From Geopsychrobacter electrodiphilus DSM 16401 (GTDB lineage Bacteria > Desulfobacterota > Desulfuromonadia > Desulfuromonadales > Geopsychrobacteraceae): DNA of 64,000 nucleotides. Positions 1 to 64,000 of this stretch are shown piece after piece. Made by a program: the position numbers and the translations under genes. The notes below the pieces were generated by a model that ran no database searches, was not told where the DNA came from, and saw only the letters and a list, made by a program, of their open reading frames with translations. The stretch is taken from positions 3,632,501 to 3,696,500 of the forward strand of contig NZ_ARWE01000001.1 of NCBI RefSeq assembly GCF_000384395.1, given 5' to 3'. Every line of letters begins with the position of its first letter. Position 1 is the first letter of the stretch.

Positions 1-185
1 CCTGGTGGATCTATTGGGTCGGTCCCTTACTGGGGATGTTGCTGGGCCTCGCCGCTCTTCACTTCAGCGGGCTGGGGTGGTTCAAGATCGAGGTCGCCAA
101 GCTCTATCACTTTGGTCATGATCGCTACGGTGTTTTTCACCGACAGGGTGAACCCAGGCAACAAGCGACGAAAGGAACCCCATGA
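1..185 (+). CDS. Aquaporin (MIP family), C-terminal fragment
   Basis: The frame opening at base 3 reads through the window edge and ends at TGA 183-185. The visible 60 residues begin with WWIYWVGPLLG, matching the last transmembrane helix of MIP-family water/glycerol channels, where a W-x-Y-W-x-GP-x-x-G pattern precedes the C-terminus. A hydrophilic tail of about 35 residues follows. The stop overlaps the next start by 4 bases (ATGA), so it is probably the upstream cistron of the carbohydrate operon. The NPA motifs lie outside the window, so water versus glycerol selectivity cannot be judged. Confidence 0.7.
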   Translation, partial: WWIYWVGPLLGMLLGLAALHFSGLGWFKIEVAKLYHFGHDRYGVFHRQGEPRQQATKGTP

Positions 186-964
186 ATATCAGACTTGATG
201 GCAAACGCGCCCTGGTCACCGGCGGCAATTCCGGCATCGGCGCGTCGATCGCCCTGGCCCTCGCCGAAGCCGGCGCGCAGGTCGCGATCAACTATGTTAC
301 TCACCCGGAAACCGCCCAAGAGATGGTCGCACAAATTGAGACCGCAGGCGGCAAAGCGCTGGCGCTTGAGGCCGATGTCGCCGATCCCGCTGCCATCGCG
401 GCGCTTTTTGCTAAGCTTGATTCCGCCTGGGGCGGGATCGATATCCTGGTCAACAACGCCGGAATCGACGGCGGCCGGGCCCTCAGCTGGGAGACCGAGC
501 TCGCAGCCTGGCGCAAGGTGATCGACGTCAACCTGCTGGGCGCCTTCTACTGCGCACGCGAAGCCTTGCAGCGCATGGTCACGCAAAAAAACGGGGTGGT
601 CGTCAATCTCAGCTCGGTGCATGAAGAGATCGCCTGGTCCGGTTACAGCGCCTATGCCGCGAGCAAGGCGGCGGTCAGCATGCTGACCAAGACCCTGGCG
701 CAAGAAGCCGCACCTTTTGGGGTACGCGTACTCTCCATCGCGCCCGGGGCGATCAAGACGCCGATCAACCGCTCCGTCTGGAGTGATCCACAGAGTCTGA
801 AGGATCTGGTTGAAAAAATTCCGCTGGCCCGCATCGGCGAACCGGCGGAGATCGCCAATATGGTGGTGGTGCTGGCCTCTGAGGTGGCCTCATACATCAC
901 CGGGCGCACAATCTTTGTCGATGGCGGCATGACCGATTATCCCGATTTCGCCCATGGTGGCTGA
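182..964 (+). CDS. SDR-family oxidoreductase, glucose 1-dehydrogenase-like
   Basis: This 260-residue classical short-chain dehydrogenase has the cofactor motif TGGNSGIG at residues 13-20, NNAG at 91-94, a catalytic Ser near 145 and Y158-x3-K162. The C-terminus has the usual SYITGRTIFVDGG signature. Its length and overall pattern suit bacterial glucose 1-dehydrogenases, which oxidise glucose to gluconolactone with NAD(P)+. SDR substrates are hard to predict, and the assignment leans on neighbours that release and phosphorylate glucose. The start follows AAAGGA and overlaps the aquaporin stop by 4 bases. A different sugar or polyol dehydrogenase remains possible. Confidence 0.75.
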   Translation: MNIRLDGKRALVTGGNSGIGASIALALAEAGAQVAINYVTHPETAQEMVAQIETAGGKALALEADVADPAAIAALFAKLDSAWGGIDILVNNAGIDGGRALSWETELAAWRKVIDVNLLGAFYCAREALQRMVTQKNGVVVNLSSVHEEIAWSGYSAYAASKAAVSMLTKTLAQEAAPFGVRVLSIAPGAIKTPINRSVWSDPQSLKDLVEKIPLARIGEPAEIANMVVVLASEVASYITGRTIFVDGGMTDYPDFAHGG

Positions 965-995
965 GCGGGATCAATGCACCAAAGAAAGGCAAACC

Positions 996-3401
996 ATGGA
1001 AGCTTCAACACATAACGCACCCGGCTGGCCGGGCATTCCAGCACGCTGGACCTCCAGCGCCAAATCCGGTGTCGGGGCCTCCTTCGGCACCCACAGCCGG
1101 GTCTGGTTCACCTTAAGTCACGGCATCTTTAATGAAATCTATTATCCGCGCATTGATCAGGCCTGTGCGCGTGATATGGGCTTGATCATCACCGCCGGCA
1201 ACGACTTTCTTGCCGAGGAGAAACGTGACACCCAGAGTCGCGTTCACTGGCTGAGCGAGGGAGTCCCGGCCTTCGGTCTGGTGAATACCTGCCATCAAGG
1301 CCGCTTCCGCATCGAAAAGCAGATCCTGACCGATCCACGGCGCGACGCAGTGCTGCAACAGACCCGCTTTAGCGCCACCCAGGGCCAGCTCGCCGATTAT
1401 CGCCTGCATGTGCTGCTCGCACCCCATCTGGGCAATCAGGGGGCCGGCAATACCGCCTGGATCGGCGACTACAAGGGCGTCCCCATGTTGTTCGCCGAAC
1501 GGGACGGCCTGGCCCTGGCGCTGGCCTGCTCTGCTCCCTGGGGCAAACGTTCGGCCGGGTTCGTCGGTTTTTCGGACGGCTGGCAGGACCTGCTGGCCAA
1601 CCACCAGCTGACCTGGGACTACACGCGCGCCGAAAACGGTAACGTGGCCTTGGCCGCCGAGATCGACCTGACGGCGGGTCAAGGCGAATTTCTGCTGGCG
1701 CTGGGCTTTGGCCGCAATAGCGCCGAAGCCGGTAACCGTGCCCGCGCGGCACTGCAGGATGGCTTTCCGTCCGCCCAAAAGGGCTACTCCGACGAGTGGC
1801 GCATTTGGCAAAAACAGCTGCTCCCGCTGGATGCAGAACACCAGGAGGGGCAGCAGAATTTCTACCGAGTCAGCACTGCCGTGGTCCGCAGTCATGAATC
1901 CCTCAATTTCCCCGGCGGGCTCATCGCCAGCCTCTCGATCCCCTGGGGTTTCGACAAGGGCGACAACGATCTGGGCGGCTATCACCTCGCCTGGCCGCGC
2001 GATCTGGTTGAATCGGCGGGCGGCCTGCTGGCGGCCGGCGGCAAACAGGAGGTGCGCCGCGTGCTCGGTTTTCTGCAGGCCACGCAAGAGGCGGATGGCC
2101 ACTGGGCGCAGAACATGTGGCTCGATGGTTCCCCCTACTGGCACGGGGTGCAAATGGACGAGACCGCCTTGCCAGTGTTGCTGGTCGATCTGGCGCGGCG
2201 GGAAAAGGCCCTGACCAAGGCCGATCTGACCCGTTTCTGGCCGATGGTGCTTGCCGCAGCGACCTATCTGGTACGCAACGGACCGGTCAGTCAGCAGGAC
2301 CGCTGGGAGGAAGACCCCGGCTATTCCCCCTTCACCGTCGCAGCCGAGATCGCCGCGCTCCTGGCGGCTGCCGAACTGGCCGACCTGCAGCAGGAATCAG
2401 GTATCGCGAACTATCTGTGTGAGACCGCAGACAGCTGGTACACCGCCATTGATCGCTGGATGTATGTCAGCGGGACCGACTGGTGCCAGAAATATCAAGT
2501 TGCCGGCTATTACGTACGCATCGCGCCGGTCGAGGACGATGACGGCCTGACCCGTTTTCAGACCAGCATCCCGGTCAAAAACGTCGCGCCCGAACAGGCC
2601 GCAAGCCCCGCCTGCCATCTGGTCAGCCCCGACGCCCTGGCGCTGGTCCGTTTTGGTCTGCGCGCAGCCGATGACCCGCGCATCCTCGACACGCTCAAGG
2701 TAGTGGATGCCTTGCTCAAGACCGAGACCTCGCAGGGTCCGGTCTGGCATCGCTACAATGGCGACGGCTACGGCGAGCACGCCGACGGTAGCCCCTTTGA
2801 CGGCACCGGCATCGGCCGCGCCTGGCCCTTACTGACCGGCGAACGCGCCCACTTCGAGTTGGCGGCGGGACGAGTCGCCGAAGCAAAACGCCTGCGAGGC
2901 ACTCTGGAATCCTTCGCCGGAGCTGAAGGTTTGCTTCCTGAACAGATCTGGGACGCAGCGGATATTCCCGAACGTGAGCTGTTTTTCGGCCGCCCCTCCG
3001 GGTCGGCGATGCCGCTGGTCTGGGCCCACGCCGAACACCTGAAGCTGCTCCGTTCCCTGCATGACGGACGGGTCTTCGACCTGCCCCCGCAAACGGTGCA
3101 ACGTTACCTGGTGGATAAAACCGAATCCCCCTGCATGTTCTGGCGCTTCAACCATAAAATCCGCTCGCTGGCAGCGGGAAAAAGTCTGCGCATCGAGACA
3201 CTCTTCCCTTCGGTGATTCACTGGAGTGATGACAGCTGGCAAAGCAGGCAGGATTGTCCGACCCTTGACACAGGTCTCGGGGTGCATTTCGTCGATCTTC
3301 CGCAGGCCGCGCTCAAGAGCGGGACGACCCTGGTTTTCACCTTCTACTGGTCGGAAGCGAACCGCTGGGAGGGAAGTGATTTTTCGCTGAACGTCGAGTG
3401 A
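996..3401 (+). CDS. Glycoside hydrolase family 15 glucan 1,4-alpha-glucosidase
   Basis: This 801-residue protein should release glucose from the non-reducing ends of starch, glycogen or maltodextrins. It has the N-terminal beta-sandwich of bacterial glucoamylases/glucodextranases (residues about 10-270, with FNEIYYPRID near 45-54), then an (alpha/alpha)6 barrel. Barrel hallmarks include YHLAWPRDL, RWEEDPGYSP with the probable general acid near residue 438, and LLPEQIWD with the probable general base near 648. About 110 extra C-terminal residues form a possible accessory domain. ATG 996 is chosen because GAAAGG lies just upstream; an in-frame ATG at 954 would overlap the SDR gene. No clear signal peptide is visible, so the enzyme is probably cytoplasmic and acts on stored glucan. 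Confidence 0.9.
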   Translation: MEASTHNAPGWPGIPARWTSSAKSGVGASFGTHSRVWFTLSHGIFNEIYYPRIDQACARDMGLIITAGNDFLAEEKRDTQSRVHWLSEGVPAFGLVNTCHQGRFRIEKQILTDPRRDAVLQQTRFSATQGQLADYRLHVLLAPHLGNQGAGNTAWIGDYKGVPMLFAERDGLALALACSAPWGKRSAGFVGFSDGWQDLLANHQLTWDYTRAENGNVALAAEIDLTAGQGEFLLALGFGRNSAEAGNRARAALQDGFPSAQKGYSDEWRIWQKQLLPLDAEHQEGQQNFYRVSTAVVRSHESLNFPGGLIASLSIPWGFDKGDNDLGGYHLAWPRDLVESAGGLLAAGGKQEVRRVLGFLQATQEADGHWAQNMWLDGSPYWHGVQMDETALPVLLVDLARREKALTKADLTRFWPMVLAAATYLVRNGPVSQQDRWEEDPGYSPFTVAAEIAALLAAAELADLQQESGIANYLCETADSWYTAIDRWMYVSGTDWCQKYQVAGYYVRIAPVEDDDGLTRFQTSIPVKNVAPEQAASPACHLVSPDALALVRFGLRAADDPRILDTLKVVDALLKTETSQGPVWHRYNGDGYGEHADGSPFDGTGIGRAWPLLTGERAHFELAAGRVAEAKRLRGTLESFAGAEGLLPEQIWDAADIPERELFFGRPSGSAMPLVWAHAEHLKLLRSLHDGRVFDLPPQTVQRYLVDKTESPCMFWRFNHKIRSLAAGKSLRIETLFPSVIHWSDDSWQSRQDCPTLDTGLGVHFVDLPQAALKSGTTLVFTFYWSEANRWEGSDFSLNVE

Positions 3402-3460
3402 CTTTCCTATACGTCCTGGCTTCGGCAAGGCCGGCCAGTATCAGTAAGTAAGGAGAAAGA

Positions 3461-3994
3461 ATGAATCTTCTGCAAATTTTTATGGGTGCCACACTCCTGC
3501 TGGCGGGACGACGCCTGTTCTGGTTGGCGGTGGGAATTATGGGGTTTCTGTTCGGCTTCAACTGGATGAGCTACCACCTGATGAGTTGGCCCGCCTGGAG
3601 TGCCTGGCTCATTGCAGCCGGCCTCGGCCTTCTCTGCGCGCTCGGCGCGATTTTTCTGCAGCGGGTCTCCTTTGGTATCATGGGCTTTCTGGCCGGCGGT
3701 TATCTGCTAGTAAAACTGCTGCTCGTCCTGGAAGTCCAAAGTGATCCGGCTCCGGTTCTACTCTTTTTACTGGGCGGCGTGATCGGCGCAGTTCTGGCTC
3801 TCGTCTCAGTGGACTGGGTGTTGCTGACGCTCACGTCCCTCGTCGGGGCAGCGGTCATAAGCGAAGACATCAGCGTCGGCCCCTGGCTCTCAGGTTTGCT
3901 ATTTCTCGGTCTGACTCTGATTGGAATCGCGGTCCAATCGGCCAGCTTAAGAAATAAAGATGAGCGTATTCCCGCTCCTTCACGCCACAGGTAA
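3461..3994 (+). CDS. Polytopic membrane protein, DUF4203/TMEM198-like
   Basis: This protein of 177 residues consists almost entirely of hydrophobic helices, about six to seven segments, with many glycines in the pattern GIMGFLFGFN and GIMGFLAGGYLL. The repeated GxxGFLxG pattern suggests an internal duplication and resembles the DUF4203 family, whose function is unknown. The C-terminal 15 residues are charged and probably cytoplasmic. AAGGAG precedes the ATG. It lies between the glucoamylase and the glucokinase on the same strand, so it is probably cotranscribed, but nothing in it shows a transport role. Confidence 0.65.
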   Translation: MNLLQIFMGATLLLAGRRLFWLAVGIMGFLFGFNWMSYHLMSWPAWSAWLIAAGLGLLCALGAIFLQRVSFGIMGFLAGGYLLVKLLLVLEVQSDPAPVLLFLLGGVIGAVLALVSVDWVLLTLTSLVGAAVISEDISVGPWLSGLLFLGLTLIGIAVQSASLRNKDERIPAPSRHR

Positions 3995-4027
3995 GCGAGA
4001 GTTTGCCACCATGAAGAAAGTTTCACC

Positions 4028-5011
4028 ATGAATGCAAAAAATTGCACAATCGGGGTCGATCTGGGAGGCACAAAAATCAAGGTGGCCCTGGTGACCGAAT
4101 CGGGCAGCATCCTGAACAAACTCAAAGTAGCTACCCCCGCCCAGGACGGTCCGACAGCTGTCATACGAAAAATCGTCACCGCGGTCCACGATCTTTTGCA
4201 AGAAGAAGGGATCTCCCCCCACTGTCTCGGGATCGGAGTCGCCGGACAGATCGATAGCGCTGGCAAAACCGTGCGTTTTGCCCCCAACCTGAATTGGCAT
4301 GAGGTCCCGCTCCAGGCCGAACTGCAGAGAGAGCTTAAGCTGCCGGTCGCCCTGCTGAACGATGTGCGCGCGGCGACCTGGGGTGAATGGTTGTTCGGTG
4401 CCGGCAAAGGCTGCGCTGATATGGTCTGTCTGTTCGTCGGCACCGGCATCGGCGGCAGCGTTGTCAGCGGCGGCCGTATGCTTGACGGCAGCAGCAACAG
4501 CGCCGGCGAACTCGGCCACATGACAGTTGATCTGCACGGTCCCCTCTGCAACTGCGGCAATCGCGGCTGCCTCGAAGCTTTGGCTGGCGGCTGGGCCATC
4601 GCCCGGAGCGCCAGGGAGGCGGTGACCGCCGATCCCACTGGTGGAGCGCTGCTAAAAAAAATGGCGGAAGGTTCGGTGGCGGCAATCACAGCGGCACTCG
4701 TCGCCCGGGCCGCCCAATCCGGCGACCCACTGGCCGGCCAGATCGTTGCCAGGGTGAGCGAAGCCCTGATCAGTGGCATGGTTGGTCTGATCAACGCCTT
4801 CAACCCGGAACGGCTGGTGCTGGGCGGTGGCGTAATTGAGGGGCTGCCGAAGCTGGTTGGCGAGGTTGAGCGAGGGGTGAAGGGGAAAGCCCTGCAGGCC
4901 GCCCTCGCACAACTTCAGGTGCTCCCGGCTTTACTTCACAATGACGCCGGGGTGATTGGCGCGGCAGCCTTCGCCATGCAGCGCTGCGGCACAAATAAAA
5001 ACCCGGGATGA
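4028..5011 (+). CDS. ROK-family glucokinase
   Basis: This is a 327-residue sugar kinase of the ROK family. It carries the ATP-phosphate motif DLGGTK (residues 11-16), the catalytic Asp of LLND (112), and the zinc site made of His164 and the CxCGNRGC cluster at 174-181. This family phosphorylates glucose, N-acetylglucosamine, fructose or related sugars. The operon (glucoamylase upstream, zwf/pgl/gnd downstream) favours glucose, giving the glucose 6-phosphate used by Zwf. The stop nearly abuts the following rpiB-like gene. Confidence 0.88.
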   Translation: MNAKNCTIGVDLGGTKIKVALVTESGSILNKLKVATPAQDGPTAVIRKIVTAVHDLLQEEGISPHCLGIGVAGQIDSAGKTVRFAPNLNWHEVPLQAELQRELKLPVALLNDVRAATWGEWLFGAGKGCADMVCLFVGTGIGGSVVSGGRMLDGSSNSAGELGHMTVDLHGPLCNCGNRGCLEALAGGWAIARSAREAVTADPTGGALLKKMAEGSVAAITAALVARAAQSGDPLAGQIVARVSEALISGMVGLINAFNPERLVLGGGVIEGLPKLVGEVERGVKGKALQAALAQLQVLPALLHNDAGVIGAAAFAMQRCGTNKNPG

Positions 5012-5040
5012 CTCTGTCCCCAACAAACTGGAGTGAACGC

Positions 5041-5490
5041 ATGCACCTCGGCATCGCCGCCGACCACGGCGGGTTCGAACTCAAACACAGGTTGATCGAT
5101 GAGCTGCAGAACCAGGGGCATACCCTGATCGATTTTGGTGCTGCGAACCTCGATCCGACTGACGACTACCCCGACTTCGTCATCCCCCTGGCCAGAGCGG
5201 TGGCCGCAGGAACCATAGAGCGCGGCATCGCCATCTGTGGCAGCGGTGTCGGAGCCTCGGTGGTCGCCAACAAGGTCGACGGGGTGCGCGCCGCCCTGGT
5301 CCATGACTCCTTCAGCGCCCACCAGGGGGTCGAGGACGACGCGCTGAACCTGATGTGTCTCGGTGCACGGGTTATCGGTCCTTCCCTGGCCATAGAACTT
5401 GCGGGCATATTTCTGCAGGCCCGTTTCTCTAAAGCCGAACGGCACCAGCGCCGCCTGTCCAAGGTCGCGCGCCTGGAAGAGGACAATTAA
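5041..5490 (+). CDS. rpiB: RpiB/LacAB-family ribose-5-phosphate isomerase B
   Basis: This 149-residue protein would interconvert ribulose 5-phosphate and ribose 5-phosphate, the step after Gnd. It starts with the typical IAADHGGFELK segment, keeps the catalytic-loop ICGSGVG cysteine, and has ANKVDGVRAA and LGARVIG. The usual HNDAN-type motif reads VEDDALNLM here, so a normally conserved His-Asn pair is replaced. That makes substrate divergence, for example towards another sugar phosphate, possible. ATG 5041 is preferred over the in-frame ATG 5008 because the family begins at this Met and TGGAG lies upstream. Confidence 0.82.
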   Translation: MHLGIAADHGGFELKHRLIDELQNQGHTLIDFGAANLDPTDDYPDFVIPLARAVAAGTIERGIAICGSGVGASVVANKVDGVRAALVHDSFSAHQGVEDDALNLMCLGARVIGPSLAIELAGIFLQARFSKAERHQRRLSKVARLEEDN

Positions 5491-5513
5491 AATCGCACGA
5501 TAAGGAGCAATCC

Positions 5514-6137
5514 ATGTCCAAAGTCTCCAGCATAACCACCCTGTTCCTCGATATCGGCGGGGTGCTGTTAAACAACGGCTGGGATCGCCAGATGCGCAGA
5601 CTGGCGGCCCAACATTTTGATCTCGATTACGAGGAGCTGAACGAACGCCATCACCTGATCTTCGACAGCTATGAAAAGGGACAGCTGAGTCTTGAAGCTT
5701 ATCTTGAACGCATCGTTTTCTACCGGCAACGCAGCTTCTCCCCCGAAGAGTTCAGGGCCTTCATGTACGCCCAGTCGCAGGCCTGCCCTGAAATGATTGA
5801 ACTGATTCGTCGACTCAAAGCGCGTTACCAGCTGAAGATTGTCGCCGTCAGCAACGAGGGGCGCGAACTCAACGCCCACCGCATAGAGAACTTTGGCCTG
5901 ACCGCGGTCATCGATTTTTTCGTCTCCTCCTGCTACGTGCATCTGCGCAAGCCCGACCCGGAGATCTTCCGCATGGCCATCGACATGGCTCAGGTTAATC
6001 CAGGTCAGGTCATCTACATCGATGATCGGGAAATGTTTATCGACGTGGCCCAGAGCCTTGAAATCCGCGGAATTCTTCACCGTGACGTCAAAACCACCGG
6101 CGCAGAACTGGCCAGGCTCGGCCTGACCCTGAACTGA
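5514..6137 (+). CDS. HAD-superfamily hydrolase (subfamily IA), sugar-phosphatase-like
   Basis: This 207-residue HAD phosphatase has motif I FLDIGGVLL with nucleophile Asp13, a cap domain at roughly 20-85, motif II VAVSNEG, motif III lysine in RKPDPEIF and motif IV YIDDREMF. The D-x-GG-V form of motif I and the size resemble the YihX/epoxide-hydrolase-N branch, which includes alpha-D-glucose 1-phosphate phosphatase. That would suit a glucan-degrading operon, but this is an inference from context. AAGGAG is positioned ahead of the ATG. The gene sits between rpiB and gnd. Confidence 0.8.
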   Translation: MSKVSSITTLFLDIGGVLLNNGWDRQMRRLAAQHFDLDYEELNERHHLIFDSYEKGQLSLEAYLERIVFYRQRSFSPEEFRAFMYAQSQACPEMIELIRRLKARYQLKIVAVSNEGRELNAHRIENFGLTAVIDFFVSSCYVHLRKPDPEIFRMAIDMAQVNPGQVIYIDDREMFIDVAQSLEIRGILHRDVKTTGAELARLGLTLN

Positions 6138-6177
6138 ACTGAAAGAGACTGAACCTAAGGCATAAGGAGACAACAGA

Positions 6178-7605
6178 ATGACCACAAAAATTGCCGAAAT
6201 CGGCATGATCGGATTGGGTGTCATGGGCCGCAACCTGTTACTGAACATGGCCGATCACGGCTTTGTCGTGGCCGGTTATGACCGGGACGCGGACAAAGTC
6301 GCCGCCCTTGCCACCGAAGGGAGCGGCAAAAAGGTTGCCGCCGAGCAGAACATCAGCGCCTTTCTCAACTGCCTGAAACTGCCGCGCGCCATCATGCTGC
6401 TGGTGCCGGCGGGGGCGCCGGTGGATGCCGTCATCGCCGAACTGCTGCCGCAGCTTGACACAGGGGATCTGATCATCGACGGCGGCAACTCGCACTTTAT
6501 CGATACCGCGCGCCGCACTCAGGAATTGGCAGCGCAGGGGTTCGAGTTCCTCGGGGTCGGCGTCTCCGGCGGCGAAGAAGGCGCCCGAAGGGGGCCAAGC
6601 ATGATGCCCGGTGGTTCAAAAAAGGCCTATGCGCGGGTCCAGAGGCTTTTCGAAACCGTCGCCGCCAAAGTCGCTGACGAACCATGTGTCACCTGGCTCG
6701 GCCCCGGCGCGGCGGGCCACTACGTCAAGATGGTCCACAACGGCATCGAATACGGTCTGATGCAGCTCATCGCCGAAAGCTACGACCTGATGAAGCGCGG
6801 CCTTGGACTCAATAACGCCCAGCTGCACGAGATCTACCGAAAATGGAACCAGGGGATTCTCAGCGGCTTTTTGCTCGAGATCACCGCCGACATCTTCGCC
6901 CAACCCGACGAACGCACCGGCCGCGACCGCATCGACCTGATTCTGGATGCCGCGCGCCAGAAAGGGACCGGAATGTGGACCAGCCAGGAAGCGATGCAAC
7001 TTCAGGTGCCGATCCCGGTGATCGATATGGCGGTAATGATGCGCGATCTTTCCGGCGACAAGGCCGAGCGCGATCTGCTTGCAAGCGCGCTGGATTCCTC
7101 ATCGCGGCCCGCTCCAGAAGGTGCTGAAGGAGATCAGCAAGACCTCATCGATGCACTGGAGAATGCCCTGTTTGCGGCCATGCTGCTGACCTACGTCCAG
7201 GGGATGGCCCTGCTGCATAAGGCATCAACAGAGCATGGCTATGATCTGCAACTGGCGGAGGTCGCGAAAATCTGGCGCGGCGGCTGCATTATCCGTGCGG
7301 CCCTGCTCGACGACCTGTGGAGCGCCTACAGCAAGCAGCCGCAGCTCGCCCATCTGCTGCTCGACCGACGGCTGACACAAAAGGTCCTCGACCGGCAGCA
7401 GGACCTGCGCCGGGTCGTAAGCAGCGCGACAGAACAGGGGATTCCAGTGCCGGCGCTGATGACCTCCCTGGCTTATTTTGACGCCTATCGCAGCGCCCGG
7501 CTACCAGCCAACCTGATCCAGGCGCAACGCGACTATTTTGGTGCCCACACCTATGAGCGGATCGACGCCACAGGAACCTTCCACAGTGAATGGCAACGGA
7601 GCTGA
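6178..7605 (+). CDS. gnd: 6-phosphogluconate dehydrogenase, decarboxylating
   Basis: This 475-residue enzyme oxidatively decarboxylates 6-phosphogluconate to ribulose 5-phosphate. The Rossmann motif GLGVMGRN is near residue 11. The substrate region has GVSGGEEGA and GHYVKMVHNGIEYG, including the catalytic Lys and His-Asn, and the C-terminal helical dimer domain is complete. At the end of the second beta strand the sequence reads YDRDADK where NADP-specific enzymes such as E. coli Gnd read FNRSREK. The Asp replacing Asn could weaken NADP preference. AAGGAG precedes the ATG, and zwf starts 4 bases after the stop. Confidence 0.95.
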   Translation: MTTKIAEIGMIGLGVMGRNLLLNMADHGFVVAGYDRDADKVAALATEGSGKKVAAEQNISAFLNCLKLPRAIMLLVPAGAPVDAVIAELLPQLDTGDLIIDGGNSHFIDTARRTQELAAQGFEFLGVGVSGGEEGARRGPSMMPGGSKKAYARVQRLFETVAAKVADEPCVTWLGPGAAGHYVKMVHNGIEYGLMQLIAESYDLMKRGLGLNNAQLHEIYRKWNQGILSGFLLEITADIFAQPDERTGRDRIDLILDAARQKGTGMWTSQEAMQLQVPIPVIDMAVMMRDLSGDKAERDLLASALDSSSRPAPEGAEGDQQDLIDALENALFAAMLLTYVQGMALLHKASTEHGYDLQLAEVAKIWRGGCIIRAALLDDLWSAYSKQPQLAHLLLDRRLTQKVLDRQQDLRRVVSSATEQGIPVPALMTSLAYFDAYRSARLPANLIQAQRDYFGAHTYERIDATGTFHSEWQRS

Positions 7606-7609
7606 GCCT

Positions 7610-9148
7610 ATGGAACGCAACAATCAACCCCAACCAACCGTGTTTGTCATCTTCGGCGCCAGCGGCGACCTGGCCTGGCGAAAACTGATTCCGGCCCTTT
7701 ACAACCTCTATCTTGATGACGAGCTGCCCAAGCGCCTGGCGATCCTTGGAATCGGTCGCAAGGCTATCAGCGATGAGGAATTTCGCGCGCACCTGCGGGA
7801 TGGCGTCGATCAGTTCTCACGCCGCGGCAAGACGGAGAAAAAGTCGTGGGACGAATTCGCCGCCCACCTTAACTATCTCGCCGGCGACCTGGCCGAAAAG
7901 CAGACCGGTACGGCGCTGGCGGAACAATTGAGACAGTTCGATCAAACCTGGGGCCTCGAGGCGAACCGGATCTTCTACCTGGCTATCCCGCCGGCCCTGG
8001 CTGAAACCGTCGCCGGCCAGCTTGCCAGGCTCGAGCTGTGCAAAGATTGCCGGCGCGACCGCCTGGTGGTGGAGAAGCCCTTCGGTCACGACCTGGCCTC
8101 GGCGCGCGCCCTCGACCTGACCCTGACCGGGATGTTCTCGGAAAATCAGATCTATCGCATCGACCATTATCTGGGCAAGGAGACGGTGCAGAACCTGCTC
8201 GCCTTCCGCTTCGCCAATGCCCTGTTCGAACCGATCTGGGATCGCCGCTATATCGATCATGTCCAAATTACCGTGGCCGAAACCGTGGGGGTTGGCAGTC
8301 GCGGCGGCTACTATGAACATGCCGGCGCCCTGCGCGACATGGTACAGAATCATCTGCTGCAGATCCTCTGCCTTATCGCCATGGAGTCGCCGGTCTCCTT
8401 CGACGCCGATGAGATCCGCAACAAAAAAGTCGACGTGCTGCGGGCGATTCACCCGATCAAGCCGGACAAGGTGCATCAGTACGCCGTCCGCGGCCAGTAC
8501 GGCAAGGGGCAGATCGGCACGCAGAAGACCCCCGGTTACCGCCAGGAAGAGGGCGTCGCACCGGACTCCAGCACCGAAACCTTTGCCGCCCTGCGGCTGT
8601 TCATCGACAACTGGCGCTGGCAGGGGGTGCCCTTCTACCTGCGCACCGGCAAGTGCCTGGCCGATAAGGTCTCGCAGGTCTCGATTTTGTTCCGTCCCGT
8701 CCCCCATCAGTCCTTTCCGGCCAGTGCGGTCGAGAACTGGCAGCCCAACCGGCTGGTGATCCGCATTCAACCCGAAGAGGGGATCACCCTGCGCATTCAG
8801 GCCAAGCAGCCCGGCACACGCATGGTCCTCGCCCCGGTTGATATGCAGTTCTGCTACAGCGACGCCTTTAACACCACCGCGCCGGAAGCCTACGAGACCC
8901 TGCTGCTTGATGTGATGCGCGGCGACGCCACGCTCTTCATGCGCGCCGATCAGGTCGAAAAGGCCTGGGAGGTCATCGCCCCGGTGCTGGAGAGCTGGAC
9001 CTCGGTGCCGGCTGGCGATTTCCCCGACTATCGCCCTGGCAGCTGGGGGCCCGAGGCGGCGGCGGCGTTGCTGACCCAGGACGGGCGCAACTGGTTTGAG
9101 CCGGTCGCAAGCAGCGCCAAATGTGGGGAGCAAGAGGACAAAGAGTGA
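7610..9148 (+). CDS. zwf: Glucose-6-phosphate 1-dehydrogenase
   Basis: This 512-residue enzyme oxidises glucose 6-phosphate to 6-phosphogluconolactone. Visible signatures are the dinucleotide motif GASGDLAWRKL, EKPFGHD, and the active-site stretch RIDHYLGKETVQN with its catalytic His/Lys. ATG 7610 is chosen because GGAG sits eight bases upstream and the protein then begins shortly before the fold. A longer frame from 7538 would overlap gnd. The stop overlaps the pgl start (TGATG), indicating translational coupling of gnd, zwf and pgl. Confidence 0.96.
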   Translation: MERNNQPQPTVFVIFGASGDLAWRKLIPALYNLYLDDELPKRLAILGIGRKAISDEEFRAHLRDGVDQFSRRGKTEKKSWDEFAAHLNYLAGDLAEKQTGTALAEQLRQFDQTWGLEANRIFYLAIPPALAETVAGQLARLELCKDCRRDRLVVEKPFGHDLASARALDLTLTGMFSENQIYRIDHYLGKETVQNLLAFRFANALFEPIWDRRYIDHVQITVAETVGVGSRGGYYEHAGALRDMVQNHLLQILCLIAMESPVSFDADEIRNKKVDVLRAIHPIKPDKVHQYAVRGQYGKGQIGTQKTPGYRQEEGVAPDSSTETFAALRLFIDNWRWQGVPFYLRTGKCLADKVSQVSILFRPVPHQSFPASAVENWQPNRLVIRIQPEEGITLRIQAKQPGTRMVLAPVDMQFCYSDAFNTTAPEAYETLLLDVMRGDATLFMRADQVEKAWEVIAPVLESWTSVPAGDFPDYRPGSWGPEAAAALLTQDGRNWFEPVASSAKCGEQEDKE

Positions 9149-9861
9149 TGATTCAGATCTTCGATGACAAGGAGCAGCTGAGTCAGGCTGCGGCCAAACT
9201 GTTTGCTGAAGAGGCCTGCAAGGCCGTAGCCGCGCGCGGGCGCTTTTGCGTCGCCCTTGCGGGTGGCAGCACCCCGCGTCAGACCTATCATCAGCTGGCG
9301 CTCGCGCCGCTGTGCGAGCAGATCCCCTGGTCACAGGTCCACATCTTCTGGGGTGATGAACGCTGTGTGCCCGGAGATGACCCACGCAGCAACGCCCGCA
9401 TGGCCCACGAGGCGCTGCTTGACCGGGTGCCGATCCCCGCCGCACAGATCCATGCGATGACCTGCACTAGAAATCCCGAGGCCAGCGCAAGACGCTATCA
9501 AGCCCTGCTGCAGAAATTCTTTGAGCCTGATGCGCCGCGCTTCGACCTGATTTTGCTCGGTCTGGGGGAAGACGGCCACACCGCCTCGCTGATTCCGGGG
9601 ACTGCGGCGCCGCAGGAGCGCGTGCGGCTGGTTACCCCGGTGCAAAAACCGGGGGAGGACTTCAGCCGCCTCAGCCTGACCGCCCCGCTCATCAACCAGG
9701 CCCGGATGGTGGCCTTTCTGGTCTCAGGTCCGGCCAAAGCCAAAATTTTGCGCCAGGTCCAAGCCGGACCGCGCGATCAATTCCCTGCGCAGCTGATCGC
9801 CCCACTGAATGGTGACCTCTGCTGGCTGGTTGACAAGGCGGCAACGGAGCAGGCTTCCTGA
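9148..9861 (+). CDS. pgl: 6-phosphogluconolactonase (DevB/SOL type)
   Basis: This 237-residue protein hydrolyses 6-phosphogluconolactone and belongs to the NagB/RpiA-like fold. It shows the diagnostic ALAGGSTPRQTY near the start, FWGDERCVP, SNARMA and LGLGEDGHTASLIPG. The start codon overlaps the zwf stop by one base and the stop overlaps the DedA start by one base. With zwf and gnd it completes the oxidative pentose phosphate branch in one operon. Confidence 0.95.
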   Translation: MIQIFDDKEQLSQAAAKLFAEEACKAVAARGRFCVALAGGSTPRQTYHQLALAPLCEQIPWSQVHIFWGDERCVPGDDPRSNARMAHEALLDRVPIPAAQIHAMTCTRNPEASARRYQALLQKFFEPDAPRFDLILLGLGEDGHTASLIPGTAAPQERVRLVTPVQKPGEDFSRLSLTAPLINQARMVAFLVSGPAKAKILRQVQAGPRDQFPAQLIAPLNGDLCWLVDKAATEQAS

Positions 9862-10439
9862 TGGAGCTCTGGATTCAACAATTCGGGTATCTGGCAGTTC
9901 TGGTGGGAACCTTTCTGGAGGGGGAGACCATTCTGGTGCTGGCCGGGTTTGCCGCTCATCGCGGCTATCTGCATCTTTCCGGGGTCATTATCGCCGCGTT
10001 TATTGGCACCCTGTTCGGCGACCAGCTGTTCTTCTATCTGGGCTGGAAACACAGCGATTATCTGCTGAAGCGGCGCCCACACTGGCAGCCGCGCCTGGAA
10101 CGGGCTCAAAGGTTGATCCGCAACTATCAGATCTCGATTATGCTCGGGTTCCGCTTCCTCTACGGCTTACGCACCATCACGCCGTTCGCCCTCGGTATGA
10201 GTAAAGTGCCCTTACGCCTGTTTATCCCTTTTAACGTCATCGGTGCCCTGGTCTGGGCCGTTTTTTTTGGCAGCGCCGGCTACCTGTTCGGCCGGACCCT
10301 CGAAATCTTCCTGGGTGATGTAAAACGCTATGAGCGCTGGGCCTTTGCTGCGCTGATTGCTATTAGCTTGACAGGCTGGGTTATTTATCTGGTAAGACGG
10401 AAGCGCCATTCCGATCAAAACCCTGTGCCGAAAGCCTGA
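9861..10439 (+). CDS. DedA-family membrane protein
   Basis: This 192-residue protein has four to five hydrophobic segments and the DedA/SNARE-associated signature: GTFLEGETILVLAG near the N-terminus and FRFLYGLRTITPFALGMSK in the middle, with the conserved Arg residues. DedA proteins support membrane integrity, and some act as lipid transporters including undecaprenyl-phosphate recycling. It is coupled to pgl by a TGATG overlap, although its role suits the lipid genes that follow, so it may bridge the two groups. Confidence 0.9.
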   Translation: MELWIQQFGYLAVLVGTFLEGETILVLAGFAAHRGYLHLSGVIIAAFIGTLFGDQLFFYLGWKHSDYLLKRRPHWQPRLERAQRLIRNYQISIMLGFRFLYGLRTITPFALGMSKVPLRLFIPFNVIGALVWAVFFGSAGYLFGRTLEIFLGDVKRYERWAFAALIAISLTGWVIYLVRRKRHSDQNPVPKA

Positions 10440-10488
10440 TGCATATGCAAACAAGAAGACTCATCTTTCTCCTCTCCTCCGCGGCCCC

Positions 10489-11877
10489 ATGCCGATGACC
10501 TGGTTTTTATCCCATATTGTTCTGCTCCTCGGCTTCTGCCTGGCCCTGGTGGTGATTGCCCGGATGATCCGTCAGCGCCGCTCACCGGCAGGATCTCTGG
10601 CCTGGCTGCTTATCATGGTGCTTGTCCCCTATTTCGGGATTCCCCTGTACCTGATGTTGGGTGGACGCAAAACGCGCCGCCTGGCCGACAGCAAAACCGA
10701 CCTGGCGCTTCAGGATCAGCAATCGCCACCCCCGCAAGAAATCCCGGAGATTGATCGCCTGCTGCGCTCTTACGGTATTCCAGGCGCGAGTGCCGGCAAT
10801 CGGGTCCAGCTGTGTCTTTCGGGGGAAGAAGGGTATACCGCCCTGACGGAGCTGATCGATCAGGCGCGAGAGAGCCTCTGGGTCAGCACCTTCATCCTGT
10901 CTCCGGATGTGGTCGGCCGCGATATCATCGAACGGCTCGCGTGCCGGGCTGCGGCAGGGATCAAGGTGAAAGTGCTGCTCGATGGCGTCGGTTCGCTGCA
11001 CACCGGCAAACACGCCCTGGCACCACTGAGGCGCGCCGGTGGGGAGGTCGCTTTTTTCATGCCGGTCTTGCATCGCCCCTTTCGTGGCCGCACCAACCTG
11101 CGAAACCATCGTAAGGCCGTCATCGCCGACGATTTACGGGTCTGGGCCGGGGGAACCAATATCGCCGCCGAGTACATAGGCCCGATCCCGGTGCCAGAGC
11201 GCTGGTGCGATCTGTCTTTCCTGCTGGAGGGTCCTGCCACCCGGCATTATTTGAGCGTCTTCGATTCCGACTGGCAATTTGCCACCGGACGAGAACACAC
11301 TCCGCCGCAAAAATGTCCGCGATCCTCTACACCCGCCGGGAACGCCATTCTGCAGGTGGTGCCCTCAGGACCGGATGTTAATGGTGACCCGCTTTACGCC
11401 GCGCTGATTTCAGCCGTTTTTCAGGCAAGAGAACGTTTATGGATTGTGACCCCCTATTTTATACCCGATGAAACCCTGGCCGAGGCTCTGAATCTGGCCG
11501 CCCACCGTGGGGTCGATGTGCAGGTCCTGGTACCGGCAAAGTCGAATCATCGCCTGGCAGATATGGCGCGCGGTCCTTACCTCCGTGACCTGCAGGCCGC
11601 TGGTGGGCAGATTCAGCTCTACCAACCGGGAATGCTGCACGCCAAGGCTCTTCTGGCCGATAACCACCTGGCGATCCTCGGCTCGGCCAACTTCGACATG
11701 CGCAGCCTTTTTTTGAACTATGAAACGGGGCTTCTGATTTATAGTCCGTCTGAGATTAAACAGGTTCATGCCTGGATCGAGACCATCCTGCATGATTGCC
11801 GCTCCGGCATCGGGACAGTCGGCGTACTGCGCGACTTAAGCGAAGGTGTGGCAAGGATGCTGGCCCCCATGCTTTGA
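10489..11877 (+). CDS. cls: Cardiolipin synthase (phospholipase D family)
   Basis: This 462-residue protein has two N-terminal transmembrane helices (residues about 5-25 and 36-57, the PLDc_N region) followed by two phospholipase D domains. The catalytic HxKx4D motifs are H207-R-K209...D214 and a second HAKALLAD near residue 385, followed by LGSANFDMRS. This is the ClsA-type layout that condenses two phosphatidylglycerols, or PG with another head group. ATG 10495 is an alternative start two codons downstream. It is followed after 64 bases by an AcvB/VirJ-like hydrolase. Confidence 0.93.
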   Translation: MPMTWFLSHIVLLLGFCLALVVIARMIRQRRSPAGSLAWLLIMVLVPYFGIPLYLMLGGRKTRRLADSKTDLALQDQQSPPPQEIPEIDRLLRSYGIPGASAGNRVQLCLSGEEGYTALTELIDQARESLWVSTFILSPDVVGRDIIERLACRAAAGIKVKVLLDGVGSLHTGKHALAPLRRAGGEVAFFMPVLHRPFRGRTNLRNHRKAVIADDLRVWAGGTNIAAEYIGPIPVPERWCDLSFLLEGPATRHYLSVFDSDWQFATGREHTPPQKCPRSSTPAGNAILQVVPSGPDVNGDPLYAALISAVFQARERLWIVTPYFIPDETLAEALNLAAHRGVDVQVLVPAKSNHRLADMARGPYLRDLQAAGGQIQLYQPGMLHAKALLADNHLAILGSANFDMRSLFLNYETGLLIYSPSEIKQVHAWIETILHDCRSGIGTVGVLRDLSEGVARMLAPML

Positions 11878-11941
11878 ACGATGACACAGGGGGGTTATAC
11901 AACCGCGAAAACTTTGTGGTACATACCATTATGGAGAACAG

Positions 11942-13372
11942 ATGTTAAAAACAGCTTGTCATAAAAACAGACTGACTGGTGCCATGCTCATCGCTTGCCT
12001 GTTTCTGGGGGCCTGTTCAGCCTGGGGGAGCGAATCAACCCTTAAATATGGCCGTTTCGGCAAACTCACCCTCTATCAAACCTCGGCGCAGCCGAACCAT
12101 GTGGTGCTGTTCGTCTCCGGTGATGGCGGCTGGAATCTGGGCGTGATCGACATGGCCAGAAGTCTGGCTGGCCTCGATGCCCTGGTCGTCGGGATCGATA
12201 TCACCCATTACCTGCGCCAGCTTCGCCGCTCATCCGAGAACTGCTCTTACCCTGCAGCTGATTTCGAGAACCTGTCGAAGTTTATCCAGATGAAGCTGGG
12301 CTTCGAACACTACCAGACCCCGGTGCTGGTCGGCTATTCATCGGGCGCAACCCTGGTTTATGCCCTACTGGCCCAGGCGCCGCCAAACACCTTCCGCGGA
12401 GCCATTTCATTGGGTTTCTGCCCCGACCTGCCGCTCAACAAGCCCTTCTGCGCCGGTCACAGCCTGACGAGCAAACCCGATCCGGCGAATCACGGTTATG
12501 ATTTTCTCCCCACCTCTGAGCTTAAAAATCCCTGGATCGTCTTTCAGGGGACCATCGATCAGGTGTGTAACGCTGGCGCGGTCGAGACCTTTGTCAAGGG
12601 GGTCAACAATGCCGAAACGATCCTGCTGCCCAGGGTCGGCCACGGCTTTTCGGTCCAGAAAAACTGGCTGCCCCAATTTCGCGCGGCGTTCACCCGCCTG
12701 ATTGCATCGGACAAGAGCGGCAAGGCCACAGACCAACCGGCCTCCGTAGTCACAGATCTTCCCCTGATCGAGCTTCCTGCTAACGGCCCGGCCAGCAACC
12801 TGCTCGCGATAATTCTCAGCGGCGACGGCGGCTGGGCGTCCATCGATCGGGACATCGGCACAACCCTGGCGGCCAGAGGGATTCCAGTAGTCGGCCTCAA
12901 TACCCTGAGGTATTTCTGGACCCCCAGCTCACCGGAGCAGTCCGCCCGGGATCTCGAACGGATCCTGCGCCACTATATGTCAGCCTGGAAACGCGAGCGG
13001 GTGGTGCTGATCGGCTTTTCGCTGGGCGCCGACGTGCTGCCGTTCATGGCCAGCCGTCTGCCGGACAAGCTGCAATCCCGGATCGCGACAGTTGCACTGC
13101 TCAACCCGGGGAAAACGGCCAGTTTCGAATTTCACCTGAGCGACTGGATGGGCGGAGGCGGGCCCCCCGGGCGACCGATCGCCCCGGAACTTGCCCGACT
13201 GCAGGGACTGAACGTGCTCTGTGTCTACGGCAGGAACGAAAAAGACAGTCTCTGCCGTGACCTGAAACCAGACCGTCTGACCAAAAGCGTTGGGCTGGAT
13301 GGTGGGCATCACTTCGACGGAGACTACAAGAAACTGGTTGAGTTGATTTTGGCCGAGGTCGACACAAAATAA
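11942..13372 (+). CDS. AcvB/VirJ-like two-domain hydrolase lipoprotein
   Basis: This 476-residue protein begins with a signal peptide ending in a lipobox (LFLGAC), so it is probably a lipoprotein facing the periplasm. Two alpha/beta-hydrolase-like halves each start with an SGDGGW motif: LFVSGDGGWNLG near residue 58 and LSGDGGWASI near 297. Both have a nucleophile elbow, GYSSG in the first and GFSLG in the second. This duplication matches AcvB, whose Agrobacterium and Rhizobium members hydrolyse lysyl-phosphatidylglycerol; VirJ has only one such domain. GGAG lies ahead of the ATG. Its position after cardiolipin synthase supports a phospholipid head-group role. No MprF/LpiA-like gene is visible nearby. 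Confidence 0.82.
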   Translation: MLKTACHKNRLTGAMLIACLFLGACSAWGSESTLKYGRFGKLTLYQTSAQPNHVVLFVSGDGGWNLGVIDMARSLAGLDALVVGIDITHYLRQLRRSSENCSYPAADFENLSKFIQMKLGFEHYQTPVLVGYSSGATLVYALLAQAPPNTFRGAISLGFCPDLPLNKPFCAGHSLTSKPDPANHGYDFLPTSELKNPWIVFQGTIDQVCNAGAVETFVKGVNNAETILLPRVGHGFSVQKNWLPQFRAAFTRLIASDKSGKATDQPASVVTDLPLIELPANGPASNLLAIILSGDGGWASIDRDIGTTLAARGIPVVGLNTLRYFWTPSSPEQSARDLERILRHYMSAWKRERVVLIGFSLGADVLPFMASRLPDKLQSRIATVALLNPGKTASFEFHLSDWMGGGGPPGRPIAPELARLQGLNVLCVYGRNEKDSLCRDLKPDRLTKSVGLDGGHHFDGDYKKLVELILAEVDTK

Positions 13373-13390
13373 TTGATTCTGCGGGCTGCT

Positions 13391-13434
13391 CTCAGTTGCC
13401 GTCAAATGGGGGCATGCGCACTGACGGCAATGAG
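13391..13434. terminator. Hairpin between convergent genes, possible terminator
   Basis: TTGCCGTCA at 13396-13404 and TGACGGCAA at 13422-13430 form a perfect 9-bp stem, extended by a CTCA/TGAG pair with a bulge. It lies midway between the converging AcvB-like and patatin genes. There is no U-tract on either side, so intrinsic termination is uncertain. Confidence 0.4.
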
Positions 13435-13496
13435 CTTGTCATCGACCTCTACCCCTGCCAGGGATTCATGAATAAACCTCTCACCTCGCTTGATTT

Positions 13497-14651
13497 TTAA
13501 CCGGCCGCGGTAACCGGACCAAGCACTGCTACGATCTCAGCCAGTCGCGCTTCAGCATCAGATTCACCGATTTCAAGCAGTCGCTTCAAGTAACCAGGTT
13601 CAAACATAATCATACTCAGCCAATCAGGACTCAAGGTTCTGTGTGTCCCTATGCCTCGCATCAAATGGCGAAACAGCCCCGACAGATGAGCTTCAAATTG
13701 GCCGGAAAGTTCGCCGATATCGCAGGAAGGACGCAACATAAAGAGTTCAACCGGGGATGGCCCGGGATCTAACCCCTGAGGGATTTTACTGAGCAGAAAG
13801 TTGACCATCTCAAGCGACCGCGCGTCCTGATCGAGCACATCCAGAAAGACCGAATTCATCATCGTGCCCAGAATCTGAGCCGGGGGTGGATAACCATGCA
13901 CCATCGAAACATTTGCCTCTGCCATCGAGCGCTCATAGCGGGTCGAGATTACCAGAATTTTCCCGGCTCCCAGGTGCAGCGCTGGCGAGAGTGGAGCCGA
14001 TTGACGGATTCCGCCATCGCCGAACCAGTTGTCCCCAACCTGAACGGCCGGAAAAAAAAGCGGCAGGGCCGCCGAAGCCATAATGTGCTCTACCGTCACT
14101 TCGGTTGATACACTTCGCCGGTGCGGGCGTTCCCACATCCTCATCCCCCGTCCCTGAACCCAGGTCACTGCCTGTCCCGTCCCGTAATTGGTCCCGGTAA
14201 TCGCCAGGGCCTTCAGCGACCCCCGTCGCAGGTTCGCCCTGACCCCGGTCAAGAGGCCATCATGAGGAGCAAGTTGTTCCAGCAGCAACTTCAGCAGCGG
14301 AGAAGTATCCACCAGCCCACGGACTGAAGGAGAAATTCCCAGTCCGCCAAACAACAGATTGATTCCCCAGCGCGAGACGATTTTAGCCAGACTCCAACTG
14401 TCGGTACGAAAAACCTGTTCGACCTCAAGCCCCGACCACAACCTGGCAAGGTCAGCCACAGCCTCTGCAAAGCTCCCGCTATGGTTGGCGAGAAAAGCCG
14501 CATTGATTGCGCCTGCCGAAACGCCGGTTAAAATTGGAATCTGCAGCTCAGGATAATGTCTGGCAAGGCAGCGTAAAAACCCAACCTGATATGCTGCCCG
14601 GGCACCACCTCCGCTCAACACCAGAGCCAGATCATTTTTTAAATTTGCCAT
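13497..14651 (-). CDS. Patatin-like phospholipase
   Basis: This 384-residue lipid acyl hydrolase has the oxyanion motif GGGARA at residues 14-19, the nucleophile elbow GVSAG (Ser45) and the catalytic Asp in a DGG motif (GDGGIRQSAPL). These are the full Ser-Asp dyad elements of patatin/RssA-type esterases. No signal peptide is visible, so it is probably cytoplasmic or membrane-associated. ATG 14651 is preferred because the patatin fold begins right after it. A TTG-initiated extension from 14750 would add 33 residues without homology features. It is transcribed towards the AcvB-like gene and divergently from the VIT transporter. Confidence 0.88.
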   Translation of the reverse strand: MANLKNDLALVLSGGGARAAYQVGFLRCLARHYPELQIPILTGVSAGAINAAFLANHSGSFAEAVADLARLWSGLEVEQVFRTDSWSLAKIVSRWGINLLFGGLGISPSVRGLVDTSPLLKLLLEQLAPHDGLLTGVRANLRRGSLKALAITGTNYGTGQAVTWVQGRGMRMWERPHRRSVSTEVTVEHIMASAALPLFFPAVQVGDNWFGDGGIRQSAPLSPALHLGAGKILVISTRYERSMAEANVSMVHGYPPPAQILGTMMNSVFLDVLDQDARSLEMVNFLLSKIPQGLDPGPSPVELFMLRPSCDIGELSGQFEAHLSGLFRHLMRGIGTHRTLSPDWLSMIMFEPGYLKRLLEIGESDAEARLAEIVAVLGPVTAAG

Positions 14652-14892
14652 ATACTTATCTTCACTGACCTCGCGTGAGAAGAGCAACCCTCGTTGATCG
14701 ATAAGTGTACCTTTTTTTGCGCCACTGTTCTCGGCAAATAACTGACCCAATCGGCCTGAGACGGACAGGTTGTCCCTGATTTGGATTAAAATCTACCGGG
14801 TGAGTATGCTAATCTCCTCCAGCTGATTCTTTATGTGCGAAAGGTAAAAACCTGGCATGAAGATCTAACCGGAAAAAGCGAAAGGCTTGAGT

Positions 14893-15582
14893 ATGCGCCA
14901 CCTGGAAAATCACCGGACTCAACGCATCGGCTGGCTGCGCGCCGCCGTTATGGGGGCGAACGACGGGATTGTCTCGACCGCCAGCCTGATGGTCGGCGTC
15001 GCCGCGGCCCAGTCTACGCGCAGCAGTATTCTGGTGGCCGGGGTCGCTGGACTGGTGGCCGGCGCGATGTCCATGGCCGCGGGAGAATATGTGTCGGTCA
15101 GTTCGCAATCCGATACCGAGCAGGCCGACTTAACAAAAGAGCGACAGGAACTGCTGACCGATCCGGTCCATGAACTGGCTGAATTGACGGCTATCTATGT
15201 CGATCGGGGACTTGATGAGGATCTGGCGGGGCAGGTCGCAATCCAACTGACCAATCACAACGCGCTGGAAGCCCACGCCCGGGACGAACTGGGCATCTCC
15301 GAAATGACCACCGCGCGCCCGGTCCAGGCCGCACTGGCCTCTGCGGGCACCTTCGCGGTCGGGGCGGCCATGCCCCTGCTGATTTCGGTGCTGGTGCCGC
15401 TCAAGGCGATTATCCCAGCGATCTCTTTGACCTCGCTGGTATTTCTGGCCTTGCTGGGGGGAGTCTCTGCCCATGCAGGCGGGGCCGACCGGGGCAAGGC
15501 CGCAATCCGGGTCTGCTTCTGGGGGGCCCTGGCAATGGCGTTGACCGCAGGGGTCGGGGCACTCTTCGGAGTTGCAGCATGA
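14893..15582 (+). CDS. VIT1/CCC1-family metal transporter
   Basis: This 229-residue membrane protein has the family hallmarks: GANDGIVSTASLMVGVA in the first helix, AGAMSMAAGEYVSVSSQ in the second, a cytosolic acidic segment with repeated Glu (ELTAIYVDRGLDEDLA), and three further C-terminal helices. VIT/CCC1 proteins move Fe2+ or Mn2+ out of the cytosol by proton exchange. ATG 14893 follows an AAAGG motif; the TTG two codons earlier is less likely. About 140 bases separate it from the divergent patatin gene. Confidence 0.9.
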   Translation: MRHLENHRTQRIGWLRAAVMGANDGIVSTASLMVGVAAAQSTRSSILVAGVAGLVAGAMSMAAGEYVSVSSQSDTEQADLTKERQELLTDPVHELAELTAIYVDRGLDEDLAGQVAIQLTNHNALEAHARDELGISEMTTARPVQAALASAGTFAVGAAMPLLISVLVPLKAIIPAISLTSLVFLALLGGVSAHAGGADRGKAAIRVCFWGALAMALTAGVGALFGVAA

Positions 15583-15814
15583 CTCTTCGCCCCCAGTAAT
15601 CCCCCCGGCTCTAAGCCTGGAGTACAGCGGTAGCGCAATCCCAAACTACAGGTGCTGCCCAGGGCTGAGGCAAGATCTGCAGACCATGTCTTTACCTGAT
15701 CAAAAAATTATGCTACCCCCTTATCTGGTTTTTTTATAAGCACTGCCCTGTCGGCCGCTTAAGGGTTTGAGGCAGGCGAAGAATCGACCCTGTGGGTCTG
15801 ATCTCGGAGAGAAT

Positions 15815-16798
15815 ATGCGCCCCTCAAAACGACTGATGCCTTATCTGCTGGTCTTTTTCTACATTGTGCTGCAAAGCGCCAGCTGCATGGCCGCCGTTAC
15901 GGCCGCACCCGGTCAATCCGCCGGGAAAACTTCGGCGCTGACCCTGGGGCAGGCGGCGGTTCTGGGAGTGGTTGAGGGGCTGACAGAATACCTGCCGGTG
16001 AGTTCGACCGGGCATCTGCTGCTTGCGGAGCGAGTGATGGGGATCGGCGAGAGCGTCGCCCTCACCCCCGAAGAGCGCAAACGCACCAAGGAGGCCTCGG
16101 ATGCCTACACCATCTGCATTCAGGCAGGCGCGATCCTCGCGGTTTTCGGCCTCTACTTCCGCCGGGTCAGGCAGATGCTGCAAGGCCTGATGGGTAAAGA
16201 CGCCGCCGGACGCCAGCTGCTGACGAATGTCGTGGTCGGATTTCTCCCCGCCGCCGTCATCGGGCTGGCCTTCAATAAATTGATCAAATCCTACCTGTTC
16301 GGCACCTGGCCGGTGATTCTGGCCTGGTTTTTTGGTGGGCTGGCGATCCTCGCCGTCAGTTGGAGAAACAAACATAAAGAGACAGGTGCTCAGAGTGGGC
16401 TGTCGATCATGGAACTCAGCTGGCGCATGGCCCTGATCATCGGCTTCGCCCAGTGCATCGCCATGTGGCCGGGGGTCAGCCGCAGCCTGGTGACCATCGT
16501 CGGCGGACTGCTGGTCGGACTCACACTGTCGGCCGCCGTCGAATTCAGCTTTCTGCTCGGCCTGATCACCCTTTCCGCCGCCACCGCTTATGACGCGCTC
16601 AAACATGGTCAGGTCATGCTCCAGACCTTCGATGCCCTGTCTCTGGCCGTGGGCGTTTTCTTCGCCTTCGTTGCAGCTGTCCTGTCGGTAAAGTGGATGG
16701 TCGGCTACCTCAACCGTCACGGGCTGGCCATCTTCGGTTACTACCGCGTCGCTCTGGCGCTGGTGGCGGGGACGCTGTTAATGAACGGGGTATTGTAA
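15815..16798 (+). CDS. uppP: Undecaprenyl-diphosphatase UppP/BacA
   Basis: This 327-residue polytopic enzyme dephosphorylates undecaprenyl diphosphate to recycle the carrier for peptidoglycan and polysaccharide synthesis. It has EGLTEYLPVSSTGHLLL with the catalytic Glu/Ser/His residues and the second signature PGVSRSLVTIVGGL. Unlike the usual UppP of about 265-280 residues, it has a signal-like hydrophobic segment and linker of about 50 residues before the first conserved helix (MRPSKRLMPYLLVFFYIV start). CGGAGAG precedes ATG 15815. It converges on pagL with a 15-base gap. Confidence 0.93.
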   Translation: MRPSKRLMPYLLVFFYIVLQSASCMAAVTAAPGQSAGKTSALTLGQAAVLGVVEGLTEYLPVSSTGHLLLAERVMGIGESVALTPEERKRTKEASDAYTICIQAGAILAVFGLYFRRVRQMLQGLMGKDAAGRQLLTNVVVGFLPAAVIGLAFNKLIKSYLFGTWPVILAWFFGGLAILAVSWRNKHKETGAQSGLSIMELSWRMALIIGFAQCIAMWPGVSRSLVTIVGGLLVGLTLSAAVEFSFLLGLITLSAATAYDALKHGQVMLQTFDALSLAVGVFFAFVAAVLSVKWMVGYLNRHGLAIFGYYRVALALVAGTLLMNGVL

Positions 16799-16813
16799 TA
16801 ACAGCAGGCTGAA

Positions 16814-17386
16814 CTAGAAATATCGCCCGACCTGCAGGGTGAACGCGTTGATCCCGTGGTTTTCATGATAAAGGTTACCGTTAGACAGATGATAACCTCT
16901 GAAGGCCGCATACCAGCGTACCTTGTTCGATGACAGCCATTCACTGCCGATACCGGCTTGCGGATTAAAGTTGAGCCGCAAGCCCTGCCCTTCGACCTGA
17001 AAATCGCTGTAAACCAGGCCAATGCCCCCTTCAACATAGGGAGAGAGAGTCCGGGTCTCCAGGTTACGAAGATAGTAGAGGGCGAAGATATTGGCCGAGA
17101 CCAGCAATTTTTTACCCGCGGGGTCAGCGAACCCAACACTCCCCTCTATCTTAAACCTGAGAGGTTCCGGTGCAGGGTGCGGCATGATTTGTTCATAGTC
17201 GTAGAGCGCCATCAGGCTCAACTGCCCGATACGAAAGGCAGGTTGTGGAGCGTAACTGGTTCCATACACCATGGCCAGCCCAAGGTGTTGTGGCTGGTCC
17301 AGCGACACCGCGCCGACCGGAAACGGGGCAAGCAGGCATAAAGCGAGCAACAGACAGACCATAGGCCCTCCGGTCTTTGGCATCAT
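16814..17386 (-). CDS. pagL: Lipid A 3-O-deacylase, PagL-like
   Basis: This 190-residue protein has a signal peptide (residues about 1-26) and amphipathic beta strands ending in Phe, as in small outer-membrane barrels. Near the C-terminus GYHLSNGNLYHENHG supplies His166, Ser168 and Glu175, matching the His-Ser-Glu catalytic triad of PagL. PagL removes the 3-O-linked acyl chain from lipid A. The start codon overlaps the stop of the upstream KS-like gene by 4 bases (ATGA), so it is translationally coupled to the large lipid operon. That suggests outer-membrane acyl remodelling alongside delivery of the operon's product. Confidence 0.85.
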   Translation of the reverse strand: MMPKTGGPMVCLLLALCLLAPFPVGAVSLDQPQHLGLAMVYGTSYAPQPAFRIGQLSLMALYDYEQIMPHPAPEPLRFKIEGSVGFADPAGKKLLVSANIFALYYLRNLETRTLSPYVEGGIGLVYSDFQVEGQGLRLNFNPQAGIGSEWLSSNKVRWYAAFRGYHLSNGNLYHENHGINAFTLQVGRYF

Positions 17387-18468
17387 AGATCACCCCGGCT
17401 TAGGTGGATTACAGCATATTCGCCGTCGTTGCCGAAACGCAAACAACCAAGCGCACTGCAGGGGCGTGTCTCGCGGATCACCCCACCCTGATAGTAATCA
17501 CCACCGTCATCACTTGAAGGGAAGAGCAACCCGCGCTGCAAGCTCAGGGCCGCAACAGCCAAATCAAAAGCCGGGCTAACCGGGGAAGCCCCATAGAGTG
17601 GTGAATAACAGGCCACCGGTTGCCCATTTGCCACATATTGACCGTAAGTGGCGCCATTATTAAGGAGGCCCTCGCACCCAAGGATAAGCGGCCTGACGAT
17701 CTCTAACTGCGGCTTGCTACCACAGAGGTTACCCACCTTAACGCTGTTAATTCGACCGTAACGCGCTGGGATGGGGGTCTCTCTTTGCAGCAGGAAGAAG
17801 GCTGCACCCTCGCCGACGATGCCAGTCATCCGACTAAAATCAAGAGGTGTCATCCTCTGTGCCCCAGGAATTTCACAGAACTTCTCCCAGCAATGACCCA
17901 GAACCGGACAGTATTCGTCAACCACCCCCAACAAAACCGCGTCAACCCGCTCTTCTGCCAGCCCTTGCCATGCAGAGAGCAGTCCTGCTGCCAACGATTG
18001 GTCAAACTGACTGATTGTCAAATTCGGTCCGGTAATCTGAAGCTGCATGGAGATATGCGCCGCCGCCGCATTGTGGACTGAATTGGAAAAGGCCGTCGGT
18101 GAGGCGCAAATGTCACCATCTTCAATCACCGAATCAAGGAAGTCGAAGGTGGTGGTCAGTGGGCCGAACCCTGAAGCCAGCACCAGCCCGAGACGACTTT
18201 TATCCAGCGCCGGCTGTGCGGCATCTTCCAGAGCCTGAAACGCCCCGAGCAGTGCCAGCCGCGAGAAGTGATCGATGCGACGCAGGGCACGCTTATTCAG
18301 GAAGTTTTCCAAGGGTGCGCTGTCGGCCTGCAACAGGGGGATATGATGATCCCGCAGCGCAACCGCGACGGGCGAGACTTCACCCTTCTCCAGGGCCCCC
18401 AGCAATGCCTGTTGACCGCAACCAAAGCCTCCAACCAGGCCCAGGCCGTTAATTTGGATGGCAGTCAC
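17383..18468 (-). CDS. KS-like protein without catalytic Cys (chain-length-factor type)
   Basis: This 361-residue protein has a ketosynthase-like N-terminal half with SPTAFSNSVHNAAAAH and TGPNLTISQFDQSLAAG. The active-site Cys position of FabF falls in the QFDQ stretch, so no nucleophile is present. The HGTGT and GH motifs are also missing from the C-terminal half. It therefore looks like the non-catalytic partner (chain-length factor) that pairs with a KS in aryl polyene and type II polyketide systems. It begins with GTG at 18468, overlapping the stop of the adjacent KS by 4 bases, which fits a KS/CLF heterodimer made in fixed ratio. A longer reading upstream of this GTG lacks family similarity. 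Confidence 0.82.
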   Translation of the reverse strand: MTAIQINGLGLVGGFGCGQQALLGALEKGEVSPVAVALRDHHIPLLQADSAPLENFLNKRALRRIDHFSRLALLGAFQALEDAAQPALDKSRLGLVLASGFGPLTTTFDFLDSVIEDGDICASPTAFSNSVHNAAAAHISMQLQITGPNLTISQFDQSLAAGLLSAWQGLAEERVDAVLLGVVDEYCPVLGHCWEKFCEIPGAQRMTPLDFSRMTGIVGEGAAFFLLQRETPIPARYGRINSVKVGNLCGSKPQLEIVRPLILGCEGLLNNGATYGQYVANGQPVACYSPLYGASPVSPAFDLAVAALSLQRGLLFPSSDDGGDYYQGGVIRETRPCSALGCLRFGNDGEYAVIHLSRGDL

Positions 18469-19655
18469 CGGGGCACCTCCAGACCAATCAGCAGGGCCGA
18501 ATTGTTGCCCCCGAAGGCCAGTGATTCGGAAATAGCCAGGGTTCCGCGTACCCCTACCGGTTCTGCTGAAGGATAAACGGAAAGCTCCGGGTCGGCGTGG
18601 GTCAGGCCGACATTGCCTGGCAGTTGTTGTTGTTCGAGGCTGGCCAAGGTGAGGACCGCTTCGATCGCCCCGGCAGCACCCAAGGTGTGGCCGGTGTAGC
18701 ATTTCGTGGCAACCAGCGGCGTCCGGGGGAAGAGTTGACCCAGCACCAGGCTCTCGACCCTGTCGTTATCCGGGGTACCGGTGCCGTGGACATTGATAAA
18801 GCTGACCTGTTGTGCCTTGACGTTGGCAGTTCGCAGCGTTTCGGCCAGCGCCTGACGCAGCCCACGCCCCTCGGGATGGGGCGCGGTCAAATGGTAGGCG
18901 TCGGTGCCGCTGCCGTAGCCGAGCAGGTAGCCGCGCGGGCTTTTCCCTCGCGACCTCAGCGATGCGGCTGATTCAAGCACCAGCATCCCCGCCCCTTCGC
19001 CAAGATTAAGACCACGACGTTGTTGATCAAAGGGCTTACAGGGTTTGGAATCGGCGATCATCAACGAGGCAAAACCGTTATAGGTCGTGCGACAGAGTTC
19101 GTCCGCCCCGCCAACCAGAGCAATATCGCAAACTCCGCTGCGCACCCAGGAAGCCCCCAGCCCGATAGCATCGGTCCCCGACGCACAGGCGTTGACCACC
19201 ACCTGACAGGGGCCATCCAAACGGTAATGACGGGCCACAGCTGAGGCCGGATTGCTACGCAGATAACGCTCAATGGGCGCCATTGAAGGATCAGCCCCGG
19301 AGCGAAAATCTCGATAGAAATCCTCGTTATTCATGGCACTGCCGACCGTTGTCCCAATGCAGACTCCGACCTTCAGCCCGAAAAGATCAGCGTCATCCAG
19401 CCCGGCATCAACCAGCGCCTCGGCTAAGGCGCTCAAGGCCAGACGCGTGGTCCGCAACAGTTCAGGATTATTCCCTTGCCGGGGGAGTGCAGCCAGAACC
19501 TCAAAAACCGGATAAGGACTGGGATGACTGGTTAAAAAAGCCCGTGGCGGACCAGGATTACGCTCACGCCGCAGCATCGATGCAGAGGCGCTCGCCAGAG
19601 TCATTCCGGCGGCGCACAGGCACCCGACCCCGCTGATGGCAACCGCCTGATTCAC
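18465..19655 (-). CDS. Beta-ketoacyl-ACP synthase (FabF-like), partner of the CLF
   Basis: This 396-residue condensing enzyme has an intact triad: Cys157 in NACASGTD, His290 in NVHGTGTPDND and His323 in KCYTGHTLGAAG, with the supporting Lys318. It should carry out decarboxylative condensation of malonyl-ACP with a growing chain. It lies between an acyl carrier protein gene and the Cys-less KS-like gene with 4-base overlaps at both ends, the usual arrangement of an ACP-KS-CLF unit. The substrate and chain length cannot be read from sequence. Confidence 0.9.
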   Translation of the reverse strand: MNQAVAISGVGCLCAAGMTLASASASMLRRERNPGPPRAFLTSHPSPYPVFEVLAALPRQGNNPELLRTTRLALSALAEALVDAGLDDADLFGLKVGVCIGTTVGSAMNNEDFYRDFRSGADPSMAPIERYLRSNPASAVARHYRLDGPCQVVVNACASGTDAIGLGASWVRSGVCDIALVGGADELCRTTYNGFASLMIADSKPCKPFDQQRRGLNLGEGAGMLVLESAASLRSRGKSPRGYLLGYGSGTDAYHLTAPHPEGRGLRQALAETLRTANVKAQQVSFINVHGTGTPDNDRVESLVLGQLFPRTPLVATKCYTGHTLGAAGAIEAVLTLASLEQQQLPGNVGLTHADPELSVYPSAEPVGVRGTLAISESLAFGGNNSALLIGLEVPR

Positions 19656-19909
19656 CGCGGTTGCTTTGACTCAATGAAAGCGGCCAGGGTGTTGATCGAC
19701 TGCAGCGCCGGACGCCCCTCTTCCATATCCTTGATCTCAACCCCGAAATGCTTCTGGATCACCACCACCAGCTCCACCGCATCAAGGGAATCAAGTCCCA
19801 GTCCCTCACCGAACAACGGCGCATCATCTGCGATCTCAGCCGGGGTCACATCTTCCAGATTCAACTCTTCGATCAGAATCTGCTTCAACTTTGCCTTGAT
19901 ATCCATCAT
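19652..19909 (-). CDS. Acyl carrier protein (first of two in the cluster)
   Basis: This 85-residue protein has the 4'-phosphopantetheine attachment motif GLGLDSLDAVEL, with Ser41 as the modified residue. The segment EGLGLDSLDAVELVV and the following FGVEI resemble the ACPs of aryl polyene clusters more than housekeeping AcpP, which is more acidic around helix II. It overlaps the downstream KS gene and the upstream acyltransferase gene by 4 bases each. It presumably carries the growing chain for the KS/CLF pair. Confidence 0.92.
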   Translation of the reverse strand: MMDIKAKLKQILIEELNLEDVTPAEIADDAPLFGEGLGLDSLDAVELVVVIQKHFGVEIKDMEEGRPALQSINTLAAFIESKQPR

Positions 19910-20868
19910 GACTCCTTGTCGTTATTTATCGGTTCGGGCTGCTGACGCAGCCAGAGGTCAAAAAAATTAAAAAACTGGTAAGGCTGTTCCCGGCAATACT
20001 GCTCGAGTTCTGCAGCAAATTCCGCAGCATAGGGGCGAAAGGTCTCGGGCTTGCGCCCTTTCAGCGCGGGGACGCGCACCACCCGCGCCAGGTTCAGGCG
20101 GTAGCTGGCCGAGCCATCCTTATAGCTGAAAAAGACCACCACCGGCGCCCCGCTGGTCGCGGCGATCTTGTAGGCGCTGAAAGGGATGGCAACCGGTTGG
20201 CCGAGAAAGTCGACCGCCACCGTGTTGCGTTCACTGCCGAGCTGGCGATCCCCCATGACACAGACAATCTCTCCCTGCTTGAGCGCGCTGAGCATCTCCA
20301 ACGTTCCGCCCAGATAGCCGGTCGGGTCGATAACCCGGTAAGGGCAGTCGAGCCCCGCATGTTCGTAATACTGGCGATCAATATCACCATCTTCTCGGCG
20401 CATCAGCATATGTACCGGGCGCTCTAGAAAATTCAGGGACGACATCGCAACCTGCCAGCAGCCGACATGGGCGGTCATCATGATCATCCCCTGCCCTGCA
20501 TCGCGCAGCTTGAGCAACGCCTCACGGCCTTCGAGGGTGACGCTCAACGTCTGCGGCCCGAGGATGCCGACCGCCGCCCGGTCGATCAAGACCTGCCCGA
20601 AGGATAGAATCAAACGATAGCAGTGCCAGAGGCGCCGCGGACCGGACCTGCCCGGAAAGCGCCGGCTCAGATAGTAGCTGGCGCGCTGGCGGGCCAGACG
20701 GCTGAACAGCACATAGTAGGCGACAACGACATAGAGCAGCAGATAGGCCGCACGTCTGCCACCCAGCCGGATCAGCAGGTAAAACAGCTGATGCTGCCAG
20801 TTGCGCCCGATGCTGCGACTGCTCCAGTTCGCCTTGGGCGCGGCGCTATCCTTTTGCGACTGTGGCAT
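19906..20868 (-). CDS. LpxL/HtrB-type lysophospholipid acyltransferase
   Basis: This 320-residue protein has an N-terminal membrane anchor (residues about 38-56) and a domain of the LpxL/HtrB lipid A acyltransferase family, including MGDRQLGS and the downstream AIPFSAYKIA. The catalytic HxxxxE/D motif reads TAHVGCWQ: His134 is kept but the partner position is Gln139 instead of the usual Glu or Asp. Related acyltransferases in aryl polyene clusters attach the finished chain to a lipid or sugar acceptor. The Gln may alter activity. The start overlaps the glycosyltransferase gene by 23 bases. Confidence 0.85.
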   Translation of the reverse strand: MPQSQKDSAAPKANWSSRSIGRNWQHQLFYLLIRLGGRRAAYLLLYVVVAYYVLFSRLARQRASYYLSRRFPGRSGPRRLWHCYRLILSFGQVLIDRAAVGILGPQTLSVTLEGREALLKLRDAGQGMIMMTAHVGCWQVAMSSLNFLERPVHMLMRREDGDIDRQYYEHAGLDCPYRVIDPTGYLGGTLEMLSALKQGEIVCVMGDRQLGSERNTVAVDFLGQPVAIPFSAYKIAATSGAPVVVFFSYKDGSASYRLNLARVVRVPALKGRKPETFRPYAAEFAAELEQYCREQPYQFFNFFDLWLRQQPEPINNDKES

Positions 20869-22039
20869 CGTTCTTCTTTATCATCAGGGTGAGCAACAGG
20901 GTCAGGCCCCCGACCAGTCCGGCCAAAAGCGGAGCCAGCACCAGAGAACCTAAAAACCACTCGTACAGGCGTTGCACCGCCTGGTAGCCGAGGGTCTGCA
21001 GTGAAAATTCGGTCAACCATTCCCCTTGGCGCATGAAATACCCCAGCTCAATACACAGGGCCGGCACCAGGGGCGGCATGCACAGCTGGCTGCTGCTGAT
21101 CGCCGCCGGTTTATTCAAGCGAAAAAAACTGCAGGCGAACAGGATCGCCAGAGTATGACAAAAGAGCAGCGGCAGGGTGCCGAGGAACACGCCGAGCGCC
21201 GCCGAAGCGGACAGCTGCCCTGGCGAGCTATGTTCACGCAGCAGTTGCCGCAGGGAGCGCAAGGGGTGCAAGGCCGAAACGGAAGCGCCCGGAGTCCCTT
21301 TCACACTCTGCAGTTCGATGAGTTTCGGGTGGGGCCAGGGCACAATCGAACGCAGGGTCAGATGGGTATTCAGCAGGGTCAGACGCCAGTTGTCCATAAA
21401 ACCCCGAAAGTGCGAGATCCGTTCATCTGCCGGAGGATAATAAACCGAGATATCGACATCCCGCAAATCCACCCCGGCCCAGGCCGAACGCACCAGCACT
21501 TCGACTTCAAAATTGTAACGCCGGGTCCAGAAATTCAAACCGGCAAAAATCAGCAACGGATAGGCGCGAAACCCGCTCTGCACATCTCTAAGACGGCTGC
21601 CGGTCTGCAGACGCAGCCAGAAATTGGAAAACTGCCGGCCGAAACGCGATGCTCCCGGGATCGAGGCCTGCTCAAAATCGCGATGGCCGACAATCAGCGC
21701 CTGCGGATGGGCCGCAATTTCGGCAAAAAATTTCGGTAAGTCAGCCGGGTCATGCTGGCCGTCGGCATCGAGGCAGACCATATGACTGTAGCCCTGCTCC
21801 AGGCCCCAGTGGGCCGCAGTCTGCAATGCCGCGCCCTTGCCCCGGTTTTGCGCATGTCGCAACAGCTCAACCGGCAGCCCGACCAGGCTTTCGGCCGCGC
21901 CGTCGTTGCTGCCGTCATCGACCACCAGCACCCGTTCATGCTGGGTTAAGACCCCTTCAACGACCCGCCGCAGGGTCGTCGCGTGGTTATACGCCGGAAC
22001 CACGACAAATGTCCCCCCCTGATCTTCAAGAAGAGCCAT
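20846..22039 (-). CDS. GT2 glycosyltransferase fused to DUF2062
   Basis: This 397-residue protein starts with a GT-A glycosyltransferase family 2 domain (VVVPAYNHATTL, VVDDGSNDG, and the metal-binding LDADGQHDP), similar to dolichol/polyprenyl-phosphate sugar transferases. From about residue 255 a DUF2062 membrane domain follows, with GVFLGTLPLLFCHT and two C-terminal helices. The same fusion occurs next to acyltransferases in aryl polyene clusters. Here it likely glycosylates a lipid intermediate at the inner membrane. It overlaps its neighbours by 14 and 23 bases. Confidence 0.88.
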   Translation of the reverse strand: MALLEDQGGTFVVVPAYNHATTLRRVVEGVLTQHERVLVVDDGSNDGAAESLVGLPVELLRHAQNRGKGAALQTAAHWGLEQGYSHMVCLDADGQHDPADLPKFFAEIAAHPQALIVGHRDFEQASIPGASRFGRQFSNFWLRLQTGSRLRDVQSGFRAYPLLIFAGLNFWTRRYNFEVEVLVRSAWAGVDLRDVDISVYYPPADERISHFRGFMDNWRLTLLNTHLTLRSIVPWPHPKLIELQSVKGTPGASVSALHPLRSLRQLLREHSSPGQLSASAALGVFLGTLPLLFCHTLAILFACSFFRLNKPAAISSSQLCMPPLVPALCIELGYFMRQGEWLTEFSLQTLGYQAVQRLYEWFLGSLVLAPLLAGLVGGLTLLLTLMIKKNDATVAKG

Positions 22040-23477
22040 AACGCTTGTTACTCAAGGCAAAACGTAAAAATTGTCCGGCACTGCCAGCAAAGCGCAGCCA
22101 GCTGTCGGGGGATTTCCAGAGCATGGCCAGATAACCGAGCAGCACCCGCTTGCGTTTGAAATGGCTCTTGTAGAACTCGATAAACAGCTTCTCCATCTGC
22201 GCCTTCTCCATCCCCTGCGGGATAAACTGAAAGTGCATGCAGTCCATCCTGGGCCAGTCTTCGTCGAATGCCCCGAGTTGATGAATCGTCTCGTAGATCG
22301 GTGACCCCGGAAAGGGGGTAAACTTGGCGAGGTTGAAGTCGTCGATCGGCAGCGAAAAGACATAATCCATACTGCGCCGGATTGAAGCCTCAGTCTCGCC
22401 GGGCAGCCCCATCATCAGCAACCCCTTGGTGCGGATACCGCAACTCTTGATGGTGCGGATGGTCTCGGCCAGCATATCGAGATCAGCGTTCTGCCGGTGC
22501 CGGGCGAGCAGCTCTTCATCGCCGCTCTCGATCCCCAGACTGACCATCCAGCAGCCGGCGGCCTTCATCAGCTGCAGCAGGCCGCGATCGACATGCTCGG
22601 CGCGTACCGCACAGTTGAAGGTCATGCCCAACGGTTGCTCGATCATCAAGCGGCAGAATTCTTCGACCCGGCCGCGATGAAAGGTGAACTGGTCATCGTA
22701 GAAGTTGATATGCCGGATCCCGAAGCGATCTTTTAAATAGAGCAGGTGCCGATAAAGGTAATCGGCCGAATTGTACCTGAAGGTCTGACGAAACACGCTG
22801 CGGTCACAGTAACTGCAGCTGTAGGGGCAACCACGACTCGAGATACAGCTGCTGTTGGGCGCCTTGGGGTAGTTGAAGATCGGCAGCTTGTAGGCGTCGG
22901 GATAACCGGCAAGTTTATGGTAGGCCGGAAAGGGCAGCTCATCGAGGACCAGCGCCTGGCGCCGGTAGCCGTTATTGACCAGACCGCCGTCGGCGGCGCG
23001 CCACACCAGTCCCTCGACGTTTTCAGGCGAGTCGCCGGCCAGCTGCGCCAGTTCGAGCATGCTCTGCTCACCCTCGCCGATCACCGCATAATCGATCAGA
23101 GGAGAAAACTCCAGAACTTTCTCTTTTAAGGCCGAAACATGCGGGCCGCCGAACGCCACACGCAGACCCGGCAGTTCGGCCTTGGCCAGTTGCGCCAGTC
23201 GTACCCCATCATGAAAGCTGGCGGTGGTGCAGCTGATCCCGAGCAGAGCCGGGCGCTGCTCACGCAGCAGTTGCTGCAGGCGCTGATCGGCGTCGGGGAA
23301 CGCATAACAGTCGAGGATCTCGCAGCAAAGACCGGCGCGCTCCAGGTAAGCGGCGATGCTCGCCAGGCCGAGGGGCGGCATGATATTCGCCTTGCGTGAG
23401 ATGTCCCGCGCTGCCGCCGCCAGCTGATAACCGAGCGGGTGCAGCAGCAGAATATTTTTAGCGTTCAGTTGCGCCAT
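22026..23477 (-). CDS. Radical SAM protein, B12-binding-domain type (third of three)
   Basis: This 483-residue protein has an N-terminal Rossmann-like cobalamin-binding-type domain (residues about 8-150, with PPLGLASIAAYLERAG and VAFGGPHVS) and then a radical SAM core. The cluster motif is C217-PYS-C221-SY-C224 (CxxxCxxC). The classical DxHxxG cobalamin-ligand motif is not evident, so B12 may bind base-off without a His ligand or not at all. Family members perform methylations, ring contractions and C-C bond formation at unactivated carbons. It starts 18 bases after the preceding radical SAM gene. Confidence 0.88.
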   Translation of the reverse strand: MAQLNAKNILLLHPLGYQLAAAARDISRKANIMPPLGLASIAAYLERAGLCCEILDCYAFPDADQRLQQLLREQRPALLGISCTTASFHDGVRLAQLAKAELPGLRVAFGGPHVSALKEKVLEFSPLIDYAVIGEGEQSMLELAQLAGDSPENVEGLVWRAADGGLVNNGYRRQALVLDELPFPAYHKLAGYPDAYKLPIFNYPKAPNSSCISSRGCPYSCSYCDRSVFRQTFRYNSADYLYRHLLYLKDRFGIRHINFYDDQFTFHRGRVEEFCRLMIEQPLGMTFNCAVRAEHVDRGLLQLMKAAGCWMVSLGIESGDEELLARHRQNADLDMLAETIRTIKSCGIRTKGLLMMGLPGETEASIRRSMDYVFSLPIDDFNLAKFTPFPGSPIYETIHQLGAFDEDWPRMDCMHFQFIPQGMEKAQMEKLFIEFYKSHFKRKRVLLGYLAMLWKSPDSWLRFAGSAGQFLRFALSNKRYGSS

Positions 23478-23495
23478 GGTTTTCCTGGTTAGAGA

Positions 23496-24845
23496 TTATC
23501 TGCGCTGCTTGGGGAAACGGACCAGCTGGTCCCACATCAGGCCACGATAGCCGAACTTTTTCATCACCTGCAGCCGCTTCAGCCCCTCCGAGGGGGGGAA
23601 GATGCGATTAGCGCGCCCGGCAAAGCTGGCGGTGATCCGATTTTCCATCAGCTGCCGGTCGAGGCGCGGTGAAAAGTAGTAGGCCGGTTTTAACAGCAAA
23701 GTCTCAGCGGCTATCAGCCCCTCGGCGACCGCTCGCAGATGCAGCGGGGCGTCGGGAAAGATCCGGATCCCTGAAAAAGCGAAGACCACCGAAACTCCGA
23801 GCAGCTGCAGATTCCGCAACCCCTCTTCCAGCGACTGCTCATCCTCATCCGGACCGCCGAACATGACAAAGTGGGCCGCGGCCAGACGTTCGTCCAGGCA
23901 GGCCTGATTGACCGCAAGCACCTCATCGAAGCGCAGCCCCTTGTTGATCCCGGCCAGGGTCTGGTCGGCGGCGGCGTCGGTCCCCAGCTCCAGGGCATAG
24001 AGTCCGGCGCGCTTCATCAACGCCAGCTCCTTACGCCCCAGCCCCTGTGGCCGGAAAAACGCCGACCAGCGCAGCTTCAGATCGCGTCGCAGCAGCTCCT
24101 CGACCAGCTGCAGGTAATGCCCCTGCGGATCATTAAAGATCGAGTCGGTAAAAAAGACCCGCTCGACCCCGTGGTCCCGGGTCAAGCCTTCAAGCTCATC
24201 AACCACCAGCCGCGGGTCGCGCACCCGGAAGTGGTCCCCTTCGAGATGCGGATAAGAACAGTAGCTGCAACAAAAGGGACAACCGCGCTTGGTCTGCAGA
24301 TTGACCATGCCGCTCTGCCGCAGGTAATAGTCGATCAAAGACTGATCGAACAGCGGCGCGCTGAACTGGTCTCCCGTCAGCGGACTGGTACGCGGAATAA
24401 CCAACGGCGCGCTTTCACCGGCGGCCAATTGCCGCACCAGCTCAGGTAGAGAGCGCTCCCCCTCGCCGATGATCGCATGATCAACCTGCAGAAATTCGGC
24501 AATCGCTTCCGGCATGATGGTCAACGCCGGGCCGCCGACCACGATTGGGACCGCACTGAACCCGCGCAGGGTTTCGATCAGGTTTTTTGCCTGTTGCAGG
24601 TACCAGCCGCCCTCCCCACTAAAAGAATCGACGTCGTCGATATTGCGCAGCGAAATTGAAATCACTCCCGGAGAAAACTGTTCGAGGGCGGCACCCAGCG
24701 GCTCTTCGCCCTGAACCAGAAGGTCATACTGCCGAACCTGATGCCCGGCCGACTGCAGCGCCCCGGCGACTACCGCCATGCCCAAGGGATAGACCGGGTA
24801 AGGCTCGGTCGCCCTGTTGCTCGAGATCAAAAAGACGCGACTCAC
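23496..24845 (-). CDS. Radical SAM protein, B12-binding-domain type (second of three)
   Basis: This 449-residue protein has the same two-domain architecture as its neighbours but only moderate sequence likeness to them. The N-terminal domain carries YPLGMAVVAGALQSAGH and IVVGGPALT, and the cluster-binding motif is C189-PFC-C193-SY-C196. A further Cys192 lies inside the motif. It overlaps the upstream radical SAM gene by 4 bases, indicating coordinated synthesis. The substrate is unknown. By position it should act on the ACP-bound or lipid-bound chain built by the surrounding KS proteins. Confidence 0.88.
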   Translation of the reverse strand: MSRVFLISSNRATEPYPVYPLGMAVVAGALQSAGHQVRQYDLLVQGEEPLGAALEQFSPGVISISLRNIDDVDSFSGEGGWYLQQAKNLIETLRGFSAVPIVVGGPALTIMPEAIAEFLQVDHAIIGEGERSLPELVRQLAAGESAPLVIPRTSPLTGDQFSAPLFDQSLIDYYLRQSGMVNLQTKRGCPFCCSYCSYPHLEGDHFRVRDPRLVVDELEGLTRDHGVERVFFTDSIFNDPQGHYLQLVEELLRRDLKLRWSAFFRPQGLGRKELALMKRAGLYALELGTDAAADQTLAGINKGLRFDEVLAVNQACLDERLAAAHFVMFGGPDEDEQSLEEGLRNLQLLGVSVVFAFSGIRIFPDAPLHLRAVAEGLIAAETLLLKPAYYFSPRLDRQLMENRITASFAGRANRIFPPSEGLKRLQVMKKFGYRGLMWDQLVRFPKQRR

Positions 24846-26101
24846 GCCTCCGCCCGAGTGAAGATCCGCCGCTTGCGCGGATTGTAACGGTGATAGGTGC
24901 CGTCATCCATCTCGCGACGAATGACCTTTTTGAACAGCTCTCCCATCTTCAGCTGATGACCGCTGTCAGCATTGAAGGTATCCCAGGCGTAGTAGTACAT
25001 CTCCTGCAGCTTCTCCGGGGTCATCTGTTTCGGCTGGAAGACGACCTTGTCGGCGGTGTAGTTGAGCCAGTCGTTCGAGAGAATACGCCCCTCCTTCTCC
25101 ATTTGCCGTCTGACCGGTGATTGGGGAAAGGGGGTCATGATGGTGAACTCGGCGACATCCAGTTCAATCTCGATGAGAAAATCGACCAGGCGCTTGATGT
25201 CGTCTTCACTCTGATCATCGGTGCCGAGAATGATCGTCCCTTCGATGCCGATACCGTGATCCTTAAGACGCTTGACCCGGTTGCGGATGGTGTCAGAGGT
25301 GTCGAAGACCGCCTGGTAGACATACCAGGCCCCGGCCTCGGCGGCCAGTTTGAGCACCAGATCATCATCCAGAATCGGATGGGAAACCCATTTTTTCTTC
25401 AAGGGCGCCATGGCGGTGAACAGATCGATCAGCCACTGCCTGTCCTGAGCCAGGGAGTTGTCGACGATAAACAGGCGGTTGTTCTGAATCGCCTCCATCT
25501 CGGCGATGACCTTGTCGACCGGCCGCGGGCGGAACATCTTGCCGCCCAAGAAACCGGTGCAGCAGGGGAAACAGTCAAACCTGCAGCCGCGCGAAGCGTG
25601 GACCAGATCGAGCATCTGCACCCCGCGATAGTTGTAGAGCTCGCGATCGAGAATCTCACGTCTGGCGGTACCGACCAGGTTGATATCAGGGTGATTGTTC
25701 ATGTAATTGTAGACCGGCTTGAGCGCACCGCGCTCAAAATCCTCGATCACCCGAGCCATGCGGCCCTCGGCCTCACCCAGGAACACCGAATCGGCATGCA
25801 GCTGCACCTCTTCGGCATGAAGCATGGTGGCGATGCCGCCGAAGATGACCTTTTTGCCCCGCGCGCGAAACTCGCGGGCTATCTCGAAGGCGCGCGGAAG
25901 CTGCGAGCTGAGCATGGTCGAGATCGCGACCAGATCGCAGCTGCCGTCAAAGTTGATGGTCTGCAGGTTCTCATCGGTGAAGTTGATCTCCACCCTGTCG
26001 GGCAGGGCCGCGGCAAACACCACCGGTCCATGCGGCGGCAGATGAAACTCGGTCTGGCGGTCCAGCTTCGGCCAGCGCGGGTAGATCAATGCCATTTTCA
26101 T
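24842..26101 (-). CDS. Radical SAM protein, B12-binding-domain type (first of three)
   Basis: This 419-residue protein has an N-terminal cobalamin-binding-like domain (residues about 1-130, with KKVIFGGIATMLHAEEV and VFLGEAEGRM) and a radical SAM core with C173-RFD-C177-FP-C180. The Pro in the CxxxCxPC form and the SRGCRFDC context set it apart from the other two, so the three are not recent duplicates. AAGGAG lies about ten bases ahead of the ATG. It follows a 48-base gap after the truncated KS-like gene, one of the larger gaps inside the operon. Confidence 0.88.
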   Translation of the reverse strand: MKMALIYPRWPKLDRQTEFHLPPHGPVVFAAALPDRVEINFTDENLQTINFDGSCDLVAISTMLSSQLPRAFEIAREFRARGKKVIFGGIATMLHAEEVQLHADSVFLGEAEGRMARVIEDFERGALKPVYNYMNNHPDINLVGTARREILDRELYNYRGVQMLDLVHASRGCRFDCFPCCTGFLGGKMFRPRPVDKVIAEMEAIQNNRLFIVDNSLAQDRQWLIDLFTAMAPLKKKWVSHPILDDDLVLKLAAEAGAWYVYQAVFDTSDTIRNRVKRLKDHGIGIEGTIILGTDDQSEDDIKRLVDFLIEIELDVAEFTIMTPFPQSPVRRQMEKEGRILSNDWLNYTADKVVFQPKQMTPEKLQEMYYYAWDTFNADSGHQLKMGELFKKVIRREMDDGTYHRYNPRKRRIFTRAEA

Positions 26102-26149
26102 CGGTTTTCAACTCCTTTTATGTCAGCGGCAAACTCCTCCGCGAAAAAT

Positions 26150-26869
26150 CTATCGATTCGTTGCCAGACAGGCCTTAATTAACGCAGCCAGATCTGCAGG
26201 TCTAACTCCATCAAACCAGACCTCACCCTTGTCCAGTTTCAGTTCACCGTATGTCCCCTGCTCCCCCGGCTCGCGCCCGAGCAGCAGGAAAACCGCCCCG
26301 GGGAGATCGTCCCCATCACCCCTACCAGCCACCACATCCAGATCGGGCTGCGCCAGGTCACAGATCCCGGCCAGCACCGCCTGCTGATCGCTCCAGGCCA
26401 GCTCTTCGAGGGCAAAACGCAGACTCTCAAGACGGGTGTTATCCGCACGATTCAGCACCAGACTGGTACCGGTCAGACCGAAGCGCAGCGCTGCTTCACC
26501 GAGAAAGCTGTTCGGCAGGGTATAGGCGAACAGATTCGGGCTGGCGAGTTTTCCCCCTTCAGGGAGCATGGTCTTAAGGTAGGCGATATCCGTTGCCAGG
26601 CAGCCGTAGCGACTGGCGGCAATGATGCCGATAGGCCGTTTTTCCTGCCAATCTTCGGCACCGGCATCACGCAGACACATGGCCAGTGCAGCCAGCCCAA
26701 TGCGCGAAAAATCATCCAGTCGGCCGAAACGCCGGTCGACCTCGCTAAAAATCAGCTTGCGCGTCGGTATTTCGAGCTCTCCCGCCACCAGCGGTTGCTC
26801 AGTGGCAGCGCGCCCCATGCCCAATCCCGCCGGAGTCAACCAGCCGATGCCGTTGATCCAGGCGTTCAT
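26150..26869 (-). CDS. Ketosynthase-like N-terminal-domain protein, no catalytic Cys
   Basis: This 239-residue protein is about half the length of a ketosynthase and matches the KS-like N-terminal domain (ketoacyl-synt_2 type): INGIGWLTPAG at the start, then ASPNLFAYTLPNSFLGEAALRFG. Where a KS has its Cys, this reads SLVLNRADNTRLES, with no cysteine and no His motifs. Similar short proteins occur in aryl polyene clusters as probable structural partners of a KS. It overlaps the adjacent full-length KS by 4 bases, which suggests a second KS/partner pair in this operon. Confidence 0.78.
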   Translation of the reverse strand: MNAWINGIGWLTPAGLGMGRAATEQPLVAGELEIPTRKLIFSEVDRRFGRLDDFSRIGLAALAMCLRDAGAEDWQEKRPIGIIAASRYGCLATDIAYLKTMLPEGGKLASPNLFAYTLPNSFLGEAALRFGLTGTSLVLNRADNTRLESLRFALEELAWSDQQAVLAGICDLAQPDLDVVAGRGDGDDLPGAVFLLLGREPGEQGTYGELKLDKGEVWFDGVRPADLAALIKACLATNR

Positions 26870-27996
26870 TGTGCCCCCCGCTGCAGGATAACCGCGCTGT
26901 TAATCCCGCCGAAACCCGAGTTAGTGCAGAGCAGGTAGTCGCCGGATATGGACTGTGAGCTATTCATGACCCGGCCCCGGGTGGCTTCTTCAGGATCAAG
27001 ACAGCCACAGGTTGCGGGGATTGTTTGTTCCTGCAGCGCCCGTGCGGCGATGGCGATCTCAACGCCGCCGGCCGCGCCGAGGCAATGCCCCAGACTCCCT
27101 TTGACACCGTGCATCGGCGGCAAACTGTCGCCAAAGATTTCGCCGAAGGCGGTTAGCTCCATGGCGTCGTTATAGACGGTGCCGGTTCCGTGAGCGTTGA
27201 TCGCCGCGATCTGTTCGGCGGCGAGCGCGGCCTTACACAGCGCCAGACGACTGGCCCGGATCAGCCCGCTGCCATCACGCGCCGGGGCGGTGACATGATG
27301 GGCGTCGTTGGCGACCCCCCACCCGGCGACATATGCCAGCACTGTTTCTCCCGCGGTCCGGGCGCAAGCTTCACTCATCAACAACAGCGCCACTCCGGCC
27401 TCACCCAGGGTCAGGCCCTGACGCTGACGATCAAAGGGACGGCTCGGTTCAGGCGAGAGCGCCTGCAGTGCCGAGAACCCTGAGAAAACAAATTCACTCA
27501 AAATATCGGCGGAGTAGATCAACACCGCTTCGGCCTGCCCGGCGGCGATTTGGGCGGCCCCACGCGCCAGCGCAATGCTCGACGAGGCGCAGGCCGCGTT
27601 GATGTTGCTGCCGGGATCGGCCAGATCGAAACGCCGCGCGATCTTGGCCAGCAGCGGCTCGAACAGCACCCCACGCGGGAACAGGGTTCTCTGGCGGCCG
27701 ACAGTCTCTAATCGATCGATCTCCCCCTTTGTCGAAGCGACCAGCAGCCGACAACCGACAGGCAGCGGGCCCAGCTGAACGGCAACCCGTTCCAGCAGCG
27801 GATCGAGCCGCGACCCGCCTGGCGGAGCCTGCAGACCCGCGATAGCGCCGCCCAAACCGGAGAGGTAGTTGCCGCAGTCAAAATGCGTCAGCGGCGCAAT
27901 CCCGCTCTCCTCCCTCAGCAACCCCTGCCAGAGGCCGGCGAGGTTCTCCCCCAGCGCGGTGACCGGCACTGCGCGGGTCAGGACCACGCGACTCAA
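26866..27996 (-). CDS. Beta-ketoacyl-ACP synthase
   Basis: This 376-residue condensing enzyme has Cys136 (NINAACASSS), His269 (NAHGTGTVYND), and Lys299/His304 (VKGSLGHCLGAAG), so the full triad is present. It is somewhat shorter than FabF because the N-terminal region is compact. It is flanked by the Cys-less KS-like gene downstream and a hotdog thioesterase upstream, each with a 4-base overlap. It may form a heterodimer with the truncated partner, parallel to the KS/CLF pair at the operon's end. Confidence 0.9.
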   Translation of the reverse strand: MSRVVLTRAVPVTALGENLAGLWQGLLREESGIAPLTHFDCGNYLSGLGGAIAGLQAPPGGSRLDPLLERVAVQLGPLPVGCRLLVASTKGEIDRLETVGRQRTLFPRGVLFEPLLAKIARRFDLADPGSNINAACASSSIALARGAAQIAAGQAEAVLIYSADILSEFVFSGFSALQALSPEPSRPFDRQRQGLTLGEAGVALLLMSEACARTAGETVLAYVAGWGVANDAHHVTAPARDGSGLIRASRLALCKAALAAEQIAAINAHGTGTVYNDAMELTAFGEIFGDSLPPMHGVKGSLGHCLGAAGGVEIAIAARALQEQTIPATCGCLDPEEATRGRVMNSSQSISGDYLLCTNSGFGGINSAVILQRGAQ

Positions 27997-28454
27997 AACA
28001 GGGCCCCCGCCTGCCAGCGCTCACGAAAATCGGCATAAAAAGGGGGGGGCAGCATCAGCACCTGCTGCTGCTCGTCCATCAACAATTGCACCGAATAACC
28101 ACTGGTCGTGACTTCTCCGGCCGCGTTGCGCAGGATAAACTCATGGTTCAGCCTGGTCGCGTCGCTCCAGTGCAGAATCGCCTCGATACTGAAGGCTTCG
28201 CCGAAGCGCAGCGGCAGCTGGTAATCGACGAACAATTGCTTGATCGGTGCCAACACCCCCTGCTGGTAGAGATCCATGTACCCGAGGCCGTAGGTTTGCC
28301 CGAGCATCACCCGCGCGTCCTCGAAATAACTCGGATAGCGGCCATGCCAGACAATCGCGAGGGGGTCGACCTCTTCGAAGCGCACCACCCGCTCGACCGT
28401 ACAGCGCAGGGGCGGTGGCGCCCCCGCCTTCATCGGGAAATAAGGTTTCTTCAT
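27993..28454 (-). CDS. 4HBT/YbgC-family acyl thioesterase
   Basis: This 153-residue hotdog-fold protein has the signature VDPLAIVWHGRYPSYFEDAR (D30, H37, Y40, E45), closely following the D-x-x-G-x-V-H/N-x-x-Y-x-x-x-x-E pattern of 4-hydroxybenzoyl-CoA thioesterases. It would release acyl chains from ACP or CoA, or act as a proofreading thioesterase. The equivalent position in aryl polyene clusters also holds a 4HBT protein. It overlaps both neighbours by 4 bases. Confidence 0.85.
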   Translation of the reverse strand: MKKPYFPMKAGAPPPLRCTVERVVRFEEVDPLAIVWHGRYPSYFEDARVMLGQTYGLGYMDLYQQGVLAPIKQLFVDYQLPLRFGEAFSIEAILHWSDATRLNHEFILRNAAGEVTTSGYSVQLLMDEQQQVLMLPPPFYADFRERWQAGALF

Positions 28455-28831
28455 ACCGCGGCCTCCTTGCCCAGCAGCAGGGTGAAACTGGCGGCCAGTT
28501 CAGCGGCGACCATCAACCGGGTCACACAGCGCCACTGACCCTCACGCTCCTGACAATTGACGACCACCTCGATCAGTTCGCCGGGGCGCAATTGGCGGGT
28601 GAACTTGGCTCGTGTAAGCTCCTGAAACTGCAACGTCTCCCCGACAATCTGCTCAGCCAGCAGCTGCGCCAGCAGGGTCTGCAGAACCCCCGGCAGAATC
28701 GGATAGCCGGGAAAATGTCCGGCAAAGCCGAGAAAGTTTTCGGCAAAACAGAAGCTCTGTGCCCCGCTCGCGCCGGTCAATCGGGCCGGAGCCACAGCGG
28801 CTTCAACAAGTGCCTGACGCATGCGATTCAT
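28451..28831 (-). CDS. FabZ-like hotdog protein (ApeI type), acyl-ACP dehydratase-like
   Basis: This 126-residue single-hotdog protein has GHFPGYPILPGVLQ, the FabA/FabZ central motif with catalytic His39. The catalytic acid that normally follows (PGVLMIE in FabZ) is replaced: PGVL is followed by QTL, placing Leu53 where Glu is expected. ApeI-type dehydratases of aryl polyene clusters likewise have a PGV-x-Q form, so this is probably a family trait. It should dehydrate beta-hydroxyacyl-ACP, perhaps with another acid or a partner subunit. It overlaps the DUF3261 gene by 4 bases. Confidence 0.8.
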   Translation of the reverse strand: MNRMRQALVEAAVAPARLTGASGAQSFCFAENFLGFAGHFPGYPILPGVLQTLLAQLLAEQIVGETLQFQELTRAKFTRQLRPGELIEVVVNCQEREGQWRCVTRLMVAAELAASFTLLLGKEAAV

Positions 28832-29490
28832 AATTCCTGTTTCACCTCTTTTTGCCAGAGGGACAATTTGACCCGGTGTGTCTCATCGTTGAACAGAATC
28901 TCCTCGGGCAGGCGCGCACCGGCATAATCGCGATAGTCGTTGTAGATCACCTGCCATTCGCCGCTTTTCGCCTGCTGGCGGGTTTCACGCAGATCGCCGG
29001 AGCAATCAAAAATAAACTCCAGCTGGCCATCGCTAAGGCTCCGCCGCAGACCCTGGCTATTGCCCTGGGTCTGCAACAGATCGTTCGCCTCGGGCAACGG
29101 CTGCAGAAAGATCCGGCGTAAACTCTGGGCGACGCCCCGAGCCACGGCTTTGTGCTCTCTGATCTGGGGGATGGCGCGATGCAGCACTTCCCCCTGCTCT
29201 GTCACCTGCAGATCAAACAGCACCAGGCCCATTTCGTTCAACGCCAGCAGCCGCGCCTCTTTGTGTCGCAGGTCGAGGCGCAAGAACCCCTCAAGCGGAA
29301 TCTTCTTCGACCCGATCTCCAGCAGCGCAGCCTGGCGCAAGCGCCAGATATGGGGTTGCTGCCGCCAGTTACCGGCAATCAGTTGGGACCGAGACTGTGC
29401 GGCCCGGCAGTTTTCGGGCAGCTGCAGCGTGGAAAGCGTCGGTCCGCAGGCGCCAAGCGCCAGCAGCAGACAAATGGATAAAATACGCAA
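28828..29490 (-). CDS. DUF3261-like lipoprotein
   Basis: This 220-residue protein has a short signal peptide and lipobox (LLALGAC, Cys15), so it is a probable lipoprotein. The mature part has the layout of DUF3261 proteins that accompany MMPL exporters and LolA-like carriers in aryl polyene clusters. No catalytic motif is visible. It starts 3 bases after the MMPL gene's stop and overlaps the dehydratase gene by 4 bases. A role in moving the lipid product to the outer membrane is inferred from this conserved trio. Confidence 0.8.
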   Translation of the reverse strand: MRILSICLLLALGACGPTLSTLQLPENCRAAQSRSQLIAGNWRQQPHIWRLRQAALLEIGSKKIPLEGFLRLDLRHKEARLLALNEMGLVLFDLQVTEQGEVLHRAIPQIREHKAVARGVAQSLRRIFLQPLPEANDLLQTQGNSQGLRRSLSDGQLEFIFDCSGDLRETRQQAKSGEWQVIYNDYRDYAGARLPEEILFNDETHRVKLSLWQKEVKQEL

Positions 29491-29493
29491 GCC

Positions 29494-31869
29494 TCAGTTC
29501 CTCTTGACGCGCAGGGCCGGAATCACCAGCACCGCGGTCGGAACGGCGGCGCTGATCCCGAGCAGAACCGTCAGTCCGATAGAATGCAGCGCCGGGTGCT
29601 TGGCCAGGACCAGGGCACCGAAGCCCGCCAGGGTGGTCAAACCGGAAACCAGCACCGCACGGGACGAGGCCAGATCCTCCGGCTGTTGGCTATGACAGAC
29701 CATGAAGATCCCGTAATCAACCCCCAGACCGATAATCAGAATCGCCGCCGCCACATTAAACAGGTTCATCTCCAGCCCGAGCCAGCCCATGCCGCCGAAC
29801 ATCGCCAGCAGTCCGGTCATAACCGGCAGGAGCGCCAGCAGCACCTCCGGCAGGCGGCGAAACAGTAACAGCAGCAGCAGCAGCACGGCCAGACCGGCGA
29901 GCAGGATAAAGTGCTTGAAGTCGCTGGAGATCTCCTGACTGAGCTGACGCCCGAAGCGAGTCTGCGAAACCAGGGTCAACCCCGGCAACGCACTGAGCTC
30001 GGAGTCCAGACTGCTGATCAGCTCAGGGCGGTCGGGAATCAGGGTCAGCACCTGATAATAACCGCGCTCGTCCTGCAGCAACAGATTCTCCAGCAGCCCG
30101 CCGAGACCCCAGCGCTGCAGGGTCGGGACATCGAGCACGGCCTGCGGCTGGGCGAGGCGCGCAAAAAATGGCGCAAAAGCGTCCCCGGCAAAGCCGTAGT
30201 GCGCCCCCGCTTTCTGCACAAGGGCTTCTGTCGGCAGTCGCCGCTCCTGCCAGAAGCTCTCCCAATTCTGCAGATGTTGCTGCTGAGTCCGCGCCGAAGG
30301 GAACAGGGGAGCCAGGCTGACCGACTCCGTCTGCAGGCCTTTTTCTCCCAGCAGTTGCCAGAGGCGCTCATTGAGTTGCAGGGCGGTTTCCAGATCAGGC
30401 GCTTCGGCGAAAGCCAGGGCCCGACCGCGCATATTGCCCCAGACTTTGGCCAGCTGTTGTTCGTTCTGCTGCAATGCGGTGGGCAGATAGCTGAGCTGAC
30501 GAAGTTCGCCGTTGATCGACAGATGCCGAGCCTGCAGCGCACCGAGGCAGCACAGCCCCAGCCACAGGCTCAACACCGCCCAGCGCAACCAGGGTTTACG
30601 CAGATAGATATGTCGACGATAGGCCTTGCGACTCAGGGGATTCACCGGGCCACGGGCCACGATAAAGTGGGGCAAAAACAGCAGCGCCAGAAGCAGAGCC
30701 GCAAGAATCCCGGCAATCGCAAAGATCGCCAGCTGCCGCTGTCCGGGCAGTTCGGAGCGCAAGAGCGCGGCAAAAGCGGCCAGGGTGGTCAGAGCGCCGA
30801 AGATTACCGGCCGCGCTACCGCCCGCAGCAGTTCGGCGGGCTCCCCCTGCCCATAGCGCAGGGCAAAATAGACATGCAGGCCGAAGTCGATGGTGATGCC
30901 GAGGAGGACCGCGCCGAAACCGACCGTAATCCCCGAGAGACGCCCGTAACAGACTGATGCGACCAGCAGCGCCAGCGCCATACTGAAGAGTGGCAACAGG
31001 TAGACCGCCAGCGCCCGCCAGCTGCGGAGGAACACCAGAAACAGCACCAGAATGCCAAGTCCGGAGACCAGCAGGACCAGCCGCATGTCGTTCTTTATTG
31101 CATCGGCATTGGCCAGGGTATAGCCGTGCCCGCTGATCAGCGCAGCGCTGATCCCGACAGGGAGCTGCTGTCGAGCCTGACGAAACGTCTCAAGCAGTTC
31201 CCGCGCACCCGCCGCATCGGTAATCAACACCGGAGTATCTGCCAAAATCAGGCTGCTGCGGCCATCGGCGCTGAGAAAATGGCCTTCGACCAAACGCACC
31301 CCGGGGAGCGGATTGACATATCCAAGTTTGGCCAGAGCCAGACGCTGCAGGTTCAACGGATCTCTCTGGATCTGTTGTTTCAACGCCACGCCCTGCGGCT
31401 GCAGCAGTTGCGCCAAATCTTCAGCGATGCTGCGATCGATCTGCTCCGGCTGCAGCTGTTGGTCAATTTTCTGCAAATCCTGCGCATCAGCCAGCAGCGG
31501 CAAAAAATCCCCCAGCTCACGCAGCAGGGGCGAACTCCCCAGCTCACCCGGTCCACTTACGGGATGAATAAACAGATCCGGCGGGAGAGAATCACGGAGT
31601 TGATCGGTCGCTTTCATTAAATCGCTGACCGCAACCCCCGGCGCCGCGCGCAGATGAATGACCAGCTTGCGCGCAAAAGGAGCTTGCTGCAACAGATGAA
31701 AGTCATCGGCGACCCGCGAATCGCCGTCCGGCAGCATGGAGACGATACTCTCCTCGATCTTTAAATGGGCCAGATTCCAGCCACTGGCGAGGACCAGCAG
31801 CAGCAGAATCAACACCAGCCAGCCGCGTCGCTCGCGCATCAGGATGTAACAGGAGGCAATCAACTTCAT
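29494..31869 (-). CDS. MMPL/RND-family lipid exporter
   Basis: This 791-residue protein has two repeats, each with one N-terminal helix, a large periplasmic loop and a bundle of five helices. Conserved MMPL signatures are GITIDFGLHVYFALRYGQG in the first bundle and GLGVDYGIFMVCHSQQ in the second, with Asp residues placed for proton coupling. MMPL proteins export mycolic acids, hopanoids and aryl polyene lipids. The ATG overlaps the LolA-like gene's stop (ATGA), and DUF3261 follows at once, a typical envelope export set. Confidence 0.92.
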   Translation of the reverse strand: MKLIASCYILMRERRGWLVLILLLLVLASGWNLAHLKIEESIVSMLPDGDSRVADDFHLLQQAPFARKLVIHLRAAPGVAVSDLMKATDQLRDSLPPDLFIHPVSGPGELGSSPLLRELGDFLPLLADAQDLQKIDQQLQPEQIDRSIAEDLAQLLQPQGVALKQQIQRDPLNLQRLALAKLGYVNPLPGVRLVEGHFLSADGRSSLILADTPVLITDAAGARELLETFRQARQQLPVGISAALISGHGYTLANADAIKNDMRLVLLVSGLGILVLFLVFLRSWRALAVYLLPLFSMALALLVASVCYGRLSGITVGFGAVLLGITIDFGLHVYFALRYGQGEPAELLRAVARPVIFGALTTLAAFAALLRSELPGQRQLAIFAIAGILAALLLALLFLPHFIVARGPVNPLSRKAYRRHIYLRKPWLRWAVLSLWLGLCCLGALQARHLSINGELRQLSYLPTALQQNEQQLAKVWGNMRGRALAFAEAPDLETALQLNERLWQLLGEKGLQTESVSLAPLFPSARTQQQHLQNWESFWQERRLPTEALVQKAGAHYGFAGDAFAPFFARLAQPQAVLDVPTLQRWGLGGLLENLLLQDERGYYQVLTLIPDRPELISSLDSELSALPGLTLVSQTRFGRQLSQEISSDFKHFILLAGLAVLLLLLLLFRRLPEVLLALLPVMTGLLAMFGGMGWLGLEMNLFNVAAAILIIGLGVDYGIFMVCHSQQPEDLASSRAVLVSGLTTLAGFGALVLAKHPALHSIGLTVLLGISAAVPTAVLVIPALRVKRN

Positions 31870-32528
31870 TTAAATTCCGGGGCCTCAAAGGTCGCGACTG
31901 GCAGCGCCGTATTCAGCTGAACGTTAGTAAAACGCAGCAGGGTACTGTCCCCGCCCTGCTCCTTGAGCAACACCTCGGCAACATGGCTGCGATCCCCGGC
32001 AAACAGAATCTGCAGCTCCTCGATGAAACCTGCCTCCCCTTTATCAAGGGGGGTCAGACGCAACCTGACCGGCGACTCGGCCAACAGCTCCATGCGGTAA
32101 CGACTCTGCAGCCAGTCGAGATCAACCCGCGCCCAGGCCAGCAGCTGCCGGGCAATGATCCCCATGATCGGATCATTGGCCACCGAAAAGTCACTGCGCT
32201 CACGGCTGAGGCTGTTCCAGCGTTCCCCCTTGTCACCACGCAAGACAAAACCCGAGTCTATGGGGGTCAGCAGTTCCCAGCGCAACCGGTCCGGCTGTTG
32301 ATAGGCGAAGCGCCCTGCGGACACCAGCTTCTCGGAAAAAATTGCCAACTCTTTCTCCTGGATAAAATCACTCTTCAGGGAATGAGTCTGTCCTGCGGTA
32401 TCCTGCAGCTGCCGCAGCAGGGTGTGCAAGTCCGTGGTTTCGGCGGCACCGAGAGGTGCGGCGACCAGGAACAAAACCACCAGCAGGAGGTTCAAACAGC
32501 ATAATTTGCGCATTTTCAGTTGATCCAT
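31866..32528 (-). CDS. LolA-like outer-membrane lipid carrier
   Basis: This 220-residue protein has a signal peptide (cleavage near residue 30, VAAPLGAAE) and a LolA-type half-barrel pattern: LKSDFIQEKELAIFSEKL, SAGRFAYQQPDRLRWELL and a C-terminal LRFTNVQLN. Such proteins carry lipidated cargo across the periplasm. Here it is linked to an MMPL exporter rather than LolCDE, as in aryl polyene clusters. ATG 32528 overlaps the preceding gene by 13 bases. ATG 32513, five codons later, is an equally reasonable start. Confidence 0.85.
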   Translation of the reverse strand: MDQLKMRKLCCLNLLLVVLFLVAAPLGAAETTDLHTLLRQLQDTAGQTHSLKSDFIQEKELAIFSEKLVSAGRFAYQQPDRLRWELLTPIDSGFVLRGDKGERWNSLSRERSDFSVANDPIMGIIARQLLAWARVDLDWLQSRYRMELLAESPVRLRLTPLDKGEAGFIEELQILFAGDRSHVAEVLLKEQGGDSTLLRFTNVQLNTALPVATFEAPEFK

Positions 32529-32938
32529 ATCTTGATTTCACCCCGTGCGATCAGGGTTTTATCTGTCCAGATTTCACCGTCAGCGACGGCAAAACCATCC
32601 AGTTCGGCCAGAGTGCGGATGTGAATCTGCAGACAATCCCCGACCCTCGTGCTGTGTAAGCGGACGAGCTTCTTGATCCCGACCAGAAAACCCTGACGCA
32701 CCGGGAATCCGGCGCGCCGGTCAAGATAACCCCGGAGCGCGGCGAAGCTCTGAGCGATCAGTTCGATCAGGGCGACATCCTCAAGTTGACCCTGTTCATC
32801 GACCAGCGGACAGTCGGCACGCACCAGCGCCTCGACGACGCCGTTCTGGCCGTCAATCTCAAGTAAGCGCTCCACCAGCCGCATCGGCAAACGATGCGGC
32901 ACCAGGGCTTCGGCCGCCATCGGCAGGCTCAGGTTCAT
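32516..32938 (-). CDS. ApeP-type hotdog dehydratase-like protein
   Basis: This 140-residue protein begins LVPHRLPMRLVERLLEID, the HRxPM(R)L(V)DR pattern of beta-hydroxyacyl-ACP dehydratase-like hotdog proteins, with ELIAQSFAALRGY as the central helix. This is the ApeP-like family that pairs with ApeI to dehydrate intermediates in aryl polyene synthesis. ATG 32938 is chosen because GGAGAG lies six bases upstream. Longer in-frame starts at 32950 and 32974 lack a binding site. Confidence 0.8.
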   Translation of the reverse strand: MNLSLPMAAEALVPHRLPMRLVERLLEIDGQNGVVEALVRADCPLVDEQGQLEDVALIELIAQSFAALRGYLDRRAGFPVRQGFLVGIKKLVRLHSTRVGDCLQIHIRTLAELDGFAVADGEIWTDKTLIARGEIKIWIN

Positions 32939-32976
32939 CACTCTCTCCATTGGGGCGATAGCTTCAGCAGGCACCC

Positions 32977-33723
32977 TCAGCCGGGTGTGCCGCGCATCTC
33001 GTCCAGGGCAGCGGTCATGCGACCCTTCACCAGTTTACGCAGACGGCTGTGCCCCTCATCATCGTTGAAGGCGCGCGTATCAATCGGCTCCAGCGCGCGC
33101 AACCGGACCTGACAAGGACGAAACAGCTTGCGTCCGGGCGGCAGCAGCCGGTCGGTGCCATCGATGCACAGTGGGATCAGCGGCACCCCGGCGTTAATCG
33201 CGACCTTGAACCCGCCGGAGTAGAAACGCTGCAGTTGACCGTCGCGACTGCGATGTCCCTCTGGGAAGAACAGCACCGTCCCCCCGGCCGCAAAAGCGCT
33301 CTTACTGTTGCACAGGGTCTCATCCCAGCTGCTCCCCTCGACATCCAGATAGCGCGCCAGGCGCATGAAGCCGCTGTACCAGAACATGCGGAACGGCCAG
33401 GAGCGCACCGCGAATGTGATGTCATGCACCGGCAGCAGCGCCATGCAGTAGGTATCAAAAAACGACAGGTGATTCACCACGAACAGGCATGGAGTATCAG
33501 CCTTGATTAACGCCATCTGCTCGCGGCGGAAACGTACAAAGGGGCTCATCAGCAGCAACCAGCCGCGGCCATACAACCAGATAAACCAACGCGCCAGCTT
33601 GTCGGCCGGCTGACGCAGAAACAGCAGCCCCAGGCCGAAAGCAAAGGGGAAAGCCAGGATTCCGAGCAGGGTCCAGAGCAGCAGCGTGCCGTAACACCAG
33701 AGATTCATCAGCAGCAGTATCAC
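32977..33723 (-). CDS. PlsC-type 1-acylglycerol-3-phosphate acyltransferase
   Basis: This 248-residue membrane-associated protein has a long N-terminal hydrophobic segment (residues about 1-35) and the acyltransferase motifs NHLSFFDT (HX4D), FFPEGHRSRDG (block III) and VPLIPLCIDGTD (block IV). It transfers an acyl chain, usually to lysophosphatidate. In this operon it may place the cluster's unusual acyl chain into phospholipid, in contrast to the LpxL-like enzyme. The start is GTG 33723, supported by GAGG five bases upstream. Confidence 0.88.
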   Translation of the reverse strand: MILLLMNLWCYGTLLLWTLLGILAFPFAFGLGLLFLRQPADKLARWFIWLYGRGWLLLMSPFVRFRREQMALIKADTPCLFVVNHLSFFDTYCMALLPVHDITFAVRSWPFRMFWYSGFMRLARYLDVEGSSWDETLCNSKSAFAAGGTVLFFPEGHRSRDGQLQRFYSGGFKVAINAGVPLIPLCIDGTDRLLPPGRKLFRPCQVRLRALEPIDTRAFNDDEGHSRLRKLVKGRMTAALDEMRGTPG

Positions 33724-33787
33724 TCAAGTCCTCACTTGCATAGCGGATGATCCAGAATAAATCCCAGACTCGACCTGTTCCGATAGC

Positions 33788-34042
33788 TCAACCCTGTTCA
33801 GCAATTTTTTGCAGGACAAAGTTGTGGATATCACTAAGGGTGCGGATGGCCCGCACCGATTCTTCTTCGCGAATCTTGAACTTGAAGGCGCCTTCCAGAA
33901 CGATAACCATATCGACGGTGTCGAGGCTGTCCAGGCCCAGATCTGTATAGATATTAGCCTCGGGGGTCATAGCCTCCCGGTCGAGTTCGAATTCATCGGC
34001 CAGACTGGAATCGATCAGTTCAATCACGTCCGCTTCAGTCAT
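33788..34042 (-). CDS. Acyl carrier protein (second of two in the cluster)
   Basis: This 84-residue acidic carrier has the attachment motif TDLGLDSLDTVDM with the phosphopantetheine Ser in DSLD. It is closer to canonical AcpP than the first ACP of the cluster, with FKFKIREEESV after the motif. It overlaps the upstream KS gene by 8 bases. The two distinct ACPs imply two chain pools, for example priming versus elongation. A 64-base gap separates it from the PlsC gene downstream. Confidence 0.92.
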   Translation of the reverse strand: MTEADVIELIDSSLADEFELDREAMTPEANIYTDLGLDSLDTVDMVIVLEGAFKFKIREEESVRAIRTLSDIHNFVLQKIAEQG

Positions 34043-35270
34043 ACATGCTGCTCCTCATGATCAGGGTGCAATTTATGCCCCCCATGGCAAAATTATTTTT
34101 CAATACAATTTTCGGTGTTGTCTGCTGGTTCTGCTGAAGATGCCAGAGGCCACAACACTGCTCATCAACCTCGTCGAGATTGCGCGTCCGGATCAGTTCA
34201 CCCTGACGCATCATACCGATGCAGGCCGCCAGTTCAATCGAACCACTGGCCGCCATTGTGTGGCCCAGATGCCCTTTAAGGCTGCTGACCGGCACCCGAT
34301 CGGCGACCAGACGCCGGATCGCCTCGGCCTCGGCGACATCCCCCTGCAGGGTTCCGGTGGCGTGGGCGTTGATGTAATCGAGATCGCTGCTAGCCAGCCC
34401 GGCATCTTCCAGGGCAAGACGCATGCAGTCGTACATTGCTCCGGCATCGGGATTGGCGATACTCGAGGTGTCCGAGGTGGTCGCGAAACCGATGATCTCG
34501 GCCAGCACCCTTGCCCCGCGCGCTGCGGCAACACTGCGTTTTTCGAGCAGCAGGATGCCGCTCCCCTCACCACACACCAGACCATCACGGGCGCGATCGA
34601 AGGGACGAGGTGCGGCGTCCGGTTGCTGATTGTAGGCGGTCGAGGCAGCATGCATCACATCGAAGGTCGCCACCGTCAGGGGGTGAAACTCGTCGGCGCC
34701 ACCGCAGAGGATGGCATCCTGGCGGCCGAAGGCGATCTGTTCATAGGCATAACCTAGCGCCTGACAGCTGGTGGCACAGGCCGCCGAAGGAGCCATGACC
34801 CGGCCGGTAATCCCCAGCGACTGGGCGACATTTGCCGCGCAGGAGTGCCCCATGATCTGAAAGAACAGGCCGGACTTCATCCGTTCAAGACTGTGATCGC
34901 GGAAATAGTCGGCGAAAAACGCCTCGCTGGTTTCGGTACTCCCCAGGGTTGAACCGATCATCACCCCGGTGCGCCCGCTGGCCAGCAGCGCCTCCGGATA
35001 AGCAGCCATCGCCAGCGCCTGCTGACTGGCCAGATAGGCGTAGACCGACATATTTGACATGGAACGCCGGATTTTGCGGGGGATATTTTTAGGCTCGACC
35101 CCCTCAACTCGTGCGGCCAGGCGCGAGCGCAAGCCGCCGATATGGTCTAGCTCGGGTACGATTTTGACCCCTGATTCCCCGACGTACAGAGCTGCCATCA
35201 ACGCGTCAAAGGTGTGCCCGAGGGGGGAGATAATCCCGATTCCAGTCACAACCACAGATTCTAACGCCAT
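34035..35270 (-). CDS. Beta-ketoacyl-ACP synthase II-like (FabF-like)
   Basis: This 411-residue ketosynthase has Cys165 in APSAACATSC, His in NAHATGTLQGD and Lys/His in LKGHLGHTMAASG, so it should be active. The N-terminal VVVTGIGIISPLG and overall length are those of FabF. It overlaps the ACP gene downstream by 8 bases and the desaturase-like gene upstream by 10 bases. It is distinct in sequence from the other three KS proteins, which suggests separate chain-length or branching roles. Confidence 0.92.
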   Translation of the reverse strand: MALESVVVTGIGIISPLGHTFDALMAALYVGESGVKIVPELDHIGGLRSRLAARVEGVEPKNIPRKIRRSMSNMSVYAYLASQQALAMAAYPEALLASGRTGVMIGSTLGSTETSEAFFADYFRDHSLERMKSGLFFQIMGHSCAANVAQSLGITGRVMAPSAACATSCQALGYAYEQIAFGRQDAILCGGADEFHPLTVATFDVMHAASTAYNQQPDAAPRPFDRARDGLVCGEGSGILLLEKRSVAAARGARVLAEIIGFATTSDTSSIANPDAGAMYDCMRLALEDAGLASSDLDYINAHATGTLQGDVAEAEAIRRLVADRVPVSSLKGHLGHTMAASGSIELAACIGMMRQGELIRTRNLDEVDEQCCGLWHLQQNQQTTPKIVLKNNFAMGGINCTLIMRSSMYD

Positions 35271-36736
35271 ATTTTTAGCTCTTTTCGCAGATGTTCATGG
35301 CCCAGGATCGAACCACAGGTCAGGTAGCTGGCAACCAGGGCCCCCAATAGACCGGGAGCGGCAATCGCCTGACCGGACAGAAACAGGCCGGGCAAACGGG
35401 TCACCGGGGACGGATTATACTGGCCAATGAAGCGCCCGACCCCGTAAATTGCTCCCGCCGGAGCATTGGAATAATCGCGCAGGGTCAATGGGGTTGCCAG
35501 TTCAAGGAGTTCCAGGTCAGCGAGTTCTGGGCAATTCGCCGCGAACATCCGCAAAAGGGTTTCTCCGATCGCAGTTTTATGCGCCTGGTAATCCCGGGCA
35601 TGACGTTGATCTTTGCTGTCCCAGGCCGCGACTTCAGCATAACTCGCGGGAACGATGCCGATCAAACCCATAAGCGCACCATCCCGCCCCTGATCTGCTG
35701 CGGTCAGGTAGATGGAGCGCTCAGTCAGTGGCTTCTGTGCGTCATGACCGAAGATCCCGGCTTGCTGCTGAATAAAGAGGTTTCTGTGGCGCAGGAATTC
35801 GAGGGGTTTTGCGCTTCTGGCGAACACTATATAGGCAGATGAGGTCTGACGTAAATTATTTAAACGCTTCAGATAAGCCGGTCGCAACACTCCCGGCGGC
35901 AACATCTTTGGCAGCAGCGCCGGATTCAGGGTGACCACCAGCTCTCTGGCCGGTATTTTCTCGCCGCTGAGCAGCTGAACACCGCTGACAGCACCAGCAT
36001 CCGTGCGCACGGCTGTGACCTCTGCGCGACACCGAACTTCCACCCCCGCGTTGGTCAGAAGTTCAAGTAGAGCCTCGACCAGCGCCCGGCCACCCCCGAC
36101 AATCCCATGCACCGAGTGGTAATAGGAACCGGCAACCTGAGCGTTCAGGGTTTCCGGCGCATCTTCCGGGGGAACACCATAGAGCAGGCTGTGCATCGAG
36201 AGCAGACCCTGCAACTGCGGCCAGGTACTGAATTCCTGCAGGCGTTCATACAGGGATGGTCCATGAACCGTCTGCATGCCGAAAGCGCTGATATCGGCAT
36301 CCAGATCCAGATAGGGGAAGGAGCACCATTGCTGAGCGATCAGATCCAGATAACTCTCAAGCTTGGCGCGGGCGGCGGGGAACCTCTCCCCCAGCTCAGC
36401 CTTGATCGCCGCGAAGCCGACCGGCAGCGCAAAGGTCTCACCGGTTGCCGCGATGCGTAACCGATCGAACCCCCGCTCGGCATAGGGGAAAATCTCCAGC
36501 CTGGCGGCCAGCCCCAGATGCCCCAAAAATGAGCCCAAGGGGCCAGCTGCTCCCAGGCCACCGACGTAGTGGAAACCGCTGTCGAAATACAGACCGTCAC
36601 GGCTGAAGCCACGCACCACCGGTGCCGGCTGGTGGTGTCGCTCGAGGATCAGCACCTTACGACCGCTGCGGGCGAGCAGCAGTGCGGAGGTCAGACCGGA
36701 GAGCCCCGCTCCGATAACGATAGAATCATAAGCCAT
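35261..36736 (-). CDS. Phytoene desaturase/carotenoid isomerase-like FAD oxidoreductase
   Basis: This 491-residue flavoprotein has the dinucleotide motif GAGLSG (residues 9-14), an ERHHQP FAD-ribose Glu, and a C-terminal GLFLSGQAIAAPGLLGALVAS segment typical of CrtI, CrtISO and retinol saturase proteins. No carotenoid synthases are nearby. The probable substrate is therefore the polyene or acyl chain made by the KS genes, which it may desaturate, isomerise or reduce. ATG 36736 lies 4 bases after the upstream KS stop, and the fold starts at that Met. A longer frame to 36781 would run into that KS gene. Confidence 0.88.
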   Translation of the reverse strand: MAYDSIVIGAGLSGLTSALLLARSGRKVLILERHHQPAPVVRGFSRDGLYFDSGFHYVGGLGAAGPLGSFLGHLGLAARLEIFPYAERGFDRLRIAATGETFALPVGFAAIKAELGERFPAARAKLESYLDLIAQQWCSFPYLDLDADISAFGMQTVHGPSLYERLQEFSTWPQLQGLLSMHSLLYGVPPEDAPETLNAQVAGSYYHSVHGIVGGGRALVEALLELLTNAGVEVRCRAEVTAVRTDAGAVSGVQLLSGEKIPARELVVTLNPALLPKMLPPGVLRPAYLKRLNNLRQTSSAYIVFARSAKPLEFLRHRNLFIQQQAGIFGHDAQKPLTERSIYLTAADQGRDGALMGLIGIVPASYAEVAAWDSKDQRHARDYQAHKTAIGETLLRMFAANCPELADLELLELATPLTLRDYSNAPAGAIYGVGRFIGQYNPSPVTRLPGLFLSGQAIAAPGLLGALVASYLTCGSILGHEHLRKELKIWR

Positions 36737-36740
36737 AAAC

Positions 36741-37955
36741 TCAGGAAAACCGGAGGACAAGCGCAGAGTTGGTGCCGCCAAAGCCGGCTGAATTACACAG
36801 CACCTTCGATGGGGCCTGATGAATGGTCTCGCGAATGATGTTCAGTCCGGCAGTGTCAGCGCTCGGCCGGGTATAGTTGATATTCGGCGCAATAAATTTC
36901 TGCTGGGCCATGATCGTCGCATAGACCACCTGCGAGGCCCCCGACATCCAAAGTTCATGACCGGTCATCGATTTCAGGGATGAAATCGGTGGCGTGCTGG
37001 CCCCGAAGACAGCCCGGATATTGGCCGCCTCGGCAGCATCACCCGCCGGGGTCGACGTCGCATGGGCAGAGAGATAATCGATCTCGGCCGCCGCGAGGCC
37101 GCTCTGATCCAGGGCCATGCGCATCGCCCGACTGATCCCGTCGTGACTCGGCACCGCTAGCTGTCCCCCATCCGAGGAGAAACCATAACCGAGCAGTTCA
37201 CCCAGAATGCAGGCTCCCCTTTTTTCAGCCAGATCGTAACGCTCCAGCACGACGCTTGTGGCACCGCCGCTCGGCACCAGGCCATCGCGTTCGGCGTCGA
37301 AGGGGCGGCTGGCAGCGCAAGGGTCCTCAACGCGCGGCGAAAAGGCCCCCAGCCCGTCAAAACTGCACATCGATTGCCAGTTGATCTCCTGGGCACCGCC
37401 ACAGATCACGCGTTCCTGACGCCCGAGACGGATCAGATCGGCGGCCTGCCCGACGGCGTGTCCGCCACTGGAACAGGCCGAACTGAGGGACCAGCAGGCG
37501 CCGCGGGTTTGCAACAGGGTGTTGAGGTTCATGGTGACGGTCGAAGTCATAGAACGGAAGATCTGGCCACTGCCGATGGAGTGAGTGTCTCCCTTTTCGG
37601 CCAGGACAGCGACCTGTTCCACCGCCGCGACACAGCTTGAATCGCAGCCGTAAATCAGGCCGGTCATATCATTCGCGATTGCTGCCGCGTCAAGCCCGGC
37701 CTGCGCCAGCGCATCCCGTGCCGTGGCATAGGCCCAGACCGCAAAATCGGGCATGCTCTTGCGCTGCTTGCGTGACAGCAGGCTGTCATCAAAGTTACTG
37801 ATCTGCCCGGTCAACGGACTGCGAAAACCCATCTCGACCCGCCGCGGATCAATGACAATTCCGGAGCGCCCGGCGCGCAAGGCGGCGCCCACTTCCTGAA
37901 GATTGTTCCCTAGGCAGGAGACGATTCCGATTCCGGTGATAGCAACGCGATACAA
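36741..37955 (-). CDS. Beta-ketoacyl-ACP synthase (FabB/FabF-like)
   Basis: This 404-residue ketosynthase has Cys161 (SLSSACSSGG), His in SAHATSTPAGD and Lys/His in LKSMTGHELWMSGA. The AHATSTPxGD and GHELWxSGA variants resemble FabB (KAS I) and the matching KS of aryl polyene clusters. The start is placed at TTG 37955, where the KS fold begins (YRVAITGIGIVSCLG) with AGGA a few bases upstream. The frame extends to 38000 without an ATG. It follows the ketoreductase gene by 16 bases. Confidence 0.9.
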   Translation of the reverse strand: MYRVAITGIGIVSCLGNNLQEVGAALRAGRSGIVIDPRRVEMGFRSPLTGQISNFDDSLLSRKQRKSMPDFAVWAYATARDALAQAGLDAAAIANDMTGLIYGCDSSCVAAVEQVAVLAEKGDTHSIGSGQIFRSMTSTVTMNLNTLLQTRGACWSLSSACSSGGHAVGQAADLIRLGRQERVICGGAQEINWQSMCSFDGLGAFSPRVEDPCAASRPFDAERDGLVPSGGATSVVLERYDLAEKRGACILGELLGYGFSSDGGQLAVPSHDGISRAMRMALDQSGLAAAEIDYLSAHATSTPAGDAAEAANIRAVFGASTPPISSLKSMTGHELWMSGASQVVYATIMAQQKFIAPNINYTRPSADTAGLNIIRETIHQAPSKVLCNSAGFGGTNSALVLRFS

Positions 37956-37971
37956 TGAGAATTCCTGTCGT

Positions 37972-38703
37972 TTAAATATGCACGCCGCCGTTGACGGCAA
38001 AGACCTGACCCGTGATGTAGCTCGCCCGCTCAGAACAGAGAAAACCGACGAGGCCCGAGACCTCTTCCGGTGTTCCGAACCGCCCCAGAGGGATCAATGG
38101 CAGAATCTGCGCCTGCGACAGTTCGGCGGTCATTTCAGTCGTGATAAACCCCGGCGAGACGGCATTGACCAGAATATTCCGGCGCCCGACTTCTGCGGCC
38201 AAAGAACGGGTCGCGCCGATCAGTCCGGCCTTGGCCGCCGAATAGTTGACCTGGCCAGCGACTCCGGATTCACCCGAAGTCGAGACAATATTGATGATCC
38301 GCCCCTGACGCTTCCTCAGCATCCGGGCGACCACCAGACGGGTAACATTGAAAAAGCCGTTGAGGTGAACGGCGAGGACATTGCCCCAGTCGGACTGACT
38401 CATCATCGCCATGATGCCATCGCGCGCAAAACCGGCATTATTCACCAGCACGAAAGGCACCTGCTCCTTGAGCAAGGGTTCCAACGCGGCCTCAACCGCG
38501 ACGGGATCAGCGACATCAAAAGGAACCAGGATGCAAATTCCCCCGGCGGCTTCAATCTCTTTAGCGACTTGCTCAGCCGCCAGATGATCGCTGCGATAAT
38601 TCAGCCAGATCGCAAAACCGGCTGACGCCAGCTCACGCGCAATCGCAGCGCCGATTCCTCGACTCGCCCCGGTCACCAGAGCTATCCTCGCATTTTCAGT
38701 CAA
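37972..38703 (-). CDS. 3-oxoacyl-ACP reductase (FabG-like)
   Basis: This 243-residue SDR ketoreductase has the NADPH motif TGASRGIG at residues 11-18, NNAG, and the catalytic Ser plus YSAAK. The C-terminal SPGFITTEM and SYITGQVFAVNGG are FabG-like. It would reduce the beta-keto intermediates formed by the cluster's KS enzymes. It is the first gene of the long operon and starts with TTG 38703, with AGGCGAGG about ten bases upstream. The 296 bases upstream, shared with a divergent lipoprotein gene, are AT-richer and probably hold the promoter, but no clear -35/-10 pair could be chosen. Confidence 0.93.
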   Translation of the reverse strand: MTENARIALVTGASRGIGAAIARELASAGFAIWLNYRSDHLAAEQVAKEIEAAGGICILVPFDVADPVAVEAALEPLLKEQVPFVLVNNAGFARDGIMAMMSQSDWGNVLAVHLNGFFNVTRLVVARMLRKRQGRIINIVSTSGESGVAGQVNYSAAKAGLIGATRSLAAEVGRRNILVNAVSPGFITTEMTAELSQAQILPLIPLGRFGTPEEVSGLVGFLCSERASYITGQVFAVNGGVHI

Positions 38704-38999
38704 TGAAAAAATCCTCGCCTTCTACTAACAACAGTAACCTGCACCCTAAAAAAAGCTCCAGCTCCCAAAGAGCCTCGTGTGACGTCAATCCGCGCGCGGC
38801 AATCTTGTCGAATCGTCAACACTCATCCTGTCTAAGGCTGATGAAACATAAAAATAACTCTTTTCCTGTTATTATCGTTAGATAAAAGTAAATCTTTTGC
38901 GCGACTTGGCCGTGATCACAATTTTAATCCCGCCCGGAGATGATCGATCTGGCCATCCTGCGGGTGACATCGGCTGCCAATCCTTTGAGGAATTATCTG

Positions 39000-39992
39000 A
39001 TGTTCAACTCCACCCGCTTCACCCTGAAAATTCGTATTCCTGTCCTCCTGGCCGTTTTTATCCCGCTGCTTTTAACGGGGTGTATCAATGCGCCCAAACC
39101 CTCGTCGCTGGCCACAGCCACTCCCTACCTTGCCGAACCGGGAGATCAACTGCTCAATCGCTTCGCCCCGGTGTTCTGGATTGAAGAGAACAGCACCGAC
39201 CATAACCGCATCGGTACCGTACGCGCGACTTCTGACGAGGAGGTGTTTATCGATCCCGACACCGCGGTGATCTATGCAGCGCAGCGACCATTCACCACTC
39301 CCAGGGGTGACTACACCAACCTGATTTACCGGGTTCACTTTCAGGAAATTCCGGGCGGCCTCAGCCCATTCTATCTGGGGGCCGGCAAAAACATCGGGCT
39401 GCTGATTGTGATCACGCTTAATGCGCAGCACCAGCCCCTGCTCGTCACCAGCGTCCATACCTGCGGCTGCTACCTGGCCTTTATTCCCACGTCATACCTT
39501 ACGCCGCCGGCGTTCCCTCAAGGCTGGCCGCCAGACCGCCAGACGGTTTTTTCCGAAGATCTCCCGGCGCGGTTAAGCTATCCGCAGGCCGGTGCGGCAC
39601 CACTCCGCATCCAGATCAGCATCAGGCCCGACACCCATCGGGTTATGAATGTCTGGCTGGCTCCAGTCGATACAATCCAGACAAACACTATCCCGATGCA
39701 CCTCAAACCCCTGGCAGATTTAAACAACCTGCCGATCTCGAAGCAGCATACCACCTCGATGTTCGTAACCTCCGGAGCACGCAAAGGCTATGTGAAGGGG
39801 AGCTTCAAAACCCGCGAACGCCTTTTTATGAGCTGGTGGGCGCTCGATTGGCACATCGGCCAGGATAAGGTCCTCGGCAAAGACAAACAGGATGGTACGA
39901 CTTTTTACACCAGTCTCAAACCCTGGGCCCGTGACGCATCAGATATGCGGGATTTTAGCAAATTTCTGGCGTATTGGGGCTGGGGTTTGTAA
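39000..39992 (+). CDS. Lipoprotein of unknown function
   Basis: This 330-residue protein has a signal peptide of about 26 residues ending in the lipobox LLLTGC, so it should be a lipoprotein. The mature protein is rich in Pro, Thr and aromatic residues. Segments such as NLIYRVHFQEIPGG, TSVHTCGCYLAFIP and SMFVTSGARKGYVKGSF do not match a family I recognise. TTGAGGA precedes ATG 39000. It is divergent from the lipid operon and shares its upstream region, so co-regulation is possible. Confidence 0.75.
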   Translation: MFNSTRFTLKIRIPVLLAVFIPLLLTGCINAPKPSSLATATPYLAEPGDQLLNRFAPVFWIEENSTDHNRIGTVRATSDEEVFIDPDTAVIYAAQRPFTTPRGDYTNLIYRVHFQEIPGGLSPFYLGAGKNIGLLIVITLNAQHQPLLVTSVHTCGCYLAFIPTSYLTPPAFPQGWPPDRQTVFSEDLPARLSYPQAGAAPLRIQISIRPDTHRVMNVWLAPVDTIQTNTIPMHLKPLADLNNLPISKQHTTSMFVTSGARKGYVKGSFKTRERLFMSWWALDWHIGQDKVLGKDKQDGTTFYTSLKPWARDASDMRDFSKFLAYWGWGL

Positions 39993-40214
39993 TGTCGTTC
40001 CACAGCTTGAGACCACTCAATCGTCCCCGTCTCGCCATCAGGAGAGTCATCCTTTGCGCCCGCCGGAGGATGGCGTCGAGCAGGGAATTTCCGGTCTGCG
40101 GCAACACCTCCGGCGAATTGTAACCCCTCTCACTTTTACTCACTTTTACATATGGTTACTATTCTCATACCCCCAGATAATTGAAAAAGCAACTTGAAGG
40201 AGGCAGATTTAGCG

Positions 40215-41102
40215 ATGACGGACCAGCACTTGAAAGCAAACCTTCTGTTCCCGGCAGACCCGACGGTGTTCATCATTGCTCATCGTGGTGCCCGCAGCAG
40301 CGCGCCAGAAAATACCCTCGCCGCCGCGGACTGCGCCCTCCGCCAGGGAGCGCAGATGTGGGAGCTGGACGTCTGCCTCACCGCAGATGGTATCCCGGTG
40401 GTTATGCATGACGACAGCCTTCAACGCACCACGGATATTTCCCGGCGCCCGGAATTTGCCGGTCAAGCTCCCTGGCGCGTCTGTGATCTGACTCTGGATG
40501 AAACCCGCCGGCTGGATGCCGGCAGCTGGTTTGCCGCCTCGGACCCCTTCGGCACTGTAGCCGCACACGAAATCAGTGATCATCAACTTGCGAGCTATGT
40601 CGGTTGCCGGCTTCCGACCCTTGAGGAGGCGCTGCACTTCACCCGCGAAAAGGACTGGACGGTTAACGTCGAGATCAAGGACCACGCGCGGCTCAAGGGG
40701 CATAGCCGCGTGACAGCCAGTGTGGTGGAAATGATCCGCTCTTGCGACATGGTGGAGAGGGTCCTGTTGTCCTCATTTCAACATCAGTATCTCGCCGAAG
40801 CGCGCACCCGGCTCCCGCAACTGGCGCGCGCCGTTCTGGTGGAAGGGACGCGCCCCGCTGACCCGCTGGAGCTCTGTCGCGCATACGCAGCGACGGCCTA
40901 TCATCCCGCTGCCGCGTTGGTCACCAAAGAGGATGTCGCGCGGCTGCGCACGGCGGGGATTCATGTCAATGTCTGGACAGTCAACGACGTTGAAACAATA
41001 GATGAACTCACGGTCATGGGCGTAAGCGGCCTGATTACAGATTTTCCTGCCCGCACCCGGCAGGTAGTGGACCATCTCCTGCAGTTGAAGCAGAGCAAAT
41101 AG
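40215..41102 (+). CDS. Glycerophosphodiester phosphodiesterase
   Basis: This 295-residue protein hydrolyses glycerophosphodiesters to glycerol 3-phosphate and an alcohol. It has the catalytic IAHRGARSSAPENT (His23, Glu32), the metal-binding ELDVCLTADGIPVVMHDD and a C-terminal GLITDFP. No signal peptide is evident, so it is probably cytoplasmic. ATG 40215 is chosen; AAGGAGG is about a dozen bases upstream, and a TTG at 40194 would be an alternative. Transcription converges on kup. Confidence 0.92.
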   Translation: MTDQHLKANLLFPADPTVFIIAHRGARSSAPENTLAAADCALRQGAQMWELDVCLTADGIPVVMHDDSLQRTTDISRRPEFAGQAPWRVCDLTLDETRRLDAGSWFAASDPFGTVAAHEISDHQLASYVGCRLPTLEEALHFTREKDWTVNVEIKDHARLKGHSRVTASVVEMIRSCDMVERVLLSSFQHQYLAEARTRLPQLARAVLVEGTRPADPLELCRAYAATAYHPAAALVTKEDVARLRTAGIHVNVWTVNDVETIDELTVMGVSGLITDFPARTRQVVDHLLQLKQSK

Positions 41103-41110
41103 CCCAAAAA

Positions 41111-41146
41111 AAACCTGAATCGGCGGGGGCTCTGGTATCAGGCTGC
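41111..41146 (-). terminator. Possible intrinsic terminator downstream of kup
   Basis: Read on the minus strand, a CCTGA/TCAGG stem with a long GC-rich loop is followed by eight consecutive T. The stem is only about 5 bp, so this is a weak candidate. It lies 90 bases past the kup stop and just after the converging phosphodiesterase gene. Confidence 0.35.
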
Positions 41147-41235
41147 GATGATAAAACCTCTTTTTTAAGCGGTACAAGCGGAGGAGGAAGGCGTCAGGCG
41201 AGTCACTTTGACGGATCAAGTGCGTAACCGGGCGC

Positions 41236-43149
41236 TCAGATCTCGATCTGCATTCCCAGTTCGACGACGCGGTTCGGCGGCAGACCAAAGAAACTGGTGG
41301 CGGTACGGGCGTTGCGTGACATGGTAGTGAAAAGATGTTCGCGCCAGAGAGCCATCCCCGGCCGGGACGAGGGGATGATCGTCTCGCGCCCCAGGAAGAA
41401 GGTCGTCTCCATCAACTTAAAAGGACGCCCCCCCACCTCAAGAGTTGAGAGCACCTGCGGTACATCCGGTTCATCCATGAAACCGTAACTCAGCACCAGC
41501 AGATAGATCCCCTCACCGACATCTTCCAACTCGCTCCGCCGGGCTTCCGGCACATGCGGCACATCCTCGGTGACGACGGCGAGAATAATAATGCGCTGGT
41601 GCAGAACCCGGTTGTGCTTGAGATTGTGCAACATCGCCGGGGGCGCAATATGCAAGTTGCCGGACATGAAGACCGCGGTCCCCTCAACCCGCGGCGGCAT
41701 GGAGACGCTGATCGAGGAGAGGAAGTTGCTGATCGACAGGGATCCCTCGCGCAGCCGTTTGGAGAGGATTCTGCGCCCGGTCTTCCAGGTTGACATCAGG
41801 GTAAAGACCAGGCTCGCGACCAACAGCGGGAACCAGCCGCCGTGCAGTATTTTGGCGAAGTTGGCGCCGAAGAAGGCGAGATCGAAAATCAGGAAGCCGC
41901 CACAAAGCAGCAGGGATGTCCTGAGCGGCCAGTGGAAGCGTTCGCGGGTCACGAAGAAAAAGAGCAGGGTGGTAATGATCATGTCGGTGGTCACCGAAAA
42001 GCCGTAGGCGGCGGCCAGGTTGCTGGAGGAGCCGAAGCCAATAACAAGACCGATGCAGCTGAACATCAGCAGCCAGTTGACGGCAGGCAGGTAAATCTGC
42101 CCGCGTTCCTTGGCTGAGGTATGGGAGACGGTCAGACGCGGGCTGAAACCGAGCTGGATCGCCTGCATAGTGATGGAGAAAGACCCCGAAATAACCGCTT
42201 GCGAGGCGATAATGGTGGCTGCGGTGGCCAGCACCACCAGCGGCACCAGCGCCCAGTGTGGTGCCATGTGATAGAAGGGATTTTCCAAGGCCTCAGGGTG
42301 TGAGAGTAACAGCGCGCCTTGGCCGAAATAATTGATGACCAGCGCCGGCAAGACCAGGCTGAACCAGACCAGCCGGATCGGACGCACGCCAAAATGGCCC
42401 ATATCAGCATAGAGCGCCTCGCCGCCGGTGACGACCAGAAACACCGAGCCGAGAACCAAAAAAGCCGGCCAGCCATTATTGTACAGGAAGTGCAGGGCGT
42501 AATGCGGACTGGCCGCCATTAAAACCTGAGGGTAGGTGATGATCTGGCGGATCCCGAGGAGGGCCAGGACCAAAAACCAGACCAGGGTGAGTGGGCCGAA
42601 GACCGCGCCGATCTTGCCCGTACCCCGCGACTGGAAGAAGAAGAGAATAACCAGGACCGCGACCGTCAGTGGAATAATCAGGGGAGCGATCGATGGCGTC
42701 ACAATTTTCAGCCCTTCAATCGCCGAGAGAACCGAAATCGCCGGGGTAATCATGCCATCACCGTAAAGCAGGGCGGCGCCGAACAGGCCGAGGATCACCA
42801 GCAGCTTCCGGTTTCCCTGATCGCGCGCTTTCCGTGGCAGAATCAGGGCGGTCAGGGCCATGATCCCGCCTTCCCCATTATTATCGGCGCGCAGGATGAA
42901 GCTGAGATATTTGAAGGAGATGACCAGGATCAGGGCCCAAAAAATCAGGGAAAGGATCCCGAGCACGTTGTCCGGAGTCGGCACCAGTCCATGACTGCTG
43001 TGAAAGCATTCCTTCAGAGCGTAGAGCGGGCTCGTCCCGATATCCCCGAAGACGACCCCAAGAGCAGCCAGACTCAGTGCGGCGAGGGAGCTGCGCGGAT
43101 GCCCCGGAGGTTGATCGCTGTCTGGAACAGGATTGACTGGTTGTTTCAC
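41236..43149 (-). CDS. kup: Kup low-affinity potassium/proton symporter
   Basis: This 637-residue protein has twelve hydrophobic segments followed by a cytoplasmic C-terminal domain of about 150 residues. The family signature GDIGTSPLYA is at 35-44 and the first-helix loop is complete. Kup imports K+ with protons and is the main constitutive uptake route under low pH or high osmolarity. The start is GTG 43149, preceded by AGGGATG. Its leader was checked for a cyclic-di-AMP riboswitch and no match was seen. Confidence 0.95.
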   Translation of the reverse strand: MKQPVNPVPDSDQPPGHPRSSLAALSLAALGVVFGDIGTSPLYALKECFHSSHGLVPTPDNVLGILSLIFWALILVISFKYLSFILRADNNGEGGIMALTALILPRKARDQGNRKLLVILGLFGAALLYGDGMITPAISVLSAIEGLKIVTPSIAPLIIPLTVAVLVILFFFQSRGTGKIGAVFGPLTLVWFLVLALLGIRQIITYPQVLMAASPHYALHFLYNNGWPAFLVLGSVFLVVTGGEALYADMGHFGVRPIRLVWFSLVLPALVINYFGQGALLLSHPEALENPFYHMAPHWALVPLVVLATAATIIASQAVISGSFSITMQAIQLGFSPRLTVSHTSAKERGQIYLPAVNWLLMFSCIGLVIGFGSSSNLAAAYGFSVTTDMIITTLLFFFVTRERFHWPLRTSLLLCGGFLIFDLAFFGANFAKILHGGWFPLLVASLVFTLMSTWKTGRRILSKRLREGSLSISNFLSSISVSMPPRVEGTAVFMSGNLHIAPPAMLHNLKHNRVLHQRIIILAVVTEDVPHVPEARRSELEDVGEGIYLLVLSYGFMDEPDVPQVLSTLEVGGRPFKLMETTFFLGRETIIPSSRPGMALWREHLFTTMSRNARTATSFFGLPPNRVVELGMQIEI

Positions 43150-43522
43150 AAAGATACATCCCTGATCGAAAATCGGCAGAAGGACCGGTTTCGACTGTGT
43201 CCGGCCGGGAGGAGAAACCTACCACAGGCGCTACAGCCCGACAAGAGCTCACTGGCTATGACTATCACCGCGGGAGTCGACACCGGAGCAGAAGTTAGCG
43301 CTTAAACGCCATGAAACATATTTGATAACCGGCGGCCTGCTGCAATTCTACCTTGTATGGATCGGTTCAACAGGAATCGGCACATCAATCATCTCGGAAT
43401 GTTGTTGCATAAAGACCGCCTTCTACTGACTGGTTAATTTATGTGCTCCGGCTCCCGGTCAACAACCAACGCGCCAGCTTATTCCCTTGTCAGGGTATGA
43501 CTGTCCATGCTAGCGTTTTTTT
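43150..43522. other. Intergenic region upstream of kup
   Basis: These 373 bases separate kup from a small plus-strand frame. The kup-proximal 110 bases are GC-rich and could form an mRNA leader. No ydaO, GEMM or other riboswitch core was recognised, and no convincing promoter pair or protein-coding frame was found. Confidence 0.4.
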
Positions 43523-43858
43523 ATGAAACCTCACGGCCTGATCCGCCCGTACCAAAAACCTCTGCTGCAGATTTTACTGCTGATCTTTGTCGTCCTCGCC
43601 TCGGGTGGGACCTTCTCCACCAACCTGACCTCCGCCCAATCCGGAGGGAAAACCTGTTTCAGCGTCAAGGTCGGGTCCGACTCGCTCGCTGTCAGCCTTA
43701 CAAAAATTGATCATGTTTTACACGTCGCCCCGGCCTTTACTCCAAAGGTCCTCGGCTTTCTCCGTATTTCCGTAGTCCGGCACACCCCCCAGAGTGCCAT
43801 TTCCAAACTGACTGCGGCCACCCCCTGCCGAGCTCCACCCGGCGCCTTTCTCGCCTGA
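43523..43858 (+). CDS. Small hypothetical secreted protein
   Basis: This 111-residue frame begins with a basic stretch, a hydrophobic core (LLQILLLIFVVLASG) and a possible signal-peptidase site before SAQSGG, so it resembles a small exported protein. The remainder has no recognisable domain, and the ribosome binding site is weak. It sits about 230 bases before secDF on the same strand. It may be a real gene or a chance frame; the signal-like N-terminus is the only positive evidence. Confidence 0.35.
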   Translation: MKPHGLIRPYQKPLLQILLLIFVVLASGGTFSTNLTSAQSGGKTCFSVKVGSDSLAVSLTKIDHVLHVAPAFTPKVLGFLRISVVRHTPQSAISKLTAATPCRAPPGAFLA

Positions 43859-44089
43859 CCCTAAAAAACACATTCAGACTGGCCGTCCCCTGCCGTCAGA
43901 AACTCAGCATGTACAGTCCTTTTTCAGGATGTTTTCCGGCCGCCCGCCGGTTCATCCCGCTTAAGGCCACCACCCCTTATGCAGGTTCACGGCCCGCGTC
44001 CACAAAATGCAGGACAGCCATACCCTTAATCAGCAGAGATGCGCCCCCTGGGAGAAGTACTCCGGGACGCATCTGAAAGGAATACGCAG

Positions 44090-46696
44090 ATGTCCAATCA
44101 ACTTAAACGAAGACTGGGTCTGACCCTCTTCTTTCTCCTATTGTCGTTTTTATCGCTGGCTCCAACCTTCACCAGCCAACTCCCCGCCTGGTGGAAAAGT
44201 CCTCTTCCTCAAGAGAAAGTCCACCTCGGCCTCGACCTGCAGGGCGGCTCACAGCTGGTGCTGGCGGTCAAAACAGACGTCGCCGTTGCCGGCTACATGG
44301 ATCGCCTGGCGACTGAGCTGGAGGATGAACTCGTCACCGCCAACTCCCCCTTCAAAAGCATCACCCGGACGAGCGGCAACCAGCTGCAGCTGGTGCTGTA
44401 TGACCGGGACATCGCAACCGGTATCCACGACCGTGTGAAAAAATCTCACCCTGATCTCGACGTATCACAGCCCGCCGAACAGTCCGGGATGTTCCCGGTA
44501 CAGATCAGTATCCCCGCCAAAACCGGGCAGAAGCTGAAAGACCGCACGGTTCTGCAGGCATTGGAGACGATCCGTAACCGCATCGACCAATTCGGGGTCT
44601 CAGAACCGCTGGTTCAACGCGAAGGGGCGGATCACATCGTCGTCCAGCTGCCCGGCATCAAGGACCCGCAGCGCGCCATCGACCTGATCGGCAAGACCGC
44701 GCTGCTCGAATTCAAGCTGCTGGCCAAGGGCGTCGATCCGGCAACCCCGGCTGCGTCCCTGCCCGCCGACGTGCAAATTCTGATGGAGAAGCGGGTCGAC
44801 TCCCAGGGCGTCGAAGTGGGCCAGATCCCCCTGGCTGTGCAAAAACGCGCCGTCATTACCGGCGATCTGCTCAAGGATGCGCAGGTGAGGATGGACCCCC
44901 GGACCAACAGCCCCTACGTCTCCATCACCTTCGACACAGTGGGCGCCAGAATTTTCGACCAGGTCACCGCGGCCAACGTCGGCAAGCGCTTTGCCATCGT
45001 ACTGGACAACACCATCTATTCGGCGCCGGTGATTCAGGAGCGGATCTCGGGCGGCAGCGCCCAGATCAGCGGAGCCTTCAGCGCCAAGGAGGCGGCCGAC
45101 CTGGCGATCGTGCTGCGCGCCGGGTCGCTGCCTGCCCCGGTCGAGATCATCCAGAACGTGACCGTCGGCCCTTCTCTCGGTCTGGATTCCATTCATAAGG
45201 GGCTGATGGCCGGCGCCGTCGGCGTGCTGGTGGTCATGCTCTTCATGGCCATCTACTACCGCTTCGCCGGGCTGGTGGCCAATGTCGGTCTGATACTAAA
45301 CATCCTGTTGCTCATGGGCGTCCTGGCCGCCCTCGGTGCCACCCTGACCCTGCCGGGAATTGCCGCCATCGTGCTGCTGGTCGGCATGTCGGTCGATGCC
45401 AACGTGCTGATCTTCGAACGCATCAAGGAAGAGTTGGGTCTGGGGCGAACGCCAGGGGCCAGTCTGTCCGCCGGGTACGACAAGGCCTTTCTGACCATCA
45501 TGGATTCCCATGTGACGACCCTGATCACTGCGGCAGTGCTGTTCCAGTTCGGCACCGGCCCGGTCAAGGGGTTCGCGGTCTCCCTGAGCTTGGGGATCCT
45601 CATCAACCTCTTCACCTCCCTGGTGACGACCCGGATCATTTTTGATCTGGTACATAACCGCTTTCGCCTGAAAAGCAGCAGCTTCGGCGGCACCGGCTTT
45701 GCCCTGCTGAAAAATCTGCACATCAACTTCATCGGTAAACGCGCCCTCGCCTTTCTGCTCTCGGCAATCATCGTCCTCACCGGCCTGGTCGGGGTGGTCC
45801 AGATCTCCCGCGGCGCCGCCAACCTCGGCACCGACTTTACCGGCGGCACCGCCGTGCAGCTCAAATTCAACAAACCCCCATCCCTCAACGCCGCCCGCGA
45901 TATTCTCGCCCGCCACGGGCTGAAGGAGGCGACCCTGCAGGAGATCCACGAGGGGAACAAGCTGCAGATCAAGGTCGGCAAAAGCTACCAGCACGAGGGA
46001 AGTGTCGCCGATGCGATCAAAAACTCCTTCACCAAGGAGATGCCGGATAATGGTTTCGTCGTGGAATCCTCCAGCGAGATCGGCCCTTCTATCGGCCACA
46101 AGCTCAAACAGGATACCCTGGTGGCGGTGGCGATTTCGCTCTTCGCCATTCTCTGCTATGTCGGCTGGCGCTTCGACCTCAAATTTGCCGTCGGCGCCCT
46201 GGCCGCCACCCTGCATGACGTGCTGGCGCTGTTCGCGGTGTTCTATGTCATGGACAAGGAGATCAACCTGCTGTTTATTACCGCCGTGCTGACCATCGCC
46301 GGCTACTCCCTGACCGATACGGTCGTGGTCTTTGACCGCACCCGCGAGAACCTGCGCAAGGGAACCTCGGAACCGCTGGAGACCATCTTCAACCGCAGCC
46401 TCAACGAGGTCTTCTCGCGGACCATCGTCACCTCGCTGACAACCTTTCTCGCCGCGGCTTCTCTCTACTTCTTCGGCGGCGAGGTGATTCATGACTTCGC
46501 CTTCGCGCTGGTCGTCGGGGTGGTCATCGCCACCTACTCTTCCATCTTCGTCGCCAGCCCGGTGGTCATCGAATGGTGCCTGCGAACGAACAGAAAAAAA
46601 CCTGACACTCCGGACACAAAAGCGCAACTGCCCGCAGTCGACGCGCCTAAAACCGGTCCGGGTGCTTCTCTCCCCAAGGAGATCAAGGCACGCTGA
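44090..46696 (+). CDS. secDF: Fused SecDF protein-export membrane protein
   Basis: This 868-residue protein fuses SecD and SecF, which use the proton gradient to pull proteins out of SecYEG. The SecD half has GLDLQGGSQLVLAV and the P1 domain, then six helices. The SecF half starts around residue 545 and has LGTDFTGGTAVQL and six more helices with TDTVVVFDRTREN. Separate secD and secF next to yajC are the common proteobacterial form, and yajC is not adjacent here. ATG 44090 follows AAGGA; an in-frame ATG at 44039 lacks one. A strong terminator follows. Confidence 0.93.
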   Translation: MSNQLKRRLGLTLFFLLLSFLSLAPTFTSQLPAWWKSPLPQEKVHLGLDLQGGSQLVLAVKTDVAVAGYMDRLATELEDELVTANSPFKSITRTSGNQLQLVLYDRDIATGIHDRVKKSHPDLDVSQPAEQSGMFPVQISIPAKTGQKLKDRTVLQALETIRNRIDQFGVSEPLVQREGADHIVVQLPGIKDPQRAIDLIGKTALLEFKLLAKGVDPATPAASLPADVQILMEKRVDSQGVEVGQIPLAVQKRAVITGDLLKDAQVRMDPRTNSPYVSITFDTVGARIFDQVTAANVGKRFAIVLDNTIYSAPVIQERISGGSAQISGAFSAKEAADLAIVLRAGSLPAPVEIIQNVTVGPSLGLDSIHKGLMAGAVGVLVVMLFMAIYYRFAGLVANVGLILNILLLMGVLAALGATLTLPGIAAIVLLVGMSVDANVLIFERIKEELGLGRTPGASLSAGYDKAFLTIMDSHVTTLITAAVLFQFGTGPVKGFAVSLSLGILINLFTSLVTTRIIFDLVHNRFRLKSSSFGGTGFALLKNLHINFIGKRALAFLLSAIIVLTGLVGVVQISRGAANLGTDFTGGTAVQLKFNKPPSLNAARDILARHGLKEATLQEIHEGNKLQIKVGKSYQHEGSVADAIKNSFTKEMPDNGFVVESSSEIGPSIGHKLKQDTLVAVAISLFAILCYVGWRFDLKFAVGALAATLHDVLALFAVFYVMDKEINLLFITAVLTIAGYSLTDTVVVFDRTRENLRKGTSEPLETIFNRSLNEVFSRTIVTSLTTFLAAASLYFFGGEVIHDFAFALVVGVVIATYSSIFVASPVVIEWCLRTNRKKPDTPDTKAQLPAVDAPKTGPGASLPKEIKAR

Positions 46697-46707
46697 GGCG
46701 AGCTAAA

Positions 46708-46741
46708 AAGCCCCTGCTTCGGAGCAACGAAGCAGGGGCTT
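46708..46741 (+). terminator. Strong hairpin terminator after secDF
   Basis: AAGCCCCTGCTTCG (46708-46721) and CGAAGCAGGGGCTT (46728-46741) form a perfect 14-bp stem with a 6-base loop, twelve bases past the secDF stop. Five A precede it and a short T-run ends it, so it may act in both directions. Beyond it, 46742-46990 shows no gene. Confidence 0.8.
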
Positions 46742-46990
46742 CTGTCGCCAAAGTACGCACCGCTTTGGCAAGAGCGGCGATGCTCTCAGGGCGAGCTGAC
46801 CTGTGCTGCCGAGCTGCGAGGTCGGGTTGTTGACACTCACCCAAAAGAGTCGAACATCGCCCACGCAGGGAGCTCTCTAATCAAGACAAATCCACAATAC
46901 CTGCCCATTATCTAAGCAAAGATGCACAGATAATGATCGACTATCTCTTCGTTTCTCTCTCTATTCCCCGGATTAAGGCCTTTTAGCCGC

Positions 46991-47006
46991 TGGCATGACA
47001 TATGCG
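46991..47006 (+). promoter_or_regulatory. Sigma-54 (RpoN) promoter
   Basis: TGGCATGACATATGCG matches the -24/-12 consensus TGGCACG-N4-TTGC with both invariant dinucleotides (GG and GC) at exact spacing and two substitutions. It ends 27 bases before the kinase start, leaving a short leader that contains GGAAAGGAG. No clear NifA-type TGT-N10-ACA element was found in the 250 bases upstream, so a different enhancer-binding protein is likely. Confidence 0.72.
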
Positions 47007-47033
47007 AAACACTGTCGGTGGAAAGGAGCGCTC

Positions 47034-48611
47034 ATGTCTGAAATGAATCCCCAAGAAGAACGCCTGCTGCACGCCCTCATCAAAATCGGCCGCGAGTTTA
47101 TCTCCACCGTCGATCTCGATGAACTCCTCACCCGGATTCTTACTGCCTCGCGTGAAGTGTTCGGGTTTGAGAATGCCATCATCCGCCTGCTGGATACCGA
47201 GCGCGGACTGCTGGTGACGGCCGCTTCTTATGGCTATGAACCCGCTGCGGCCGATTATGAAATATCTTTGGGTGAAGGGATCATGGGGGTTGTGGCCCAG
47301 ACCGCGGCACCCTTACTCGTGGGTGATCTGGCAACCGCCGCTTATGTGCAGGGGATCAGTGACGCACGTTCGGAATTGGCAGTCCCCCTGCTCGTCAATG
47401 ATCGTCTCATCGGCGTCTTTAACGTCGAAAGTCCTGTGGCCGATGCGTTTACAACCAGCGACATTGAACCACTCATGACCCTGGCCGGGCTGGCGGCCGT
47501 CGCCATCGAAAATGCCCGACTCTACGCGGAATTGCGTCAGGCCGATGAAGAGAATCGCAGCCTGAATCAACTGAATCAGCGCATTCTCGAAAGTTCCGGG
47601 TTAGGGATCTACACCCTCGATCGAGAGTTGCGGGTCAGCTCCTGGAACCGGCAGATGGAGCAGAGCAGCGGGGTGAAAAGCACCGAAATTCTCGGCCAGT
47701 CGCTGCTGGAGAAATTCCCTGCCCTGCATGACGAGGGTTTTGATCAGGCGTTGCTGCATGTTTTACGCATGGGAACTTCGGAAAGTTTGCGCCTGGCGCA
47801 TCGCAATCTCAAGGGGGAGCTGCGTTTTCAAAAAAGGCGTCTTTCGCCGCTGTATGAAGCCGATGAAACCTCAGGCGTGCTGGTGATAGTCGAGGACATC
47901 ACCGAATTTCGGCGGCTGCTCGAGCAGACGATTCAGTCGGAGAAGCTGGTCGATATCGGCCGTCTGACTGCCGGGATAGCCCATGAGGTCAACAACCCGC
48001 TGGCGGTCATCTCCTATGCGGTGCAGCTGCTGCAGCGCGAGACAGTCATCGGCCCGGAATCAGCCGAACTGCTCGCGCGCATTGCGGGAGAAACGGAGCG
48101 CTTAAAGGTGCTGACCGGTGGGCTGACGAGTTTCACCCGCCAGGCGGATACGCGACTGGGACCGGTCGATCTCAACCAGGTCATCAAAGATGTGCTGTTG
48201 CTGGTGCACTATGAATTGTTGAACAAGCAGATCGAAGTCACCAGGTCACTCCCCCCGTTGCCGGTGCTTCAGGCCGACGCCAACAAATTGAAACAGGTGT
48301 TTTTCAATCTGCTGATCAATGCCGCCCAGGTCCTGCCCCGCGGGGGACGGATTCAGGTCGCATCCGGGATTGACGCCGGCGGACGGGTCTTTGCCACTAT
48401 TGGCGATAACGGCCCGGGAGTGGCCGCAGTGATCCGTGAACAGATTTTCGAGCCATTTTTCACGACCAAGGTGGCAGGCGAAGGGACCGGGCTCGGACTT
48501 TACCTCTGCCGCAATATTTTGATCGAGCATCACGGCAGTCTCATCCTGGAAGAGAGCCCCGAGGGGGGAGCGCTTTTCCGCTTGTGTCTCCCGCTTGATC
48601 CCCCTGAATAA
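47034..48611 (+). CDS. GAF-PAS sensor histidine kinase (GnfK-like)
   Basis: This 525-residue soluble kinase has a GAF domain (about 25-170), a PAS domain (about 185-300), a dimerisation/phosphoacceptor helix with GIAHEVNNPL (the phospho-His), and a catalytic ATPase domain with NLLINAAQV (N box), IGDNGPG (G1) and GEGTGLGLYL (G2). It has no transmembrane segment, so the signal is cytoplasmic. It is followed by an ANTAR response regulator and draT-draG. The order and the sigma-54 promoter match the GnfK/GnfR pair that controls nitrogen fixation in Geobacter. AAGGAG precedes ATG 47034. Confidence 0.85.
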   Translation: MSEMNPQEERLLHALIKIGREFISTVDLDELLTRILTASREVFGFENAIIRLLDTERGLLVTAASYGYEPAAADYEISLGEGIMGVVAQTAAPLLVGDLATAAYVQGISDARSELAVPLLVNDRLIGVFNVESPVADAFTTSDIEPLMTLAGLAAVAIENARLYAELRQADEENRSLNQLNQRILESSGLGIYTLDRELRVSSWNRQMEQSSGVKSTEILGQSLLEKFPALHDEGFDQALLHVLRMGTSESLRLAHRNLKGELRFQKRRLSPLYEADETSGVLVIVEDITEFRRLLEQTIQSEKLVDIGRLTAGIAHEVNNPLAVISYAVQLLQRETVIGPESAELLARIAGETERLKVLTGGLTSFTRQADTRLGPVDLNQVIKDVLLLVHYELLNKQIEVTRSLPPLPVLQADANKLKQVFFNLLINAAQVLPRGGRIQVASGIDAGGRVFATIGDNGPGVAAVIREQIFEPFFTTKVAGEGTGLGLYLCRNILIEHHGSLILEESPEGGALFRLCLPLDPPE

Positions 48612-48641
48612 CATGATCCCTCACGACCCTCTGGAGGTCCT

Positions 48642-49205
48642 ATGAAAATTGCACTTATTGCCGATGATGAGCCTTTGATACGACGTCAGGTCGCCGAATG
48701 TCTGTCCGCCTACGGTTTCGATCGCGTTGTCGAAGCCGAAAACGGTGCGCAGGCCGCTACCACGGCAGCCATTGAAAAACCTTTATTGATCGTACTGGAT
48801 GTCAACATGCCGGTGATGGACGGGATGACGGCGGCAGAAAAAATCCGGCAGACTATTTCGGCGCCGATTATTTTACTGACCGGGAACACCGACGCAGAGA
48901 CCATTGCCCGCGCGCGCGATGTCGGCGTCAGCAATTATCTGCTGAAACCCTTTCATGCCGAACAGATGAAGGCGGCAGTAGAGCTGGCCATTCATCGCTT
49001 TATCGAGATCAGTAATCTGCAGGATGAGAATACCAGGCTGAAAGAGGCTCTCGAAACCCGCAAGCTGGTCGACAAGGCCAAGGGTTTGCTGATCGGCAAA
49101 GGCATGAGTGAGCCAGACGCTTATCGCAAGATGCAGAAGATCGCCATGGATAAACGCAAATCGCTGAAAGAGGTCGCCGAAGCAATTTTACTGATGGAGA
49201 GCTGA
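48642..49205 (+). CDS. Response regulator with ANTAR RNA-binding domain (GnfR-like)
   Basis: This 187-residue protein has a receiver domain with acidic pocket D8-D9, phosphoacceptor Asp53 (VLDVNMP) and Lys102 (LLKPF), then a coiled linker and an ANTAR domain (about 125-185: LVDKAKGLLIGKGMSEPDAY, AMDKRKSL). ANTAR domains bind paired hexaloop hairpins in mRNA leaders and prevent termination. In Geobacter the GnfR protein of this design activates nif genes by antitermination. TGGAGG precedes the ATG and draT starts 4 bases after the stop. Confidence 0.92.
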   Translation: MKIALIADDEPLIRRQVAECLSAYGFDRVVEAENGAQAATTAAIEKPLLIVLDVNMPVMDGMTAAEKIRQTISAPIILLTGNTDAETIARARDVGVSNYLLKPFHAEQMKAAVELAIHRFIEISNLQDENTRLKEALETRKLVDKAKGLLIGKGMSEPDAYRKMQKIAMDKRKSLKEVAEAILLMES

Positions 49206-49209
49206 GCCG

Positions 49210-50004
49210 ATGACGGCGAGCTCGTTCAACCGGTGCAACCTGCCGCCCTGGGCGATCGCCTCGCGCCACTTTAACGCCAAACCGCAACGCCTTGAGATTT
49301 CAGGCGTGCGCCAGACCAACCGCTTTCTGTTTGAGCGACTCGATCAGCTGGATTCTCCAGAAGACCGCGGAATGCAGTTTCATGACTATATGGACGTCAA
49401 ATTCCAGCTGCATCAGTGGCAGAGAGAGATTTCGCTGAGCAGTCGCAAGAGTTTAAAAAACAGTTATCTGCGCTTTTTACGCGGCTGGCTGTTCGACAGC
49501 AACGCGCAGGAGGGGGCGGTGCTCAAGGGCTGGGTTGAATCGCGTTTCGGCCTTGCGCCGACCTTCCATCGCCAGCCGATTGCCGACCCTGAAGGTGAGG
49601 CCTACCAGCGCTTTGCCTTCGACCGCATGAAGGGGGCCGCACGCACCAACGCGATCTTTCCGCAGCTCGATCTGCTCTTTGAATTTGTCCAGGACGAATT
49701 ACGCCGGCGTTATCCTGACCAGACCCACCTCGCCCTGTATCGCGGCATCTACGATTTTTCCGAACACCAGGTGCTGGAGCAGCGCGAACGCAATAAGTAC
49801 CTGGTACGCCTGAATAACCTCAACTCCTTTACCGCCAACTTTGAACAGGCCTGGGAGTTCGGCAGCCGGGTTTTAAAAACTGAAGTCCCGCTGGTCAAGG
49901 TCTTGTTCGGTACAGGGCTGCTCCCCAAGGCTCTGCTCAAGGGGGAAGGTGAACTTCTGGTGATCGGTGGCGAATATGAAGTCGAGGTTTTAACCGGTGG
50001 CTAA
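49210..50004 (+). CDS. draT: Dinitrogenase reductase ADP-ribosyltransferase DraT
   Basis: This 264-residue enzyme transfers ADP-ribose from NAD+ to an Arg of dinitrogenase reductase (NifH), switching nitrogenase off when ammonium or darkness/energy limitation is sensed. The assignment rests on conserved segments (CNLPPWAIASRHFN near the N-terminus, HDYMDVKFQLHQW, LALYRGIYDFSEHQ, LNNLNSFTANFEQAWEFGS), the family length and the adjacent draG. GGAGAG precedes the ATG. The stop overlaps the draG start by 8 bases. Confidence 0.92.
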   Translation: MTASSFNRCNLPPWAIASRHFNAKPQRLEISGVRQTNRFLFERLDQLDSPEDRGMQFHDYMDVKFQLHQWQREISLSSRKSLKNSYLRFLRGWLFDSNAQEGAVLKGWVESRFGLAPTFHRQPIADPEGEAYQRFAFDRMKGAARTNAIFPQLDLLFEFVQDELRRRYPDQTHLALYRGIYDFSEHQVLEQRERNKYLVRLNNLNSFTANFEQAWEFGSRVLKTEVPLVKVLFGTGLLPKALLKGEGELLVIGGEYEVEVLTGG

Positions 50005-50929
50005 GAAACTGCTTGATCGTGCCCGGGCCAGCTTTCTGGGCGTCGCACTGGGCGATGCCCTGGGCGCGACCACCGAGTTCATGACCCCCGCCGAGATTCA
50101 GGCGCAGTACAGGGTGCACAGCAAGATCCGTGGCGGTGGCTGGCTGGGAGTGAAACCAGGGCAGGTGACTGATGACACCGAAATGTCACTGGCCATCGCC
50201 CGAGCGGTCGATTTGGCTGGCGAGTGGAATTTAAGAGGGATTGCGGAGAATTTTCTGGCCTGGATGCGCGCCAAACCCATCGATATGGGTTCGACTGTAC
50301 GCAAAGGCATCGTTAATTTCCGCCGCACCGACAAACTGTCTGTGCCTCCCGGCGACTGGGACGCCGGCAACGGCGCGTTGATGCGCATGGCACCGATAGT
50401 GATATTCAGCCTGGGCGATGAGCAACTCTTCCAGCGCGCAACCCTCGAACAGGCCCACCTGACGCACAACCATCCGCTGTCGGATGTGGCCTGTCTCTGT
50501 GTTGGCGCCATGGTTCAGGCCGCCCTGCTGGGAGCCGATCGTTTTGAGCTGCACGCCATGGCGCGGGGGTTGGTCGCGGGTTATTCCACCTTTCAGTTTT
50601 CCGACTACCGTGGTCTGGCCTCAGGCTATGTGGTCGACACCGTCCAGACCGTGTTTCACTACTTTTTCAGCACCGGCAGTTTTGAAGAATGTCTGGTCGG
50701 AGTTGTCAACCAGGGTGGGGATGCCGACACCACCGGGGCCATCGCCGGGATGCTGGCCGGTGCCTTTTACGGTCTTGATGCCCTGCCGTCCCGCTGGTTG
50801 CGAAAACTCGACCGGAACATTCTCAACGAGATCGAAGCATTGACCCCGCGGCTCCTTGGTCTTTCACCCTGGAGTCGGCACGACAGAAAGGAACAGCAAC
50901 ATGGATACGAGAAAAATCAGCATAAATGA
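49997..50929 (+). CDS. draG: ADP-ribosyl-dinitrogenase reductase hydrolase DraG
   Basis: This 310-residue protein removes ADP-ribose from dinitrogenase reductase and restores nitrogenase activity. It has the binuclear-metal motifs of the ADP-ribosylglycohydrolase family: GVALGDALGATTEF, VTDDTEMSLAIA and GGDADTTGAIAGML. The start is GTG 49997, inside the end of draT. The stop overlaps the following small gene by 29 bases. Regulation of DraG normally involves PII and AmtB proteins, which are not in this window. Confidence 0.95.
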   Translation: MAKKLLDRARASFLGVALGDALGATTEFMTPAEIQAQYRVHSKIRGGGWLGVKPGQVTDDTEMSLAIARAVDLAGEWNLRGIAENFLAWMRAKPIDMGSTVRKGIVNFRRTDKLSVPPGDWDAGNGALMRMAPIVIFSLGDEQLFQRATLEQAHLTHNHPLSDVACLCVGAMVQAALLGADRFELHAMARGLVAGYSTFQFSDYRGLASGYVVDTVQTVFHYFFSTGSFEECLVGVVNQGGDADTTGAIAGMLAGAFYGLDALPSRWLRKLDRNILNEIEALTPRLLGLSPWSRHDRKEQQHGYEKNQHK

Positions 50930-51128
50930 AGCTGCTGCCCGCTTACAGAGCACCCCCCTCAACGTGCTGATGCATATCAAACGCAATCTGCTCTCTGGTG
51001 AAGAGGTCGACGGCAACTGGTTTGTCGACGCCGCAGCGCTGGAAGATTTTATTGCGAGTCGCGAGGGCGCACCCAAAGAGAACGTCTGTCAGAGCCGCTG
51101 TGCACACAAGTGCCCGAGCTGTGGCTAG
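50901..51128 (+). CDS. Small excisionase-like HTH protein with Cys-rich tail
   Basis: This 75-residue protein begins with a winged-helix/excisionase-like stretch (ISINEAAARLQSTPLNVLMH, then WFVDAAALEDFIA) and ends in CQSRCAHKCPSCG, four to five cysteines that could bind zinc or an iron-sulfur cluster. It may be a DNA- or RNA-binding regulator or a small metal-binding accessory. AAAGGA precedes the ATG within the draG end. Its position after draTG suggests a nitrogen-related role, but no known function fits. Confidence 0.7.
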   Translation: MDTRKISINEAAARLQSTPLNVLMHIKRNLLSGEEVDGNWFVDAAALEDFIASREGAPKENVCQSRCAHKCPSCG

Positions 51129-51140
51129 GGGAGAGATGCG

Positions 51141-51425
51141 ATGGGAATTGAAATCAAACCCTCCGACCTCTACTACCGCTATCCGCGCAAAAAAGAAGAC
51201 CGCGACCTGCCGAAGTTTTGCGGTAAACCTGATCCGCGTCCCTTTGACCGCTACGATCTCTACGAAGTGATCCCGATGTTCGAGGCGGTGATGGATAGTC
51301 TCGCCAGTCAGGATCAGGATCTGTTGCAGCGCATCGAGGAAAACCTCGACAAGATACCGGCCTTCATCGATACGCGCGAAATGATTTTCGACGCGCTGCT
51401 GGATGGGGTGAAGGATTTTGTCTGA
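51141..51425 (+). CDS. Conserved small protein of unknown function, nif-associated by location
   Basis: This 94-residue, highly charged soluble protein has no signal peptide or membrane segment. It contains a single Cys, aromatic-rich DLYYRYPRKKEDRDLPKFC, and helical acidic segments towards the C-terminus (MDSLASQDQDLLQRIEENLD). I do not recognise a family. GGGGAG precedes the ATG. It is cotranscribed with draT-draG and precedes an FKBP isomerase. Confidence 0.7.
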   Translation: MGIEIKPSDLYYRYPRKKEDRDLPKFCGKPDPRPFDRYDLYEVIPMFEAVMDSLASQDQDLLQRIEENLDKIPAFIDTREMIFDALLDGVKDFV

Positions 51426-51442
51426 ACTTTGGAAAGGACCTT

Positions 51443-51898
51443 ATGCAAATTGCCAAACCCGGTGATCGAGTATCCATCCACTATATCGGCACCCTGGATA
51501 ACGGCTATGTTTTCGACAGTGCCGAGAGCGACAACCCCTTGAGTTTTACCCTGGGCGAAGGGGAAGTTTTCCCCGCGCTGGAGCAAGCGGTGGTCGGCAT
51601 GCCGGTTGGCAGCGCGATGAATATCGAAATCAAAGCGGCCGAGGCCTATGGCCCACGCCGCGCTGAAAACCTGTTGCGTGTCGCGCGCAGCCAGTTTCCG
51701 GCGACCCGCGAAATACGTGTAGGGGAGAAGATTTCACTGGCCTTTGCCGATGGCGAAGAACGTGTGATGCGGATCGTCGAACAGGATGAAGATCAGGTGA
51801 CACTCGACGCCAATCATCCCCTCGCCGGGCTGGATCTGACCTTTGCCCTGCAACTGGAGGCGATTTTGCCCGGGGAGAAGCCAAAAGATGCTGATTGA
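51443..51898 (+). CDS. SlyD-like FKBP peptidyl-prolyl cis-trans isomerase
   Basis: This 151-residue protein has the FKBP fold with inserted-flap layout of SlyD: VSIHYIGTLDNGYVFDSA, LGEGEVFPALEQAVVGM, and DANHPLAGLDLTFALQL. It lacks the His/Cys-rich metal-binding tail of E. coli SlyD. It would aid folding or metallocentre maturation; similar FKBPs occur in nif regions. GGAAAGGA precedes the ATG. Its stop overlaps the GNAT gene. Confidence 0.9.
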   Translation: MQIAKPGDRVSIHYIGTLDNGYVFDSAESDNPLSFTLGEGEVFPALEQAVVGMPVGSAMNIEIKAAEAYGPRRAENLLRVARSQFPATREIRVGEKISLAFADGEERVMRIVEQDEDQVTLDANHPLAGLDLTFALQLEAILPGEKPKDAD

Positions 51899-52334
51899 TG
51901 CTGCCCGCACAGCCGACATCCCCGCCCTCTGTACACTGCTTGCAAGCCTGTTCAGCCAGGAAGCCGAATTCAGCCCCGACAGCCGTGCCCAGCAGGCCGG
52001 CCTGAAGCTGATCATCGAGAATCCCGAGATCGGCACCATTCTGGTCGCGCGCCACGGCGGTCAGCTAGTCGGCATGCTCAATCTGCTCTTCACCGTTTCA
52101 ACGGCGCTGGGAGGACGGGTCGCACTGCTGGAAGATATGGTTATCGCTGCGGCGCACCGCGGGACCGGAATCGGTACCCTGCTGATGGGTAAGGCGCTGG
52201 ACTTCGCCAGACAGAACAGCTGCCAGCGGATCACCCTGTTGACCGATGCAGACAACGCAAGCGCTCAGCGTTTCTACCAGCGTCAGGGCTTCAATCTCTC
52301 ACCGATGATCGCGTTTCGGCGGCACCTCGCCTGA
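51888..52334 (+). CDS. GNAT-family N-acetyltransferase
   Basis: This 148-residue protein has the GNAT acetyl-CoA loop HRGTGIGTLLM (the Q/R-x-x-G-x-G/A form) and a C-terminal ASAQRFYQRQGF typical of the family. Substrates of such single-domain acetyltransferases are not predictable. ATG 51888 lies inside the end of the FKBP gene. It is the last gene of the sigma-54-driven group; the next gene is on the opposite strand, converging after 35 bases. Confidence 0.88.
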   Translation: MLIDAARTADIPALCTLLASLFSQEAEFSPDSRAQQAGLKLIIENPEIGTILVARHGGQLVGMLNLLFTVSTALGGRVALLEDMVIAAAHRGTGIGTLLMGKALDFARQNSCQRITLLTDADNASAQRFYQRQGFNLSPMIAFRRHLA

Positions 52335-52369
52335 AGATCAACGGTTGAGGGGATCAGGGTTTGGGCGGA

Positions 52370-53974
52370 TCAGGGGATCGGCAGAATGAGCAGCAATACT
52401 TTCACCGCCAGAATCTTACTGATCAGCGCAACCGGGTAGACGGTTGCGTAGGCGGCCGGGGCATAGGTCGAATTCGACAGGGTTCCGGCGGCCGCCAGGC
52501 CCGAGGCGCTGGTCATGCCGCCGACCAGCACGCCGAGCAGGCGCAAAAAGCGCACCCGCAACAACCACAGCCCGAGCGCCGCGCCGACGATTACCGGCAA
52601 CAGGGTCACCAGCACACCGGAGAAGAGCAGAGCCAGACCGCGCTCCTGCAGGGTTGGAATAAACGAGGTGCCGGCCGAGGTGCCGACCGCCGCCATAAAG
52701 AGCGCCAGCCCCAGGTCGCGGATCAGTCGATTGCCGGCCAGAGGGACATCCCAGATCAAGGGACCTGTCTGGTAAAGGGCACCGAGGACAAGACCCGCCA
52801 GCAGGGTCCCGCCGGTGGTGCCGAGGGTCAGGGGCCCAACCAGCGGCAGCGGAATGGTGATGCGGCCGAGCAGGAAACCGAAGAGCAGCCCGACCAGAAT
52901 GGGAAAGAGGTTGATATCATAGGTCGACTTCAGGTCGTTGCCGAGCATTTTCGAGACATTGCGCAGCGCGCGCTCGTCGCCGACGGCATGCAGCACATCG
53001 CCCAGATGCAGGCGGGTGTTGACGTCCGGCACCAGGTCGATCCCGCTGCGCGTGATGCGCGCGATCTGAATATTAAAGGTTTCGCGAAAGTTGAAATAGC
53101 CGAGCGTGGTGCCGACAAAGCGGCGCTTTGAGACCACGATGCTCTTCTTGGTCAAAATCCGGTCAAAAGCGATCTCGCCCGATACCGGCTTACCGATGAG
53201 AATCTCGATCTTGTCCAGATCGAGGCTCCGCCCGACCACGCGTAAATGGTCCCCCTCCTGCAGCACAGTATCTCCCCCCACCAGGATCGGCTCATCAGCC
53301 CCCGCACGCAAAAGACGGGTGATGGTCACCGCTGCGATCTGCTTGAGAAAGATGGCGTCGACGCGCTTGCCGAACAGGTTGGGGTTGGTCACTTCAACAT
53401 GCCGGAAGCTGATCGGCGGATTGATACTGGTCAACTCCTCGCCCAGCTGCTGCTCTTCGGCGGCCAGGTTGATCCGCATCAGGCGCGGCAAGAGTTTAAT
53501 GAAGAGCGCCACGCCGATGACGCCGAACCCGTAGGTCACGCCATAGGCGGCGGGAGCTCGATCGTAGCCGACGATCTCGACCGCGGTCGCCAGGGACGGG
53601 GTGCTGGTCATGGCCCCGGAGAGCAGTCCCGCGCCGGTGCCGGCATCGAAACCGAAGAGCTTGCAGCAGGCCAGGGTCACCAAGGTGCCGGTGACCGCCA
53701 TGGCGATAACGGTTACCGCCATGGCCAGGCCGTGACTGCGGAACGAGCTGATAAAGGCCGGTCCGGCCTGCAGGCCGACGGCATAGATGAACATCGCCAG
53801 GCCGATAACCTGGATACCGGCGGGGAGGGTTACGCCGAAGTGGCCGAAGGCCAGAGCGACAAAGATGATCGCCGAGGGACCGAGGGAGAGCCCGCCGACC
53901 CGGATCTTGCCAAGCAATTCACCGAGAACGATGATCAGCAGCAGCAGGAAAATCTGGTTGTGCAGTAAAGTCAC
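52370..53974 (-). CDS. AspT/YidE/YbjL-family transporter with two RCK_C domains
   Basis: This 534-residue membrane protein has two homologous bundles of about five helices each, separated by a cytosolic section (about 180-355) with two TrkA-C/RCK_C-like domains (VLQEGDHLRVVG and LHLGDVLHAVG). Both bundles carry the GAxTSTPSLA and GGMTSASGLAAAG motifs of the aspartate:alanine exchanger family. Close members include AspT, SucE1 and the uncharacterised YidE/YbjL. The substrate is probably a dicarboxylate or amino acid, but cannot be fixed. Confidence 0.9.
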   Translation of the reverse strand: MTLLHNQIFLLLLIIVLGELLGKIRVGGLSLGPSAIIFVALAFGHFGVTLPAGIQVIGLAMFIYAVGLQAGPAFISSFRSHGLAMAVTVIAMAVTGTLVTLACCKLFGFDAGTGAGLLSGAMTSTPSLATAVEIVGYDRAPAAYGVTYGFGVIGVALFIKLLPRLMRINLAAEEQQLGEELTSINPPISFRHVEVTNPNLFGKRVDAIFLKQIAAVTITRLLRAGADEPILVGGDTVLQEGDHLRVVGRSLDLDKIEILIGKPVSGEIAFDRILTKKSIVVSKRRFVGTTLGYFNFRETFNIQIARITRSGIDLVPDVNTRLHLGDVLHAVGDERALRNVSKMLGNDLKSTYDINLFPILVGLLFGFLLGRITIPLPLVGPLTLGTTGGTLLAGLVLGALYQTGPLIWDVPLAGNRLIRDLGLALFMAAVGTSAGTSFIPTLQERGLALLFSGVLVTLLPVIVGAALGLWLLRVRFLRLLGVLVGGMTSASGLAAAGTLSNSTYAPAAYATVYPVALISKILAVKVLLLILPIP

Positions 53975-54103
53975 GTGCGCTCCGCAGACGGAGTAAGGGA
54001 TTCAGAGGCTGGCTCGCAGCGGATCAGCGTTGCAGAACTATATCATGCGCACAGAATTGTCCAGCACAAAGCCCGGATTCAGACGCTTATCCTACAGGGG
54101 AAG

Positions 54104-54191
54104 CCCTTCTCCCTCAGGGAGAAGGTGGCCGAAGGCCGGATGAGGGGGAGATGCTATTGCGAACCGTCCCCCCTCTCCCTCAGGGAGAGGG
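54104..54191. repeat. Dispersed palindromic repeat pair
   Basis: CCTTCTCCCTCAGGGAGAAGG (54105-54125) is a palindrome followed by TGGCCGAAGGCCGGATGAGGG (54126 on), and a second palindrome, CCCTCTCCCTCAGGGAGAGG (from 54171), lies inverted about 45 bases on. Repeats of this make are scattered between genes in many proteobacteria. It lies between the transporter promoter side and the end of thiE and may also stop transcription. Confidence 0.65.
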
Positions 54192-54230
54192 AATGTCATT
54201 AATACGCAAAACTGAGTTCATTTTATCTGT

Positions 54231-54863
54231 TTAGCGCGTTTTACTTATCTGCAGACAGAGCTCGCGGGTCGCCTGAGTCGGATCATCCGCCGCGCAGATC
54301 GCCGAAACCACCGCTACCCCATGCGCGCCCGCTGCGAAGATTGAACGGAGATTCCCCGCATACACCCCGCCGATGGCCACCAGCTTATGGCGGGAGATCG
54401 TCCGGATCGCGCGGATCCCCGCAAGGCCCAGGGGCGGCTGCAGATCTGTTTTGGTGGCGGTCGAAAAGACCGGACTGATCCCCAGGTAGGCAACGTCCAG
54501 CTGTTCCGCGGCCAGGGCATCGGCCACCGATTCCACCGACAGGCCGATAATCGCGGTCGGTCCCAGCAGCTCGCGCGCCATGGCGTAGGGCATGTCACGC
54601 TGGCCGATATGCACGCCGTCCGCGCCGAGCGCCAGGGCGATATCGACCCGGTCGTTGATCAGGAGCGGCACCGCGCAGGGCTTCAGCTCGGCCAGCAGCG
54701 CACGGCCCAACTCCAGAAAGTCGCGGGTCGAACAGTCCTTCTCGCGCAACTGAACGAGACTGACCCCGCCGGCGACGGCACCGCGTACGATCTCGACCAG
54801 CTCGCGCCCGCGCGCGAGGCCGCGATCGGTCACCAGGTGCAGATCCAGTTTGAACTCTTGCAT
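54231..54863 (-). CDS. thiE: Thiamine-phosphate synthase
   Basis: This 210-residue TIM-barrel enzyme joins HMP-diphosphate and THZ-phosphate to give thiamine phosphate. It has DLHLVTDRGLARGR at the start, VQLREKDCSTRDF with the substrate-binding Arg/Lys, INDRVDIALALGADGVHIGQRD, and a C-terminal GVAVVSAI phosphate loop. It starts 8 bases after thiM, in the same operon. No thiC or thiD gene is visible nearby. Confidence 0.95.
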   Translation of the reverse strand: MQEFKLDLHLVTDRGLARGRELVEIVRGAVAGGVSLVQLREKDCSTRDFLELGRALLAELKPCAVPLLINDRVDIALALGADGVHIGQRDMPYAMARELLGPTAIIGLSVESVADALAAEQLDVAYLGISPVFSTATKTDLQPPLGLAGIRAIRTISRHKLVAIGGVYAGNLRSIFAAGAHGVAVVSAICAADDPTQATRELCLQISKTR

Positions 54864-54871
54864 GAGGTCGC

Positions 54872-55660
54872 CTAGCGCAGAACCTGCTTGATCTGCTGTT
54901 CATTAAGATTGAACAGACTGTCGATAAAATTCATCTGCAGCGAGGCCGGACCCGCCGCCGTTTCGGCCGCAAGTTCACCGCAGATCCCCATCACCGCCAT
55001 GGCATGACTTGCCGCCGCCAGCATATCCGAATTGATCGCGGCAAAGGCACCGACCAGCGCCGTCGCCGTACAACCCAGGCCGGTGACCCTGGGCATCAGC
55101 GCGTGACCGTTGTTGACGTAATGTTGGGTCGCCCCGTTCGTCACCAGATCGGTTTCGCCACTCACCACCACCACGCAGCCATACTCCCTGGCCAGTCTCG
55201 CCGCCGCAGAATCTGCCGTGCGCCCTGCGGCCGAACTGTCGACCCCCCTGGTTTTGATGTTCGAATCGAGCAGCGCCAAAATCTCAGAGGCGTTCCCGCG
55301 GATAATCGTCGGCGCGGTTTTTTGCAGCAGCTCCAGGCAGGTGCGGGTCCGATAACTGGTGGCTCCGGCACCGACCGGATCGAAAATAATCGGAATCCCT
55401 TTTTTGGCGGCGGCCTGCATCGCCAGCTCCATCGCCGCAATCCATTCGCGGCTGAGCGTACCGATATTGATCACCAGCGCCGAGGCGATGCCGACCATCT
55501 CCTCGACCTCTTCCGCCGCGTGCGCCATCACCGGTGAAGCGCCGATCGCCAGCAAGGCGTTGGCGGTATTGTTCATCACCACATAGTTGGTGATGTTGTG
55601 TACCAGCGGTGCAGCGACCCGCAGTTTTTGGACATCATTCCAGATGCTCTTTGCGTTCAT
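54872..55660 (-). CDS. thiM: Hydroxyethylthiazole kinase
   Basis: This 262-residue kinase salvages the thiazole moiety of thiamine. It has PLVHNITNYVVMNNTANALLA at the N-terminus, FDPVGAGAT, and the C-terminal GLGCTATALVGAF with the anion hole and a Cys in place of the usual catalytic Asp-type residue, as in other ThiM proteins. CTGGAG lies ahead of the ATG. With thiE it forms a thiazole salvage operon. The 5' leader holds a stable hairpin but no recognisable TPP riboswitch. Confidence 0.95.
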   Translation of the reverse strand: MNAKSIWNDVQKLRVAAPLVHNITNYVVMNNTANALLAIGASPVMAHAAEEVEEMVGIASALVINIGTLSREWIAAMELAMQAAAKKGIPIIFDPVGAGATSYRTRTCLELLQKTAPTIIRGNASEILALLDSNIKTRGVDSSAAGRTADSAAARLAREYGCVVVVSGETDLVTNGATQHYVNNGHALMPRVTGLGCTATALVGAFAAINSDMLAAASHAMAVMGICGELAAETAAGPASLQMNFIDSLFNLNEQQIKQVLR

Positions 55661-55715
55661 ATCTTATCTCCAGGTATTTCGCTTGAAAGGAAATGGGCAT
55701 ATTACTGAGGTTATC

Positions 55716-55747
55716 AGGAGGAACAACCGCGTGGACCTGTTCCTCCT
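55716..55747 (-). other. Perfect hairpin in the thiM leader
   Basis: AGGAGGAACA at 55716-55725 and TGTTCCTCCT at 55738-55747 form a perfect 10-bp stem with a 12-base loop. It lies between the aldo/keto reductase stop and thiM on the minus strand. No U-tract follows. It could be a terminator for the upstream gene or a leader element; the AGGAGG core is Shine-Dalgarno-like. Confidence 0.5.
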
Positions 55748-55783
55748 GGCTGGTATCGAACCCCGACTCTATTGAATCCCTGA

Positions 55784-56812
55784 TCAGCGTCCGGCCGCGC
55801 GACAATGCTCCAGATAGAGCTGCTGATGGCCCTTGATAATCTCTGGGATCTGCAGATCGTAGGGGCAACGGTCGATGCAGATGCCACAGGCGTTACAGTT
55901 GGCGACGCTCTCCATCGGCCCCTGGCAGAAGTCGACCGCCACCGCCGGCGACATGCGGTTCACCACGATCTTGTAACCCATCGCCGGGGTGATCAAAACC
56001 CCGTTCGGGCAGGGCAAACAATATTCGCAGCGACGGCAGAAGCGTTTGCCCAGCTCCTGGCGATAGTCCTCCATCAGGTCCAGGTCCGCGGCCTCGACCT
56101 GATTGGGTGCCGCGTAAAAATCGACGACCTCGTCAACCTGGGCGGTTGACTCGAAACCCGGTATCGGAATGCAGGTCGGGTACTGGCGCAAAAACTTGAA
56201 GGCGACCGCGGCGTTATCGATGGCCCCGCCGCCGAAGGGCTTCATGGCGATGAAGCCCATCCCCAGCTGCTCGGCCAGGGGGATAAGTTCAAGAGCGGCG
56301 CCCTCTTCGATGAAGTTGAAGGGGAACTGAATGGTGCTGAACAGCCCGGTACGCACCAGCTTAATCGCCATCGGCAGGCTGTGCGAGGTCACCCCCAGGT
56401 AGCGGATCTTCCCGGCGTCGCGCGCGCGGATGATCTCTTCCAGGGCCCCGCCGGGTGCGCTCACCGCCTGCCAGTCTTTTTCCTGGGCAATCTGATGCAG
56501 CTGGTAAAGATCAATATAATCGGTACCCAGCATCTGCAGGCTGCGCTCCAGATGCTCACGCACCCCCTTGGCATCGCGCAGCAGGCTCTTGCTGGCAATC
56601 ACGATCTTGTCACGCTCTCCCTTCAGCGCGCGGCCGATCTTCTCCTCGCTGTCACGGTAGGCATTGGCGGTATCGAAAAAGTTGATCCCCCGCTCCAGGG
56701 CATGGCGCAACACAGCAGTTGCCTGCTGTTGCTCCAGTCGAATAATCGGAATGGCGCCGAAGCCGATCTCGGACACCTGTAGTTCGGTTTTCCCCAGTTG
56801 TTTCATCTGCAT
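55784..56812 (-). CDS. Aldo/keto reductase with C-terminal ferredoxin-like domain
   Basis: This 342-residue protein has an AKR barrel with FDTANAYRDSEEKIG (Asp/Tyr), Lys in IVIASKS and His in LYQLHQI. The C-terminal 80 residues add CRRCEYCLPCPNG and CNACGICIDRCPY, a pattern for one or two 4Fe-4S clusters. Such fusions couple an AKR domain to electron transfer and are common in anaerobes; the substrate is unknown. ATG 56812 follows AGGGGTG. The in-frame ATG 56839 is less well supported. Confidence 0.88.
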   Translation of the reverse strand: MQMKQLGKTELQVSEIGFGAIPIIRLEQQQATAVLRHALERGINFFDTANAYRDSEEKIGRALKGERDKIVIASKSLLRDAKGVREHLERSLQMLGTDYIDLYQLHQIAQEKDWQAVSAPGGALEEIIRARDAGKIRYLGVTSHSLPMAIKLVRTGLFSTIQFPFNFIEEGAALELIPLAEQLGMGFIAMKPFGGGAIDNAAVAFKFLRQYPTCIPIPGFESTAQVDEVVDFYAAPNQVEAADLDLMEDYRQELGKRFCRRCEYCLPCPNGVLITPAMGYKIVVNRMSPAVAVDFCQGPMESVANCNACGICIDRCPYDLQIPEIIKGHQQLYLEHCRAAGR

Positions 56813-57045
56813 GGCTATCACCCCTGTTTTTTTTTGCAACGCGAATAATCATTTAAACCTACAACAAATCAACCCCTGCATCTTAACTTTATCGCCGCCA
56901 GAATTCACCCCCGGCCGCATAAAAATATCCGGGGATAACAACAACCATTCCGGGAATAGCGCTCGCCCGCCGCGTCTTATATACTGAACGGAGCTAAGCG
57001 AATTTATTTTTAAAAGGATAAAGAGGTGCGAAGGAGGTAAAAGAC

Positions 57046-57708
57046 ATGAATGAATTTGATCCTGCTGCCTATAAAAAGATGGTCAAATCATACCAGGATA
57101 GAGACGATCCCACGGGTTGGTTTAACAGCATCTACACCGATGCGCAGGGGGATCATCGCGCGGTTTTCTGGGCGGATCTTGAACCCAACCCCTATCTATT
57201 AGCCTGGTTAAAGGAAAGTGAGGTTAAACATTCAGGCCGCAGGGCCATTGTTGTCGGATGCGGGGTTGGCGATGATGCTGAGGCCCTGAGTGCAGCAGGA
57301 TACCAGGTGACCGCGTTCGATATTTCACCTGAAGCCATACGTCTTTGCCAAAAGCGTTATCCGGACTCCAGCGTCACCTACCTGGTCGCAGATCTTTTTG
57401 ATTACCCGGCGCCATGGGCTGAAAGTTTTGCGCTGGTTTACGAATGTAACACCATTCAAGTTTTGCCCGGCAAGTACCGCATTCAGGCACGGGATGCCAT
57501 GGTCTCACTCCTCGCACCGCAGGGATATCTGCTTGTCTCATGCAGAAGCCGCCTCAAGGGGAAACAGGAAGATGACATCCCCCTGCCGCTGGATAAAGAG
57601 GAGATAGACGGCTTTATCCGCTGTGGCCTTAAGGAAGAGAGTTTTGAAGCATACGATGATACCCAGACACCCCCGGTGCCGCATTTTTTTGCAACCTATA
57701 AGAAATAA
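57046..57708 (+). CDS. Class I SAM-dependent methyltransferase, thiopurine-type
   Basis: This 220-residue methyltransferase has SAM motif I at residues 69-80 (VVGCGVGDDAEA) and the acidic residue of FDISPEAI (Asp92). The central LVYECNTIQVLP and LVSCRSRLKG resemble the TPMT-like branch that methylates small thiols, selenium or tellurium species. GGAGG lies just before the ATG. It stands alone, converging on the ArsR-type regulator gene. Confidence 0.85.
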   Translation: MNEFDPAAYKKMVKSYQDRDDPTGWFNSIYTDAQGDHRAVFWADLEPNPYLLAWLKESEVKHSGRRAIVVGCGVGDDAEALSAAGYQVTAFDISPEAIRLCQKRYPDSSVTYLVADLFDYPAPWAESFALVYECNTIQVLPGKYRIQARDAMVSLLAPQGYLLVSCRSRLKGKQEDDIPLPLDKEEIDGFIRCGLKEESFEAYDDTQTPPVPHFFATYKK

Positions 57709-57720
57709 CGGCCATTGTAC

Positions 57721-57740
57721 CCATCCGAGTTGCCGGATGG
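57721..57740. terminator. Hairpin between convergent genes
   Basis: CCATCCG and CGGATGG form a perfect 7-bp stem with a 6-base loop, lying between two converging stops. No T-run follows, so it is only a weak terminator candidate. Confidence 0.4.
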
Positions 57741-57747
57741 TCTCTGA

Positions 57748-58749
57748 CTAGTGATTTTCCCGGGTTCGCTTCTGGTAGGTCTTCTCGCTGTTGTACCCGT
57801 GTTCGCCGAAGGGTTGCAGGGTCTCAAGCCAGTGCAGCTCGAGTGCGGCGAGGGACTGCTCGGCATCTTCATCTGGCGCAGGCTTATCCAGCACCGCGAG
57901 CACGGAAAACTCAAATGCATCTTTCCCGAGTTCATCGAGATCCTCTTGCAGCTCGCGGCTGAAGGGGACCGACCCCATGCGCAGCTGAAATAGTCGGCTG
58001 TTCCGCTCACCCTCCAGGTTACGACTGCTGGCGATATATATTTTGCCATTGGCCAGGTTGCGGATCTGGAATACGCCCATATCTGGCGCATCCTGCTTGT
58101 ATGTCCTTTTGATCGCGCTGCGTGCTGACTTCTCCATCTGCTCTGACTCTTTTCTGTTTGGAACCGGCAACACGGGGATTGCCGTTGTGGGGTTAGTTGA
58201 AAGTTCACGCCAATAGGTCGCCCCTTCCCGCCGAATCAAGCCTTCATCGACCAAAAGTCTGCGGATCAGGCAGTAGTCATCGAACAGGGGTAAAATCAAC
58301 TCCGTCACCTGCTGCTCGTTGTAGCGACTATCCAGCGCAAACCTTGCGACAAACTGCTCGAGCACGATGAGCCGTTTTTTGTGTTGCGCCGGTAACTTTT
58401 CAAGCCTGCCGTTGTGAAAGAAGGTTTTCAAAACCTTCGCCTGATACACATTCATCCGGCTGTCCTGCAACTCCCGGCTCAGTGGATGCGCCGCGACGAT
58501 CTCGCGCAAGGTCGTATCGAAGATCTCTTTATTGGCGCTGAAAACCACGTAATACTGTTCCTTCTGACTGCTGACAAGCTTGGCTTTTTCAAGCTTACGC
58601 AGATGGAACGAAATCGTAGACGCTGCCAGCGCGTGCCGGGTTGCCAACTCTTCGACATACTGGGAGCGCTCCAGAAGAGAATTGATGATTGCCAGCCGCG
58701 ACGGATCAGCCAGCGCCTTCATGATGGTTATGCTCTCCTCGAATTTCAT
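57748..58749 (-). CDS. ArsR-type regulator fused to DUF2087 and GIY-YIG-like domain
   Basis: This 333-residue protein has an ArsR winged helix (residues about 1-85, with STISFHLRKLEKAKL as recognition helix), a DUF2087 domain (about 110-185, ending RLLVDEGLIRREGATYWR) and a C-terminal GIY-YIG-like domain (about 225-325). In the last domain the paired motifs read GVFQIRN and KIYIASSRN instead of GIY/YIG, so nuclease activity is doubtful. No paired Cys metal site is visible in the ArsR domain. GGAGGCGG precedes the ATG. An operator array overlaps its promoter, indicating autoregulation. Confidence 0.85.
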   Translation of the reverse strand: MKFEESITIMKALADPSRLAIINSLLERSQYVEELATRHALAASTISFHLRKLEKAKLVSSQKEQYYVVFSANKEIFDTTLREIVAAHPLSRELQDSRMNVYQAKVLKTFFHNGRLEKLPAQHKKRLIVLEQFVARFALDSRYNEQQVTELILPLFDDYCLIRRLLVDEGLIRREGATYWRELSTNPTTAIPVLPVPNRKESEQMEKSARSAIKRTYKQDAPDMGVFQIRNLANGKIYIASSRNLEGERNSRLFQLRMGSVPFSRELQEDLDELGKDAFEFSVLAVLDKPAPDEDAEQSLAALELHWLETLQPFGEHGYNSEKTYQKRTRENH

Positions 58750-58762
58750 CTGCCGCCTCCTG

Positions 58763-58811
58763 ATTCGATATCTGTCGAATTAAAATATTCGACCATATGG
58801 TTATTTGTCAA
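58763..58811 (-). promoter_or_regulatory. Regulator promoter with operator half-sites
   Basis: On the minus strand TTGACA (58806-58811) and TATTTT (58782-58787) are 18 bases apart. The -10 element lies inside a perfect inverted repeat GTCGAAT-N6-ATTCGAC (58774-58793). Further half-sites occur at 58763-58768 and 58828-58833; the first three are spaced by exactly 12 bases. This suits dimers binding on one face of the helix and repressing their own gene. Confidence 0.7.
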
Positions 58812-58982
58812 TATGTTTTTATACATATCGAATCATAATCCATATCCACGAGAAACATTTCTACGGCGCAGATCACCATAAATATGACGGGATTTGATAA
58901 GGGTGATTTTTCAACCATCTAATTTCACTGGGACTTATCTTGGCGGCTTGCTTGACAGGAATATCTTGAATACTCAATAGTG

Positions 58983-59011
58983 TTCGTGGATTTACATGTT
59001 GAAATTATAAT
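58983..59011 (+). promoter_or_regulatory. Sigma-70-like promoter for the LUD operon
   Basis: A perfect TATAAT (59006-59011) is preceded at 17 bases by TTCGTG (58983-58988), a weak -35. Transcription would start near 59018 and give a leader of about 135 bases. The rest of 58834-58982 shows nothing recognisable. Confidence 0.5.
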
Positions 59012-59053
59012 ATGCAGCGGAGGGCTGCCGTGCCTTAAGGGGATGGCGAGCAT

Positions 59054-59084
59054 GGGCCGTCTGCAGCTGACGGGCCGGCTTTTT
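59054..59084 (+). promoter_or_regulatory. Terminator-like hairpin in the LUD operon leader
   Basis: GGGCCGTC (59054-59061) pairs with GACGGGCC (59069-59076) with one bulged G and a 7-base loop, followed by GGC and five T (59080-59084). It lies inside the leader of the LUD operon, so it resembles an attenuator. No known riboswitch core precedes it. Confidence 0.5.
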
Positions 59085-59152
59085 GTGTTTCTGATATCCA
59101 AAGCGCCAGCCCCCTTCCCCACCCGATCCACCGATCTTCACCCAGGAGATTA

Positions 59153-59419
59153 ATGATGAGCCCAACCGAAGATCAAACCAAAGGCAAAAAATTGCTGCAA
59201 GAAGTCGCCCTGCGCTACGCCAGCCAGCACGGCCTGCGACCCGACCGCATCGAATGGGATGACCTGGGCTACGAAAGCGGCATGAAGATCATCACCGCCG
59301 AGCATACGGTGCGGGTGATCTTCTCGCCGGACGAGATCGCATTCTATTCTGCCGAGGGTTTGGTTGACAAAGAAGCAAAGCTCAAGATTCGCAACGCCTT
59401 TGCCAGCCTGTCGATGTGA
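59153..59419 (+). CDS. Small hypothetical protein preceding a LUD-domain gene
   Basis: This 88-residue soluble, charged protein has no signal peptide and no cysteines. Segments such as RIEWDDLGYESGMKIITAEH and VRVIFSPDEIAFYSAEG suggest a small beta-rich fold. I do not recognise a family. CAGGAG precedes the tandem ATG codons at 59153/59156. It overlaps the LUD gene by 4 bases, so the two are coupled and may work together. Confidence 0.7.
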   Translation: MMSPTEDQTKGKKLLQEVALRYASQHGLRPDRIEWDDLGYESGMKIITAEHTVRVIFSPDEIAFYSAEGLVDKEAKLKIRNAFASLSM

Positions 59420-60063
59420 CCATGATGCCTGCCGAACGTACACCCATAGAAACCTGCCGCGCGGCGCTGACTGCCAACGGCTTTGAGGTTTTTGTCGCCA
59501 AAGATCCTGCCGAGGCGCGACAGATCTTCTTTACGCGGATTCTGCCTAATGTGAAGGCCGACCTGGTCTCCTGGGCAGATTCCCTGACCATGGAAGCCAC
59601 CGGGGTGCTCGACGCGCTGCTGGCCGACCCGGCGATCAACATGATCAAAACCTTCGATCCCACAGCCGAGCGCGGCGAGATCATGGAGCGGCGGCGGCAG
59701 GCGCTATTGGTCGATCTGTTTCTCACCGGCAGCAACGCCGTGACCGAGTGCGGCAAGCTGGTCAACCTCGATATGATCGGCAACCGCACCGGGGGCATCT
59801 CGTTCGGGCCAAAAAAGGTGGTGCTGTTCATCGGTCAAAACAAGATTGTGCCCGATCTGCAAAAAGCCATGGAACGGATCAAAAATCACGCCGCACCCCT
59901 CAACGCCAAACGCCACAATATGTCCACCCCCTGTGCCAAGACCGGCCGCTGTCATGATTGCAGCTCGCCGCAGCGGATCTGTAATACCTGGGCGATTGTC
60001 GATAAGTGTTACCCGAAAGGGCGGATCAAGGTGGTGTTGATTGAGCAGGATTTGGGGATTTAG
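59416..60063 (+). CDS. LUD-domain protein (LutC/YkgG-like) with Cys-rich C-terminus
   Basis: This 215-residue protein has the LUD (DUF162) fold: EVFVAKDPAEARQIF, SWADSLTMEATGVLDALL, ERRRQALLVDLFLTGSNAVT and GNRTGGISFGPKKVVLF. LUD proteins support lactate utilisation with iron-sulfur partners, or have related redox roles. The C-terminal CAKTGRCHDCSSPQRIC is not part of LutC proper and may bind a metal cluster. The start is taken as GTG 59416, overlapping the previous stop; ATG 59422 is possible. Confidence 0.85.
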   Translation: MTMMPAERTPIETCRAALTANGFEVFVAKDPAEARQIFFTRILPNVKADLVSWADSLTMEATGVLDALLADPAINMIKTFDPTAERGEIMERRRQALLVDLFLTGSNAVTECGKLVNLDMIGNRTGGISFGPKKVVLFIGQNKIVPDLQKAMERIKNHAAPLNAKRHNMSTPCAKTGRCHDCSSPQRICNTWAIVDKCYPKGRIKVVLIEQDLGI

Positions 60064-60202
60064 AAAATAATTGAGTGAGGTGTCCCCGGAATTCGGGAAG
60101 TGTCCCTAATTGTTTTCCTGGGAAACCAATCGTTTTCAGGAGAAAAGATTCCGCCTGCCTCTGCGGCCAACAAACGGTTGTCAGGCTTGATTTCGCGGCA
60201 AG

Positions 60203-62347
60203 CTATTGAATATTGCTATAAAGCATTATGAGCATGTTTTGTGCTGGTCCGTTCTTTGTGTATTGAAAGGTGTAGTCCCCATAGAAGTCTGAATAAGCTG
60301 AATATCCTATTTGGGAACTGTAAGGGGTCACGCCGCAATGCCCTAATATCAGGGGAAAAGAGATAGGAAGTTGATGGTAAAATCTGGATGCCACGCCCGA
60401 ATCGAGCCCGTATGTCCCCTCTGGAAGATCCCGGAACGTATAGCGTGCAACTTGTGCCTTCCCTATGAGGGTCCACGAGGGTGGGTCTTGGCCAATATAG
60501 TGCTCTTTGGGGATGGCAAACGTATTCATCTCCGGAGATTCGGAATATGCTTGATGCGTTGTCTCATTGACCAAAGTGACAGCCAGCTGAGAATCTGGTA
60601 AGGAATCGATTCCGCAGAGAGTTGGTCGCCCAGAAACCGCCGCCGGATCGACATAGAACCGCAGGGTGATTGGCTTGGCCTCCTCGAAAAGGGAAAGGGA
60701 GAAAACCAGGTCATCCGCAGCCTGGAGTTCCGGTGACTGCTGATAGGAGGTGGTTGCCTTGGCATACTTCAGGCCCTCTCCCGTGTAATAAGAGACTTTG
60801 TCGCATTGCTGCCAGCAATATCCCGACGCGCACTCCGTATGGCAATATTTTGCAGTGTAGCTATGAAGGGTCATCGCCGGATACACGGACCAGTTCTTTT
60901 TGACCCAATCCTCGTCGGCAAAGATATTGTAACCCTCCTGGTATGTCGGGTCCGAGAATTCGTCCTCGATTTTATTCCTGTCCCTATCGGAGTCGCCGAT
61001 GAATCTCCGTTCGTCGATCGCAAGGTTTTTCTCGACAAGATCGAGGAAGAGCTTGGACTGGGCGGTGAAGCGCTTGTCCTGATCGTCGAGAATGCGTTTG
61101 AAGTCTTGGTTGTCATTATTCAAATGCTTGCGTTCAGCCAGCAAATTGAGCGCCATGTTTTGCAGGGTCCCCCAGTACGCCATAAACTCTGACATTTTTT
61201 GGTAATATTTTTCACTATCATCTCCCTGGTTGCGAAAATGCTCATCCGCCAACTCCAGAAGAGACTTTTGAAAACCTGTGCCAACGAGGCTGTTGTTAAT
61301 GTCTATCAGGTCGCTCGCCGGGTCATGTTGAAAGTCATTCAGCAGAAAATTCTTTCGTTTTGCAATGTAATTGGTGTAATCCGACCCTTGCAAAGTCGTT
61401 GCATAATGAAAACTACTATCCCAGTCCTGTAAATACCCGAGTCCTTTATTCAGACTGGATGCCCTGTCATCGAAATCTGCGTCCTGAATGTCATTTTTCA
61501 GGTCATTCGCCAGCCTAGCGTACTGGCTCTCGAGCTGAGCAAGTTCATTCATGACTTTATTGTATTGCCCGTTCGCATTGCCCCCAACGCCCTCCAGCAC
61601 CCATCCCGCAAGTTGCCCGCCTGTGTAGCTGAGCGCTCCTTGGGCCAGCGCCTTGCCGATGAATTCCGACACCTCCGAAGAGCCCCCGACTACGGACTCG
61701 CCATAGGACGAACACTGCTTGATCATGCATGAGTCGAAATTTGCCGGATCGTCCACGTAGCTGGCAATCCGGTGCAAATAGGCATCGACCCCGCCCTGCT
61801 CGGCTGCCTTGGCAAGGAGAACATCCGGCGGCAGGGGCGTCTTGAAGTAATAGAGATCATTTGGGCTCATTGAGTCAGGGATATCCAGCAGCGTTTTCAC
61901 ATTGGAGATACATTGCGCGGCTGAAGTCCCCGGATGATCCAGCTCGCAGTAGGCGATGATCGTTGAGAGAGGCCCCACATGGAAAATACCTGGCGAAACC
62001 CAATCAGATTGCTGTGTCGCGTAGTAGAGCTTCCCCTCGAAGGCTTTGCCCGTCCCAGCGAACGTACCTCCGGCCACCTCGATGATGATTTGTTTGTCGG
62101 CCCCCACCAAAGCGCTTTTGGCCAGTGGAAATCGGAACGCACCATTGACATTCGTAGCGTTTTCATGCGTCTCGAGAGGCCGCATATCCTGGGCATAAAA
62201 GGTGACGTCAGCCCCTTGTATGGGTTCACCGAAAGAGGCGGTGCCATCCACGAAAACTGGGGCACTGCCATTTCCACACCCGGCAATCGCCAGGAAACAG
62301 GTGAGCGCAAACAACAAGGCAAAAAAACGACAGAAGTTTTTCATCAT
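60203..62347 (-). CDS. Large lipoprotein of unknown function
   Basis: This 714-residue protein has a signal peptide and lipobox (FLAIAGC), then a short carboxypeptidase-regulatory/transthyretin-like segment (DGTASFGEPIQGADVTFYAQ with NVNGAFRFPL). The middle, about 270-460, is helical and charged and could form coiled coils (NELAQLESQYARLANDLKND). The C-terminal third has paired cysteines and beta-rich stretches. No enzyme motif is seen. AT-richer codon use in places and isolation on the strand suggest an accessory surface protein. Confidence 0.75.
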   Translation of the reverse strand: MMKNFCRFFALLFALTCFLAIAGCGNGSAPVFVDGTASFGEPIQGADVTFYAQDMRPLETHENATNVNGAFRFPLAKSALVGADKQIIIEVAGGTFAGTGKAFEGKLYYATQQSDWVSPGIFHVGPLSTIIAYCELDHPGTSAAQCISNVKTLLDIPDSMSPNDLYYFKTPLPPDVLLAKAAEQGGVDAYLHRIASYVDDPANFDSCMIKQCSSYGESVVGGSSEVSEFIGKALAQGALSYTGGQLAGWVLEGVGGNANGQYNKVMNELAQLESQYARLANDLKNDIQDADFDDRASSLNKGLGYLQDWDSSFHYATTLQGSDYTNYIAKRKNFLLNDFQHDPASDLIDINNSLVGTGFQKSLLELADEHFRNQGDDSEKYYQKMSEFMAYWGTLQNMALNLLAERKHLNNDNQDFKRILDDQDKRFTAQSKLFLDLVEKNLAIDERRFIGDSDRDRNKIEDEFSDPTYQEGYNIFADEDWVKKNWSVYPAMTLHSYTAKYCHTECASGYCWQQCDKVSYYTGEGLKYAKATTSYQQSPELQAADDLVFSLSLFEEAKPITLRFYVDPAAVSGRPTLCGIDSLPDSQLAVTLVNETTHQAYSESPEMNTFAIPKEHYIGQDPPSWTLIGKAQVARYTFRDLPEGTYGLDSGVASRFYHQLPISFPLILGHCGVTPYSSQIGYSAYSDFYGDYTFQYTKNGPAQNMLIMLYSNIQ

Positions 62348-62675
62348 GTCTCCTCCGAGATCGTCATACCATCAACCGAACTCTCCTGGATGGGCGGCAT
62401 TATCAGATAGGTAAAGAGGGGGGCACAGCACACAAGGGCCGTCACGATATCGATTCTAATCTGCCATATCGAATCGACCGTTGATTGATTCAGAGACAAT
62501 GGGGCCAATACCTCCCCGATGAATACACCTTACTGGTTAACCCTGACAATTTCCTTACCGACAGCGGCTGGTACTAAAATTTTCAAGAACGTACCTTTTG
62601 CTTCCCCCAATAAAAAGCCTCCTCTCGCCGGGAAAGGAGGCTTTCGATGGTCTACGCCCTGGGCTTATTTCGGCC
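62348..62675. other. Intergenic region between two minus-strand genes
   Basis: These 328 bases hold the terminator of the downstream-ending propeller gene at 62614-62644 and presumably the promoter of the large lipoprotein gene. GGAGGAGAC-like sequence ahead of the lipoprotein ATG is its ribosome binding site. No coding frame or RNA gene was seen in the rest. Confidence 0.5.
62614..62644 (-). terminator. Rho-independent terminator of the propeller gene
   Basis: AAAGCCTCCT (minus strand, from 62644) pairs perfectly with AGGAGGCTTT (ending 62614), 10 bp with an 11-base loop. The stem runs into two more T, giving five T in a row. It sits 31 bases past the stop at 62676. Confidence 0.85.
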
Positions 62676-64000
62676 TCAGTGTATGGCATAGAGGGAACCG
62701 TCCAGCGAGCCGACATAGATGGTGCCATCGGCGCCGATCGCCGGCGAGGTGTTTACCGAGTGCCCAAACCCAATAGTGTAGAGCCATCTGAGACTGCCGT
62801 CAGGGTTGAGCGCGTAGAGACTGCCGTCGTTCGAGCCGAAGTAGATGGTGCCGTCGGCACCTACCGCCGGAGAAGACTGCACTGCATTCCCTGTGGCGTA
62901 GCTCCATTTCAGGGTGCCGTCGGGGTTGAGCGCGTAGAGACTGTAATCCTCCGAGCCGAAATAGATGGTGCCGTCGGCGCCGATCGCCGGAGAAGAGTAC
63001 ACTCCATTCCCTATGGAGTAGCGCCACTTTAGGCTGCCATCGGGGTTGAGTGCGTAGAGGTAGCCATCATTCGAACCGATGTAGATGGTACCATCGACGC
63101 CGATCGCCGGTGACGTGCCTACCCAGTCTCCTGTCGCGTAGCGCCACTTGAGGCTGCCGTCGGGGTTGAGTGCGTAGAGATAGTGGTTTCCCGTGCCAAC
63201 GTAGATGGTGCCGTCAGCGCTGATCGCAGGAGCGTTGTTTACCGCACCCCCCATGGGGTAGCGCCACTTTTCGGTCCCGTCGGGGCTGATCGCGTAGAGA
63301 CCGTTGCTCAAAGAGCCGACGTAGATGGTGCCGTCGGCACCGATCGCCGGCGAGGAGTATACCGGGCCCCCCATGGGGTAGCGCCACTTGAGGGTGCCGG
63401 TGGGGTTGAGCGCTAAGAGACTATTGTCATACGACCCGACGTAGACGGTTCCGTCGGAACCGATCGCCGGCGAGGAGGTTATCCAGATTCCGACGGTGGA
63501 GCTCCACTTGAAGCTGCCCTCGGAGTTGAGCGCGTAGAAGTTGCCGTCGCGCGACCCGACGTAGACGGTGCCGTCGGCACCAATCGCAGGAGAGGAGGTT
63601 ATCCAGGACCCCGTGAGATAGCTCCACTTGAGGGTGCCAGTGGTCGTGCTGGTATCGACGCTGCTGAGCCCGGTGCCTTGGAGACCTCGGTGAAAGCGCG
63701 GCCAGGGGGCGGCGCTTCCCACCGATACCGCGCTTGTCCCCGTGACGGTTGTCAGGCCGTCGCTGACCGCCACGGAGACGTTATATTCGCCCGGAATGCC
63801 GGGCGAGGCCCATAGGGCGCTGTTGCCGGTGGCAATGCTGTCGATGCCGCCTATCATCCATGTGTAGCTCAGCGGGTCGCCGTTGGGATCATAGGCGCTG
63901 CATGACAGGTTGGCCCAGGTCAAGACCGGCTGCGGGAAAATGCTCATGGTCTCAATGGTGGGGACCATGTCGCCTTCGGTGCTGACGAACAGGCGGCCCG
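62676..64000 (-). CDS. PQQ-like beta-propeller protein with PKD-type domain, 5' part missing
   Basis: The reading frame is open to the window edge, so the N-terminus is missing; 441 residues are visible. A PKD/Ig-like domain (ANLSCSAYDPNGDPLSYTW, then VSVAVSDGLTTVTGTS) is followed by a spacer (WPRFHRGLQGTGLSS) and eight repeats of about 40 residues with consensus SPAIGADGTIYVGS and LYALNPDGSLKWRY. This is the pattern of a PQQ-type eight-bladed propeller of surface or secreted proteins, and it lacks catalytic residues of PQQ dehydrogenases. A terminator follows. Confidence 0.85.
   Translation of the reverse strand, partial: GRLFVSTEGDMVPTIETMSIFPQPVLTWANLSCSAYDPNGDPLSYTWMIGGIDSIATGNSALWASPGIPGEYNVSVAVSDGLTTVTGTSAVSVGSAAPWPRFHRGLQGTGLSSVDTSTTTGTLKWSYLTGSWITSSPAIGADGTVYVGSRDGNFYALNSEGSFKWSSTVGIWITSSPAIGSDGTVYVGSYDNSLLALNPTGTLKWRYPMGGPVYSSPAIGADGTIYVGSLSNGLYAISPDGTEKWRYPMGGAVNNAPAISADGTIYVGTGNHYLYALNPDGSLKWRYATGDWVGTSPAIGVDGTIYIGSNDGYLYALNPDGSLKWRYSIGNGVYSSPAIGADGTIYFGSEDYSLYALNPDGTLKWSYATGNAVQSSPAVGADGTIYFGSNDGSLYALNPDGSLRWLYTIGFGHSVNTSPAIGADGTIYVGSLDGSLYAIH
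62707..63640 (-). repeat. Eight in-gene tandem repeats of about 120 bases
   Basis: The motif beginning GAGCCGACATAGATGGTGCC (plus-strand reading, 62707) recurs at 62833, 62953, 63073, 63193, 63313, 63433 and 63553. Six of the seven intervals are exactly 120 bases and one is 126. Each unit encodes one propeller blade, and units are similar enough in DNA for recombination to change copy number. Confidence 0.85.

What the first reader, a model, noticed from the sequence alone, without database searches (positions are those of the whole stretch)
17383..38703. Twenty-two-gene hybrid aryl-polyene/ladderane-like lipid operon
Seen: one uninterrupted minus-strand run with mostly 4-base overlaps, encoding four triad-complete KS proteins, two Cys-less KS-like proteins, two ACPs, a KR, two dehydratase-like hotdogs, a thioesterase, two acyltransferases, GT2-DUF2062, MMPL, LolA-like, DUF3261, a carotenoid-desaturase-like flavoprotein and three radical SAM proteins. 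Known: the KS/CLF/ACP/DH/KR plus MMPL/LolA/DUF3261 set is that of aryl polyene clusters, while radical SAM plus CrtI-like genes with FabF/ACP genes have been proposed for ladderane lipids of anammox bacteria. Inference: the operon makes an exported polyene-derived or cyclised lipid whose structure is not predictable from known clusters.
Basis: partly seen in the sequence, partly recalled or inferred. Interest (0 to 1): 0.92.

Follow-up and report, generated by a model that had tools for sequence, protein, structure and literature searches.

The report
Anaerobe flexirubin-like polyene lipid operon
A tightly packed block of 23 genes in a relative of the anaerobe Desulfuromusa looks like a radical-SAM-equipped cousin of the pathways that make flexirubin and aryl-polyene pigments, a family that also seems to include the locus suspected of making anammox ladderane lipids; what it makes is unknown.

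Summary
In detail: 22 co-directional genes of the stated families, plus a 23rd (PagL-like, 16814-17386). It is not a one-off hybrid. Its second radical SAM protein belongs to NCBIfam TIGR04072 (656.7 bits, cut-off 360), and the core order recurs widely (KS3-KSx1-rSAM3-rSAM2 contiguous in 44 of 80 fetched loci). Rattray et al. (2009) already noted such clusters in Geobacter, Pelobacter and Desulfotalea beside the anammox "ladderane" locus. New here: colinear relatives, Desulfuromusa kysingii among them, carry flexirubin-type starter genes (ammonia-lyase, FlxY-class ligase) and/or dialkylresorcinol-type genes (DarB, DarG, DarH) in or beside this operon. DarB-family genes occur in 11 of 15 cluster-bearing genomes of the family and 0 of 5 tested without it. 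A planctomycete locus that matches the published Kuenenia gene list has a FlxY-class ligase. The family thus looks like anaerobic flexirubin/aryl-polyene pathways with radical SAM tailoring. The window's genome keeps the polyene, radical SAM and export core but lacks a Tyr/Phe-type ammonia-lyase, FlxY, DarB and DarH. Most likely product: an exported polyene lipid without a Flx-type aryl head. Ladderanes are not shown. New variant of a known kind.

The parts
37972..38703 (-). KR, SDR ketoreductase (highest NCBIfam score: flexirubin FlxB, 302 vs cut-off 340; meets a FabG model, 279 vs 273)
   Evidence: TGASRGIG and YSAAK motifs
36741..38000 (-). KS1, FabB-like ketosynthase, complete triad
35261..36781 (-). 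CrtI-like FAD oxidoreductase (nearest solved folds 4rep, 4dgk)
34035..35270 (-). KS2, 40% identical to the last KS of an aryl-polyene cluster
33788..34042 (-). ACP1
32977..33723 (-). PlsC-type acyltransferase
32516..32974 (-). HD1, hotdog dehydratase-like (weak FabZ match; 28% to the dehydratase next to KR in the aryl-polyene cluster)
31866..32528 (-). LolA-like carrier (best NCBIfam model flexirubin LolA2, 98 vs 125 bits)
29494..31869 (-). MMPL/RND-type exporter
28828..29490 (-). LolB/DUF3261-like lipoprotein
   Evidence: position
28451..28831 (-). FabA/FabZ-like hotdog with GHFPGYPILPGV motif
27993..28454 (-). 4HBT thioesterase
26866..27996 (-). KS3, complete triad
26150..26869 (-). KSx1, truncated KS-like (chain-length-factor-like), Asp for Cys
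24842..26101 (-). rSAM3, highest identity of all window proteins in most related loci; AF2 pLDDT 87, nearest solved fold AprD4
23496..24845 (-). rSAM2, TIGR04072 rSAM_ladder_B12 (656.7 vs 360 bits)
22026..23477 (-). rSAM1, B12-binding radical SAM, nearest curated model HpnJ, far below cut-off (170 vs 578)
20846..22039 (-). GT2 glycosyltransferase fused to DUF2062
19906..20868 (-). LpxL-type acyltransferase
19652..19909 (-). ACP2 (47% to the first ACP of an aryl-polyene cluster)
18465..19655 (-). KS4, complete triad
17383..18468 (-). KSx2, KS-like/chain-length-factor-like, Asp for Cys (start taken as 18468)
16814..17386 (-). PagL-like protein, 23rd gene; follows KSx2 in 14 of 80 related loci

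Best explanation
One operon for an exported, outer-membrane polyene lipid of the flexirubin/aryl-polyene kind, in an anaerobe's version. Proposed working: KS enzymes with chain-length-factor-like partners (KS4/KSx2, KS3/KSx1) and the ACPs extend a starter with malonyl units; KR and the hotdog pair (FabA-like plus HD1) turn each keto group into a double bond; no enoyl reductase is in the operon, so double bonds accumulate. The CrtI-like flavoprotein and the three radical SAM enzymes tailor the polyene (desaturation or isomerisation; C-methylation, ring formation or other radical chemistry). GT2 and the PlsC/LpxL-type acyltransferases attach it to a carrier, and MMPL, LolA, the lipoprotein (perhaps PagL) take it to the outer membrane. 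In colinear relatives the starter is probably aromatic (ammonia-lyase plus FlxY-class ligase) and the polyene probably esterified to a dialkylresorcinol (DarB, DarG, DarH). The window's genome lost or never had those modules, so its product is most likely a non-aryl version, or takes an aryl acid from elsewhere. Shown: gene content, order, residues, relatives, presence/absence. Inferred: every chemical step, export and product.
For: 15 of 23 window proteins have BLASTP homologues (E<0.01) in one annotated aryl-polyene cluster of Pseudoalteromonas, L135. FlxB is the highest-scoring NCBIfam model for KR, flexirubin LolA2 for LolA. Full colinearity with Desulfuromusa kysingii, G337, G328/L055 and G316/L050; FlxY-FlxA sit between PlsC and HD1 in the first two, and DarG-DarH-ABC follow PagL in all four. 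Relatives: DarH 474 (cut-off 300), DarG family 154 (70), StlD/DarB family 588 (450) bits. StlD/DarB over cut-off in 11 of 15 cluster-bearing family genomes, 0 of 5 tested without (one-sided Fisher 0.008); FlxY-class ligases (426-470 bits) in 9 of 15, 0 of 5 (0.03). The cluster-borne ammonia-lyases examined have the Gln of Tyr/Phe lyases in 14 of 14; the lower-scoring, HutH-type ones have Glu in 7 of 7 (rule from a passage of PMC3992019). Own genome: one HutH-type lyase, no FlxY-class ligase, no DarB, no DarH. Outside the operon PF00109 finds FabF and six weak hits, so no Pfa-type synthase.
Against: No chemistry at all. The window lacks the starter and resorcinol genes that define flexirubins. 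Many flexirubin models stay below cut-off: FlxB 302/340 and LolA2 98/125 in the window, while KR does meet a FabG model (279/273); in relatives FlxY 470/520, FlxA 473/700 (two His-lyase models score higher, 504/524 and 491/539), flexirubin DarG 145/170, the narrower DarB model 496/550; FlxY over cut-off in 0 of 20 genomes in each of two searches. 'Radical SAM' and 'phytoene' do not occur in the main text of the flexirubin paper. Missing starter and Dar genes could mean decay, though all 23 frames are open. Whether the KS set follows the starter is unclear: KS1 and KS2 are slightly closer to starter-less (81-83%, 80-83%) than to starter-bearing relatives (78-80%, 70-77%), KS3 is not (66% vs 67-68%) (four genomes).
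Confidence: 0.58

Rival explanations
1. Same pathway, but still an aryl polyene: the aryl starter comes from another locus or the medium (for example through a PaaK-type ligase elsewhere in the genome).
For: Window proteins stay close to those of FlxA/FlxY-bearing relatives (KS1 78-80%, KS3 67-68%); the genome has three PaaK-like ligases elsewhere (203, 201 and 103 bits on the FlxY model).
Against: No FlxY-class ligase (relatives 426-470 bits) and no Gln-type ammonia-lyase found in a single-contig genome rated 100% complete; PaaK-like ligases occur in the five cluster-less genomes too. A chorismate-derived starter was not searched for.
Confidence: 0.2
2. The operon makes a cyclised, ladderane-like lipid through the radical SAM enzymes.
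For: rSAM2 belongs to TIGR04072; a planctomycete locus whose gene order matches the published Kuenenia cluster contains TIGR04072, CrtI-like, MMPL, GT2, KR and KS/KS-like genes; cobalamin radical SAM enzymes are proposed for ladderane ring formation (PMC13142503 passages).
Against: Rattray et al. found no ladderanes in Desulfotalea (PMC2649909); the efforts to reconstruct the pathway with Kuenenia genes in E. coli were not successful (PMC4790861 abstract passage); rSAM1 and rSAM3 were not found in the anammox-like loci, and the second radical SAM there scores best with AhbD/NirJ2-type models.
Confidence: 0.1
3. The operon supplies polyunsaturated acyl chains for C31:9-type hydrocarbons, as Rattray et al. 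suggested for Desulfotalea.
For: Desulfotalea makes C31:8/C31:9; this genome shows no Pfa-like synthase.
Against: Shulse and Allen link C31:9 in Geobacter to Pfa-like type I clusters (PMC3098273 passages). By my own reasoning, KS/KR/DH without isomerase gives conjugated, not skipped, bonds, and a hydrocarbon needs no MMPL/LolA/GT2 set. Ole genes were not searched.
Confidence: 0.05
4. A decaying remnant of a flexirubin-like pathway with no present product.
For: Starter and Dar genes are missing here; a relative (G335) has a darB homologue broken by stops; presence in the family is patchy, 15 of 44 genomes.
Against: All 23 genes are open with tight junctions and intact KS, KR and ACP residues; rSAM3 is 83-90% identical to the other eight rows of its tree clade.
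Confidence: 0.07

Closest known systems
Flexirubin clusters (Chitinophaga pinensis flxA-flxY, Flavobacterium johnsoniae)
   Same: Several KS, KR (FlxB highest model), hotdog dehydratases, acyltransferase, LolA, glycosyltransferase, exporter; colinear relatives add FlxA-like, FlxY-class, DarB, DarG, DarH.
   Different: No FlxA, FlxY, DarB or DarH found in the window's genome; three radical SAM proteins and a CrtI-like flavoprotein added.
Aryl polyene (APE) clusters, here Pseudoalteromonas sp. CuT4-3, L135
   Same: 15 of 23 proteins with BLASTP homologues, including both ACPs, both hotdogs, KR, KS types, LolA, MMPL, GT2, LpxL-type acyltransferase.
   Different: No ammonia-lyase or AMP ligase in the operon; second KS/KS-like pair, radical SAM set, CrtI-like protein and PagL added.
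'Ladderane' clusters (Kuenenia kuste3335-3351; TIGR04072; antiSMASH class), also described in Geobacter, Pelobacter, Desulfotalea
   Same: TIGR04072 radical SAM, KS and KS-like genes, ACP, KR, MMPL, CrtI-like, GT2.
   Different: Window has no FlxY-class ligase, no SAM methyltransferase, no AhbD/NirJ2-like radical SAM; it has rSAM1, rSAM3, LolA, 4HBT, LpxL-type acyltransferase, PagL. Kuenenia's named proteins themselves were not compared.
Arcuflavin (Azoarcus sp. BH72) xanthomonadin-dialkylresorcinol cluster
   Same: Glycosyltransferase, LolA, acyltransferase and exporter conserved with polyene clusters; dar genes with ABC transporter and BtrH-like protein, as in the window's relatives (PMC3949708 passages).
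   Different: Starter from chorismate by ArcB; no radical SAM named in the passages read.

Membership tests
TIGR04072 'ladder' lipid radical SAM operons | TIGR04072 protein over curated cut-off | tested here: met
   656.7 vs 360 bits; also over cut-off in 7 of 8 named relatives' genomes searched
TIGR04072 'ladder' lipid radical SAM operons | KS/ACP/KR-rich lipid operon around it, conserved in other genomes | tested here: met
   rSAM3 followed by rSAM2 in 58 of 80 loci; KS3-KSx1-rSAM3-rSAM2 contiguous in 44 of 80
Anammox-type ladderane cluster | gene set of kuste3335-3351 incl. the CoA ligase, SAM methyltransferases and second radical SAM | tested here: not met
   9 window gene types found in anammox-like locus L217; FlxY-class ligase and AhbD/NirJ2-like radical SAM missing from the window; the two methyltransferase positions were judged by position and eye
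Anammox-type ladderane cluster | ladderane product | not testable with these tools
   needs lipid analysis
Flexirubin | aromatic ammonia-lyase (FlxA) and 4-coumarate-CoA ligase (FlxY) | tested here: not met
   own genome: one HutH-type (Glu) lyase and PaaK-like ligases
Flexirubin | dialkylresorcinol genes (DarB etc.) | tested here: not met
   StlD/DarB family best 39 bits vs 450 cut-off; DarH none (that search rang in no control genome, but the model fits L045 at 474 bits). DarA and DarG not searched in the own genome.
Flexirubin | polyene core: KS set, KR, two hotdogs, ACPs, export proteins | tested here: met
   hotdogs weak; FlxB and LolA2 are top models but below cut-off
Aryl polyene (APE) cluster | KS with chain-length factor, KR, dehydratase pair, two ACPs, LolA/MMPL export | tested here: met
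   against L135; DUF3261 only by position
Aryl polyene (APE) cluster | aryl starter supply (ammonia-lyase or chorismate enzyme, plus ligase) | tested here: inconclusive
   no Tyr/Phe-type lyase or FlxY-class ligase; chorismate route not searched
Pfa-type PUFA synthase | multidomain type I KS protein | tested here: not met
   13 PF00109 hits in the genome: FabF, six in the operon, six weak hits in frames of 390-409 aa

The most novel reading that the evidence does not exclude
Flexirubin/aryl-polyene pathways and the anammox 'ladderane' locus are branches of one anaerobic polyene family: an ACP-bound conjugated polyene is made first and then rearranged or ring-closed by radical SAM enzymes. Anammox ladderanes would then be modified (aryl-)polyenes whose 'phenylacetate-CoA ligase' is a FlxY-class enzyme, and the window holds a version stripped to a non-aryl polyene plus radical SAM core, whose product would be a polyene-derived, possibly cyclised outer-membrane lipid unknown to chemistry.
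Probability: 0.2. Interest if true: 0.88.

Novelty: new variant of a known kind. Interest (0 to 1): 0.6.

Why it matters
Radical SAM 'ladderane-like' clusters are reported in non-anammox bacteria with no known product (PMC2649909, PMC9902471). Tying them by shared gene order to flexirubin-type starter and dialkylresorcinol-type genes turns 'unknown lipid' into a testable prediction (a coloured polyene ester in cultivable Desulfuromusa), and gives a comparison set, with and without starter genes, to separate what the radical SAM enzymes do from what the starter does. If the anammox locus belongs to the same family, as its gene order and FlxY-class ligase suggest, the search for ladderane precursors can be narrowed.

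Tried and rejected
Considered and rejected: (1) a unique horizontal hybrid: no marked G+C step across the operon and widespread synteny. (2) Pfa/type I PUFA synthesis: no such gene found. (3) A Tyr/Phe lyase elsewhere in the genome: the only lyase found (L136) has the His-lyase-type Glu and stands beside a gene that I read by eye as urocanate hydratase. (4) Promoter and terminator scans: promoters at chance, terminators little above it.

Led nowhere or weak: fold search of rSAM3 gives AprD4, MgmA and TsrM as nearest neighbours, which does not decide between methylation, dehydration and cyclisation; no DxHxxG motif in any of the three radical SAM proteins. Fold search of the CrtI-like protein gives two carotenoid desaturases first, then amine/nicotine oxidases and others. 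BLASTP of KSx1 against the aryl-polyene chain-length factor gave no hit at E<0.01. In one search the L135 chain-length factor aligned poorly at the Cys site and is not used. One search extracted a wrong frame for the L135 lyase; that row was dropped, as were repeat rows of the same gene (L158, L172).

Loci are cut at 10 kb flanks, so the genes upstream of ACP1 were read in full for four relatives only. 5 of 29 cluster-less family genomes were tested for DarB and FlxY. DarA, DarG and ole genes and a chorismate-derived starter were not searched in the own genome. Tree groups follow submitters' titles, so several 'Deltaproteobacteria' rows are filed under Myxococcota.

Recalled, from no call: the letters ApeC-ApeR; that PDB 6qsp, 7f27, 7f28 and 6kxd are aryl-polyene/ishigamide KS structures; the idea of a heterodimeric hotdog dehydratase; that the lineages listed are mostly anaerobes.

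Mended on checking: overlap count (16 of 21, not 17), spread of the gene order (was put as all 80 loci), FabG and His-lyase models that score well, missed cut-offs of the narrower Dar models, KR not seen in L215 and L218, the KS identity comparison.

Full report
What is there. The window lies in a 4.24 Mb single-contig genome. By the tool's kinship labels its family includes Desulfuromusa kysingii: G298 ('same family') and G339 (the genome of named locus L046) give the same FlxY hit at identical coordinates. On the minus strand, 22 genes run from 38703 to 17383 and a 23rd, PagL-like, to 16814. Order of transcription: KR, KS1, CrtI-like, KS2, ACP1, PlsC, HD1, LolA, MMPL, LolB/DUF3261-like, FabA-like, 4HBT, KS3, KSx1, rSAM3, rSAM2, rSAM1, GT2-DUF2062, LpxL-type, ACP2, KS4, KSx2, PagL-like. 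KS1-4 keep the Cys/His/Lys/His residues; KSx1 and KSx2 have Asp in place of Cys and no His. KR, ACP and FabA-like motifs are present.

It is a known kind. rSAM2 is a member of the TIGR04072 equivalog (656.7 vs 360 bits). Of 297 genomes drawn from the phylum, 251 have some rSAM3-like match, but only 35 besides the own genome have one of 47% identity or more. A scan of named genomes with an rSAM3 alignment found at least 553 relatives, of which the best 80 were fetched; their titles include Desulfuromusa, Desulfuromonas, Geobacter, Geothermobacter, Syntrophus, Halodesulfovibrio, Nitrospirae, Omnitrophota, Victivallis, Kiritimatiellia and Phycisphaerales. In these 80, rSAM3 is followed by rSAM2 in 58, and KS3-KSx1-rSAM3-rSAM2 is contiguous in 44. 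In a tree of 81 rSAM3 proteins the window sits in a nine-row clade with Desulfuromusa and Desulfuromonas titles (100/97). Rattray et al. 2009 (PMC2649909; abstract, background, results part 1 and discussion part 1 read) described such clusters in Kuenenia, Desulfotalea, Geobacter and Pelobacter. Cariaco Basin metagenomes show antiSMASH 'ladderane' clusters expressed in non-anammox phyla, function unknown (PMC9902471 passages).

What the relatives add. Between PlsC and HD1, where the window has 2 bases, relatives carry a FlxY-class ligase and/or an ammonia-lyase: 17 of the 27 loci in which that interval is visible have one or both, 10 have neither. In D. kysingii FlxY scores 470 (cut-off 520); the lyase scores 504 with a His-lyase model (cut-off 524), 491 with HutH (539) and 473 with FlxA (700), so no model's cut-off is met. 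The 14 cluster-borne lyases that I examined have Gln at the site said to separate Tyr/Phe lyases (Gln) from His lyases (Glu); the seven lower-scoring ones, the own genome's included, have Glu (rule from a passage of PMC3992019). Downstream of PagL, relatives carry DarG (DarG family 154 vs 70; flexirubin DarG 145 vs 170), DarH (474 vs 300) and an ABC transporter; DarG or DarH is seen in 13 of the 80 loci. A StlD/DarB-family gene (588 vs 450; the narrower DarB model 496 vs 550) stands just upstream of KR in L050's genome. Regions from D. kysingii, G337, G328 (= L055) and G316 (= L050) are colinear with all 23 window genes.

Co-occurrence. In the own family, 15 of 44 genomes have an rSAM2 orthologue of 53% identity or more. 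StlD/DarB is over its cut-off in 11 of these 15 and in 0 of 5 cluster-less genomes tested; it lies on rSAM2's contig in six of the 11 (12-15 kb away in five, 49 kb in one) and on other contigs in five. FlxY-class ligases (426-470 bits, below the 520 cut-off) are in 9 of 15 and 0 of 5. One-sided Fisher values: 0.008 and 0.03. G335 has a darB homologue broken by stops. In the own genome the best DarB is 39 bits, the best FlxY 203, DarH none, and the only lyase is HutH-type. The DarH search rang in none of the 14 control genomes, so its negative rests on the model fitting L045.

Chassis. Against one annotated aryl-polyene cluster (Pseudoalteromonas, L135), 15 of 23 window proteins have BLASTP homologues at E<0.01, not counting the CrtI-like protein, which matches over a 35-residue stretch only. 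KR scores highest with FlxB (302 vs 340) but also meets a FabG model (279 vs 273); LolA scores highest with flexirubin LolA2 (98 vs 125). No enoyl reductase is in the operon. Elsewhere the genome shows only a FabF-type KS and six weak PF00109 hits. This fits a polyene pathway better than a Pfa-type or saturated-lipid pathway.

Radical SAM and CrtI-like proteins. They occur in clusters with and without the starter genes, so I infer that they act on the polyene or its attachment rather than on an aryl head. rSAM3 is modelled well (pLDDT 87), nearest to AprD4, then MgmA and TsrM. rSAM1 scores highest with HpnJ (170 vs 578). The CrtI-like protein models at pLDDT 84 and is nearest to carotenoid desaturases. 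Substrate and reaction remain open for all four.

Anammox link. TIGR04072 is over its cut-off in 20 of 392 genomes of the phylum of L081, a Phycisphaerales record. Locus L217 (in a 4.4 Mb single contig) holds, in order: deacetylase, KS, KS-like, a 357 aa protein, KS, a weakly KS-like 195 aa protein, ligase, radical SAM, TIGR04072, KR, ACP, dehydratase-like, SAM-protein-like, MMPL, CrtI-like, GT2 (dehydratase and SAM protein read by eye). This agrees with the functions listed for kuste3351 down to kuste3335 in PMC4790861 (section read), except that the ACP listed as kuste3350 was not looked for. L215 and L218 share most of this order, but no KR was detected there. The 'phenylacetyl-CoA ligase' position in L217 scores 422 for FlxY (cut-off 520) against 206 for the best PaaK model. 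rSAM1 and rSAM3 were not found in these three loci; two other planctomycete loci (L220, L221) have the window-type core with rSAM3.

Prior art. Searches pairing flexirubin or dialkylresorcinol with Geobacter, Desulfuromonas, 'Desulf', anammox or ladderane listed no title or abstract start that makes this link. Of the 8 papers and the 5, I read passages of PMC7593590, PMC11968836 and PMC5383146, which do not make it; the others I saw as listings only. [quoted passage not shown] The library is open-licence PubMed Central only, so this is not proof of absence.

Verdict. A real, intact, widespread operon family; the window is a variant with the polyene, radical SAM and export core but without the Flx starter genes, DarB and DarH. 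Best reading: an exported polyene lipid of the flexirubin/aryl-polyene kind with radical SAM tailoring (0.58). I do not file it as a flexirubin or as an anammox-type ladderane cluster, since defining features of each were tested and not met.

Noticed in passing
G482, G608, G618, G448, G577 (L212, L213, L214, L216, L219): Planctomycete genomes with a TIGR04072-like radical SAM (316-329 bits, below the 360 cut-off) with no other window-type gene found within the 20 kb fetched; in L212 and L214 it adjoins a gene that, read by eye, looks like a type III PKS/KASIII-type condensing enzyme.
   Followed up: no
G335:C121:28848-29885: A darB homologue interrupted by 5 stop codons in the best-matching stretch, about 12 kb from an rSAM2 orthologue: resorcinol genes decaying beside the cluster.
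   Followed up: no
L102, L107, L108, L111, L116, L119, L120, L122, L124: Branch with Desulfobulbaceae/Desulfocapsa titles: rSAM3 near LolA and KR, with an AMP-binding protein and a DegV/DAK2-type protein (fatty-acid-kinase-like) instead of the KS3-KSx1 neighbourhood; they fall in a separate 12-row clade of the rSAM3 tree.
   Followed up: partly
L088, L089, L095, L098, L103, L106, L109: Seven loci (mostly Nitrospirae titles, also Desulfobacterales, Desulfuromonadales, Omnitrophota) carry an unclassified ~440 aa protein after KSx2 (no NCBIfam match for the one tested), and six of the seven also a FAD-binding oxidoreductase.
   Followed up: no
window 38940-39992 (+): Divergent lipoprotein-like ORF next to the operon start with no Pfam or NCBIfam match.
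   Followed up: no
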